Origin: Daphnia pulex
Lineage: Eukaryota > Arthropoda > Branchiopoda > Diplostraca > Daphniidae
Assembly (NCBI RefSeq): GCF_021134715.1
Contig: NC_060023.1
Location: 10,416,001-10,480,000 of the forward strand
DNA length: 64,000 nucleotides
Direction: 5' to 3'
Below the pieces are notes generated by a model that saw nothing but the letters and a program-made list of their open reading frames with translations, searched no databases and was not told the origin of the DNA. Position numbers and translations under genes: made by a program. Below, piece by piece: positions 1 to 64,000 of this stretch; the stretch's first letter is position 1; each line of letters starts with the position of its first letter.

Positions 1-1255
1 TTTCTTCCTGGACGTTATTGTTGTCTTGGCTTGTCTTGGCTTCCCGTTTGAGCGCTTCGCGTCGATCTTTAATCACCTTGATTCAATTCATTTGTTAAAT
101 CTACACAATGAAAAGAAGCTGCTGATTAATGATTTAGCATACCTGATTGGTGAAGGCGTGAAGAGCTGTGACGCAGCGCTGGTTTTCACGACCCAGTGTG
201 CTAAATTGGTAGATCCAATCGAAGGTCAGCCACGGTCGGATCCCTCGCTCCATGACAATCTGCCCAATTCTGTCGGCCAGCAAAAGGCAAAGAAAGAAAG
301 TTTGAGCGTTTGAACATCATTTCTCACTCATCGGCCGATAGATTCTCACCTGTGAAGATTTTTCACGTAAATCGCCTTCTCTTCTTCGCTCCTCGTCTGC
401 CGACCCATGGAAGTTTCTGCAACCACATGAATAATTTATGAATTGATGAACGAAGGTCGGCCGTTTTTAAAATATTACCGCAGATGATGTCCAGTGCGCA
501 TTGCGTCATGATCGGGAAGACGTCGAATTCGGCGTCTCGGTGGATGTCGATGGCTCGATTTAATTGCCGGGCGCAGTCGTCACTCTTCTCGTTGAAAACG
601 TCGACGAAACTGTTGAGGATTTGAAAGTGGAAGGCGGGAGTGAGCAGACGACGGCGGTTCTTCCAACGGGCACCCGTCGTCAGGAACATGCAATTGCCCA
701 GCCAGGGACTCAGGTAACTGTACTCGGTCGCCTTGGTGATGAGTTTCTGGCTGACCAAGATCGGCTATCACCAGGAAAACAATATCAAGTTTGAAACAAA
801 TTTGCATCAATGAATGAAATGGGTTTGCTCATTGACGTACCTCCATGAGTTCGGGTGATGAGAGAATAGCCACCGGCCGGAAGCCGCCCCAGGCCCTGTA
901 GATGGGCCCGTATTTCTTGACCCAGTCAAAATGCACAAGTTTGAGAAATTCTAAAAAAGGAAATTGGATCATCACCAATCAAAGAATTGAAATTGTCAAT
1001 TTCATCCATTTGATTTTGAATTCGAATTTCTCCATTATAACACAAACACGCACCATCGAGATCGACGTTCAGATCCAGAAAATTGCCCAGGAAAGGTAAG
1101 AAATCCGGTCCAGGCAGTGCGTTGACGAGTCTGACGTTGCGCGATTGACTCCACATCAGGTAATAAACGACGAGCAAAACGGCCAGGACGGTCCAGGTGG
1201 TGAAGGGACCCCATCCGATCCACGAATAACTGGCCAGCATCAACACGGCAGACAT
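1..1255 (-). CDS. CYP4-family cytochrome P450, 5' part (3' end outside window)
   Basis: Microsomal haem-thiolate monooxygenase of the CYP4 type, which usually hydroxylates fatty acids or xenobiotics using NADPH-P450 reductase at the ER. Exons on the minus strand: 1255-1054, 950-841, 764-479, 416-350, 269-143 and 76 to the window edge. Phases are consistent and all borders are GT/AG. The start is the ATG at 1255. It opens an N-terminal membrane anchor, then the proline hinge LPGPDFLPFLGN. Later blocks are [17 protein letters not shown] (C-helix region) and ALDIICG. The I-helix, ExxR and haem-cysteine exons lie to the left of the window, so intactness cannot be judged. Exon 764-479 covers two exons that are separate in the other CYP4 genes here, so one intron has been lost. 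The family call is firm; the subfamily is not assigned. Confidence 0.9.
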
Positions 1256-3478
1256 TGTCGATCCAGCTCAGCAGACTCAGCAGATAGAGAGATGTGTCTA
1301 TATGAAATGATGTGCTGTGTGTGTTGTTTCCAGCATACGACACGATGGGCAACTAACCTCGGATAACACGGCGTATCCGAATAAATAGCCAAAAGTCCTT
1401 TCCCTTACGGAGCCAACCAAATTGTTATTTTTCCTTATGGCGCACAGCAGTAGGAATCCCTGGCCAGCAGTTCCGCGCTGTTATGGGGGGATTCTATTTA
1501 AAAGAAAAGCGCAAGTGCCGAGTGGGCAGGTCTCTGGCGACCCCGCCCTTTTCCATCTCTATGTCAGTATAGCTATATAAGAGAGGGAAAAGAGGAGGAG
1601 CATTTCCCATCACTTTCCCCCTTCAACCCGCGACCGCTGCTGCACATCGCCAAAGAGATTCCCAGCAGCCCACCAAGTTTGGTCGAGAGCCTTGAAGCCC
1701 TATAACGGCGAGTGTGGATGGAATAATATAATCATTTTGAATTACACGTTCAGCAGCCATTCCGCACAACCGCATGTCAGTCGTGGCTGAGATTCTTGCT
1801 TTGTTTGATATTATATACACCGAGGTGGGCGGCGGCTGTGTCAACATTTTTGAAAATAAAAAAAAGCGGGAAATATAAAAAAGTTGACAACTGCAATGCG
1901 GAATGCTCTGTCGACTGGATATGCGAAAGCTTCCACTATTATCATCCGGGAATCAGTTTCTTATATATTCTTTCTCCGGGTTGGTGTGTACGTGTACAGT
2001 GCAGCTAGCACGGCATCGGCATCATGTTGCTGAGATGCGCATACCATTTCACTTTTCAAAAAAGGGGGAATTATATTGCCGCCCGGCACTGTGTGCATTG
2101 TGTCTAAAATAACAGACGGATTCATTCTTCCATTTTGGCGTGGGTTTCCTCATGAAGAGAAAGTCAAACTGCAACACGTCATGTACTACTAGTGAAAGAG
2201 TTGGACAAAAAAAACAGTTGGCATAGATATAGTTTTCACTCACGTAGTACATATAGGTATATACTCTAGTCGGAAAACCCGTATCAAAATGGCCCATCAG
2301 AATTAGACACGGAGGGATTTACACAGTCGGATGGCAGATTTTATTTCAGAGATTTTAATAATTATATTCGGGGATTTAATAATTAATGCCCGTCAAGGAC
2401 ATTATGTTCATTTTATTATGTAAAATGACAATACAAATTTGCGCTGGGATCAGCCTTGAAAAAAGTATGATGTTTCCTTCTTTGTTACTATTATTTCAAA
2501 TAGATATGGCACGATTAGAACTCCATTAATCTTTATTGCAGCCGTTGCGCATCTTAAGGTAAAGTCACTTCGATGTTCCACGTCACCTCATTAATTACAG
2601 AGATGTAGCTGTCCAGGTAGTAAATCTATCTCAAGTTCGCCATAAACATGTCGACCATCGGGGAGTTCCGCATTGTAAAACCCCATGGCCAGATTTCTTA
2701 TTATAACTATAGCAGCGCATGTATTTTGCGAACGTTACAGTCGTCTATATGATAAGGAACAAACAGAGATTACATCAGCAGGATATGTTCATTTTCAAGG
2801 TTTACCTTTTATGCGAGGAGCATGTCGGGAAGAAATTTCGGCAATCGCGGAAATCCGGAAATTTTGAATTGTGAAATACTCGATGTAATACCATCTCATT
2901 TAAATTCAGCTTTGTCCTCCTGGACATAAGCCGTATATTATTCAAGTGGGAATAGACGAGTCTATGTCAGAGTTTAATGCCCCTTATCAATCAGTATAAG
3001 CAGTTGAAAATAAAACCAGAAGAACCAGATTTCAGTCCAAACTTGATTTCAAATTTCTGAGATGTACACTGTACAGTTCTCTGGGGCGCTTCTATACACA
3101 AGGGGACCATATTATAGGGTGAATAGCCTTCAAGGTCAACCGGAATTTTCAGTTTTCTGCGTTGCATTTTGAGTGATTGAAAATCCTTGTGGTCTTGAAC
3201 AACAATGTCGACCTTGCCTGGGCCATGCCTGGGCATTATTTTCCCAATGCGCAGCGCGTTTTAAAATCTACCGCCAAAAGTCCAGACGTTTTGCACGTTT
3301 GCCCTTGTGACTGGACAAGACAAAACATCGTTATTATTAGTCATCAAAACTGATTTACAGTTGATGATATTCCTGACAAAGAATTGTATTTTTTTTTAAA
3401 AGAAAGCTGCTCATCCGAAAAGGTATACTTGTATCCATTTTCTAAATGCAACATACACCTGACAGCTATAGCATTTTG
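1256..3478. other. Intergenic, no supported gene
   Basis: This holds the upstream region of the leftmost CYP4 gene. A TATATAAG string occurs near 1574 on the plus strand, but no coding exon follows it. Open frames here are short, lack splice continuity and show no recognisable protein motif. I see no repeat with terminal structure. Confidence 0.6.
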
Positions 3479-3734
3479 CAAGGGGTCCGCAACTCAAATT
3501 TACTACAATAAAAAAGGTAAAAAAGCAAAAAAAAGTGAAAAAAGGAAAAAAAAAGGAAATTTACTTTACGTGCTAAAAGAAGGGCGCGCGCGAACGAACC
3601 CCCCCTCCTCCCCCTCCCCTCCCTACCCTTTTATTTTCGCTTGAAGGAAAGCCTATCTCTAAAGTAAAAAAGGAAAAATAAAGCAAGGAAAAAGTAAAAA
3701 AAATAAAAAGTAAATTTGAGTTGCGGACCCCTTG
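3479..3734. mobile_element. hAT-type MITE with perfect TIRs and 8-bp target duplication
   Basis: A 256-bp element with 26-bp perfect terminal inverted repeats (3479-3504 and 3709-3734) that begin CAAGGGGTCCGCAACTC. It is flanked by an exact 8-bp direct repeat, GCATTTTG, at 3471-3478 and 3735-3742. The 8-bp duplication and a CA-GGGGTC-GCAAC-like terminus are the hallmarks of the hAT superfamily. The interior is A-rich to purine-rich with a C-rich patch near 3600-3630. It has no transposase frame, so it is a non-autonomous element moved in trans. Confidence 0.88.
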
Positions 3735-6700
3735 GCATTTTGTTTTCTCTTTCGTACTAGTACCACCTTACTGTTTGTGTTTGGGGGCGGAACACAAAAC
3801 AATTTTCCTTCGTCTTATTCGCATGCAGATGATTAGATCGTGTATAGTTGTCTCTCGCTAGTCGCAATAACATTCGTGACATCAAACTTTCGTAACACTC
3901 TCAGCGTTTCATGCGATGCATCTGTAGACGCCGGGCGTATATGACAGAATATCGTGAACAAAAAAATATACAAAAAGATCTCGTGATGATTCACTCGTCC
4001 ACGTTCAACAGGGCCCCAACATATGCGCCCAACAACTCTGAATGAGGTCGAATAAACTCTCCCGTCAAATATGTTGCGCATATCTACGGTTGTATGGGCG
4101 ACGCCGATAAGATACATCGATCTGGAAATAAATACATTTTTATATAGCAGCAGTGATTGTTATATATTTGAAATTCATTGCATAATAAAATCGATCCATA
4201 TTTCTTTCTTTACCTGTGCCAATCAAAAATGCTTTTAGATTTTCCTTTTCAATATGTTTCCGATCTCGGAATGTCAGTCATCCATCAAGCAGCGCAAAAA
4301 AAAAAGGAAACTTCGTGTAGCTTTTACTTTCGTGTATTTCCTTGTACAGAGGGTATAACCCTTCTCTTTCTGTATTATAGTGTCATTTGTTTAGAAAATA
4401 ACGTCATCATTTTTCGGACTGCAATTGGCTAGGATTTCCATACAGAATTACCATAATCTTTAGCAAATATAAGAAAGATGGATTATGCAGATTTAAAAAG
4501 GCCCCATGGTATTGGACGTTTAGTTCAATCGGTTCCGTGACTCATTCGCGTTAGCCATTTGACGAATATTTTTAGTTTCACCATTTTACGGAGGCCTATA
4601 ATGTATACCGTCGTACAAAGTCCCGAAGAAATAAACGTGACCATGACCACGCCATAAAAGGACTCTATATTATATATGTAGGAGATGTTAACCTTGACTG
4701 TTAACTTGGGACTTTGAAAAGAAAAGAATGAACCTTGAATTGAAAAGGAAAAAATAACAAATTACGAAGACTACGGGGTTTCATCTCTACAATTCGACGA
4801 AGCGTTTCGGCGCTCTCGGGCAAAGGGTTAAAATTCACGTAGACTCACGTTGCCGGAAGCCATCTTCCCGTTGGCTATATAACTATACCCTCCCTAAAAG
4901 AGACAACCAATTCTTTTTAAAAAAGGCGACCAACGGGTATAAATGTTGAAATGGTTACACACCCGAAAAAGGATGAAAGGGAAATGCCATTCATGTATTT
5001 GTTAACCCGTTTTTCACTTGTGTCGGAATCAAAAGTTGATGCCTCGATAAATATATTTCTAGCGTGATGAAATATGATTTCATTTATTCAACACGTGTTG
5101 GGAGGTAGACCATTTCAGACAGAATCAGACAGTGATGAATTCTGAATTTGAATGAAATTCGACGAGCGACAAAATCTGGTTTCCGGTTGTCGTCCAACTA
5201 TTTGCTGTAAATGGCAATTAAGTCTTATTCATTTAAAATTATTCATTTCAGAAAATAAATTAGCATATAACCTTGTAAAAGGCGAGTTTCAGCACTTCTT
5301 TTGGGGTATGGTTCATTTAAATATTTTTGTCGACCCCCACCCCCCTCGACAGTCCAATTTTTCCTAACCCTTCCTCTCTTTACCGAATCCCTCCAAAATT
5401 TGCATAATCCCCATAGAACAAAGTAGAGGGGGTGACAACCTTGGTGACAACTATTGTCATTCAGTGGTTACTCTCGCAGTCAAGTGGACTGGTGCATTTC
5501 TCTCCGACCTGACATTTTTATTTTGAACTGTACGTGAATTCGTGATGAACTGCTTATTGGCTGAACTTTGGTGTACACTGTTGCTGTTGAAGATTGGATG
5601 GAGCCTGGAAAAGATGTAGCCGGATGCAGCCGGATGGAGCCAGATTCAGCCAGATGCAGCCGGATGCAGCCGGATGCAGCCAGCCAATCGAGTGGGAACT
5701 TCGCCGACATCTGGGGCTTTGGAGTTGCTTTTCGGTAAGTCGACGATCACATAATCTTTTAGCATCCTTCGTTCGAATTTATGTACCAACTACGAAACAA
5801 TCGTTACGACTTTGTCCTCGAAAATAACATCTCTCGAACCACTCGTTGTCGTCCCAAGTAATCAGACGAGCCTCAGTTAGATTTACCAAGCATTCTAGGT
5901 TTTTTTTGTTCAATGACCAAACTTGTAGAAAGAAGCAAACCTGTTGTTTTTCTAGAAACAGCTGTTCGACTATTTTAATACATGTTTCAGGGTCGTATTC
6001 TAGGGTCGTTTACTTGTGGTTTTCCACGTGGAACTTTGAAATGTTTTTTTTTGTTTTTTCGTTGAAAATTTGAATACTTCACGTCGTTAGTTATTCTGTA
6101 GTTAAAGATAGGTCAGTTACAAATGTTGCAATATTTTGAGAAAAAAGGAAAACTGCTTTTACCTTGGTGGACTTGACTGACAACGGGCTGCGCATTTTTC
6201 GGCATTTAGCGGGCCACACCAAAATGCCATCACCGTGAACCACTTTCTCCTTTGTTAATTCTCTTGCTGTTCAACAGGCCCTTTTATATTTCTATCCCGT
6301 TGCGTCTATAGGCTTTTTTTTAAAGCTTGTAAACTTGTGTATTCCTACCGTGTTGGAAGGCTATAGTTTGTTTGTCAGACCGTCTTTGATTGCCCTTAGG
6401 CTTACTTTTTGCCAGACAAACATGCTTAAGGTTTATAGAGATCCTCTATGTCTAGACGAAAAACCTCCGGAAAATGGCGAAAAGTCTGCCAAAACAGGGT
6501 TCCTTTTTTTATCCCGTAAGGTGTCCTTATACTTGAACCCATTACCTTAGTAGACTAAAGTATAGACCCATTCATTTTTTCAATTGTTCCACTATCCTTA
6601 TCTGGTCGGTACAATTCCCATTCTCTTTTACACGTGGTGCAAGTGCCGGCATCCTGCTGAGTTTACTATTTCACATTTTTTATTAACCCACAGAAAATCT

Positions 6701-8278
6701 TTTTCAAGTTCGGTCTGTCTGCGACCTTGACCGAAAAGATAACAGTCGAGGAATCTTTTTGAGTATATATACAGCTAGGATTTTATTTTTCTTCTAGGTA
6801 TTCTTTAGCGCTTATTTTTTTGTCTGGATAGTATTTCTTTAATAGCGTTTCAGCCGCGCCTATTTTTGTTTTTTTCTTTCATGGTCAAGTGGGCGCGTGT
6901 GGGGACAGGTGTTTTTCTACCTATCGGCATAGTAGTACCTTTTACCTATCGGCGTACCTGCTGGTTTAGGCAGGCGGTCCTCTCGCTCTTCTTTGAATTT
7001 TGTTTTTTTTCTCCCTCCTTGTTATGCGCTTGTTATTTTGGTTGTCAAGGTCGTTTTACCGAGTTGTTTTTCTTTGGGAAAACAAGTAATTTCATAAAAT
7101 ATTCAATGTCCGAAAAAATATTTCTTGGATGTCTCGGCTCTGTCTCGCCGTTACTCTATGAGAAATTGCGCTTTACCTTTGGTGCAGTAAGCAAACCTGA
7201 AACGTCAGACACATGAAACATTTGATGATTGTAACAATCTGGAGATGGCTTTAACTTTATAGTTAGCCTTGAAATAGTCTTGTTTGGTAGTAAAGATCGA
7301 GTCTAGGTAAATTGTTGACCATTACAAATTTGTTTTTCGTTTCATGCGTATGCCAAATCGTTCCTTTTATTCCTCCCAGAATAAACTGATGGTACCGATT
7401 AACTGTAAAACAATCGCGTCTATTGATGGGGAAGCATGGAAAGTAGTAGAACTCTTGGGCGAATGAATGAAATTTCCTTATGCCGTTGGTTTTCTCGTTG
7501 CGAAAGAAGGCGCTTGCAACGCTCTCAGTCGAAAGACTGAATTTTAAATTCACGGCTAGACATCGTACGACTGGCTTGCCCACAACGAAATTTAAACATT
7601 ACCGATTCAATCCACGTATAAGCATCCAGGGTCGAAGAGCTAGTCAAATATAGATCAAGGCCGTTGAAATATCTCAAATTTGAAAAGACGGCGGTATGTC
7701 ATTTTACCATCTATTTGCTGTTCATCCAATCGACAGGTTTTGATCAATTTACTTGGAATCATTTGTTGCAATCCTCGGTTCCATTTTTAACATTTTTCTT
7801 CTTATTCGCAATATTCGATATCCTGTTTGGAGCTGAGGGTACCCTGATTGATGGGCGTAGGCCGTAGGGAACTGGGAACCTTGCAATATTTGTGTTCTGC
7901 ACTGCAATACGCGGTTATAGACTTGACATTTTGAAATTCTGAATTAATTGTTGCTTTTCCCGAAGGAGATTCCAATCAGTATACATTATTATTGGTATAC
8001 AATACAAGAGGGCAGCACCTTATGCAACGCCACAAAGTGGAAAATGAATTCGTCTCACGTCGAGTACAAATCGTTCAGTTGCCGGATTGTCCGTTTTTCA
8101 ATTTTCTTACCATCGTTATACTCCATTGCCTTTCACCAAATTTTGACAATCCATTTCTTTTTAAATTAAAATATTCGTAAGCGTCCCGAGAAACTTTTAG
8201 CACGTTGACAAATTTCAAGATACACAGATTTGAAAAACAAAAAACAAAAACATTGAAGATAGAAAGTTAATAAAATTA
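3735..8278. other. Intergenic, AT-rich, no supported gene
   Basis: Apart from the minisatellite at 5611-5684 I find nothing that looks like a gene. Several open frames of 60-116 codons exist, for example 6866-7216. They are T-rich, low in complexity, and lack domain motifs or flanking splice sites that would extend them. A TATA-like string (GGCTATATAACT) lies near 4872 without a gene beside it. Confidence 0.55.
5611..5684. repeat. Decamer minisatellite
   Basis: About seven head-to-tail copies of the 10-mer CGGATGCAGC, with single-base variants (CGGATGGAGC, CAGATTCAGC, CAGATGCAGC). Because 10 is not a multiple of 3, reading frames through it change with copy number, which argues against a coding role. 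Confidence 0.85.
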
Positions 8279-10597
<2,319 letters not shown>

Positions 10598-11984
10598 GTT
10601 TCCGCGTCTCACCCGTCCGCTACGGACTCGCAAAGGGAACTAATCCTCGACCCTGCCTATAGCTAGAGATATAAATGTACAGGTATAAGGTAGGCAGGCA
10701 TCTATAGCGCCCTTTGAACGTCCTGGTGTGCATAAAGGAAATCCTAACATATACGCGAAAGGGTTTCGATATGTGTGTCACAGGGTCAAGTTTCTGTGTA
10801 CACTACAGCGCGGTCAAGAATTTAAAAATTCCCGTTAATCAATGATTTTTCGCATGTTTGAATTCTAGCAGACGCAGCGAATCACCGGCTAGCGCTTCAT
10901 AATAGCGCAACGACTGAATTATCATTTTCGAACATACCGTTAACACATCCGACAAAATTTTCACGCTCAGGGACGACCAATAATTGTGTAGGGAAAAATA
11001 AAAGTTTCAGGACTCGCATATGATTTTTCGAGTAGTATAGGGCGAGACTGGATACCGTAGTAACTAGTAGAGTCGAACTTGGAATGGCATTAATATTCAG
11101 GAGAAAGTATAGACTGAAGGCTTTCTTCTACCATGTTTGGGGGCACGACAAGACATTAAGCACGTAGACACTAGTCAAACGTTCAGGATGTTATACCTGT
11201 TGCAGCTGCTATCCCAAACGTATAAGAATAAGAATTCCTTCTATTAAGAATGTCTTGTATAGACGAAGAGAATCACGACTTACAAAGTAGGACAAGCAAC
11301 ACAGGGCGGACTGCTGTGCGTATAGGAAGATGTTTTTTCTACTTGTAAGGTGTTCCACTTTGTAAACCTATTATTAAATAACGGGAAAATGGGTAAACAT
11401 TCACCGTTGTAAAGCTGTAAACACACACAAATTTTCTCTCGTGAATTACTGATGTTGTCTGAGCAATGGCAGGGAAATGGATGCACTTTCAACTGAGGTG
11501 CAAAGTACCAGTTGTCCTTTTTTTTGCGCGTTACATCACGGACCTTGAACATGATTCCAATTTACAACGAAAGTCCAGCCTTTTTTGTTTGTCATCCACT
11601 CGATGAAAAAGAAAGGTTCAGTGAATCTGTTTTTCGTTTGTTTTTGGAAACCGGTTTTTCTTTTACAACTATTCCGGCCTTTTTTAAATTATTGAATGAA
11701 GGATGTTCTTGAACTACTAAAAAAACCTGTTTTCTTCAGTCACTAGCCAAGGGAAAATTTAATCAAACGATTAAATCTTCCTTCCTGTAATTATGGTATA
11801 CACTCGTGGCGTATTTCACCTTTTGATTGATTGCTCACAAAAGTCCTCATCTCTTGGAGCTCGACGAACTCGTTGAAATGGAAATTCAAACTCTTGCATA
11901 TTGAATGGGCAATGACCAATAAATAAAGACCGACCAACTTACTGTATAGTCTGCGAATGCGTGTGTCCGGGTGAGATGCCAACT
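10598..11984. other. Upstream region of the CYP4 gene, no gene seen
   Basis: This lies between the CYP4 start and a possible minus-strand core promoter at 11985-12022. If that promoter serves the CYP4 gene, most of this stretch would be a 5'UTR intron. A donor-like ACA/GTAAGT sits on the minus strand near 11942, and acceptor-like AG sites lie just upstream of 10597. Open frames here are short and without motifs. Confidence 0.4.
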
Positions 11985-12022
11985 GACTGACACAACTGAG
12001 TTGCTGTTGGCCTATTTATATA
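11985..12022 (-). promoter_or_regulatory. Possible minus-strand core promoter (TATA plus Inr)
   Basis: On the minus strand TATATAAATAGG (12022-12011) is followed, about 25 to 34 bases downstream, by arthropod-type initiators TCAGTT and TCAGTC (A at 11997 or 11988). A donor-like GTAAGT follows near 11942. The spacing is typical. The target, probably the CYP4 gene at 10597 through a leader exon, is inferred. Confidence 0.4.
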
Positions 12023-12108
12023 AGGACGAAATCCGGGTGTGGCATTTTCTACGCAATATACCTTGTGGTATATGAAGAGAGTTTACACATAACCTGTTGT
12101 ACTATTAC

Positions 12109-12602
12109 AACCATACCATAAAATAGTTGGATGTAGGAAAGTGCGGAATAACCAACGACCATTTCCTTATCACTGTAGGTAGTCTCTTTTCTCCTTGTAT
12201 GGGAGTTATGTCGTCATTCTCTCTGCTTTGCAAGAACTATTCGGTAATAAAACGCATGTTGTGTTGGATCTAATCAACTAGCGAAACCCACCTTTCATTT
12301 TGTATTCTTCCAAATAGCGGACTGTTTCCGCAGTTGACTGTGTATACTTTAACGTCCAAGGAATTTCAAAGTTGAAATTGATGGCAGGAAACGTTACAGG
12401 CTTGAGTGATTTCATTTATCCGTAACGTTTAAAATGAAAGTAACTTTATTTCTTGGTGCCCATCACTCAAAGAAAGATACAAAGACTCGGAGTTAACTAG
12501 AAAAATAGATCGTCGGAGCGTTTAGGTGGCCCATATAGTTTCTTGTGCTGCGTGTACAATTCATACAGTAGAGAATAGTGTTTGTTCAAGATGGCGCTGG
12601 CA
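12109..12602. repeat. Duplicated block: last exon and 3' flank of the retinol-saturase gene
   Basis: This stretch matches 16064-16491 in the same orientation, beginning at the shared string CCATACCATAAAATAG. It covers the 3' flank and the last about 35 codons of the retinol-saturase-like gene. The copy at 16064 lacks an internal stretch of roughly 85 bases around 12230-12320. Homology stops inside the last exon, just after AAGATGGCGCTGGC. Confidence 0.8.
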
Positions 12603-15068
12603 CACAGAAATCCGGAGTAGATGCAAGATCCGAATCCAGTCGATGTCACGTCTTGGCCGGTAAAATACAAGCCTGTAAAATTTCCAACGTAGAAGAGGGG
12701 TGTGTAGTTTTTGTGTTAGTCTCTACGTGTGTTTTGTGTGACAATTATTACCTTTGATGCCTGACTCGGGTCGCAATAAAGACGACTGCTTCGGGCAAAA
12801 ACGTTCGATGCCGTGTGCCATTCCGAAAGTGCCGCCTTCTTTAGTCGTTAGGAAATGTCCGATAGTCACCGGAGTCCCCACGCTGTAGTAGTCGATATTA
12901 TTCTAAAAAAAAGATATGAAAAAAGTCGAGGATGTTGGTTTGATTTTATGAAAACTTATTCGTTGTTACTTTGAGTTTGGGGAAAAGATGAACCACCTGG
13001 TCAATGATTTTTTGACCAATTTCGTGTTTTAAAGCATTGTACTCATCGCCTCGCTTCTTTACTGTCGTCTCGGACCACTGGGAGAACCAAGAATATGGGA
13101 TAAACGTCAAAACTGATATGACACTGCGACCTGAAAAAGTGACACGGTTGGAAATAGATGTTGCCAAAAAGAATAAACATTCATCGTTAGTTGTATACCT
13201 GGATACCGATCCTCCCACGTAGGATCTTTTGCTGCTCCGGATGAAATGAAAAGTGCTGGGTAAGGTTTCGAAAGTAATTCTTCGGGAGATTTAGAATTCA
13301 TAATGTCGTGAAATGGCTAGACAAAAGTATCATTAGTTAATATAAGGACAAATTTAAATGATTATGTATGTACATCTTCGGTATTAGACCCTGAATAGAT
13401 CCAGAGATTCTGTGCCGTGAGGCCTAATTCTTTGGGTGAGCCTTTAAGTCCTATAAAGACACTTATGTTACCGGCGGCTGGTTTAATGGCACTCGTTAGT
13501 GGCCAGCAGGGCGACTTCTTGGCTACGTGTTCCGGAAGTAGGTCTTGCAAAGTGTTGTGTAAACCTGAGACGTAAACACACAAATCAATTCATTCATTTA
13601 ATCTAACTCAATTTTTGTTATTAATTACCCGCATCAGATATGACGATCGGAGCCTGAATGTCAACCGCCGAATTTTCTTTGTTGCCGACTCTGACACCTG
13701 TCACTTTTCCTCCTTCGTTTAGAATTTGCGTGACGTTCGCCTTCATCAAAACACGACCACCTGATCGCTCGATGACCGGGATGATTTGGTAAGGCATTTC
13801 AGAAGCTCCACCAATCGGGTAACAAGATCCTACAACAACATTATTTTTTGAATTGTCTCAACTAATTTTTGTTTTGTTTTAACCATATTCACAGCAATGG
13901 ACATGCAACAGGGCCATCATCGAGAAGCTCACTTGACTAGGCGGTAAGCCGAATCCGCCGGTGCTGTACGATAATAAAAACTGCAGGTCCTTGTTCTTCG
14001 TCAAACTCTTTAAGGAAGTATCAATAATAGGCAGGTAAAATTTTATAATTATCGTTGGCTTGTTGATTTACCTCTACGACATCTTTAGTTGAGCGGTGAC
14101 TTAGAGAGTAGAAGCTGCTCAAATAAGTTGGCAAGCCAAAATAGTTGAGCGAATTAACGAGCCATAAGGGAAGTAATTTCACTCCAAACCAAGACATCGT
14201 TCCTTGGGGTTTGTACGCCTTTTTGAGTAACGTGAAGAACGTTTCAATGCCTTTCACTTCATCGGGAAACTGCTTCAGCAACTGGTTTTTGAAACCATCC
14301 GGACCTGAAGCGATGCTGTACTCTCTTTGCGATGGAGTCATGGCGTCCAGAATAAGACGGTCAAAGTTATTTTCTAAAAATAATATCGGAGCGATTAGAA
14401 TATGGGTGTCATTTCAATATCGTTGTGATCTAATTACCAAATTGAGCCCACTGAATTTGTCCGTCACTAATTTGTTCCACCAATGTCTTAGTCAGAGTGG
14501 GGCGGAGGAAATTTCCTACGTAGTGAATTCCCACGTCAAATTCGTAACCCTCGTCTCTGAAGGTGTGACAGGATCCCCCACATTTGTAATGTTTTTCGAG
14601 AACTAGGACTTTCATTCCAGCTTTGCTGAGAAGGGCTGCTGCGGTCATTCCTACATTACATAAGACATCGTTAAACATATACTGACGTATTGATTTAACG
14701 GGTTAGGGATTAATGGCACCTCCTATTCCCGAACCGATAACAATTGCGTCCCATTTCTTCTCTGTCGCCAGCTGCTTAGTGAAGGCTGTAAAAGTTCCGA
14801 AAGCAAATCAAATTAAAAGACAGAAGCCTTTTAAGAATATAGTGATAAGCAAACCTTTTTTCATGACTTGATCGCGTTTGGTATGATCAGTTTCTAATAG
14901 AGTCACTGGTCTTCTCGTATCTTCAGCAAAAGGCGATTTCCACTTAGCGGAAGTCGAATTTTCAGGCGAATCGAAGAAATATTTTTTCACGAAATAGCCA
15001 ATTATGACAGCGGTGATAATTCCTAGTTGATTTTGCACGTTGGAAAGAAACGCCCCCGTGTAGGACAT
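12497..15068 (-). CDS. RETSAT: All-trans-retinol 13,14-reductase-like flavoprotein (638 aa)
   Basis: Member of the retinol saturase / phytoene-desaturase-like FAD oxidoreductases. RETSAT enzymes saturate the 13-14 double bond of all-trans-retinol at the ER membrane; activity of this arthropod paralogue is inferred. Eleven minus-strand exons: 15068-14855, 14785-14720, 14650-14438, 14373-14072, 14007-13884, 13829-13629, 13564-13374, 13316-13199, 13130-12970, 12902-12752 and 12672-12497. They sum to 1,917 nt in frame. There is a membrane segment near residues 15-32. The dinucleotide-binding fold is VIGSGIGG (88-94) followed by KVLVLEKH, with Glu112 positioned to bind the ribose. Family blocks include YPIGGASEMPY and, near 581-594, GLYFTGQDVTSTGF. 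Length is close to vertebrate RETSAT (about 610). Broken pieces of a related copy occur throughout the tandem array to the right. Confidence 0.9.
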
Positions 15069-15152
15069 TTTTGCAATGTTAATTTCAACTAAATTTGTTT
15101 TACAGACTAATCGTCTGCATGCGTGGGCTGTTGTCGAGCACTTGCAACTACT

Positions 15153-15158
15153 CTTATA
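15153..15158 (-). promoter_or_regulatory. TATA box of the retinol-saturase-like gene
   Basis: Minus-strand TATAAG lies 85 bases upstream of the ATG at 15068, in a region conserved with the broken copies in the array. There the same position reads TTTAAG, so the box is intact only at this locus. No transcript evidence is available. Confidence 0.45.
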
Positions 15159-15654
15159 ACAAAATTTTGAAAAAAGAAATCTACACTATCAAACTTTCTT
15201 GCTTCAATACCGGTTTTGTTTGAACGAGTTTGTTGGCATCATCCAGGAGTAAAATCACTTTAACATAAGATGCGGTTCAATTTTCTTTACCCTTTACATG
15301 GCACTATTTTTTTTTTAACTGGGTTTGAAGGAAGAAGAGATTCTAATGCGAAATGGTATTCATTTTCCATTTCGTCAGAAACTGGAAATCAGTGTGTTTT
15401 AAAGGACGCAGCGCGATTTCTGTTTCCCAATTAGACCGATCCTCACTGTAGGCAATTTACAGTTAAAATTATGCATGCATTCAGTCCGACTTCTCTCGAA
15501 TGTGGGTTGACAAAAATTTGCACGGATGGCGGATACCTTGCAAATTCGGAGGTCAGTTACATGCTCGGTAAAAAATTGAGTCTCCTGTAATATTAGTTAG
15601 TCTCTAAGGCTGTACACATTGTTTTAGAAGCAGAATAGTTCTGCTAGTTTCCGG

Positions 15655-16062
15655 GTGATGTAATTTATACATTTTCCTACAAAGGTGTTTCCCTTTCGAC
15701 CTTAACTTATACAAAGTATTCCCGTGTGAGCATGAAAATACTAAATAGCAACGTCGGTGAGACATGAGTCTTCCGGTAATTACTTCCATTTGTGGCAACT
15801 GACACACTTAAGGTTTATTTTGTCTGATAAGGTCAAATATCCGAAGACAAGAAATCAATCAAAGTTCCTTATCATGTGGCCATTAACAGTTTGTCGTCGT
15901 TCGTAATTGTGGATGTGTTTTTAGTAAAAGCAGAAATGGAGCTACCGTTAGAAAACAGCTCTCCAGTTATGGTTATTGAGCTCTCTTTTTGTATCTATTT
16001 CTCATTATTCCAATTGTACGATTCGTAATCAGTGTTTGGCGCAAACAAAAACTGTTGCGTAA
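15655..16062 (+). pseudogene. Truncated CYP4 upstream region and exon-1 start
   Basis: Matches 55270-55670, the upstream region and first exon of the CYP4 gene at 55541. The ATG at 15936 opens MELPLENSSPVMVIELSF, parallel to MEFPLENSSPVVVIVLSF. A 1-nt deletion shifts the frame and gives a stop after about 30 codons. Homology ends near 16062, where retinol-saturase 3' sequence takes over. No P450 core exon follows, so it cannot encode an enzyme. Confidence 0.85.
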
Positions 16063-16063
16063 T

Positions 16064-16491
16064 CAACCATACCATAAAATAGTTGGATGTAGGAAAGTGC
16101 GGAGTAACCAACGAGCATTTCCTTATCACTGCAGGTAGTCTCCTTTCTCCTTGTATGGGAGTTATGTCGTCATTCTCTCTGCTTTGCAATTCTTCCAAAT
16201 ATAGCGAACCCTTTGTGCAGTTGACTGTGGATTCTTTCACTTCAAGGGAAGATGAAAAGAAATTGATGGCAGGAAAGGTTTATACAGGCTTGAGTGATTT
16301 CATTGCAATAACCATAACGTTCAAAACGATAGTAAATGTTTTCTTTGGTGCCACGGGTCCATCACTAAGAAAGGTAGAAGAGTAACTAGAAAATTAGGTC
16401 GTCGATGCTTTTTGGTGGCCCGTATAGTTTCTTATGTTGTGCGTATAATTCATACAGGAGAGAATATTTTTTATTTAAGATGGCGCTGGCG
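16064..16491 (-). pseudogene. Retinol-saturase 3'-end fragment
   Basis: A second copy of the 3' flank and last coding exon of the retinol-saturase-like gene. The minus strand reads ...YSLLYELY, then KKLYGPPK and a stop near 16388, like the intact C-terminus. Only about 35 codons remain and homology stops abruptly at 16491. There is no start, FAD fold or upstream exon. It abuts the CYP4 fragment at 15655-16062, making a two-gene scar. Confidence 0.85.
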
Positions 16492-16708
16492 TAATCGTAA
16501 TAGTCATAGCACTTGGTGCTTTTGATAGTGCAAGTTGATTAACTTATATAATATTGGACTTCAGAATTTTTCGACTGATTTTCATGCCATTTTATTGTGT
16601 TCTTTTCATGTTGCTCCTTCCCGTTGCAATCTACAAGGGAGCCCTTGATGGATAATTTAGGTGGAAACCTAATCAAGGAATCACGATTTCTAAAAGAACT
16701 CTTCCGCT

Positions 16709-16990
16709 TGATATGACACCAACGACATCTACTCCTTTATGATAGAGGACATCATGGCTTCCTCTTATAAGTTTAAGAATCTTCACCATTCCACATCTGT
16801 GAAAGCTCCTCGAGATATCAAGAGTTGTCAGAGCAACCTAGAGTCTCGTCAAAAATCGCATGAAGCTAGAAGCCGTCCTCTTCTCTCTCTTGCTGCATTG
16901 TCTCTTCCGGATGGATTGGACTACTACTCCTATGAACGGGCTGTCTCACGTTTCATGAGCGGCGAGGATGATGGTGTGCCGAACATGTAA
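16709..16990 (+). other. Unassigned open frame, possible exon remnant
   Basis: An open stretch starts after a TGA near 16706, with ATG at 16739, and runs 84 codons to a stop. It contains RSRPLLSLAALSLPDGLDYY and ends beside a perfect donor-like AACAT/GTAAGT at 16985. Composition is protein-like (mixed charge, few repeats), unlike the surrounding AT-rich sequence. I do not recognise the family. No matching exon is evident downstream before 17330, so it may be a stranded exon of a lost gene. Flanks 16492-16708 and 16991-17329 show nothing else. Confidence 0.25.
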
Positions 16991-17329
16991 GTCGATCTTG
17001 ATCAACACATTTTGTTTCCTCAATTCTTCCGTGGTCTTCCAAGGATACCAAGTTCGAATTCCTTGCTAACTGGGCAATCATTTTTCTCGAGAGGTGATTA
17101 GATAGAGCTTACAAAATGCATTTGGCTTGTCAAAAAAGAAGAACAGTTATTGCCTTCTACATGCAACGTTGGTCGGAACTGGATGCGGAGAAACTCGATG
17201 TTTACTGTTGACTAATACGTTACCGATATTCCTTGCCCTTGCGCAGCCAGCTCACCCAGATAAACGATGACTCATGTCAAATTATTGATCTCGCAAACAC
17301 TAGGGGGAATAATGTTACCTTATTACTTA

Positions 17330-17960
17330 AATTTCGTTTTTGTTAAACCGTAGCATCAAACATTATATTCTTCTCTAAGTTCAAAGAATGTATGTAAGTT
17401 TTTTTTCGTTAATCTGAATATTTTGTTAATTTATTTTGAATTTCATAGATATGTAATTAAAAATTATACACAATTTTAATATAGGTTAACCGAAATTAAA
17501 TTGTGCTTATCTAAAGTCAATATTTAATTTAATTTTTTAAATAATATTACTGAGTAGCGTGGCTGAGTCGGATAAGTTATGATAAATTGCCCTCTAGCAC
17601 AATGTGGTACTCGTGTTCGACTCTCGTGGGAGGCATAGCTACTTTCTTACTCGGGCTTTTATTATTAATGAAGGTGATGTTGTCAAGATGTTGATGCCTA
17701 AGTTTGGCTATCGTTGACACCGGCGTGTGTCTTAATTATCGTATCCATTTCATCGATTCTTGGTTTAGGTAACACTAAACGGAGACTGCGAAAACGATGG
17801 AAATCCACCACACTGTACCAGCCCAATGAGATTTCCTTAACATCTGCGGTCATCTTCTAACAATTTTTTTAGTAAAATTTTTGCGCAAATATTTACATTA
17901 AGCTATAAGAAGTAAAAAGAAATTGAGGAGACACTTGTTGACTCCGCCCTTCCATGCGCT
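17330..17960 (+). repeat. Left-flank copy of a tRNA-headed repeat segment
   Basis: Matches 54700-55270 in direct orientation over about 0.6 kb: an AT-rich lead, the tRNA-like stretch, then a shared body with the block ACTAAACGGAGACTGCGAAA. The last 30 bases (17925-17954) read GGAGACACTTGTTGACTCCG and on, matching CYP4 exon 4 near 56157-56186 rather than the right-flank copy. Parts of the body recur inverted at 18960-19240 and in every array unit. Confidence 0.75.
17554..17642 (+). tRNA. tRNA-like relic (Ser/Leu-type), probably SINE head
   Basis: GTAGC at the 5' end pairs with GCTAC at the 3' end. TGGCTGAGTCGG fits the A box, and TGTTCGACTCT is close to the B box GGTTCGANNCC. Length (89) and A-box form suggest a class II tRNA ancestor. 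The T-stem does not pair properly and no convincing anticodon arm forms, so it is likely a pseudogene or SINE promoter rather than a working tRNA. Confidence 0.4.
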
Positions 17961-18080
17961 TAAGATCTAATTGATGTTTCACTATGACATTTATGTACAT
18001 TCCAAATTTCCAATAACAGATTTTAAAAATCAAAAAATTTGTTCATATATTTTTACAGCTTATAGTTTAATGTAAGTAAG

Positions 18081-18203
18081 GCGATTTCCACTTTCCGGAA
18101 TTCGAATTTTCAGGCGAATCGAACATCGAAGAAATATTTTTTCACGAAATAACAAATTACGACTGCGAAAATTATCCCAATTTGATGTTGCACGTTGGAA
18201 AGA
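18081..18203 (-). pseudogene. Retinol-saturase exon-1 stub at the array's left edge
   Basis: Only the exon-1 piece is left here, corresponding to 26120-26242. It carries the same 7-bp duplication after the membrane anchor that shifts the frame in all array copies. The remaining exons are cut off by the array boundary. The upstream region to about 18590 parallels 15070-15470, the promoter side of the intact gene. Confidence 0.8.
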
Positions 18204-19137
18204 ATAATTGTCTGAATGAGTATAATTGTCTGCATGCGTCGGCTGTTGTGGATCACTTGCAACTAACTTAAAAAATTGTGATTGGAAATATTTACACTTT
18301 CTTGCTTCAATACCAGTTTTTGTCCAAAGGGGTTTGTTGGCATCATTCTGGAGTAAAATCACTTTAACAGGAGATGGTGTTCAATTTCCTTTTTATGCTT
18401 AAAATGTCATTTTTATGTAGTTGAACTGCGTTTGAAAGGAAAAGATATTCTTGAACGAATTGGTATTCATTTTCACTAAATAGTCGTCAGAAACTGGAAA
18501 TAGTTGTATTATACAGGACGCAGCGCGTTTTCTGTTTCCCAATATAGAAATTCCTCACTGTAAGCAATTTGCAGTCAATATTAGTCTCTATTTCACATGG
18601 GACATGAATATAAAATCATATTTGAATGCGCTTCGATTTCTCTCTAGGGATGTAGGGTACCTCGGGTACAAATTGGTGCCGCATTCTCGCCCAAATTAAG
18701 TCCTATAATACTATTTTGTTCGATTTTGTTTCAATTAAAAAAAAGGTAACGCGCTTGAGATCAAATTTATGTTTCACTCTGACATTTATGTACATTCCAA
18801 ATCTCCAATAGTTGAATAAAAAAACCGAAAATGTGTTCATAAATTTTTACAACTTTAAAAACTAAAATCTCTTAGGCTATAATTTGCGCAAAAATTGAAT
18901 AAAAAGAAAAAAAATTAGGAGATGACCGCCCAATGTAGAAGAAATTTCATGACTTTTAGCCAATTGCTTACGTGTAGCCTCCGTTTAGTTTAACTATTTT
19001 CGGAAACCGTACGATAATTAAGACAAACACTGTGGTTTCAAGACAGCATTTGCCACCAATTGCCAATTGCCGATTGCCGAAAAGTCTTCTCATCTTTTAT
19101 CATCATCATGTCTAATAACACGAGCCCGAGTGAGAAA

Positions 19138-19224
19138 GTAGTTATGCTTCCCATGAGAGTCGAACACAAGTGCCGTGTCATTCTGTGACAATTCACGAAG
19201 ACTTAACTGACTCACCCACCCGAC
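19138..19224 (-). tRNA. tRNA-like relic, unit A
   Basis: The minus strand reads GTGGGTGAGTCAGTTAAG (A-box-like) and TGTTCGACTCTC (B-box-like), related to 17554-17642. The 3' end CATAACTAC no longer pairs with the 5' end, so it is degenerate. Confidence 0.35.
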
Positions 19225-20206
19225 TTAATGTAGTACCATAAAAAGGCAAATTTTGTTGGTATTAGAAGATGATTGGCAGCTGTTTACATACTTATTTCAA
19301 AATTTAAAGTTCATTATTATCGTTTGTTGATTGATTGCAGGGCTCATAGTATTGCTTTAAAGGTGTATAGGCGCCGCCCACCGACTTTCAGACAACCACC
19401 TACAATAACGCATGTCGCACTAGCTTTAAGGGTTTTACTTTTCTAACATAATTAAGTTTTAAGTGTATTTAATTATAGCTTTTCAAAATATCGATTCACC
19501 ATTTTCTACAGTTGTCAATCATCATGACATGCTCGCCGTCGTATATAAAGACAAAATCACAAGTAAAATTAATCTAAAAAAATTTAAATAAATAAACGAA
19601 AGAAAAATTATTCTTTCGACATAGCCATTTTTTAAACATTTCTATGCTCCTATTGGCTAGCGTATAATTTCTCTGTAAGATTGGGACTAATATACCATTT
19701 GTCATAGTTAGGGAAACGTTTTAAAAGAGATTATTTGAATTTGAATGATTTACCAAATTTGGTTGAATCTCGGTTACCATAGAAACGAAGCAGACAAAAA
19801 CCATTTCATTTTCAAAACGGTTAAAGAACCCTTAGTCCTGACCTGACCGTCCTGACATTTCTCTGACACACAAATAAAAAAAAATTATTTCTGGGTTTTA
19901 ACATAGTTCTAAATAAATTTCTTAAAATTCAGTCAATTCCTATCCTTGTGGTTCAGTTTTCAAAATTGTTTTTTAAATCTTACAGGTCTGTGATTATCGA
20001 AGACTCGAATCCATCACCATCTATCCTTTTTTTTCGTGTTTGCTACCACCCTATTAGTAATTTTTTATTATGTTAAAATGTTTTTATTTTCCCTTAAACT
20101 CCAATAGCTCTAAAACAAAAACAGTGAAACAAAACAAGTAAGCAACGGATAAATTGCTAAATAATGAACAATTTGGCAACGGTTAAAATTTAAAATTCAA
20201 ATTCAG

Positions 20207-20220
20207 CCACCAGGGGGACT
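20207..20220 (+). promoter_or_regulatory. CTCF-like motif, unit A
   Basis: CCACCAGGGGGACT agrees with the CTCF core CCASYAGRKGGCRS except near its 3' end. It lies about 600 bases upstream of the ankyrin start, near the first leader exon. Motif match only. Confidence 0.3.
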
Positions 20221-20450
20221 TCCGCTGTATTGCAGCCCAGCATCTCAAGGTCGAGGAAAAAACCGTTAGAAAGTTTCTCGTACTTGTGCCAGGCAGACAT
20301 CGTCAATCAGAGCTCAATAATCTTAGTTGAAATTTCGTAAATTTAAACTTTTTCTACTTCAGAATTGTTTTCTTCTTACTTCAACACGGTAAGCCTCTAT
20401 TTTCTAATTGTTGAGTACAATTACTTACCTAGTTTTGCTAAAATTGGTAG

Positions 20451-20726
20451 AAGAATCAAGTTCATCTCCCAGCATTTTGAAGACTGCTTCCAATTAATCT
20501 TCCACATAGCTATAGCTGGGATTTGTTCCTACTGAATGTTTGTTTCTTCTAACGACAACAAGGTAAACCTTTTTTTTCCCTAATTTTGTATAAATAATAA
20601 CTTGGTTTTTGTAAATTTTTTTAGGAGAATCAAGTACATTTCCCACGGTATTTCGTATTTGAAGACTACTTCCAATTGATCTTCCATCTAGCTGGCATTT
20701 GTTTTATTATTCCATCAAATCAGCAG
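20451..20726 (+). other. Duplicated non-coding leader exons of the ankyrin gene, unit A
   Basis: Two mini-exons with good borders, 20451-20562 and 20625-20726, resemble one another (AGAATCAAG...CATTTCC/CATCTCC, TTGAAGACTGCTTCCAATT, TCTTCCA). An upstream exon ends at 20388 (AACACG/GTAAGC), and the next begins at 20783 and carries the ATG at 20831. This is an internal tandem exon duplication in the predicted 5'UTR. Splicing is inferred from sequence. Confidence 0.5.
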
Positions 20727-20830
20727 GTATTTATCGCATGAAATTCTTCCTTGTATGTGTACTAAAATTTTAAATTTCTCAGAACAGTACTGACTACAGA
20801 CCGTCTGACCAACCCAAAGCACGGAAGAAA

Positions 20831-22429
20831 ATGAGTTCTAAAAGGAAAGCTGATGAAGATGTGACACCTGAATGTCATGATCATGGGAATCCCCCTAAGA
20901 AAAGGAAGAATGATGTTGATTCTCTTCTGCTTGAAGTTGAAAACCAGAATGTGGCTTACTTGAAGTATTTGGTTGAACAAGGAACTGGCAACTTCCCGTT
21001 GAGTGAACAGTGGAGATTAGTATTCATTCCTGCCCTATCTGACACCACTATTTCAGACCAGATCTTTCATATCCTCAAGAAGAAGTACCCAGACATCGAC
21101 CTCATGAAAAAAGAAGAGAAAACAAAAAATCCAGATTGTATGATTCTACCACAGGATGCTGATACAGAGCAGCTCATTGAAGTACTGGAGCTGGTCGGCG
21201 CTGCGTGTGTTTTTTATGGGAACGCAAAAGATCGAAGATACGGCTGGAGCTTCTGGTATAAAGCCACGAATCTGCGAGAAGGCAATGCCATTCCGAAGTC
21301 TACTTTTCTTCAATCTGAAAACCTAAAACTTGCTATGAGGAAAAAACTTGAATTCCAAACTGTTCAAGAATTGGAAGATTTGTTACGGCAGAGGCGAACG
21401 CACTGGGCGACTCAAGCAATCTTCACTTCTCTACGTATTTCGAAGAAGTGTGACTGCTATCAGAAAAGATTCGTTGTCTACAATTTGTTCAAATTCGCTC
21501 TTCAAGGATGGGGGGACCGCAATGTCCCTCGGCCCCGCGCTTTCGCCATATCCCTCACCCTTTTTGAGCTCTTCGGTAAAACAAAATTTTTTGACGAACT
21601 AGTGAAAAATGAAACGAACTTGGAAGATGTGGTCCACTCAACGTTCACCGAATTCTTCAACACCCTGAGGGACCCAGTCAAGAATCAAACAGAACTGGCT
21701 GCAGTATTGACATACGAAAATTTGATGACTTCTCTGGTTTTCTCTTTCGTATACCAGGTGAAAGTTCACGATGACGCTCGAAATGATCAAATCAAAACCA
21801 AAGATTATACGATCAAATCAAAAGCCGACAAGCTTGAAGAAATTTCACAGCTGATTCTTCTTATTCTCAAACTGCTGGTGTCAATTCCGAAATCGAAGAG
21901 TGAAAGCAAGCGATTGAAGATTCAGCTAGAAGTGTACATCAACATCTTTGAACTCAAGCGGGTATCTCAAAAACCGAACCTCTTGCTTAGAGTATGCACG
22001 TCGCACCAAGGAACACCCAACGAGTTCAAGCTGATCAAGTTGTTGCTGAAAGCAGGAGCGGATCCCAACGCTGTAGATCAACAACGCTGCAGCCCTCTTC
22101 ATCTGCTGGCAGACTGTGAACATTTCTCCTCTCGTATGTGGGACGATCCTTCGTATTCTACTCGTGCTGAAAACTTCACTTCGATCGTTCGACTTATCTT
22201 GCATGAAAGATTTCATGACGAACAAGTTAATTTAAGTGGCCAATCAGCATTGGAGCGTATTCAAGCTCTTCTTTCGCGGTATCCAAATGCCGAATTAAGC
22301 CGACTGGTAGTCAATTTCTCGCAGGGTGTTCGTCCGTTATCTTGCATCGCAGCGAAAGAAGCTCGAAGGAATCAACTCCCCTGTGAAGGGTTACCTATGA
22401 CCGTTCAGTCTATGGTTTTGCAGCACTAG
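20831..22429 (+). CDS. Ankyrin-repeat protein with BC-box-like tail, copy A (532 aa)
   Basis: Single coding exon. The N-terminus has two basic clusters, KRK (4-6) and KKRK (23-26), in a bipartite nuclear-signal arrangement. It is followed by a long helical region with no family I recognise. Near 399-430 a clear ankyrin repeat appears (LIKLLLKAGADPNA then SPLHLLA). A second, weaker repeat spans about 440-482. The tail has RPLSCIAAKEARR (501-513), resembling the BC box (S/T/P)LxxxCxxx-hydrophobic of ankyrin/SOCS and Fem1-type substrate adaptors, with Ala in the Cys position. A nuclear ubiquitin-ligase adaptor role is inference. AATAAA occurs at 22544. The ATG follows leader exons and an AG acceptor at 20782. 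This copy has a distinct N-terminus and an intact tail of 24 residues beyond the stop point of copies B-D. Confidence 0.85.
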   Translation: MSSKRKADEDVTPECHDHGNPPKKRKNDVDSLLLEVENQNVAYLKYLVEQGTGNFPLSEQWRLVFIPALSDTTISDQIFHILKKKYPDIDLMKKEEKTKNPDCMILPQDADTEQLIEVLELVGAACVFYGNAKDRRYGWSFWYKATNLREGNAIPKSTFLQSENLKLAMRKKLEFQTVQELEDLLRQRRTHWATQAIFTSLRISKKCDCYQKRFVVYNLFKFALQGWGDRNVPRPRAFAISLTLFELFGKTKFFDELVKNETNLEDVVHSTFTEFFNTLRDPVKNQTELAAVLTYENLMTSLVFSFVYQVKVHDDARNDQIKTKDYTIKSKADKLEEISQLILLILKLLVSIPKSKSESKRLKIQLEVYINIFELKRVSQKPNLLLRVCTSHQGTPNEFKLIKLLLKAGADPNAVDQQRCSPLHLLADCEHFSSRMWDDPSYSTRAENFTSIVRLILHERFHDEQVNLSGQSALERIQALLSRYPNAELSRLVVNFSQGVRPLSCIAAKEARRNQLPCEGLPMTVQSMVLQH

Positions 22430-23229
22430 TTCGTTTCGATACTGAATTAAATTGTTTTCCTTTTTGGCGTCTACACTAACTTCCGAAATTTGTCGTATTG
22501 TTACTTGTCTTTCGTTTGCATCGAATAACAACCTTTGCTTGTGAATAAATAGAACGCGTTAATAACTTATTATCTGATATTTTAGCTCTATTTCTTGCAT
22601 TTTGCACTTGGTTTTCAACTTTTTTCACAAATCTCATAAGTCGAAAAGAACATGCTATGAAGAAGAAGAACTTAGGTTAAAGTAATTTTTCATAATCCTT
22701 AAAACTTAAAAGTAAAAATCCATTACTTCTTTCAATTAATTTGAAGTCACTCTCCTTTCCGCTCCTATCATCTTCGATTTCAATTCGATTGTTCGATTCG
22801 AATTAATTCGAGTGGGAGGTTGGAACATTCCGTACCTTTGGCAACGCAACGCAATTAGGCCTGTTTAAATACAGACGAAGTGACGGACTGACTTTAGTAA
22901 ATAAACAAAATGGGTAGCCTGCAATAGTTTATTGTTTATTCTGTTTCTTGTCATTATTTTTTTTTTCCATTTTAAACGGTAAAAAGAGTAATTTTTGGTT
23001 TAACAAAATTGTAATGCTAAATTTTCTTTTTCTGTAGTCTTCTACTGTATGCTCTCAACTTAATTTTCAAGCGTTAAACTAAAAATCAAAGTCCGTCTAG
23101 GTCTAATCGCCCTACTTCAACCTTCTGTACAAAATACTTATTTAAATTTAAATTTCACTGTTGTACTTGTAAGTATTCACTGTTTATTTTTGCACAGTCT
23201 TTATGTTATTCATAACTTTTTCCCTTTAC
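22430..23229. other. 3' region of ankyrin gene and spacer, unit A
   Basis: 3'UTR with AATAAA at 22544, then AT-rich spacer with no gene. Repeated at 30260, 38162 and 46064. In units B and C a 12-bp insertion lies near 31035 and 38937 compared with units A and D. Confidence 0.6.
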
Positions 23230-25683
23230 AGCACATTGATAAAGTGAGATTTACCTCATCACTAGTGAATGCTGATACCAAGAGGCTACTGGGGTTGTTG
23301 ATTGAAGATGTCCGATTCACAAGAGATATTGCAGTGTTAACAGCAAGACATCACTTCAAGCCACTGTTCCAAACCCAGTTGAAACAAATAGAGTTAATCT
23401 GCTTGAAAAAATTTTACCCATTCTGACATCATTTGTTCAGGTAGGTGGAAATGTTAGTTTTGAACCATGTGATCAAATAAATTAAACCTCACTTTTTAAT
23501 TGTTAGTTTATGTGTGTCTCCATAAGCAATGTGACTATAGTAGCCCAGTTGAACAACAACAAGTTGGTCCATGCTTCTGTTAACAATCTGAGTTTAGACG
23601 GAAGCATTTTACCACGCTCACAGATATTGCACTCTGTTGTCTGATAGATGTGTTTTCATGTCAACTTCTTCAGACCGTAGCTTCTACTGAAAGGTATTTT
23701 TCTTTGTAGTACTACCAAATCACCGTAACTGATTTAACACTATATCAATCTAGAGATGGAAAGGTCAACCAGCAATCACAATTTGCCGAATCACGAACGA
23801 AAACTTGGAGCCGTGTTTAGCAGAATTTTCAGTTGGAGTTCAAACAGAAATTCTCGTTGACCCAGTTTTACCGGCCATCACGGTAAGTGTAATTGAATAA
23901 TTATTGTGTTGCGTATTCTTAATTGTTCAAATTAAGGTCATCCAAGAACTAGTTTCGAGTTGAATTTGCCACGCTGCGCATTACTATTCGACGGCCATTC
24001 CATCATTGAAGCTGAAGGATTAAATTGGAAGCTAGCTGATAACGATCTTGATCTCAAACAAGAAAGAATCAGTTTCGATTGCGAGGTAACTATTTTCGTA
24101 AAATGTGATTTTTCCTTCGTGAAAACGGTTATTTAACTTTGATTACATCACATAATAAAGGCTGCCACAATCCACAAACAAATGTGGGCTGGTCAGCATT
24201 GTCCATTTGTGCGTTTGCTTCCCCTACCGTTACCAGTTTTCCGAAGCCTGCCAACAGGAGATGGTGAGCGTCTTCAAGTGGCTAAAATCGCTGCACAAAA
24301 AGCCTCGGCTTCCTGGACAAATAGAGCCACTTTATCGTGACGTTCGTCTGTCAGTTGCACTATTTTCTATGGTGCTCTGTGACGACCCATTTGAGGTCAA
24401 GCTCCGTGATAACTACGAACTGCGCGAAGATTAATTTCGTGAGAGTCTCAAACGTAAGCGTATGTTGAACGCTAAAATTGAAGAACTCCGAAGAACGCAC
24501 CCACTTCTGACGCAAGTAAGTCTCCTAATAAACCTGCACAAGTTTCAGCTAATAACAGTTTCGTTCATAGGGTAAAATTGATGAGCTTTATACAAATCTG
24601 GGAGGCCGAAATGTTGAGATATTTGTTCAGCGAGCGCAACGCATGTACGAGGCGAGGCCGATGAGAACGGCTCTGTTCCGATGGGAAATGGAGCAAGTTG
24701 ATTTGATGGCTTTAGCCGATCCATCTTTCCACGGTTACACCAATGTCGTCCGCAATATCCAGGAGATGGATCCTGACAGCTCGTGGCCTGATGAAGAAAT
24801 AGATTTTATTACGCTGTGGTGTCGTGCAGTCCGCGCAACATGTCATCGATGGCGATGTTTACTTCGAGATTTCCCGCAACCGCTTCTCGACATTCACGAA
24901 TTGCTGCTCTTTGGTCGACTAGCCGGAGCTGAACAACAGTCTTCCTGGCGAGCTCGACGAACCTGTACTGTTTCTGTAGCGGCCCCCTGGAGTGATGTAC
25001 AGATCGAACGTGGAATGAACCAACTGAAATTTTACCATGATTTTTCTTGTGGCGCTGAGAGCTGGCGTCTGGCCTACGGTGCTTGTTGGGAGCCCGTGAT
25101 AGCCCAATGCAATCTAGCATGGGATTTCGTTTCACCTCCTTCAAAAGGTAAAAATTAATTAGAAATAATAACAATAATAATAAACATTAAATTTACGTTT
25201 TCCCTACGACTAGGATCCTAGTCCAGCTTTGCCTTTTTGGGATAAAATTCTTCTACTCCTCCACGGTCGAGTTTACGTTGTCTGTTCAACAATTAACTCT
25301 ACTACTCCATACATCACTTTATTGATCCTTATAATACCACTGAAGAGATGGAGCTAACTTGGACCGATTTGGCAATGGATTGGACTAATGCCAATTTTAT
25401 CCTAAAAGGTATTGAATAGTTTCGTTCTTATTCATCGACTTTCAAAATTAATTCATTCGAGTTGTTGCGTTTAGGCGAATTCAACGTCTATGTCAGAACG
25501 GCTTCCAAATACGATGATTGTCGTCTTTTGCATTTACCTCGACTGAAGCTGACCATCGGGCTGACCTGGCATTGTTTGGCCGATCCCAACGAACATCTCG
25601 CTGATACAACCCTGTGCTCCCGATCGAATTCCAGAATACTCGAGCAATCAGGAGCACGATTCAACGTCCGAGTTCGAGTGGGG
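23230..25683 (+). pseudogene. BLTP2: hobbit/BLTP2 internal fragment, broken, unit A
   Basis: Internal exons of the bridge-like lipid transfer protein family (fly hobbit, human BLTP2/KIAA0100), which forms long lipid conduits at ER-plasma-membrane contacts. Recognisable blocks are NLGGRNVEIFVQRAQRMYE, CWEPVIAQCNL and VYVRTASKYDDCRLLHL, across several introns with GT/AG borders. It is a fragment: there is no N- or C-terminal part. A 1-nt deletion near 23390 shifts the frame in an otherwise fitting exon. An in-frame TAA at 24432-24434 follows NYELRED where the reading continues FRESLKRKRML. The right end stops at GAGTGGGG near 25683, at the junction with retinol-saturase sequence. It cannot make the protein. 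Confidence 0.85.
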
Positions 25684-26242
25684 CAAATGGAAATTTCCTA
25701 CGTAGTGAATTTCCACGTCAAATTCGTAACCCTCGTCTCTGAAGGTATGACAGGCCCCACCAAATTTGTAATGTTTTTCGAGAACTAGGACTTTCATTCC
25801 AGCTTTGCTGAGAAGGGCTGCTGCGGTCATTCCTACATTACATAAGACATTATTAAACATACACTAACGTATTAATTTAACGGGGAAAAGGATCAATCGC
25901 ACCTCCTATTCCCGAACCGGTTAGAATTGCGTCCCATTTCTTCTCTGTCGCCAGCTGCGTGGTGAAAGCTGTAAAATCACCAGAAACAAATCAAATTAAA
26001 ATACAGACCCATTTTTACGAGTAAGGTGGATTTAAAGAGACTTCTTTTCATGACTTGATTTCGTTTGGTATGATCAGTTTCTAATGGAGTCACTGGCCTT
26101 TTCGTATCTTTAGCAGAAGGCGATTTCCACTTTCCGGAATTCGAATTTTCAGGCGAATCGAACATCGAAGAAATATTTTTTCACGAAATAACAAATTACG
26201 ACTGCGAAAATTATCCCAATTTGATGTTGCACGTTGGAAAGA
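25684..26242 (-). pseudogene. Retinol-saturase 5' fragment (exons 1-3, partial), A/B junction
   Basis: The minus strand carries exon 1, exon 2 (SGIGG region near 25905-25970) and part of exon 3 ([22 protein letters not shown], then [13 protein letters not shown]). Exon 3 ends at 25684, where it meets hobbit sequence tail to tail. Lesions: the start codon region is replaced, and a 7-bp duplication after KKYFFD shifts the frame. The upstream box reads TTTAAG instead of TATAAG. Homology to the intact gene's promoter side continues to about 26620. Confidence 0.88.
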
Positions 26243-27176
26243 ATAATTGTCTGAATGAGTATAATTGTCTGCATGCGTCGGCTGTTGTGGATCACTTGCA
26301 ACTAACTTAAAAAATTATGATTGGAAATATTTACACTTTCTTGCTTCAATACCAGTTTTTGTCCAAAGGGGTTTGTTGGCATCATTCTGGAGTAAAATCA
26401 CTTTAACAGGAGATGGTGTTCAATTTCCTTTTTATGCTTAAAATGTCATTTTTATGTAGTTGAACTGCGTTTGAAAGGAAAAGATATTCTTGAACGAATT
26501 GGTATTCATTTTCACTAAATAGTCGTCAGAAACTGGAAATAGTTGTATTATACAGGACGCAGCGCGTTTTCTGTTTCCCAATATAGAAATTCCTCACTGT
26601 AAGCAATTTGCAGTCAATATTAGTCTCTATTTCACATGGGACATGAATATAAAATCATATTTGAATGCGCTTCGATTTCTCTCTAGGGATGTAGGGTACC
26701 TCGGGTACAAATTGGTGCCGCATTCTCGCCCAAATTAAGTCCTATAATACTATTTTGTTCGATTTTGTTTCAATTAAAAAAAAGGTAACGCGCTTGAGAT
26801 CAAATTTATGTTTCACTCTGACATTTATGTACATTCCAAATCTCCAATAGTTGAATAAAAAAACCGAAAATGTGTTCATAAATTTTTACAACTTTAAAAA
26901 CTAAAATCTCTTAGGCTATAATTTGCGCAAAAATTGAATAAAAAGAAAAAAAATTAGGAGATGACCGCCCAATGTAGAAGAAATTTCATGACTTTTAGCC
27001 AATTGCTTACGTGTAGCCTCCGTTTAGTTTAACTATTTTCGGAAACCGTACGATAATTAAGACAAACACTGTGGTTTCAAGACAGCATTTGCCACCAATT
27101 GCCAATTGCCGATTGCCGAAAAGTCTTCTCATCTTTTATCATCATCATGTCTAATAACACGAGCCCGAGTGAGAAA

Positions 27177-27263
27177 GTAGTTATGCTTCCCATGAGAGTC
27201 GAACACAAGTGCCGTGTCATTCTGTGACAATTCACGAAGACTTAACTGACTCACCCACCCGAC
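27177..27263 (-). tRNA. tRNA-like relic, unit B
   Basis: Same sequence as the relic at 19138-19224, with degenerate acceptor stem. Confidence 0.35.
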
Positions 27264-28119
27264 TTAATGTAGTACCATAAAAAGGCAAATTTTGTTGGTA
27301 TTAGGAGATGATTGGCAGCTGTTTACATACTTATTTCAAAATTTAAAGTTCATTATTATCGTTTGTTGATTGATTGCAGGGCACATAGTATTGCTTGCGA
27401 CACACCATTTTCTACAGTTGTCAATCATCATGACATGCTCGCCGTCGTATATAAAGACAAAATCACAAGTAAAATTAATCTAAAAAAATTTAAATAAATA
27501 AACCAAAGAAAAATTATTCTTTCGACTTAGCCATTTTTTAAACATTTCTATGCTCCTATTGGCTAGCGTATAACTTCTCTGTAAGATTGGGACTAATATA
27601 CCATTTGTCATAGTTAGGGAAACGTTTTAAAAGAGATTATTTGAATTTGAATGATTTACAAAATTTGGTTGAATCTCGGTTACCATAGAAACGAAGCAGA
27701 CAAAAACCATTTCATTTTCAAAACGGTTAAAGAACCCCCTTAGTCCTGACCTGACCGTCCTGACATTTCTCTGACACACAAATAAAAAAAAATTATTTCT
27801 GGGTTTTAACATAGTTCTAAATAAATTTCTTAAAATTCAGTCAATTCCTATCCTTGTGGTTCAGTTTTCAAAATTGTTTTTTAAATCTTACAGGTCTGTG
27901 ATTATCGAAGAATCGAATCCATCACCATCTATCCTTTTTTTTCGTGTTTGCTACCACCCTATTAGTAATTTTTTATTATGTTAAAATGTTTTTATTTTCC
28001 CTTAAACTCCAATAGCTCTGAAACAAAAACAGTGAAACAAAACAAGTAAACAAAACAACGGATAAATTGCTAAATAATGAACAATTTGGCAACGGTTAAA
28101 ATTTAAAATTCAAATTCAG

Positions 28120-28133
28120 CCACCAGGGGGACT
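28120..28133 (+). promoter_or_regulatory. CTCF-like motif, unit B
   Basis: CCACCAGGGGGACT, unchanged from unit A, upstream of ankyrin copy B. Confidence 0.3.
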
Positions 28134-28363
28134 TCCGCTGTATTGCAGCCCAGCATCTCAAGGACGAGGAAAAAACCGTTAGAAAGTTTCTCGTACTTGT
28201 GCCAGGCAGACATCGTCAATCAGAGCTCAAGAATCTTAGTTGAAATTTCGTAAATTTTAACTTTTTCTACTTCAGAATTGTTTTCTTCTTACTTCAACAC
28301 GGTAAGCCTCTATTTTCTAATTGTTTAGTACAATTACTAACCTAGTTTTGCTAAAATTGGTAG

Positions 28364-28626
28364 AAGAATCAAGTTCATCTCCCACCATTTTGAAGACTGC
28401 TTCCAATTTATCTTCCACATAACTGGGATTTGTTCCTACTGAATATTTGTTTCTTCTAACATCAACAAGGTAAACCTTTTTTCTTTCCTAATTTTGTATA
28501 AAAAAATAACTTGGTTTTTGTAAAATTGTTTAGGAGATCAAATACATTTCCCACGGTATTCGAAGACTGCTTCCAATTGATCTTCCATCTAGGTGGCATT
28601 TGTTTTATTTTTCTTCAAATTAGCAG
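28364..28626 (+). other. Duplicated leader exons, unit B
   Basis: Mini-exons 28364-28469 and 28534-28626 with conserved borders. Slightly shorter than in unit A. Confidence 0.45.
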
Positions 28627-28732
28627 GTATTTATCACATGACATTCTTCTTTATATGTGTACTAAAATTTTAAATTTATCAGAACAGTACTGACTACAGA
28701 GACCGTCTGACCAACCCAAAGCACGGAAGAAC

Positions 28733-30259
28733 ATGGGTTCTAAAAGGAAAGCTGGTGATGTGACACCTGAATGTCAGGAACATAGTAATCCCGCTAAGAA
28801 AAGGAAGAATGATGTTGAATCTCTTCTGCTTGAAGTTGAAAACCAGAATGTGGCCTACTGGAAGTATTTTGTCGAAGAATCTACTGGCAACTTCCCGTTG
28901 AGTGAACAGTGGAGATTAGTATTCATTCCTGCCCTATCTGACACCACTATTTCAGACCAGATCTTTCATATCCTCAAGAAGAAGTACCCAGACATCGACC
29001 TCATGAAAAAAGAAGAGAAAACAAAAAATCCAGATTGTATGATTCTACCACAGGACGCTGATACAGAGCAGCTCATTGAAGTACTGGAGCTGGTCGGCGC
29101 TGCGTGTGTTTTTTATGGGAACGCAAAAGATCGAAGATACGGCTGGAGCTTCTGGTATAAAGCCACGAATCTGCGAGAAGGCAATGCCATTCCGAAGTCT
29201 ACTTTTCTTCAATCTGAAAACCTAAAACTTGCTATGAGGAAAAAACTTGAATTCCAAACTGTTCAAGAATTGGAAGATTTGTTACGGCAGAGGCGAACGC
29301 ACTGGGCGACTCAAGCAATCTTCACTTCTCTACGTATTTCGAAGAAGTGTGACTGCTATCAGAAAAGATTCGTTGTCTACAATTTGTTCAAATTCGCTCT
29401 TCAAGGATGGGGGGACCGCAATGTCCCTCGGCCCCGCGCTTTCGCCATATCCCTCACCCTTTTTGAGCTCTTCGGTAAAACAAAATTTTTGGACGAACTA
29501 GTGAAAAATGAAACGAACTTGGAAGATGTGGTCCACTCAACGTTCACCGAATTCTTCAACACCCTGAGGGACCCAGTCAAGAATCAAACAGAACTGGCTG
29601 CAGTATTGACATACGAAAATTTGATGACTTCTCTGGTTTTCTCTTTCGTATACCAGGTGAAAGTTCACGATGACGCTCGAAATGATCAAATCAAAATCAA
29701 AGATTATACGATCAAATCAAAAGCCGACAAGCTTGAAGAAATTTCACAGCTGATTCTTGTTATTCTCAAACTGCTGGTGTCAATTCCGAAATCGAAGAGT
29801 GAAAGCAAGCGATTGAAGAGTCAGCTAGAAGTATACATCAACATCTTTGAACTCAAGCGGGTATCTCAAAAACCGAACCTCTTGCTTAGAGTATGCACGT
29901 CGCACCAAGGAACACCCAACGAGTTCAAGCTGATCAAGTTGTTGCTGAAAGCAGGAGCGGATCCCAACGCTGTAGATCAACAACGCTGCAGCCCTCTTCA
30001 TCTGCTGGCAGACTGCGAAGTTGAATCCTCTCACATGTGGGACGATCCTTCGTATTCTACTCGTGCTGAAAACTTCATATCGACCGTTCGACTTATCTTG
30101 CATGACAAATTCCACGAAGAACAAGTTAATCTCAGTGGCCAATCAGCATTGGAGTGTATTCAAAATCTTCTTTCGCGGTATCCAAATGACGAATTAAGCC
30201 GACTGGTAGTCAATTTCTCGCAGGGTGTTCGTCCGTTATCTTGCATCGCAGCGAATTAA
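28733..30259 (+). CDS. Ankyrin-repeat protein, copy B (508 aa, shortened tail)
   Basis: Same architecture as copy A. The N-terminus is MGSKRKAGDVTPECQEHSNP and the neighbouring stretch is YWKYFVEES. The protein ends PLSCIAAN followed by TAA: GCGAAAGAA of copies A and E is GCGAATTAA here. The stop therefore falls inside the BC-box-like motif and removes its last hydrophobic position and the 24-residue tail. Remnants of the lost tail remain in the 3'UTR. The second ankyrin region differs from A (DCEVESSHMW, HDKFHEEQ). The frame is otherwise open over 508 codons, so it is probably translated. Confidence 0.83.
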   Translation: MGSKRKAGDVTPECQEHSNPAKKRKNDVESLLLEVENQNVAYWKYFVEESTGNFPLSEQWRLVFIPALSDTTISDQIFHILKKKYPDIDLMKKEEKTKNPDCMILPQDADTEQLIEVLELVGAACVFYGNAKDRRYGWSFWYKATNLREGNAIPKSTFLQSENLKLAMRKKLEFQTVQELEDLLRQRRTHWATQAIFTSLRISKKCDCYQKRFVVYNLFKFALQGWGDRNVPRPRAFAISLTLFELFGKTKFLDELVKNETNLEDVVHSTFTEFFNTLRDPVKNQTELAAVLTYENLMTSLVFSFVYQVKVHDDARNDQIKIKDYTIKSKADKLEEISQLILVILKLLVSIPKSKSESKRLKSQLEVYINIFELKRVSQKPNLLLRVCTSHQGTPNEFKLIKLLLKAGADPNAVDQQRCSPLHLLADCEVESSHMWDDPSYSTRAENFISTVRLILHDKFHEEQVNLSGQSALECIQNLLSRYPNDELSRLVVNFSQGVRPLSCIAAN

Positions 30260-31131
30260 GCTTAGCTTGAAAGAATCAACTCCCCTGTGACGCTTCAGTC
30301 TATGGTTTTGCAGCACTAGTTCGTTTCGATACTGAATTAAATTGTTTTCCTTTTTGGCGTCTACACTAACTTCCGAAATTTGTCGTATTGTTACTTGTCT
30401 TTCGTTTGCATCGAATAACAACCTTTGCTTGTGAATAAATAGAACGCGTTAATAACTTATTATCTGATATTTTAGCTCTATTTCTTGCATTTTGCACTTG
30501 GTTTTCAACTTTTTTCACAAATCTCATAAGTCGAAAAGAACATGCTATGAAGAAGAAGAACTTAGGTTAAAGTAATTTTTCATAATCCTTAAAACTTAAA
30601 AGTAAAAATCCATTACTTCTTTCAATTAATTTGAAGTCACTCTCCTTTCCGCTCCTATCATCTTCGATTTCAATTCGATTGTTCGATTCGAATTAATTCG
30701 AGTGGGAGGTTGGAACATTCCGTACCTTTGGCAACGCAACGCAATTAGGCCTGTTTAAATACAGACGAAGTGACGGACTGACTTTAGTAAATAAACAAAA
30801 TGGGTAGCCTGCAATAGTTTATTGTTTATTCTGTTTCTTGTCATTATTTTTTTTTTCCATTTTAAACGGTAAAAAGAGTAATTTTTGGTTTAACAAAATT
30901 GTAATGCTAAATTTTCTTTTTCTGTAGTCTTCTACTGTATGCTCTCAACTTAATTTTCAAGCGTTAAACTAAAAATCAAAGTCCGTCTAGGTCTAATCGC
31001 CCTACTTCAACCTTCTGTACAAAATACTTATTTAAAAAAAATATTTATTTTAAATTTCACTGTTGTACTTGTAAGTATTCACTGTTTATTTTTGCACAGT
31101 CTTTATGTTATTCATAACTTTTTCCCTTTAC

Positions 31132-33585
31132 AGCACATTGATAAAGTGAGATTTACCTCATCACTAGTGAATGCTGATACCAAGAGGCTACTGGGGTTGT
31201 TGATTGAAGATGTCCGATTCACAAGAGATATTGCAGTGTTAACAGCAAGACATCACTTCAAGCCACTGTTCCAAACCCAGTTGAAACAAATAGAGTTAAT
31301 CTGCTTGAAAAAATTTTACCCATTCTGACATCATTTGTTCAGGTAGGTGGAAATGTTAGTTTTGAACCATGTGATCAAATAAATTAAACCTCACTTTTTA
31401 ATTGTTAGTTTATGTGTGTCTCCATAAGCAATGTGACTATAGTAGCCCAGTTGAACAACAACAAGTTGGTCCATGCTTCTGTTAACAATCTGAGTTTAGA
31501 CGGAAGCATTTTACCACGCTCACAGATATTGCACTCTGTTGTCTGATAGATGTGTTTTCATGTCAACTTCTTCAGACCGTAGCTTCTACTGAAAGGTATT
31601 TTTCTTTGTAGTACTACCAAATCACCGTAACTGATTTAACACTATATCAATCTAGAGATGGAAAGGTCAACCAGCAATCACAATTTGCCGAATCACGAAC
31701 GAAAACTTGGAGCCGTGTTTAGCAGAATTTTCAGTTGGAGTTCAAACAGAAATTCTCGTTGACCCAGTTTTACCGGCCATCACGGTAAGTGTAATTGAAT
31801 AATTATTGTGTTGCGTATTCTTAATTGTTCAAATTAAGGTCATCCAAGAACTAGTTTCGAGTTGAATTTGCCACGCTGCGCATTACTATTCGACGGCCAT
31901 TCCATCATTGAAGCTGAAGGATTAAATTGGAAGCTAGCTGATAACGATCTTGATCTCAAACAAGAAAGAATCAGTTTCGATTGCGAGGTAACTATTTTCG
32001 TAAAATGTGATTTTTCCTTCGTGAAAACGGTTATTTAACTTTGATTACATCACATAATAAAGGCTGCCACAATCCACAAACAAATGTGGGCTGGTCAGCA
32101 TTGTCCATTTGTGCGTTTGCTTCCCCTACCGTTACCAGTTTTCCGAAGCCTGCCAACAGGAGATGGTGAGCGTCTTCAAGTGGCTAAAATCGCTGCACAA
32201 AAAGCCTCGGCTTCCTGGACAAATAGAGCCACTTTATCGTGACGTTCGTCTGTCAGTTGCACTATTTTCTATGGTGCTCTGTGACGACCCATTTGAGGTC
32301 AAGCTCCGTGATAACTACGAACTGCGCGAAGATTAATTTCGTGAGAGTCTCAAACGTAAGCGTATGTTGAACGCTAAAATTGAAGAACTCCGAAGAACGC
32401 ACCCACTTCTGACGCAAGTAAGTCTCCTAATAAACCTGCACAAGTTTCAGCTAATAACAGTTTCGTTCATAGGGTAAAATTGATGAGCTTTATACAAATC
32501 TGGGAGGCCGAAATGTTGAGATATTTGTTCAGCGAGCGCAACGCATGTACGAGGCGAGGCCGATGAGAACGGCTCTGTTCCGATGGGAAATGGAGCAAGT
32601 TGATTTGATGGCTTTAGCCGATCCATCTTTCCACGGTTACACCAATGTCGTCCGCAATATCCAGGAGATGGATCCTGACAGCTCGTGGCCTGATGAAGAA
32701 ATAGATTTTATTACGCTGTGGTGTCGTGCAGTCCGCGCAACATGTCATCGATGGCGATGTTTACTTCGAGATTTCCCGCAACCGCTTCTCGACATTCACG
32801 AATTGCTGCTCTTTGGTCGACTAGCCGGAGCTGAACAACAGTCTTCCTGGCGAGCTCGACGAACCTGTACTGTTTCTGTAGCGGCCCCCTGGAGTGATGT
32901 ACAGATCGAACGTGGAATGAACCAACTGAAATTTTACCATGATTTTTCTTGTGGCGCTGAGAGCTGGCGTCTGGCCTACGGTGCTTGTTGGGAGCCCGTG
33001 ATAGCCCAATGCAATCTAGCATGGGATTTCGTTTCACCTCCTTCAAAAGGTAAAAATTAATTAGAAATAATAACAATAATAATAAACATTAAATTTACGT
33101 TTTCCCTACGACTAGGATCCTAGTCCAGCTTTGCCTTTTTGGGATAAAATTCTTCTACTCCTCCACGGTCGAGTTTACGTTGTCTGTTCAACAATTAACT
33201 CTACTACTCCATACATCACTTTATTGATCCTTATAATACCACTGAAGAGATGGAGCTAACTTGGACCGATTTGGCAATGGATTGGACTAATGCCAATTTT
33301 ATCCTAAAAGGTATTGAATAGTTTCGTTCTTATTCATCGACTTTCAAAATTAATTCATTCGAGTTGTTGCGTTTAGGCGAATTCAACGTCTATGTCAGAA
33401 CGGCTTCCAAATACGATGATTGTCGTCTTTTGCATTTACCTCGACTGAAGCTGACCATCGGGCTGACCTGGCATTGTTTGGCCGATCCCAACGAACATCT
33501 CGCTGATACAACCCTGTGCTCCCGATCGAATTCCAGAATACTCGAGCAATCAGGAGCACGATTCAACGTCCGAGTTCGAGTGGGG
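31132..33585 (+). pseudogene. BLTP2: hobbit/BLTP2 fragment, unit B
   Basis: Same exons and same lesions as the unit A fragment: the frameshift near 31292 and the in-frame TAA at 32334-32336. Shared lesions mean the fragment was already broken before the array expanded. Confidence 0.85.
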
Positions 33586-34144
33586 CAAATGGAAATTTCC
33601 TACGTAGTGAATTTCCACGTCAAATTCGTAACCCTCGTCTCTGAAGGTATGACAGGCCCCACCAAATTTGTAATGTTTTTCGAGAACTAGGACTTTCATT
33701 CCAGCTTTGCTGAGAAGGGCTGCTGCGGTCATTCCTACATTACATAAGACATTATTAAACATACACTAACGTATTAATTTAACGGGGAAAAGGATCAATC
33801 GCACCTCCTATTCCCGAACCGGTTAGAATTGCGTCCCATTTCTTCTCTGTCGCCAGCTGCGTGGTGAAAGCTGTAAAATCACCAGAAACAAATCAAATTA
33901 AAATACAGACCCATTTTTACGAGTAAGGTGGATTTAAAGAGACTTCTTTTCATGACTTGATTTCGTTTGGTATGATCAGTTTCTAATGGAGTCACTGGCC
34001 TTTTCGTATCTTTAGCAGAAGGCGATTTCCACTTTCCGGAATTCGAATTTTCAGGCGAATCGAACATCGAAGAAATATTTTTTCACGAAATAACAAATTA
34101 CGACTGCGAAAATTATCCCAATTTGATGTTGCACGTTGGAAAGA
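33586..34144 (-). pseudogene. Retinol-saturase 5' fragment, B/C junction
   Basis: Copy of the fragment at 25684-26242, with the same 7-bp duplication and exon-3 truncation. Confidence 0.87.
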
Positions 34145-35078
34145 ATAATTGTCTGAATGAGTATAATTGTCTGCATGCGTCGGCTGTTGTGGATCACTTG
34201 CAACTAACTTAAAAAATTATGATTGGAAATATTTACACTTTCTTGCTTCAATACCAGTTTTTGTCCAAAGGGGTTTGTTGGCATCATTCTGGAGTAAAAT
34301 CACTTTAACAGGAGATGGTGTTCAATTTCCTTTTTATGCTTAAAATGTCATTTTTATGTAGTTGAACTGCGTTTGAAAGGAAAAGATATTCTTGAACGAA
34401 TTGGTATTCATTTTCACTAAATAGTCGTCAGAAACTGGAAATAGTTGTATTATACAGGACGCAGCGCGTTTTCTGTTTCCCAATATAGAAATTCCTCACT
34501 GTAAGCAATTTGCAGTCAATATTAGTCTCTATTTCACATGGGACATGAATATAAAATCATATTTGAATGCGCTTCGATTTCTCTCTAGGGATGTAGGGTA
34601 CCTCGGGTACAAATTGGTGCCGCATTCTCGCCCAAATTAAGTCCTATAATACTATTTTGTTCGATTTTGTTTCAATTAAAAAAAAGGTAACGCGCTTGAG
34701 ATCAAATTTATGTTTCACTCTGACATTTATGTACATTCCAAATCTCCAATAGTTGAATAAAAAAACCGAAAATGTGTTCATAAATTTTTACAACTTTAAA
34801 AACTAAAATCTCTTAGGCTATAATTTGCGCAAAAATTGAATAAAAAGAAAAAAAATTAGGAGATGACCGCCCAATGTAGAAGAAATTTCATGACTTTTAG
34901 CCAATTGCTTACGTGTAGCCTCCGTTTAGTTTAACTATTTTCGGAAACCGTACGATAATTAAGACAAACACTGTGGTTTCAAGACAGCATTTGCCACCAA
35001 TTGCCAATTGCCGATTGCCGAAAAGTCTTCTCATCTTTTATCATCATCATGTCTAATAACACGAGCCCGAGTGAGAAA

Positions 35079-35165
35079 GTAGTTATGCTTCCCATGAGAG
35101 TCGAACACAAGTGCCGTGTCATTCTGTGACAATTCACGAAGACTTAACTGACTCACCCACCCGAC
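35079..35165 (-). tRNA. tRNA-like relic, unit C
   Basis: Copy of the relic at 27177-27263. Confidence 0.35.
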
Positions 35166-36021
35166 TTAATGTAGTACTATAAAAAGGCAAATTTTGTTGG
35201 TATTAGGAGATGATTGGCAGCTGTTTACATACTTATTTCAAAATTTAAAGTTCATTATTATCGTTTGTTGATTGATTGCAGGGCACATAGTATTGCTTGC
35301 GACACACCATTTTCTACAGTTGTCAATCATCATGACATGCTCGCCGTCGTATATAAAGACAAAATCACAAGTAAAATTAATCTAAAAAAATTTAAATAAA
35401 TAAACCAAAGAAAAATTATTCTTTCGACTTAGCCATTTTTTAAACATTTCTATGCTCCTATTGGCTAGCGTATAACTTCTCTGTAAGATTGGGACTAATA
35501 TACCATTTGTCATAGTTAGGGAAACGTTTTAAAAGAGATTATTTGAATTTGAATGATTTACAAAATTTGGTTGAATCTCGGTTACCATAGAAACGAAGCA
35601 GACAAAAACCATTTCATTTTCAAAACGGTTAAAGAACCCCCTTAGTCCTGACCTGACCGTCCTGACATTTCTCTGACACACAAATAAAAAAAAATTATTT
35701 CTGGGTTTTAACATAGTTCTAAATAAATTTCTTAAAATTCAGTCAATTCCTATCCTTGTGGTTCAGTTTTCAAAATTGTTTTTTAAATCTTACAGGTCTG
35801 TGATTATCGAAGAATCGAATCCATCACCATCTATCCTTTTTTTTCGTGTTTGCTACCACCCTATTAGTAATTTTTTATTATGTTAAAATGTTTTTATTTT
35901 CCCTTAAACTCCAATAGCTCTGAAACAAAAACAGTGAAACAAAACAAGTAAACAAAACAACGGATAAATTGCTAAATAATGAACAATTTGGCAACGGTTA
36001 AAATTTAAAATTCAAATTCAG

Positions 36022-36035
36022 CCACCAGGGGGACT
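36022..36035 (+). promoter_or_regulatory. CTCF-like motif, unit C
   Basis: CCACCAGGGGGACT upstream of ankyrin copy C. Confidence 0.3.
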
Positions 36036-36265
36036 TCCGCTGTATTGCAGCCCAGCATCTCAAGGACGAGGAAAAAACCGTTAGAAAGTTTCTCGTACTT
36101 GTGCCAGGCAGACATCGTCAATCAGAGCTCAAGAATCTTAGTTGAAATTTCGTAAATTTTAACTTTTTCTACTTCAGAATTGTTTTCTTCTTACTTCAAC
36201 ACGGTAAGCCTCTATTTTCTAATTGTTTAGTACAATTACTAACCTAGTTTTGCTAAAATTGGTAG

Positions 36266-36528
36266 AAGAATCAAGTTCATCTCCCACCATTTTGAAGACT
36301 GCTTCCAATTTATCTTCCACATAACTGGGATTTGTTCCTACTGAATATTTGTTTCTTCTAACATCAACAAGGTAAACCTTTTTTCTTTCCTAATTTTGTA
36401 TAAAAAAATAACTTGGTTTTTGTAAAATTGTTTAGGAGATCAAATACATTTCCCACGGTATTCGAAGACTGCTTCCAATTGATCTTCCATCTAGGTGGCA
36501 TTTGTTTTATTTTTCTTCAAATTAGCAG
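36266..36528 (+). other. Duplicated leader exons, unit C
   Basis: Same pair of mini-exons as in unit B, borders conserved. Confidence 0.45.
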
Positions 36529-36634
36529 GTATTTATCACATGACATTCTTCTTTATATGTGTACTAAAATTTTAAATTTATCAGAACAGTACTGACTACA
36601 GAGACCGTCTGACCAACCCAAAGCACGGAAGAAC

Positions 36635-38161
36635 ATGGGTTCTAAAAGGAAAGCTGGTGATGTGACACCTGAATGTCAGGAACATAGTAATCCCGCTAAG
36701 AAAAGGAAGAATGATGTTGAATCTCTTCTGCTTGAAGTTGAAAACCAGAATGTGGCCTACTGGAAGTATTTTGTCGAAGAATCTACTGGCAACTTCCCGT
36801 TGAGTGAACAGTGGAGATTAGTATTCATTCCTGCCCTATCTGACACCACTATTTCAGACCAGATCTTTCATATCCTCAAGAAGAAGTACCCAGACATCGA
36901 CCTCATGAAAAAAGAAGAGAAAACAAAAAATCCAGATTGTATGATTCTACCACAGGACGCTGATACAGAGCAGCTCATTGAAGTACTGGAGCTGGTCGGC
37001 GCTGCGTGTGTTTTTTATGGGAACGCAAAAGATCGAAGATACGGCTGGAGCTTCTGGTATAAAGCCACGAATCTGCGAGAAGGCAATGCCATTCCGAAGT
37101 CTACTTTTCTTCAATCTGAAAACCTAAAACTTGCTATGAGGAAAAAACTTGAATTCCAAACTGTTCAAGAATTGGAAGATTTGTTACGGCAGAGGCGAAC
37201 GCACTGGGCGACTCAAGCAATCTTCACTTCTCTACGTATTTCGAAGAAGTGTGACTGCTATCAGAAAAGATTCGTTGTCTACAATTTGTTCAAATTCGCT
37301 CTTCAAGGATGGGGGGACCGCAATGTCCCTCGGCCCCGCGCTTTCGCCATATCCCTCACCCTTTTTGAGCTCTTCGGTAAAACAAAATTTTTGGACGAAC
37401 TAGTGAAAAATGAAACGAACTTGGAAGATGTGGTCCACTCAACGTTCACCGAATTCTTCAACACCCTGAGGGACCCAGTCAAGAATCAAACAGAACTGGC
37501 TGCAGTATTGACATACGAAAATTTGATGACTTCTCTGGTTTTCTCTTTCGTATACCAGGTGAAAGTTCACGATGACGCTCGAAATGATCAAATCAAAATC
37601 AAAGATTATACGATCAAATCAAAAGCCGACAAGCTTGAAGAAATTTCACAGCTGATTCTTGTTATTCTCAAACTGCTGGTGTCAATTCCGAAATCGAAGA
37701 GTGAAAGCAAGCGATTGAAGAGTCAGCTAGAAGTATACATCAACATCTTTGAACTCAAGCGGGTATCTCAAAAACCGAACCTCTTGCTTAGAGTATGCAC
37801 GTCGCACCAAGGAACACCCAACGAGTTCAAGCTGATCAAGTTGTTGCTGAAAGCAGGAGCGGATCCCAACGCTGTAGATCAACAACGCTGCAGCCCTCTT
37901 CATCTGCTGGCAGACTGCGAAGTTGAATCCTCTCACATGTGGGACGATCCTTCGTATTCTACTCGTGCTGAAAACTTCATATCGACCGTTCGACTTATCT
38001 TGCATGACAAATTCCACGAAGAACAAGTTAATCTCAGTGGCCAATCAGCATTGGAGTGTATTCAAAATCTTCTTTCGCGGTATCCAAATGACGAATTAAG
38101 CCGACTGGTAGTCAATTTCTCGCAGGGTGTTCGTCCGTTATCTTGCATCGCAGCGAATTAA
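36635..38161 (+). CDS. Ankyrin-repeat protein, copy C (508 aa, shortened tail)
   Basis: Predicted protein identical to copy B, including the stop inside the BC-box-like motif. It sits at the same position within its unit. Identical coding sequence across 1.5 kb indicates very recent duplication or conversion. Confidence 0.83.
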   Translation: MGSKRKAGDVTPECQEHSNPAKKRKNDVESLLLEVENQNVAYWKYFVEESTGNFPLSEQWRLVFIPALSDTTISDQIFHILKKKYPDIDLMKKEEKTKNPDCMILPQDADTEQLIEVLELVGAACVFYGNAKDRRYGWSFWYKATNLREGNAIPKSTFLQSENLKLAMRKKLEFQTVQELEDLLRQRRTHWATQAIFTSLRISKKCDCYQKRFVVYNLFKFALQGWGDRNVPRPRAFAISLTLFELFGKTKFLDELVKNETNLEDVVHSTFTEFFNTLRDPVKNQTELAAVLTYENLMTSLVFSFVYQVKVHDDARNDQIKIKDYTIKSKADKLEEISQLILVILKLLVSIPKSKSESKRLKSQLEVYINIFELKRVSQKPNLLLRVCTSHQGTPNEFKLIKLLLKAGADPNAVDQQRCSPLHLLADCEVESSHMWDDPSYSTRAENFISTVRLILHDKFHEEQVNLSGQSALECIQNLLSRYPNDELSRLVVNFSQGVRPLSCIAAN

Positions 38162-39033
38162 GCTTAGCTTGAAAGAATCAACTCCCCTGTGACGCTTCAG
38201 TCTATGGTTTTGCAGCACTAGTTCGTTTCGATACTGAATTAAATTGTTTTCCTTTTTGGCGTCTACACTAACTTCCGAAATTTGTCGTATTGTTACTTGT
38301 CTTTCGTTTGCATCGAATAACAACCTTTGCTTGTGAATAAATAGAACGCGTTAATAACTTATTATCTGATATTTTAGCTCTATTTCTTGCATTTTGCACT
38401 TGGTTTTCAACTTTTTTCACAAATCTCATAAGTCGAAAAGAACATGCTATGAAGAAGAAGAACTTAGGTTAAAGTAATTTTTCATAATCCTTAAAACTTA
38501 AAAGTAAAAATCCATTACTTCTTTCAATTAATTTGAAGTCACTCTCCTTTCCGCTCCTATCATCTTCGATTTCAATTCGATTGTTCGATTCGAATTAATT
38601 CGAGTGGGAGGTTGGAACATTCCGTACCTTTGGCAACGCAACGCAATTAGGCCTGTTTAAATACAGACGAAGTGACGGACTGACTTTAGTAAATAAACAA
38701 AATGGGTAGCCTGCAATAGTTTATTGTTTATTCTGTTTCTTGTCATTATTTTTTTTTTCCATTTTAAACGGTAAAAAGAGTAATTTTTGGTTTAACAAAA
38801 TTGTAATGCTAAATTTTCTTTTTCTGTAGTCTTCTACTGTATGCTCTCAACTTAATTTTCAAGCGTTAAACTAAAAATCAAAGTCCGTCTAGGTCTAATC
38901 GCCCTACTTCAACCTTCTGTACAAAATACTTATTTAAAAAAAATATTTATTTTAAATTTCACTGTTGTACTTGTAAGTATTCACTGTTTATTTTTGCACA
39001 GTCTTTATGTTATTCATAACTTTTTCCCTTTAC

Positions 39034-41487
39034 AGCACATTGATAAAGTGAGATTTACCTCATCACTAGTGAATGCTGATACCAAGAGGCTACTGGGGTT
39101 GTTGATTGAAGATGTCCGATTCACAAGAGATATTGCAGTGTTAACAGCAAGACATCACTTCAAGCCACTGTTCCAAACCCAGTTGAAACAAATAGAGTTA
39201 ATCTGCTTGAAAAAATTTTACCCATTCTGACATCATTTGTTCAGGTAGGTGGAAATGTTAGTTTTGAACCATGTGATCAAATAAATTAAACCTCACTTTT
39301 TAATTGTTAGTTTATGTGTGTCTCCATAAGCAATGTGACTATAGTAGCCCAGTTGAACAACAACAAGTTGGTCCATGCTTCTGTTAACAATCTGAGTTTA
39401 GACGGAAGCATTTTACCACGCTCACAGATATTGCACTCTGTTGTCTGATAGATGTGTTTTCATGTCAACTTCTTCAGACCGTAGCTTCTACTGAAAGGTA
39501 TTTTTCTTTGTAGTACTACCAAATCACCGTAACTGATTTAACACTATATCAATCTAGAGATGGAAAGGTCAACCAGCAATCACAATTTGCCGAATCACGA
39601 ACGAAAACTTGGAGCCGTGTTTAGCAGAATTTTCAGTTGGAGTTCAAACAGAAATTCTCGTTGACCCAGTTTTACCGGCCATCACGGTAAGTGTAATTGA
39701 ATAATTATTGTGTTGCGTATTCTTAATTGTTCAAATTAAGGTCATCCAAGAACTAGTTTCGAGTTGAATTTGCCACGCTGCGCATTACTATTCGACGGCC
39801 ATTCCATCATTGAAGCTGAAGGATTAAATTGGAAGCTAGCTGATAACGATCTTGATCTCAAACAAGAAAGAATCAGTTTCGATTGCGAGGTAACTATTTT
39901 CGTAAAATGTGATTTTTCCTTCGTGAAAACGGTTATTTAACTTTGATTACATCACATAATAAAGGCTGCCACAATCCACAAACAAATGTGGGCTGGTCAG
40001 CATTGTCCATTTGTGCGTTTGCTTCCCCTACCGTTACCAGTTTTCCGAAGCCTGCCAACAGGAGATGGTGAGCGTCTTCAAGTGGCTAAAATCGCTGCAC
40101 AAAAAGCCTCGGCTTCCTGGACAAATAGAGCCACTTTATCGTGACGTTCGTCTGTCAGTTGCACTATTTTCTATGGTGCTCTGTGACGACCCATTTGAGG
40201 TCAAGCTCCGTGATAACTACGAACTGCGCGAAGATTAATTTCGTGAGAGTCTCAAACGTAAGCGTATGTTGAACGCTAAAATTGAAGAACTCCGAAGAAC
40301 GCACCCACTTCTGACGCAAGTAAGTCTCCTAATAAACCTGCACAAGTTTCAGCTAATAACAGTTTCGTTCATAGGGTAAAATTGATGAGCTTTATACAAA
40401 TCTGGGAGGCCGAAATGTTGAGATATTTGTTCAGCGAGCGCAACGCATGTACGAGGCGAGGCCGATGAGAACGGCTCTGTTCCGATGGGAAATGGAGCAA
40501 GTTGATTTGATGGCTTTAGCCGATCCATCTTTCCACGGTTACACCAATGTCGTCCGCAATATCCAGGAGATGGATCCTGACAGCTCGTGGCCTGATGAAG
40601 AAATAGATTTTATTACGCTGTGGTGTCGTGCAGTCCGCGCAACATGTCATCGATGGCGATGTTTACTTCGAGATTTCCCGCAACCGCTTCTCGACATTCA
40701 CGAATTGCTGCTCTTTGGTCGACTAGCCGGAGCTGAACAACAGTCTTCCTGGCGAGCTCGACGAACCTGTACTGTTTCTGTAGCGGCCCCCTGGAGTGAT
40801 GTACAGATCGAACGTGGAATGAACCAACTGAAATTTTACCATGATTTTTCTTGTGGCGCTGAGAGCTGGCGTCTGGCCTACGGTGCTTGTTGGGAGCCCG
40901 TGATAGCCCAATGCAATCTAGCATGGGATTTCGTTTCACCTCCTTCAAAAGGTAAAAATTAATTAGAAATAATAACAATAATAATAAACATTAAATTTAC
41001 GTTTTCCCTACGACTAGGATCCTAGTCCAGCTTTGCCTTTTTGGGATAAAATTCTTCTACTCCTCCACGGTCGAGTTTACGTTGTCTGTTCAACAATTAA
41101 CTCTACTACTCCATACATCACTTTATTGATCCTTATAATACCACTGAAGAGATGGAGCTAACTTGGACCGATTTGGCAATGGATTGGACTAATGCCAATT
41201 TTATCCTAAAAGGTATTGAATAGTTTCGTTCTTATTCATCGACTTTCAAAATTAATTCATTCGAGTTGTTGCGTTTAGGCGAATTCAACGTCTATGTCAG
41301 AACGGCTTCCAAATACGATGATTGTCGTCTTTTGCATTTACCTCGACTGAAGCTGACCATCGGGCTGACCTGGCATTGTTTGGCCGATCCCAACGAACAT
41401 CTCGCTGATACAACCCTGTGCTCCCGATCGAATTCCAGAATACTCGAGCAATCAGGAGCACGATTCAACGTCCGAGTTCGAGTGGGG
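39034..41487 (+). pseudogene. BLTP2: hobbit/BLTP2 fragment, unit C
   Basis: Same content as the fragment in unit B, with the stop at 40236-40238 and the same frameshift. Ends at the shared GAGTGGGG junction. Confidence 0.85.
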
Positions 41488-42046
41488 CAAATGGAAATTT
41501 CCTACGTAGTGAATTTCCACGTCAAATTCGTAACCCTCGTCTCTGAAGGTATGACAGGCCCCACCAAATTTGTAATGTTTTTCGAGAACTAGGACTTTCA
41601 TTCCAGCTTTGCTGAGAAGGGCTGCTGCGGTCATTCCTACATTACATAAGACATTATTAAACATACACTAACGTATTAATTTAACGGGGAAAAGGATCAA
41701 TCGCACCTCCTATTCCCGAACCGGTTAGAATTGCGTCCCATTTCTTCTCTGTCGCCAGCTGCGTGGTGAAAGCTGTAAAATCACCAGAAACAAATCAAAT
41801 TAAAATACAGACCCATTTTTACGAGTAAGGTGGATTTAAAGAGACTTCTTTTCATGACTTGATTTCGTTTGGTATGATCAGTTTCTAATGGAGTCACTGG
41901 CCTTTTCGTATCTTTAGCAGAAGGCGATTTCCACTTTCCGGAATTCGAATTTTCAGGCGAATCGAACATCGAAGAAATATTTTTTCACGAAATAACAAAT
42001 TACGACTGCGAAAATTATCCCAATTTGATGTTGCACGTTGGAAAGA
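41488..42046 (-). pseudogene. Retinol-saturase 5' fragment, C/D junction
   Basis: Copy of the fragment at 33586-34144, with the same lesions. Confidence 0.87.
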
Positions 42047-42980
42047 ATAATTGTCTGAATGAGTATAATTGTCTGCATGCGTCGGCTGTTGTGGATCACT
42101 TGCAACTAACTTAAAAAATTATGATTGGAAATATTTACACTTTCTTGCTTCAATACCAGTTTTTGTCCAAAGGGGTTTGTTGGCATCATTCTGGAGTAAA
42201 ATCACTTTAACAGGAGATGGTGTTCAATTTCCTTTTTATGCTTAAAATGTCATTTTTATGTAGTTGAACTGCGTTTGAAAGGAAAAGATATTCTTGAACG
42301 AATTGGTATTCATTTTCACTAAATAGTCGTCAGAAACTGGAAATAGTTGTATTATACAGGACGCAGCGCGTTTTCTGTTTCCCAATATAGAAATTCCTCA
42401 CTGTAAGCAATTTGCAGTCAATATTAGTCTCTATTTCACATGGGACATGAATATAAAATCATATTTGAATGCGCTTCGATTTCTCTCTAGGGATGTAGGG
42501 TACCTCGGGTACAAATTGGTGCCGCATTCTCGCCCAAATTAAGTCCTATAATACTATTTTGTTCGATTTTGTTTCAATTAAAAAAAAGGTAACGCGCTTG
42601 AGATCAAATTTATGTTTCACTCTGACATTTATGTACATTCCAAATCTCCAATAGTTGAATAAAAAAACCGAAAATGTGTTCATAAATTTTTACAACTTTA
42701 AAAACTAAAATCTCTTAGGCTATAATTTGCGCAAAAATTGAATAAAAAGAAAAAAAATTAGGAGATGACCGCCCAATGTAGAAGAAATTTCATGACTTTT
42801 AGCCAATTGCTTACGTGTAGCCTCCGTTTAGTTTAACTATTTTCGGAAACCGTACGATAATTAAGACAAACACTGTGGTTTCAAGACAGCATTTGCCACC
42901 AATTGCCAATTGCCGATTGCCGAAAAGTCTTCTCATCTTTTATCATCATCATGTCTAATAACACGAGCCCGAGTGAGAAA

Positions 42981-43067
42981 GTAGTTATGCTTCCCATGAG
43001 AGTCGAACACAAGTGCCGTGTCATTCTGTGACAATTCACGAAGACTTAACTGACTCACCCACCCGAC
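42981..43067 (-). tRNA. tRNA-like relic, unit D
   Basis: Copy of the relic at 27177-27263. Confidence 0.35.
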
Positions 43068-43923
43068 TTAATGTAGTACCATAAAAAGGCAAATTTTGTT
43101 GGTATTAGGAGATGATTGGCAGCTGTTTACATACTTATTTCAAAATTTAAAGTTCATTATTATCGTTTGTTGATTGATTGCAGGGCACATAGTATTGCTT
43201 GCGACACACCATTTTCTACAGTTGTCAATCATCATGACATGCTCGCCGTCGTATATAAAGACAAAATCACAAGTAAAATTAATCTAAAAAAATTTAAATA
43301 AATAAACCAAAGAAAAATTATTCTTTCGACTTAGCCATTTTTTAAACATTTCTATGCTCCTATTGGCTAGCGTATAACTTCTCTGTAAGATTGGGACTAA
43401 TATACCATTTGTCATAGTTAGGGAAACGTTTTAAAAGAGATTATTTGAATTTGAATGATTTACAAAATTTGGTTGAATCTCGGTTACCATAGAAACGAAG
43501 CAGACAAAAACCATTTCATTTTCAAAACGGTTAAAGAACCCCCTTAGTCCTGACCTGACCGTCCTGACATTTCTCTGACACACAAATAAAAAAAAATTAT
43601 TTCTGGGTTTTAACATAGTTCTAAATAAATTTCTTAAAATTCAGTCAATTCCTATCCTTGTGGTTCAGTTTTCAAAATTGTTTTTTAAATCTTACAGGTC
43701 TGTGATTATCGAAGAATCGAATCCATCACCATCTATCCTTTTTTTTCGTGTTTGCTACCACCCTATTAGTAATTTTTTATTATGTTAAAATGTTTTTATT
43801 TTCCCTTAAACTCCAATAGCTCTGAAACAAAAACAGTGAAACAAAACAAGTAAACAAAACAACGGATAAATTGCTAAATAATGAACAATTTGGCAACGGT
43901 TAAAATTTAAAATTCAAATTCAG

Positions 43924-43937
43924 CCACCAGGGGGACT
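43924..43937 (+). promoter_or_regulatory. CTCF-like motif, unit D
   Basis: CCACCAGGGGGACT upstream of ankyrin copy D. Confidence 0.3.
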
Positions 43938-44167
43938 TCCGCTGTATTGCAGCCCAGCATCTCAAGGACGAGGAAAAAACCGTTAGAAAGTTTCTCGTAC
44001 TTGTGCCAGGCAGACATCGTCAATCAGAGCTCAAGAATCTTAGTTGAAATTTCGTAAATTTTAACTTTTTCTACTTCAGAATTGTTTTCTTCTTACTTCA
44101 ACACGGTAAGCCTCTATTTTCTAATTGTTTAGTACAATTACTAACCTAGTTTTGCTAAAATTGGTAG

Positions 44168-44430
44168 AAGAATCAAGTTCATCTCCCACCATTTTGAAGA
44201 CTGCTTCCAATTTATCTTCCACATAACTGGGATTTGTTCCTACTGAATATTTGTTTCTTCTAACATCAACAAGGTAAACCTTTTTTCTTTCCTAATTTTG
44301 TATAAAAAAATAACTTGGTTTTTGTAAAATTGTTTAGGAGATCAAATACATTTCCCACGGTATTCGAAGACTGCTTCCAATTGATCTTCCATCTAGGTGG
44401 CATTTGTTTTATTTTTCTTCAAATTAGCAG
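44168..44430 (+). other. Duplicated leader exons, unit D
   Basis: Same mini-exon pair as in units B and C. Confidence 0.45.
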
Positions 44431-44536
44431 GTATTTATCACATGACATTCTTCTTTATATGTGTACTAAAATTTTAAATTTATCAGAACAGTACTGACTA
44501 CAGAGACCGTCTGACCAACCCAAAGCACGGAAGAAC

Positions 44537-46063
44537 ATGGGTTCTAAAAGGAAAGCTGGTGATGTGACACCTGAATGTCAGGAACATAGTAATCCCGCTA
44601 AGAAAAGGAAGAATGATGTTGAATCTCTTCTGCTTGAAGTTGAAAACCAGAATGTGGCCTACTGGAAGTATTTTGTCGAAGAATCTACTGGCAACTTCCC
44701 GTTGAGTGAACAGTGGAGATTAGTATTCATTCCTGCCCTATCTGACACCACTATTTCAGACCAGATCTTTCATATCCTCAAGAAGAAGTACCCAGACATC
44801 GACCTCATGAAAAAAGAAGAGAAAACAAAAAATCCAGATTGTATGATTCTACCACAGGACGCTGATACAGAGCAGCTCATTGAAGTACTGGAGCTGGTCG
44901 GCGCTGCGTGTGTTTTTTATGGGAACGCAAAAGATCGAAGATACGGCTGGAGCTTCTGGTATAAAGCCACGAATCTGCGAGAAGGCAATGCCATTCCGAA
45001 GTCTACTTTTCTTCAATCTGAAAACCTAAAACTTGCTATGAGGAAAAAACTTGAATTCCAAACTGTTCAAGAATTGGAAGATTTGTTACGGCAGAGGCGA
45101 ACGCACTGGGCGACTCAAGCAATCTTCACTTCTCTACGTATTTCGAAGAAGTGTGACTGCTATCAGAAAAGATTCGTTGTCTACAATTTGTTCAAATTCG
45201 CTCTTCAAGGATGGGGGGACCGCAATGTCCCTCGGCCCCGCGCTTTCGCCATATCCCTCACCCTTTTTGAGCTCTTCGGTAAAACAAAATTTTTGGACGA
45301 ACTAGTGAAAAATGAAACGAACTTGGAAGATGTGGTCCACTCAACGTTCACCGAATTCTTCAACACCCTGAGGGACCCAGTCAAGAATCAAACAGAACTG
45401 GCTGCAGTATTGACATACGAAAATTTGATGACTTCTCTGGTTTTCTCTTTCGTATACCAGGTGAAAGTTCACGATGACGCTCGAAATGATCAAATCAAAA
45501 TCAAAGATTATACGATCAAATCAAAAGCCGACAAGCTTGAAGAAATTTCACAGCTGATTCTTGTTATTCTCAAACTGCTGGTGTCAATTCCGAAATCGAA
45601 GAGTGAAAGCAAGCGATTGAAGAGTCAGCTAGAAGTATACATCAACATCTTTGAACTCAAGCGGGTATCTCAAAAACCGAACCTCTTGCTTAGAGTATGC
45701 ACGTCGCACCAAGGAACACCCAACGAGTTCAAGCTGATCAAGTTGTTGCTGAAAGCAGGAGCGGATCCCAACGCTGTAGATCAACAACGCTGCAGCCCTC
45801 TTCATCTGCTGGCAGACTGCGAAGTTGAATCCTCTCACATGTGGGACGATCCTTCGTATTCTACTCGTGCTGAAAACTTCATATCGACCGTTCGACTTAT
45901 CTTGCATGACAAATTCCACGAAGAACAAGTTAATCTCAGTGGCCAATCAGCATTGGAGTGTATTCAAAATCTTCTTTCGCGGTATCCAAATGACGAATTA
46001 AGCCGACTGGTAGTCAATTTCTCGCAGGGTGTTCGTCCGTTATCTTGCATCGCAGCGAATTAA
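44537..46063 (+). CDS. Ankyrin-repeat protein, copy D (508 aa, shortened tail)
   Basis: Predicted protein identical to copies B and C. The following spacer resembles unit A rather than B and C near 46840, so the homogenised block ends between the gene and that point. Confidence 0.83.
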   Translation: MGSKRKAGDVTPECQEHSNPAKKRKNDVESLLLEVENQNVAYWKYFVEESTGNFPLSEQWRLVFIPALSDTTISDQIFHILKKKYPDIDLMKKEEKTKNPDCMILPQDADTEQLIEVLELVGAACVFYGNAKDRRYGWSFWYKATNLREGNAIPKSTFLQSENLKLAMRKKLEFQTVQELEDLLRQRRTHWATQAIFTSLRISKKCDCYQKRFVVYNLFKFALQGWGDRNVPRPRAFAISLTLFELFGKTKFLDELVKNETNLEDVVHSTFTEFFNTLRDPVKNQTELAAVLTYENLMTSLVFSFVYQVKVHDDARNDQIKIKDYTIKSKADKLEEISQLILVILKLLVSIPKSKSESKRLKSQLEVYINIFELKRVSQKPNLLLRVCTSHQGTPNEFKLIKLLLKAGADPNAVDQQRCSPLHLLADCEVESSHMWDDPSYSTRAENFISTVRLILHDKFHEEQVNLSGQSALECIQNLLSRYPNDELSRLVVNFSQGVRPLSCIAAN

Positions 46064-46923
46064 GCTTAGCTTGAAAGAATCAACTCCCCTGTGACGCTTC
46101 AGTCTATGGTTTTGCAGCACTAGTTCGTTTCGATACTGAATTAAATTGTTTTCCTTTTTGGCGTCTACACTAACTTCCGAAATTTGTCGTATTGTTACTT
46201 GTCTTTCGTTTGCATCGAATAACAACCTTTGCTTGTGAATAAATAGAACGCGTTAATAACTTATTATCTGATATTTTAGCTCTATTTCTTGCATTTTGCA
46301 CTTGGTTTTCAACTTTTTTCACAAATCTCATAAGTCGAAAAGAACATGCTATGAAGAAGAAGAACTTAGGTTAAAGTAATTTTTCATAATCCTTAAAACT
46401 TAAAAGTAAAAATCCATTACTTCTTTCAATTAATTTGAAGTCACTCTCCTTTCCGCTCCTATCATCTTCGATTTCAATTCGATTGTTCGATTCGAATTAA
46501 TTCGAGTGGGAGGTTGGAACATTCCGTACCTTTGGCAACGCAACGCAATTAGGCCTGTTTAAATACAGACGAAGTGACGGACTGACTTTAGTAAATAAAC
46601 AAAATGGGTAGCCTGCAATAGTTTATTGTTTATTCTGTTTCTTGTCATTATTTTTTTTTTCCATTTTAAACGGTAAAAAGAGTAATTTTTGGTTTAACAA
46701 AATTGTAATGCTAAATTTTCTTTTTCTGTAGTCTTCTACTGTATGCTCTCAACTTAATTTTCAAGCGTTAAACTAAAAATCAAAGTCCGTCTAGGTCTAA
46801 TCGCCCTACTTCAACCTTCTGTACAAAATACTTATTTAAATTTAAATTTCACTGTTGTACTTGTAAGTATTCACTGTTTATTTTTGCACAGTCTTTATGT
46901 TATTCATAACTTTTTCCCTTTAC

Positions 46924-49383
46924 AGCACATTGATAAAGTGAGATTTACCTCATCACTAGTGAATGCTGATACCAAGAGGCTACTGGGGTTGTTGATTGAA
47001 GATGTCCGATTCACAAGAGATATTGCAGTGTTAACAGCAAGACATCACTTCAAGCCACTGTTCCAAACCCAGTTGAAACAAATAGAGTTAATCTGCTTGA
47101 AAAAATTTTACCCATTCTGACATCATTTGTTCAGGTAGGTGGAAATGTTAGTTTTGAACCATGTGATCAAATAAATTAAACCTCACTTTTTAATTGTTAG
47201 TTTATGTGTGTCTCCATAAGCAATGTGACTATAGTAGCCCAGTTGAACAACAACAAGTTGGTCCATGCTTCTGTTAACAATCTGAGTTTAGACGGAAGCA
47301 TTTTACCACGCTCACAGATATTGCACTCTGTTGTCTGATAGATGTGTTTTCATGTCAACTTCTTCAGACCGTAGCTTCTACTGAAAGGTATTTTTCTTTG
47401 TAGTACTACCAAATCACCGTAACTGATTTAACACTATATCAATCTAGAGATGGAAAGGTCAACCAGCAATCACAATTTGCCGAATCACGAACGAAAACTT
47501 GGAGCCGTGTTTAGCAGAATTTTCAGTTGGAGTTCAAACAGAAATTCTCGTTGACCCAGTTTTACCGGCCATCACGGTAAGTGTAATTGAATAATTATTG
47601 TGTTGCGTATTCTTAATTGTTCAAATTAAGGTCATCCAAGAACTAGTTTCGAGTTGAATTTGCCACGCTGCGCATTACTATTCGACGGCCATTCCATCAT
47701 TGAAGCTGAAGGATTAAATTGGAAGCTAGCTGATAACGATCTTGATCTCAAACAAGAAAGAATCAGTTTCGATTGCGAGGTAACTATTTTCGTAAAATGT
47801 GATTTTTCCTTCGTGAAAACGGTTATTTAACTTTGATTACATCACATAATAAAGGCTGCCACAATCCACAAACAAATGTGGGCTGGTCAGCATTGTCCAT
47901 TTGTGCGTTTGCTTCCCCTACCGTTACCAGTTTTCCGAAGCCTGCCAACAGGAGATGGTGAGCGTCTTCAAGTGGCTAAAATCGCTGCACAAAAAGCCTC
48001 GGCTTCCTGGACAAATAGAGCCACTTTATCGTGACGTTCGTCTGTCAGTTGCACTATTTTCTATGGTGCTCTGTGACGACCCATTTGAGGTCAAGCTCCG
48101 TGATAACTACGAACTGCGCGAAGATTAATTTCGTGAGAGTCTCAAACGTAAGCGTATGTTGAACGCTAAAATTGAAGAACTCCGAAGAACGCACCCACTT
48201 CTGACGCAAGTAAGTCTCCTAATAAACCTGCACAAGTTTCAGCTAATAACAGTTTCGTTCATAGGGTAAAATTGATGAGCTTTATACAAATCTGGGAGGC
48301 CGAAATGTTGAGATATTTGTTCAGCGAGCGCAACGCATGTACGAGGCGAGGCCGATGAGAACGGCTCTGTTCCGATGGGAAATGGAGCAAGTTGATTTGA
48401 TGGCTTTAGCCGATCCATCTTTCCACGGTTACACCAATGTCGTCCGCAATATCCAGGAGATGGATCCTGACAGCTCGTGGCCTGATGAAGAAATAGATTT
48501 TATTACGCTGTGGTGTCGTGCAGTCCGCGCAACATGTCATCGATGGCGATGTTTACTTCGAGATTTCCCGCAACCGCTTCTCGACATTCACGAATTGCTG
48601 CTCTTTGGTCGACTAGCCGGAGCTGAACAACAGTCTTCCTGGCGAGCTCGACGAATCTGTACTGTTTCTGTAGCGGCCCCCTGGAGTGATGTACAGATCG
48701 AACGTGGAATGAACCAACTGAAATTTTACCATGATTTTTCTTGTGGCGCTGAGAGCTGGCGTCTGGCCTACGGTGCTTGTTGGGAGCCCGTGATAGCCCA
48801 ATGCAATCTAGCATGGGATTTCGTTTCACCTCCTTCAAAAGGTAAAAATTAATTAGAAATAATAATAATAATAATAAACATTAAATTTACGTTTTCCCTA
48901 CGACTAGGATCCTAGTCCAGCTTTGCCTTTTTGGGATAAAATTCGTCTACTCCTCCACGGTCCAGTTTACGTTGTCTGTTCAACAATTAACTCTACTACT
49001 CCACACATCACTTGATCCTTATAATTCCACTGAAGAGATGGAGCTAACTTGGACCGATTTGGCAATGGATTGGACTAATGCCAATTTTATCCTAAAAGGT
49101 ATTGAATAGTTTCGTTCTTATTCATCGACTTTCAAAATTAATTCATTCGAGTTGTTGCGTTTAGGCGAATTCAACGTCTATGTCAGGACGGCTTCCAAAT
49201 ACGATGATTGTCGTCTTTTGCATTTACCTCGACTGAAGCTGACCATCGGGCTGACCTGGCATTGTTTGGCCGATCCCAACGAACATCTCGCTGATACAGC
49301 CCTGTGCTCCCGATCGAATTCCAGAATACTCGAGCAATCAGGAGCACGATTTAACGTCCGAGTTCGAGTGGGGCAAATGGAAA
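46924..49383 (+). pseudogene. BLTP2: hobbit/BLTP2 fragment, unit D
   Basis: Same exons and lesions (TAA at 48126-48128). A few private changes: RRICTV for RRTCTV near 48654, a longer AAT run near 48862, and substitutions near 48940-49030. It is the last hobbit copy; none follows ankyrin copy E. Confidence 0.85.
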
Positions 49384-49932
49384 TTTCCTACGTAGTGAAT
49401 TGCCACTTCAAATTCATAACCCTCGTCTCTAAAGGTGTGACAGGCCCCACCAAATTTGTAATGTTTTTCGAGAACTAGGACTTTCATTCCAGCTTTGCTG
49501 AGAAGGGTTGCTGCGGTCATTCCTACATTACATAAGACATTATTAAACATGCTGACGTATATTAATTTAACGGGGAAAAGGATTAATCGCACCTCCTATT
49601 CCCGAACCGATAACAATTGCGTCCCAATTCTTCTCTGTCGCCAGCTGCTTAGTGAAGGCTGTAAAATCACCAGAAACAAATCAAATTAAAATACAGACCC
49701 ATTTTTACGAGTAAGGTGGATTTAAAGAGACTTCTTTTCATGACTTGATTTCGTTTGGTATGATCAGTTTCTAATGGAGTCACTGGCCTTTTCGTATCTT
49801 TAGCAGAAGGCGATTTCCACTTTCCGGAATTCGAATTTTCAGGCGAATCGAACATCGAAGAAATATTTTTTCACGAAATAACAAATTACGACTGCGAAAA
49901 TTATCCCAATTTGATGTTGCACGTTGGAAAGA
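49384..49932 (-). pseudogene. Retinol-saturase 5' fragment, D/E junction (mosaic)
   Basis: Same fragment and 7-bp duplication. Exon 2 (about 49600-49660) reads ACCGATAACAATTGCG and GCTGCTTAGTGAAGG as in the intact gene at 14733-14790. Copies A-C have ACCGGTTAGAATTGCG and GCTGCGTGGTGAAAG. It is thus a mosaic between array and intact-gene types. Confidence 0.85.
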
Positions 49933-50866
49933 ATAATTGTCTGAATGAGTATAATTGTCTGCATGCGTCGGCTGTTGTGGATCACTTGCAACTAACTTAA
50001 AAAATTATGATTGGAAATATTTACACTTTCTTGCTTCAATACCAGTTTTTGTCCAAAGGGGTTTGTTGGCATCATTCTGGAGTAAAATCACTTTAACAGG
50101 AGATGGTGTTCAATTTCCTTTTTATGCTTAAAATGTCATTTTTATGTAGTTGAACTGCGTTTGAAAGGAAAAGATATTCTTGAACGAATTGGTATTCATT
50201 TTCACTAAATAGTCGTCAGAAACTGGAAATAGTTGTATTATACAGGACGCAGCGCGTTTTCTGTTTCCCAATATAGAAATTCCTCACTGTAAGCAATTTG
50301 CAGTCAATATTAGTCTCTATTTCACATGGGACATGAATATAAAATCATATTTGAATGCGCTTCGATTTCTCTCTAGGGATGTAGGGTACCTCGGGTACAA
50401 ATTGGTGCCGCATTCTCGCCCAAATTAAGTCCTATAATACTATTTTGTTCGATTTTGTTTCAATTAAAAAAAAGGTAACGCGCTTGAGATCAAATTTATG
50501 TTTCACTCTGACATTTATGTACATTCCAAATCTCCAATAGTTGAATAAAAAAACCGAAAATGTGTTCATAAATTTTTACAACTTTAAAAACTAAAATCTC
50601 TTAGGCTATAATTTGCGCAAAAATTGAATAAAAAGAAAAAAAATTAGGAGATGACCGCCCAATGTAGAAGAAATTTCATGACTTTTAGCCAATTGCTTAC
50701 GTGTAGCCTCCGTTTAGTTTAACTATTTTCGGAAACCGTACGATAATTAAGACAAACACTGTGGTTTCAAGACAGCATTTGCCACCAATTGCCAATTGCC
50801 GATTGCCGAAAAGTCTTCTCATCTTTTATCATCATCATGTCTAATAACACGAGCCCGAGTGAGAAA

Positions 50867-50953
50867 GTAGTTATGCTTCCCATGAGAGTCGAACACAAGT
50901 GCCGTGTCATTCTGTGACAATTCACGAAGACTTAACTGACTCACCCACCCGAC
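50867..50953 (-). tRNA. tRNA-like relic, unit E
   Basis: Copy of the relic at 27177-27263. Confidence 0.35.
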
Positions 50954-51807
50954 TTAATGTAGTACCATAAAAAGGCAAATTTTGTTGGTATTAGGAGATG
51001 ATTGGCAGCTGTTTACATACTTATTTCAAAATTTAAAGTTCATTATTATCGTTTGTTGATTGATTGCAGGGCACATAGTATTGCTTGCGACACACCATTT
51101 TCTACAGTTGTCAATCATCATGACATGCTCGCCGTCGTATATAAAGACAAAATCACAAGTAAAATTAATCTAAAAAAATTTAAATAAATAAACCAAAGAA
51201 AAATTATTCTTTCGACATAGCCATTTTTTAAACATTTCTATGCTCCTATTGGCTAGCGTATAATTTCTCTGTAAGATTGGGACTAATATACCATTTGTCA
51301 TAGTTAGGGAAACGTTTTAAAAGAGATTATTTGAATTTGAATGATTTACAAAATTTGGTTGAATCTCGGTTACCATAGAAACGAAGCAGACAAAAACCAT
51401 TTCATTTTCAAAACGGTTAAAGAACCCTTAGTCCTGACCTGACCGTCCTGACATTTCTCTGACACACAAATAAAAATAAATTATTTCTGGGTTTTAACAT
51501 AGTTCTAAATAAATTTCTTAATATTCAGTCAATTCCTATCCTTGTGGTTCAGTTTTCAAAATTGTTTTTCAAATCTTACAGGTCTGTGATGATCGAAGAC
51601 TCGAATCCATCACCATCTATCCTTTTTTTTCGTGTTTGCTACCACCCTATTAGTAATTTTTTATTATGTTAAAATGTTTTTATTTTCCCTTAAACTCCAA
51701 TAGCTCTGAAACAAAAACAGTGAAACAAAACAAGTAAACAAAACAACGGATAAATTGCTAAATAATGAACAATTTGGCAACGGTTAAAATTTAAAATTCA
51801 AATTCAG

Positions 51808-51821
51808 CCACCAGGGGGACT
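51808..51821 (+). promoter_or_regulatory. CTCF-like motif, unit E
   Basis: CCACCAGGGGGACT is preserved although the following bases (51826-51850) differ from the other units. Confidence 0.3.
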
Positions 51822-52058
51822 TCAGCTGTATTGGCATTGGCAACAGCAGCTCAAGGACGAGGAAAAAACCGTTAGAAAGTTTCTCGTACTTGTGCCAGGC
51901 AGACATCGTCAATCAGAGCTCAAGAATCTTAGTTGAAATCTCGTAAAATTTAAACTTTTTCTACTTCAGAATTGTTTTCTTCTTACTTCAAACACGGTAA
52001 GCCTCTATTTTCTAATTGTTTAGTACAATTACTTACCTAGTTTTGCAAAAATTGGTAG

Positions 52059-52320
52059 AAGAATCAAGTTCATCTCCCACCATTTTGAAGACTGCTTCCA
52101 ATTTATCTTCCACATAGCTGGGATTTGTTCCTACTGAATGTTTGTTTCTTCTAACGACAACAAGGTAAACCTTTTTTTCCCTAATTTTGTATAAATAATA
52201 ACTTGGTTTTTGTAAATTTTTTTAGGAGAATCAAGTACATTTCCCACGGTATTCGAAGACTGCTTCCAATTGATCTTCCATCTAGCTGGCATTTGTTTTA
52301 TTATTCCAGCAAATCAGCAG
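52059..52320 (+). other. Duplicated leader exons, unit E
   Basis: Mini-exon pair retained with conserved borders at TTGGTAG/AAGAATC, AACAAG/GTAAAC and CAGCAG/GTATTT. Confidence 0.45.
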
Positions 52321-52424
52321 GTATTTATCGCATGAAATTCTTCCTTGTATGTGTACTAAAATTTTAAATTTCTCAGAACAGTACTGACTACAGACCGTCT
52401 GACCAACCCAAAGCACGGAAGAAG

Positions 52425-54014
52425 ATGGGTTCTAAAAGGAAAGCTGATGATGTGACACCTGAATGTCAGGAACATAGTAATCCCGCTAAGAAAAGGAAGA
52501 ATGATGTTGAATCTCTTCTGCTTGAAGTTGAAAACCAGAATGTGGCTTTCTTGAAGTATTTGGTTGAACAAGGAACTGGCAACTTCCCGTTGAGTGAACA
52601 GTGGAGATTAGTATTCATTCCTGCCCTATCTGACACCACTATTTCAGACCAGATCTTTCATATCCTCAAGAAGAAGTACCCAGACATCGACCTCATGAAA
52701 AAGAAAGAGAAGACAAAAAACCCTGATTGTATGATTCTACCACGCGACGCTGATACAGAGCAGCTCATTGAAGTACTGGAGCTGGTCGGCGCTGCGTGTG
52801 TTTTTTATGGGAATTTGAGTGATCGAAAATACGGCTGGAGCTGCTGGTATAAAGCCACGAATCTGCGAGAAGGCAATGCCATTCCGAAGTCTACTTTTCT
52901 TCAATCTGAAAACCTAAAACTTGCTATGAGGAAAAAACTTGAATTCCATACTGTTCAACAATTGGAAAAATTGCTTCGGCAGAGGCGAACGCACTGGTCG
53001 ACTCAAGCAATCTTCACTTGTCTACGTATTTCGAAGAAGTGTGACTGCTATCCGAATAGATTCATCGTCTACAATTTCTTCAAATCCGCTCTTCAAGGAT
53101 GGGGGGACAGAAACTTGCCCCGTCAGCGGGCTTTCGCCCTATCCATTCACCTGTTTGAGCTCTTTGGAGAAACAGAGTTTTTGGACACTTTAGTAGAAAA
53201 TGAAAAGAACTTGGAAGATGTTCCACAGTCAACTTTAACCGAATTCTTCAACACCCTGAGGGACCCACAACGGATTCAAGAACTGGCTACAGTATTGACA
53301 TTTGACCGTTTGATGACTTCTCTGGTTTTCTCTTTCGTATACCAGGTGAAAGTTCACAAACACGCTCGAAATGATCAAATCAAAATCAAAGATTATACGA
53401 TCAAATCAAAAGCCGACAAGCTTGAAGAAATTTCACAGCTGATTCTTGTTATTCTCAAACTGATGGTGTCAATTCCGATAACGAAGACTCAGAGAAGACA
53501 ACTGAAGAATAAGCTAGCGCTCTACATAAACATCTATGAATTCAAGCGGGTATCTCAAAAACCAAACCTCTTGCTTAGAGTATGCACGTCTCACCAAGGA
53601 ACACCCAACGAGTTCAAGCTGATCAAGTTGTTGCTGAAAGCAGGAGCGGATCCCAATGCTGTAGATCAACAACGCTGCAGCCCTCTTCATCTGCTGGCAA
53701 AAAGTGAACATCTCTCCTCTCATTCGTGGAAGAATCCTTCTTACTCTACTCGTGCTGAAAACTTCACTGCCATCGTTCGAGTTATCTTTGATGGAAGATT
53801 CCATCAAGATCAAGTCAATCTAAGTGGCCAATCAGCATTGGAGTGTCTAAAACCTCTTTCGAGCTATCCACATGCTGAGCTAAGCCGACTGGTAGGCAAT
53901 TTCTCGCAGGGTGTTCGTCCGTTATCTTGCATCGCAGCGAAAGAAGTTCGAAGGAATCAACTCCCCTGTGAAGCTTCACCTATGACCGTTCAGTCTATGG
54001 TTTTGCAGCACTAG
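52425..54014 (+). CDS. Ankyrin-repeat protein, copy E (529 aa)
   Basis: Most diverged copy. N-terminus MGSKRKADDVTPECQEHSNP with KKRK near 23. It matches the others closely over about residues 55-105, then differs in patches: HTVQQLEKLLRQ, FKSALQGWGDRNLPRQRAFA, LFELFGETEFLDTLVENEKN and SIPITKTQRRQLKNKL. The ankyrin core KLIKLLLKAGADPNAVDQQR is unchanged. The loop after it is recast (KSEHLSSHSWKNPSYS). The tail PLSCIAAKEVRR is intact and is the best BC-box match of the five, with Val in the last hydrophobic position. The frame is fully open. Confidence 0.85.
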   Translation: MGSKRKADDVTPECQEHSNPAKKRKNDVESLLLEVENQNVAFLKYLVEQGTGNFPLSEQWRLVFIPALSDTTISDQIFHILKKKYPDIDLMKKKEKTKNPDCMILPRDADTEQLIEVLELVGAACVFYGNLSDRKYGWSCWYKATNLREGNAIPKSTFLQSENLKLAMRKKLEFHTVQQLEKLLRQRRTHWSTQAIFTCLRISKKCDCYPNRFIVYNFFKSALQGWGDRNLPRQRAFALSIHLFELFGETEFLDTLVENEKNLEDVPQSTLTEFFNTLRDPQRIQELATVLTFDRLMTSLVFSFVYQVKVHKHARNDQIKIKDYTIKSKADKLEEISQLILVILKLMVSIPITKTQRRQLKNKLALYINIYEFKRVSQKPNLLLRVCTSHQGTPNEFKLIKLLLKAGADPNAVDQQRCSPLHLLAKSEHLSSHSWKNPSYSTRAENFTAIVRVIFDGRFHQDQVNLSGQSALECLKPLSSYPHAELSRLVGNFSQGVRPLSCIAAKEVRRNQLPCEASPMTVQSMVLQH

Positions 54015-54260
54015 TTCGTTTCGATACTGCTGGAGCCTAGAATTGTTTCCCTTTTTGGCATCTACATTTACCATTCCGAAATTTCAAATTTGTCGTATTG
54101 TTACTTGTTTTTCGTTTGCATCGAATAACAACCTTTGCTTGTGAATAAAAAAACGAGTTAATAACTTATTATCTGAAATTTTAGATCTATTTCTTGCACT
54201 TTGTCTTAAACTATTTGAACAAATCTCAAAGTCGAAAATTACATGCCACGAAGAACCTAT

Positions 54261-54699
54261 AAATAATGGTATTACATACAAAAATTTCAGAAAAACCGCC
54301 TTAAAAAAGTTAAATTCTGTTGTTTCACCAGGTGGCAGATCGATATTTCAGTTTTTCGGATTATCGGGGGACGGGATCTACATGCAGTCTTCATGTCAGC
54401 AGCCTACAGCCAAGAATTGAATGCAAATCAGCATTAATTCCATCATGACATGCATTATGCATGTCGCCAAAAGTAATCAAGTTTTCTTGTCTATGGGTCA
54501 CTGCATGTAGTAATAATCATTTTCCATGCATTTTCCTTTTTGCCATTAGTTACAGCACAGACAACGGAGGTTTTTGGTCTGTGGTTACATTTTTAATATC
54601 CCTTCGATTCGAGAGTCTTGCCACTCAGCAAGTGGTCAATGTGTAGTACGTACTGTACAATAATGTTAAGTTCGACCCTAGCATCAGGAAGATCAGCGT
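54261..54699. other. Right border of the array, no gene seen
   Basis: Sequence unrelated to the units, with no supported gene. It holds a CTCF-like site at 54325-54338. Confidence 0.5.
54325..54338 (+). promoter_or_regulatory. CTCF-like motif at the array's right border
   Basis: TCACCAGGTGGCAG differs from CCASYAGRKGGCRS only at the first base, a stronger match than the sites inside the units. It lies about 65 bases beyond the end of array homology. Confidence 0.35.
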
Positions 54700-55270
54700 T
54701 ATATTCTACTCCTTTTTAGAAAATCTATATAAGTTTTCTTTTTCTTTAGTTTGCATATTTTGTTAATGTAATTTGAATTTCCTAGTTATGAAATTAAAAA
54801 TTACATCACCATATAGGCTAACATAAATTAAATTGTGCTAATCTAAAGTTAATATTTAACTTAATTTTTTTAATAAAATTATAGAGTAGCGGGGCTGAGT
54901 CGGATAAGTTATGATAAATTGCCCTCTAGCACAATGTGGTACTCGTGTTCGACTCTCGTGGGAGGCATAGCTAATTTCTTACTCGGGCTCGTATTTATTA
55001 TTTAAGGAGATGTTGCAAAGATGTTGATGCCTTTCGGCTATCGTTGACACCGGCGTGTGTCTCAATTATCGTATCCATTCTGATTCTTGGTTTGGTTAAC
55101 ACTAAACGGAGACTGCGAAAACGATGGAAATTCATTACGCTGTACCAGTCCATTGAGATTTCTTCAACATCTGGCGATCATCTCCTAACGATTTTCTTTT
55201 TAGTCAATTTTTCGCGCAAATACTTACATTAAGCTATAAGTTGTAAAAAGAAAAATGAGGAGATGATTTG
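54700..55270 (+). repeat. Right-flank copy of the tRNA-headed segment
   Basis: Direct copy of 17330-17960, so the array is bracketed by related segments. It runs straight into the upstream region of the CYP4 gene at 55541. Confidence 0.75.
54886..54973 (+). tRNA. tRNA-like relic, right flank
   Basis: GTAGCGGGGCTGAGTCGG (A-box-like) and TGTTCGACTCTCG (B-box-like), close to 17554-17642. The 3' end is GCTAA, so the last acceptor pair is lost. Confidence 0.4.
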
Positions 55271-55540
55271 TATGTACATTTCCCTATGGTATGTTTCCCT
55301 TTCGATTTTGTATAACATTTCCGTGTGGGTTTTTCGGATGAAAAATCAACGTCGGTATTAACGAAGGAGAGGTAAATTATTCCCATGTGGCAATTGAATT
55401 TATTTTTAACAGTTTTTAAAGCTCATGGGTCTGTAAGATCAAATATTCCAAGACGAAGAAAACCATCAAAGTTCCTTATAATGGGGCCATTAACAGTTTG
55501 TCGTCGTTGATATTCGGATGTGTTTTTCGTAAAGGCAGGA

Positions 55541-57881
<2,341 letters not shown>

Positions 57882-58568
57882 AAAAATGTAGAATTTTTTT
57901 TCATTGTGTGATTAAACAAAAGCTGTTTCAAACTTTATCTCTTCAATTTTGCAACTGTTTAATGTTGTTAAATTACGAAAAGTATCAACACGTTTCCTCG
58001 CTAGTTTCGTATGGTAATACAAAACCTTTTTGTTATTTGACCTTGTCAATTTTGTTTACCCTAACCCCTAATTTTGGTAGAATTTAAATATCTGAAAACA
58101 GAGGAAGGGTATGTAAATGAACGCCCCCTTTTCCTCGATCTTCTCATTTTGAAACGAACTTGAGTGCCGAAAGGTTGTCTGCTGCAGAGTCAGCTGTTTA
58201 ATTTTGTGATAGGTGTGTGTGTAACAGGTTTCTTTTTGGTGTGATGGCGGAAGCTGCCTTTTGTGCTAATTTATTCGTGGTACAAAGGTAACAGATTTAC
58301 TCACTAAAATTCATAAAGAGTCACATTTTGTTATCAAGTATTGATATTGCCTTGCTATCGTTGGTTCTGTTATCACATGACGTTAGTTTACTGAGAATAA
58401 TTGTGGGTGTGATTGAACTCATAGAAAACAAATCTTTTTCCAGTGTTCATGTTAGAAATCTCCTGTGGGAAGTAACGTTGACAGTTCGTGTGCCCAGTCA
58501 ATAAGTTTTACACGTACGTATGTTGTGAGAAAGTCTCTTGACGATTGAAAAATAACCAGTTAATTGTT
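57882..58568. other. Intergenic or leader sequence, no firm gene
   Basis: Contains a short ATG frame with a donor at 58247-58290 (MAEAAFCANLFVVQ, then GTAACA) that could be a leader exon of the small gene to the right. Nothing else stands out. Confidence 0.35.
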
Positions 58569-59058
58569 ATGGACGTTTCCGCGAAAGAATCGGCTGTCTG
58601 TGTCAAGGCACAGCTCTTCCAGGTATGTCCTCCTAGAAACGTTTGTCAAGTGTCGGGTTTTCTCGTTTTGCAGTAAATTTTTAAATTGTTTCAAGAAGTT
58701 ATGACGTTTTAAATCTTTGGGGGTTTGGCCTAGTTCGTCAAAGATTCGTATGAAGGAAACCCATTTCCATTACGTAAAGTTCTAAATTTTAAATTCGGTT
58801 GCCAAGTGTTTTCAATAATCGCCCATCATCTCTCTCAATCGGGTCGTACTTTTCGTGAAGAAAATGAAAGAGGAAATGGAAGAGGATTTCGTAATCATCA
58901 TAATCGTTCTTGTATTGTTTATTTTGGTGGTTATTGTGGCAGTTATGCAATGGTTCATCGATATATGTCGACTTTGTGTCACGTGTTGTTCGACCAGGAA
59001 ATATTCGCCTCAAATGCCGCCGAACATTCCCGTCACTGAAACCATCCTGTGGATTTAA
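58569..59058 (+). CDS. Possible small single-pass membrane protein (about 83 aa)
   Basis: Proposed exons are 58569-58622 (MDVSAKESAVCVKAQLFQ, donor GTATGT) and 58861-59058, joined in phase 0 at an AG preceded by a pyrimidine-rich stretch. Without splicing, the ATG at 58864 gives 64 aa. The second exon has an acidic start (KEEMEEDF), a strong hydrophobic segment VIIIIVLVLFILVVIVAVM, then CRLCVTCC, a juxtamembrane Cys cluster suited to palmitoylation, and a Pro-rich end. I know no family for it. Reality of the gene and its first exon are inference. It lies between two CYP4 genes on the same strand. Confidence 0.4.
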
Positions 59059-59647
59059 TGGGAGGATTTGATCGTATTAAAAACACTCTTCTTTGTTTAA
59101 TGGTTAACGTACACCTTTGTTTTTCTAAAATTATTTAGGTGCACTTAAAATATTGATCGATTGTGCCAGCACGGCGAGTATAGACTCTAGCAGGTAATGC
59201 AACGTGTCATCGCTTCTTTAGACTTATTAGATTATTCAAGGTGCAATACTGATTTTGATTTTGATTGGGAATAGTAGAAAACAAATTTTGACAAGATTAC
59301 CTGCATGCGCTTTCGCTTCTCCGCCGTCAGCCATAATTCGTTATTATTCTTTTATCAAGCAATGCAAAACTGAACGGGATACTAATTCAAATTCTTTTTC
59401 TCATTAGTTAATTTCTACCAAATTTTTGAATTTTGTTTCATTGGCGCAATATTTTTGTAATAAATTTAATCGAATGTTGACGTAATTCACAGCTTTGTTC
59501 CCGTACGCGCTACCAAACAACGTTGCCTTTACATGCTATACTTTGCTTGGGGCTAAACGAATTGATTATTCACGACAGTTCTCCCCCAAAGACCTGAGGG
59601 GAGTCACGTACATTTGTTTATTCTGTTCAGCCCTTGTCAAAGACAGG
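59059..59647. other. Upstream region of the next CYP4 gene
   Basis: No coding gene supported. AG-bounded pieces near 59150-59192 and 59492 could be leader exons. The in-frame ATG at 59495 would add 51 residues lacking any P450 feature, so it is not used as the start. Confidence 0.4.
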
Positions 59648-62096
59648 ATGTCGTTTGATTTCTGTGCGGCCGTCTTCGCTTTGGGATTCATTCTCGCCTT
59701 CTTGTCCTGGTGTTTATACATTCGCTTTTCACCTTTCCACGTATTGGTGAATCGGATCCCGGGTCCCAAATTTCACCTGCCCTTACTAGGAAATTCATTG
59801 GAGTTAGCTGGAGGGCTAGACAGTAAGGACTAATTACAGCTATATCTGATTTTAAAGTTAATTTGATCGAAGAAAAACTTTATTTCACGCTTTAGATGTA
59901 CTTCACATGTTTCAAGAGAAATGGCCAGAAAAATACGGGGAAGTCTACCGCATATTTCTCGGAAACCACTGCTACGTTGTTATTTCCACACCCGAGTTAC
60001 TAGAGGTAAAAACATTTATTCTAAGAGGTCGCTTTTGGGCGGAGCTTAAGTTTACTACTAGAGAGTGTGAGAGCACTGATAGTTGTTGGATTAATTAGAA
60101 AGATAAACATGTTGTTATCGCCAATTTGCTGCCTTGCCAAGTAATGAAATAATGTTAGTTGTTTTGTACGTAATTTGTTATTGCCTTTATTTTTTTTTCA
60201 GGCAATTTTGAGCAGCCAGAAGATCATCGACAAAGGCTCGTCTTATGTCAACCTAGTTCCCTGGTTGGGACTGGGACTACTCGTTAGCTCTGGTAACGAC
60301 CGATTTCTAACTCTGTTCTGATTTGTTAATTAACATCCGATTCTACGTTTTCAAGGGGATTTGTGGCGATCGCGACGGAAGATGCTGACGCCAGCTTTTC
60401 ACTTTTCGATCTTGAATAGCTTTGTTGAAGTATTTAACGAGCAGAGTCGCATCCTCTGTGGAATTATTGAAGACATCTGTCAATCGTTTGCGGATGGGAA
60501 AAGCGAAATGGATGTGTATCCATTAATCACCCGATGTTCACTGGATATTATCTGTGGTAAAATAATTTTAGTCTTGAATTATTACGTGGAGTTTAATAAA
60601 ATTCATTTTTTCTTTCGTTCTTTCTTCTAGAGGCTTCCATGGGGACAACAATCAATGCTCAAACTAAGGATTCTGAATACGTCCGAGCAGTTTACAGGTG
60701 GGAGTGGTTGATAATAATTGTTTTTGTCCTTCAAAACTGTGGCACTTTATTTCCCTTAAAGTTCCTATAATTTATTTTTGCCTTCTACGTTGTCTTGTTA
60801 ATGTAGAATGGGACAGGTAATTGTGCAGCAATTCCAGCAGCCATGGTTGGAAATTCCGTGGATTTTTTCGGTTTCCGCGTTGGGCAGAGAACACAATCGA
60901 TTGTTGAAAACTCTCCATGGACTCACTGAAGACGTCAGTCTATATCGTACGAGTCTCAAAAATCTACAAATTATTAAATTGAACGTCTTTTCTAGGTGAT
61001 TCACAAAAGACGGGAAGCCTTGAATAAAAAAGGAAATAACAAAACCGGAGAAATTGAAACGGGGATGAGTACGTAGAATAAAACACGCAATAGTAGTCAT
61101 CACTAATTATATTCGATTAAATTTTTAATTGTATAATTATAATAGGAAATCGTTTGCCGCTTCTCGACTTGCTGATCAAGACCTCAGATGACGGGAAGGT
61201 CCTCTCAAATCAGGACATCCGGAATGAAATTGATACTTTCATGTTTGAGGTACTTTTGGTTTATTCTAAATTTAATTTCGTGAAACGTAATACTTTCTAT
61301 TATCTATTAGGGACACGACACAGTCTCTTCTCTGATGGGTTGGTTTCTGTACTGCATGGCAACAAATACGGATTGCCAGGTAAGTTTCTAACAGCTAAAT
61401 AAGCGATTATTATTGTAGCGCTCTGTTAATCACTTTGAATTTCTATAATTAGGATAAAGTACGGACCGAACTAGACGATCTATTTGGTGACTCAGAAAGA
61501 GATTGCTCAGAAGAGGATATTCCCAACTTGAAGTATCTTGAATGCTGCATTAAAGAAACGTTGCGCTTGTATCCCAGCGTCCCTTTATTTGATAGGACAG
61601 TTTTAGAAGATGTTCAGATTGGTTAGAACTTTGTCTCTTTTTACCCTGAATTTATTTTAAACCTTTTATTTTAATGTATGTCTATTTGTGTTGAAAGGTA
61701 AATATTTAATTCCTGCCGGTTGCACGGTAGCGTGTCCAACTTTTGCAACGCATCGAAATCCCAAAACATTTCCGGATCCGTTGGTTTTCAACCCCGAACG
61801 TTTTTTTCCGGATGAGGCTGTTGGCCGGCATCCCTATGCGTATATCCCGTTCAGTGCTGGACCTCGCAACTGCATCGGTATTAAATTTTATTTCCTTTCC
61901 TCTAGGAGAAATTTCAAAGTTTTACTCTTTCCATCAAGGACAAAGATTTGCCATGTTGGAAACAAAAGTCGTGCTATCGACCCTCCTTCGCCGTTTCAAA
62001 TTCGAGGTCTCACCTAACACCAAGCCACCGATTAGTTCAACTCAACTCATCTTGAAGTCGATGACCGGCATCAACTTAGTTGTCTCTCGTCGCTGA
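59648..62096 (+). CDS. CYP4-family cytochrome P450, complete (507 aa)
   Basis: ER monooxygenase, CYP4 type. Exons: 59648-59822, 59896-60005, 60202-60292, 60356-60556, 60631-60697, 60807-60933, 60996-61068, 61146-61249, 61311-61379, 61453-61621, 61698-61877 and 61939-62096. They total 1,524 nt in frame. Start ATG 59648 opens the anchor, then [15 protein letters not shown]-helix: GHDTVSS from residue 317, so the second Thr of the usual DTT is Val while the catalytic-position Thr is kept. ExxR is E374-R377, FNPERF is present, and haem loop [10 protein letters not shown] has Cys near 454. The last intron (61878-61938) holds a nearer AG at 61907-61908 that would break the frame. The E10 donor is GTTAGA, weak but conserved in position. 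Very similar to the next gene. Confidence 0.93.
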
Positions 62097-62551
62097 AAGG
62101 GTTTGTGATCTGCACGATAAAATGCGGGAGCGATTTAAATTGTGAATTAATACCACGGTAAATTGGCAAAACTGTTTTCCGTACTTAAAGCACTCGTGAG
62201 ACGATTGGTGAACATCGACAAATAACGGGAAGGAGAGGAGCCGTTTTGTCGGTCAATTTGTAATGATAAAGTTTGTTGCATAGTCTGGCATTTTTATTGA
62301 GATAACAAGTTATAAAACATGGAAAGATAAAAAGCCTTATATTCGTGCTAGAATTTTGACATCCTACACGAGGTTATTATGTAGCAGTTCAAACAGGTTA
62401 AGTCAACACTAGATACGGCAACGTTTCATTTTTTGACGCAGCAAGAGAGAGTTCGTGGATGTAAACCGCTCAGTTTGTTGAGAAACTTGATAGACGAATC
62501 ACGTTTCTAACCGGTATTTTGTTTTTGTTGCGTTAATTCTGCTCGAAGACA
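62097..62551. other. Intergenic between two CYP4 genes
   Basis: 3' region of one gene and promoter side of the next. An initiator-like GCTCAGTTTG lies near 62468, about 80 bases before the next ATG. No TATA box is seen at the usual distance. No other gene. Confidence 0.45.
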
Positions 62552-64000
62552 ATGACATTGTACAGCGTCTTTGTAGCCTTTTGTGTTGTAGCATTGCTCC
62601 TTGTTCTTGCCTACATAGGATGGTGGATATATATCCACACTTCACCTTTTCATGTGACAGTCAATCGGATTCCTGGACCTAAATACCTTCCCATTGTTGG
62701 AAATGTTTTGGAGATAGCCGGAGGGCTCGACCGTGAGTATCTTTATTTTTCACGGTCACTAGTGGGGTTCATAGGAAGTAGCGCTAGTAACATATATTGA
62801 AATATTTTTTAAAAATTAAGTTTTGTCTACTCGCAGATTTACTTCAAACTTTTCAAATCAAATGGACCCAAAAATACGGAGGAATTTATAGAATATTTGT
62901 TGGTACTCACTGCTACATCCCCATTTCCTCGCCGGAATTAATGGAAGTAATGTCTGTTTTTAAAAATACCAACGATAAGCATTTAATTTAAAAAATTTCT
63001 CCATAGGTCGTTCTGAGTAGCCAGAAGACCATCGATAAAGGTATGTCCTACAGTGAACTGGCTCCGTGGTTGGGACAAGGACTTCTGATAAGTTCCGGTA
63101 AGAACAAATATTGCCTATTATCTTACAATTTTCTTATTTTTAATTAAATCCATTTAAAGGTGATTTGTGGAGATCGCGACGGAAGTTGCTGACGCCAGCC
63201 TTTCACTTTTCGATTTTGAATAGCTTTGTCGAAGTATTTAACGAGCAGAGTCGCGTCCTCTGTGGGATTATTGGAGACATCTGTCAATCGTTTGCTGACG
63301 GGAAGGGCGAAATGGACGTGTATCCGTTAATTACTCGGTGTTCGCTGGATATTATCTGTGGTAAACAAAATTTTCTTATGTCTTATACATGAAAAACATT
63401 TTTTCTATAAACTTTTCTAGAGGCTGCAATGGGGACGAAAATCAATGCGCAAACGGAAACTTCTGATTACATCAGAGCAGTTTACAGGTAATAAATAGTT
63501 TAGGCATTTGTTTTTAACTTTTTAGCGTTCATAACCATCGTTCTATTTTTTTTAGAATTGGCCAAGTTATCACAGAACAATTTCAACAACCTTGGCTAAG
63601 AAATCCAACAATTCTCTCCTTATCGGCGTTGGGAAAAGAACGCAATCAACTGCTCAAAACCCTTCATGGATTTACTGAAGAAGTCGGTCAATATTGTGTG
63701 TCATTAAGCCGTAAAATTGCTTCAATTTGTCCGACCCTCATTTTAGGTGATAAACAATAGACGAGAAATTTTGAAGAAAAAAGGAGATATTGAAGTCGAC
63801 GACAAGGAAACAGGAATTAGTGCGTGAAGAAACATAATTAAAACAGTGCAAAGCAAAAGCAATTAAATTCTTTTCACTGCAAACGAAAACAGGAAATCGA
63901 TTACCACTTCTAGATTTGCTGCTCAAAGCTTCAGAGGAAGGAAAAGTTCTCTCGGACCAGGACATTCGGAATGAAATCGATACTTTTATGTTTGAGGTAG
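62552..64000 (+). CDS. CYP4-family cytochrome P450, 5' part (runs off right edge)
   Basis: Tandem neighbour of the preceding gene. Exons seen: 62552-62732, 62837-62946, 63007-63097, 63160-63360, 63421-63487, 63556-63682, 63747-63819 and 63893-63996, in frame, with lengths mostly identical to the gene before. N-terminal anchor, hinge [13 protein letters not shown], then [19 protein letters not shown], nearly the same as in its neighbour. The window stops at the donor after EIDTFMFE, just before the I-helix exon, so the catalytic half is unseen. Exon 6 has a weak donor (GTCGGT), parallel to GTCAGT in its neighbour. Confidence 0.9.

Follow-up and report, generated by a model that had tools for sequence, protein, structure and literature searches.

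Why a block of DNA repeated head to tail should keep one gene open in every unit, when all the other genes in it lie broken, is the question raised by a locus in the 64,000-nucleotide stretch analysed here (the window), which belongs to a contig termed C7 (window 24168..25599 corresponds to C7:10440168-10441599). Maintenance of that gene by selection or by recent conversion was the reading given in the first-pass annotation. We consider it probable that the locus is a young tandem array which arose when two FEM1-like genes lying next to each other underwent unequal homologous exchange.

Array layout and gene content

BLAST self-comparison of the window delimits a direct head-to-tail repeat from 18078 to about 54255, with units starting at 18078, 26117, 34019, 41921 and 49807. 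The left edge at 18078 is abrupt, with no match spanning 18077/18078, whereas matches do span 26116/26117. The FEM1-like open reading frames start at 20831, 28733, 36635, 44537 and 52425, and the recomputed spacings of 7902, 7902, 7902 and 7888 bp agree exactly with those given in the first-pass annotation. The gene is present in five copies and the spacer in four, making about 4.6 units. The features of the array are as follows.

18078..19496, no strand: head of unit A, with the left boundary at 18078; 19358-19496 replaces 6 bp of the other units (BLAST self-comparison)
20831..22429, + strand: copy A, 532 aa; VHL-type box complete; 5' flank L016 type, 3' flank L022 type
24168..25599, + strand: Hobbit/FMP27/BLTP2 gene fragments in the unit A spacer; PF10344 matches at C7:10440168-10441599, equivalents in B, C and D
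25648..26116, - strand: NAD/FAD-binding oxidoreductase fragment at the spacer end; PF13450, E 7.4e-12 for 25648-25863
26117..34018, no strand: unit B, 7902 bp (sequence comparison)
28733..30259, + strand: copy B, 508 aa, truncated; 5-bp insertion, stop within the BC box
34019..41920, no strand: unit C, 1 base different from unit B in 7,902
36635..38161, + strand: copy C, truncated; protein identical to B
41921..49806, no strand: unit D, 7886 bp; gene identical to that of B
44537..46063, + strand: copy D, truncated; protein identical to B
49807..54355, no strand: unit E, partial; other units match to 54255, the paralogs L016, L010 and L011 to 54355
52425..54014, + strand: copy E, 529 aa; VHL-type box complete; both flanks L016 type

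Unit D lacks 12 bp that are present in B and C and equally missing from A, and it carries 31 substitutions in its last 1.2 kb. Differences of A and E from B-D lie mainly within and around the gene. The remaining recognised gene pieces are all fragments, as originally described: Hobbit/BLTP2 exons (PF10344, E 6.7e-47 and 1.1e-11), with a longer Hobbit counterpart at C7:8.336-8.341 Mb, and the beginning of an oxidoreductase gene that appears RETSAT-like by eye.

The accompanying claim that the ankyrin gene is intact in all five units is contradicted by the sequence of its 3' end. Copies A and E have the full C-terminus of the family; B, C and D encode one and the same protein of 508 aa, which stops 23 residues before the end of A, at the 5-bp insertion, so that the BC box is cut short and the cullin box is missing altogether. 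The termini of B-D fall at the position of FEM1B residue 603 (own count on the alignment). Copy B as a plainly intact gene is ruled out by the DNA alignment, which reveals the insertion.

Relationship to FEM1

Judged by sequence, the array gene is FEM1-like and related to the receptors of CUL2 ubiquitin ligases, and it is not filed as FEM1 itself. The label "ankyrin" was right in that a C-terminal ankyrin region is present, where Pfam gives weak, sub-threshold matches at about residues 395-432, but it is incomplete as a name. In the middle helical/TPR region, the family profile A2 (103-536) aligns to FEM1C 227-615 in one stretch (E 1.4e-21). In the same search 33 ankyrin/DARPin sequences outscore FEM1C because of the ankyrin repeat, and ankyrin and designed-ankyrin chains are likewise among the 60 of 301 matches listed in a PDB search with copy E alone. 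The ankyrin-free middle of a relative, L038, has FEM1C as its sole match (E 0.005) among 177,635 PDB sequences searched at E up to 10. For the C-terminus, profile A4 aligns to FEM1B 535-627 (E 7.3e-10) and covers both the BC box and the cullin box, which are placed at 597-608 and 617-627 of FEM1B in PMC10943247. By sequence this VHL box (BC plus cullin) is present in A and E and incomplete in B, C and D.

By sequence, the array family resembles FEM1A/B/C in the middle helical/TPR region, the C-terminal ankyrin region and, in A and E, the VHL-type box. However, FEM1B is described as binding its substrates through N-terminal ankyrins (PMC10943247), and the array copies lack this groove: Pfam at E up to 1 detects no N-terminal ankyrin in the proteins P0001-P0003, and the FEM1C alignment of the family profile starts only at residue 227. 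It is for this reason that the gene is called FEM1-like. The array copies differ further in consisting of one open frame with a lysine/arginine-rich start (by eye), and B-D in having no cullin box. Structure prediction for copy E and the three proteins of the window gave a mean pLDDT of 41 and was not used in the assignment.

Copies A and E are predicted to encode proteins whose VHL-type box binds Elongin C and CUL2, and which recognise their targets by some surface different from FEM1's N-terminal ankyrin groove. The proteins of B, C and D are predicted to be unable to join CUL2, and these copies are probably on the way to becoming pseudogenes.

Origin and homogenisation of the units

The flanks of the genes are of two types, named after the relatives L022 at C7:8.32 Mb and L016 at C7:8.41 Mb; the parental cluster loci covered were L016, L019-L020, L022, L066 and L070. 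All five 5' flanks are of the L016 type (L016-like:L022-like diagnostic sites 41:10 in A, 41:9 in each of B-D and 38:14 in E). The 3' flanks of A-D are of the L022 type (5:25 each), and that of E is of the L016 type (22:9). The array has both head-to-tail units of one length and, in A-D, chimeric flanks with one parent on the 5' side and the other parent on the 3' side. In unit B the first part matches, in order, C7:8410642-8411003 (99%) and 8411005-8413600 (95%), followed by the gene, after which come matches to C7:8322791-8324631 (86%) and then 8335929-8337632 (96%), all on the same chromosome. The last of these is the Hobbit equivalent of unit B, and the oxidoreductase equivalent at 33657-34017 is again 99% identical to C7:8410642-8411003. 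The array's arrangement of tail followed by head also occurs next to L016, within one alignment of 95% over 2,983 columns.

These flanks are consistent with an exchange that would have fallen inside two FEM1-like genes, one of the L016 type and one of the L022 type, either in the parental cluster or at the present location. Each added unit would then combine a 5' flank from one type with a 3' flank from the other and include the intervening spacer, and the broken Hobbit/BLTP2 and oxidoreductase pieces would have been carried along in the spacer between the parental genes. The gene would be full length in each unit because the exchange takes place there: a full-length chimera would be rebuilt in each unit, so that the open frame needs no special selection. 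In this way every unit of an array can retain a full-length gene even if the copies are not individually selected, while the spacer genes stay broken. Later exchange and gene conversion would have made B, C and D near-identical and left patches in common with paralogs up to 2 Mb off.

Two observations count against a simple exchange. Diagnostic sites within the open reading frames of A-D are mixed and give no single clean breakpoint (L016:L022 8-9:16 at the start, 27:32 in the middle, 11:0 in the ankyrin region and 23-28:15-16 in the 3' part). Moreover, an L022-type 5' flank would be expected of the original left gene, whereas copy A has one of the L016 type; the left gene must therefore have been lost or the array have moved, and the left edge of the array is abrupt.

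Tandem gene arrays can grow by unequal crossing-over and be homogenised by gene conversion, a process known as concerted evolution. The rDNA spacer is an example described in Daphnia (PMC3036644). The present array resembles such systems in its direct units, its near-identical inner and divergent end copies and its chimeric genes at the exchange point. However, it has only about five copies, the gene itself is the exchange point, and broken host genes make up a patchwork spacer.

Recent homogenisation, the conversion half of the first-pass reading, is supported by the near-identity of B, C and D; selection in every unit is neither needed nor demonstrated. Identity between copy A and the dispersed paralog L016 is patchy, ranging from 55% to 100% along the gene (150-column windows). 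Since B, C and D repeat a single sequence, their open frames amount to one observation, and this sequence carries the frame-breaking insertion that removes a conserved box. An amplification driven by selection for dosage or diversity, with a functional gene retained in each unit, is unlikely. In its favour, all finite pairwise dN/dS values are below 1 (0.22-0.83; L010-L011 0.22, P 1e-6; A-E 0.60, P 0.003), and among A, E, L010 and L011 every coding indel is a multiple of three, against 7-15 per pair that are not in the upstream kilobase; the FEM1-like family was therefore under purifying constraint. In a random simulation a neutral frame stays open after 154 substitutions with a probability of about 0.002, and other arrays likewise carry a FEM1-like open frame in each unit. 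However, conversion from an intact donor also keeps frames open, and the dN/dS signal of family constraint does not extend to changes private to the array copies, which appear neutral. Nonsynonymous:synonymous codon counts are 11:3 in A, 14:4 in B and 45:19 in E, with no departure from the neutral expectation of about 2.7:1. Outside the array, L011 does depart from it (12:17, P 0.0004), and there is a similar tendency in L010 (3:4, P 0.09); these counts exclude codons gapped in any of the five copies or with disagreeing reference copies. Copies A and E may still be under constraint, and selection may have contributed to their preservation.

The near-identity of the inner units could also mean that there are fewer real units and that B, C and possibly D stem from the assembler or from haplotype joining. 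The single base between B and C and the identical genes of B-D point in this direction, and three such units would require reads over about 24 kb. However, A, D and E have variants of their own, so that, provided the local sequence is correct, there are at least four distinct units (A, D, E and one of B/C), and base counts give 0 N in the window; assembly expansion is on balance an unlikely explanation. A self-duplicating mobile element as the carrier of the units is far less credible still: parts of the unit are present on C3 and C8 besides C7, and on C3 the Hobbit piece is bounded identically at 2.556 and 7.404-7.432 Mb, but Pfam detects no transposase or reverse-transcriptase domain in the 12 non-FEM1-like frames submitted to it, only some of them from the unit.

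The wider family and the surroundings of the array

FEM1-like genes are repeated elsewhere in the genome too, in further arrays at C7:8.39 Mb and C3:7.40-7.44 Mb and in a tandem pair at C3:2.56 Mb. The VHL-type box is found in 22 of the 30 loci whose frames were read, and L019/L020 are an identical pair without the cullin box. Some families of cullin-ligase receptors expand rapidly, such as the F-box and MATH-BTB genes of nematodes. The present family is similar in its many substrate-receptor copies, some of them tandem, and in its uneven constraint, but differs in being FEM1-like (CUL2). The array suggests that a water flea has a large and uneven family of FEM1-like receptors. None of the titles and abstract openings in the literature listed concerned such a family, and the terms "fem-1" and "ankyrin" are absent from the main text of a study of gene families across Daphnia (PMC12102780).

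A highly speculative extension is that this large family is repeatedly amplified in young arrays, and that B-D and L019/L020, lacking the cullin box, are putative expressed decoys opposing the complete copies. If so, decoys would bind targets without ubiquitylation, and a receptor and antagonist pair would be spread by the same recombination. Should the arrays vary among isolates, the exchange rate would be directly measurable in Daphnia mutation-accumulation lines.

The window gave no Rfam match at gathering scores and no tRNA with ARAGORN. The array is flanked by split cytochrome P450 frames (Pfam PF00067), which we take to be CYP4-like. Together with a GH7 exon these frames led to the rejection of a powdery mildew, an ankyrin-rich candidate considered at first, as the source of the DNA; Daphnia pulex is the probable source, although the identity of the GH7 exon is low for one gene within a single species. 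A GH7 exon is identical at 94 of 101 positions (93%) to 4xnn_A, presumably a Daphnia pulex protein.

FEM1-like genes in a tandem array

The window spans 10.416-10.480 Mb on contig C7, one of 13 in a genome of 133.19 Mb, and self-comparison reveals an array of direct tandem repeats between 18078 and ~54255, whose five units, the last of them partial, each contain a long ORF.

Units of the array, window coordinates
A: unit start 18078, long ORF start 20831
B: unit start 26117, long ORF start 28733
C: unit start 34019, long ORF start 36635
D: unit start 41921, long ORF start 44537
E (partial): unit start 49807, long ORF start 52425

The ORF starts reproduce exactly the spacings of the first-pass annotation (7,902 bp three times, then 7,888 bp). 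A single base separates units B and C. D has the same gene as B, a spacer shorter by 12 bp and, over its final 1.2 kb, 31 substitutions; the differences of A and E from B-D fall in and near the gene. At rates of 3.8e-9 to 1e-9 per site (from an excerpt of PMC11550904), one difference in 7,902 bp would place the B-C split ~17,000-63,000 generations ago, with upper limits of ~79,000-300,000 generations, an estimate that presupposes D. pulex as the species, ignores conversion and is meaningless if the array is an assembly artefact.

In Pfam, the array proteins have weak ankyrin matches alone (residues ~395-432). Human FEM1C is matched in a single stretch, residues 227-615, by a profile built from ten of the family members in this genome (E 1.4e-21), although 33 ankyrin or DARPin sequences outscore FEM1C owing to the ankyrin repeat; the ankyrin-free middle part of a relative, L038, was therefore also tested, and its sole match is FEM1C (E 0.005). 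The top match of a profile of 15 C-termini is FEM1B 535-627 (E 7.3e-10), the first half being matched by other ankyrins as well. According to an excerpt of PMC10943247, FEM1B has its BC box at 597-608 and its cullin box at 617-627, and its substrate groove is formed by N-terminal ankyrins. By sequence, the array genes retain the middle part of FEM1, and copies A and E a C-terminal box as well; N-terminal ankyrins are absent from them, and by eye ankyrin-like sequence is still visible at the N-terminus of more distantly related genes of this genome.

The earlier description of a gene intact in every unit fails, since the B, C and D proteins stop 23 residues short of the A C-terminus. Their C-terminus, PLSCIAA plus one residue, falls at FEM1B position 603 (our own count on the C-terminal profile alignment); the final five of 12 BC-box positions are therefore missing, as is the cullin box. 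In the DNA, a 5-bp insertion lies at the protein end, with a 14-bp deletion further on. Among the 30 loci whose frames were read, 22 have the box; it is missing from the frames of B, C and D and also of L017, L019, L020, L026 and L050, so such loss also occurs outside the array. At L050 a box-like match occupies a separate adjoining frame (C6:6655695-6655823).

Constraint on the family

Pairwise dN/dS (one-sided P for pS > pN) is 0.83 for A-B (0.32), 0.60 for A-E (0.003), 0.54 and 0.39 for A against the outside loci L010 (0.02) and L011 (0.0001), and 0.22 for L010-L011 (1e-6). Every coding indel that separates A, E, L010 and L011 has a length divisible by three, which does not hold for the indels of their upstream kilobase. 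In contrast, codon changes private to A, B and E match the expectation of no constraint; those private to L011 are constrained (P 0.0004), and L010 leans the same way (P 0.09). Gene conversion blurs each of these tests. We conclude that purifying selection has acted on the FEM1-like family; selection on each single array copy does not follow.

Other arrays and the origin of this one

Genome-wide, 41 loci in open frames of at least 500 aa are related to the window protein P0003 or to the locus L042, an assignment by that relation and not each against FEM1. The count combines 24 of 84 rows of one search (B, C and D included) with 17 further loci among 81 rows of another, leaving out C11:3066078 (match to the ankyrin part alone), C10:9643044 (internal stop) and two 614-aa frames on C12 adjoining counted loci. 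Part of the set is again arrayed.

FEM1-like copies arrayed elsewhere
C7:8383880-8404971: array region containing L019 and L020, 10,460-bp spacing
C7:8391263 and 8401723: tandem copies L019 and L020, 10,460 bp apart, equal scores, identical proteins, both without the C-terminal box
C3:7400623, 7414309, 7428002 and 7441699 (region 7400623-7443651): four open frames of 727-729 aa, ~13.69 kb apart
C3:2559206 and 2572960: tandem pair, ~13.75 kb apart

Three of the four copies at C3:7400623-7443651 score equally and the last differs. Both C3 groups also carry the Hobbit/BLTP2 fragment, a broken gene piece of the unit spacers, which in the larger group lies near the first three copies. Two equal-scoring matches on opposite strands, C12:640952-642592 and 653324-654964, look like an inverted pair. 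Among the matches listed (titles and abstract starts) for fem-1 in Daphnia, crustacean fem-1 expansion, arthropod fem-1 or ankyrin, and D. pulex ankyrin, tandem and conversion, no paper on such a family appeared, and a description may have been overlooked.

The array is of a known kind, a tandem array that probably grew by unequal exchange. At sites where the reference types L016 (C7:8.41 Mb) and L022 (C7:8.32 Mb) differ, the 5' flank is L016-like in all five copies (L016-like to L022-like 41:10 in A, 41:9 in each of B, C and D, 38:14 in E). On the 3' side, A-D each score 5:25 and so resemble L022, and E, with 22:9, resembles L016. Unit B maps in order to C7:8410642-8413600, 8322791-8324631 and 8335929-8337632; a longer Hobbit/BLTP2 copy lies at C7:8336156-8341029. 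This pattern would be expected if an L022-type gene had exchanged unequally with an L016-type gene. Two features do not fit a simple exchange: the 5' side of copy A is also L016-type, and diagnostic sites are mixed inside the ORF. The identity of A varies along the gene in 150-column windows, from 55% to 100% with L016 and from ~85% to 99% with L010 and L011, which points to repeated gene conversion.

Surroundings of the array

The left edge of the array is abrupt, and cytochrome P450 gene pieces flank both sides (window 363-764 and 57301-57645; more by eye). Segments 15822-17931 and 54699-55648, one on each side, are ~85% alike with their order swapped. NAD/FAD oxidoreductase-like frames on the minus strand at 12900-15200, one with a weak Pfam match, apparently represent a disrupted gene, RETSAT-like by eye; the four spacers each end in sequence ~79% alike to the DNA at 14481-15471. 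Just upstream of the FEM1-like ORFs (28264-28604 and equivalents) lie two adjoining copies, ~74% alike, of a ~170-bp sequence that may be a shared promoter or a small element; related pieces occur on C3 and C9. A tandem repeat of the 10-base unit GATGCAGCCG occupies 5613-5681 in 6.9 copies.
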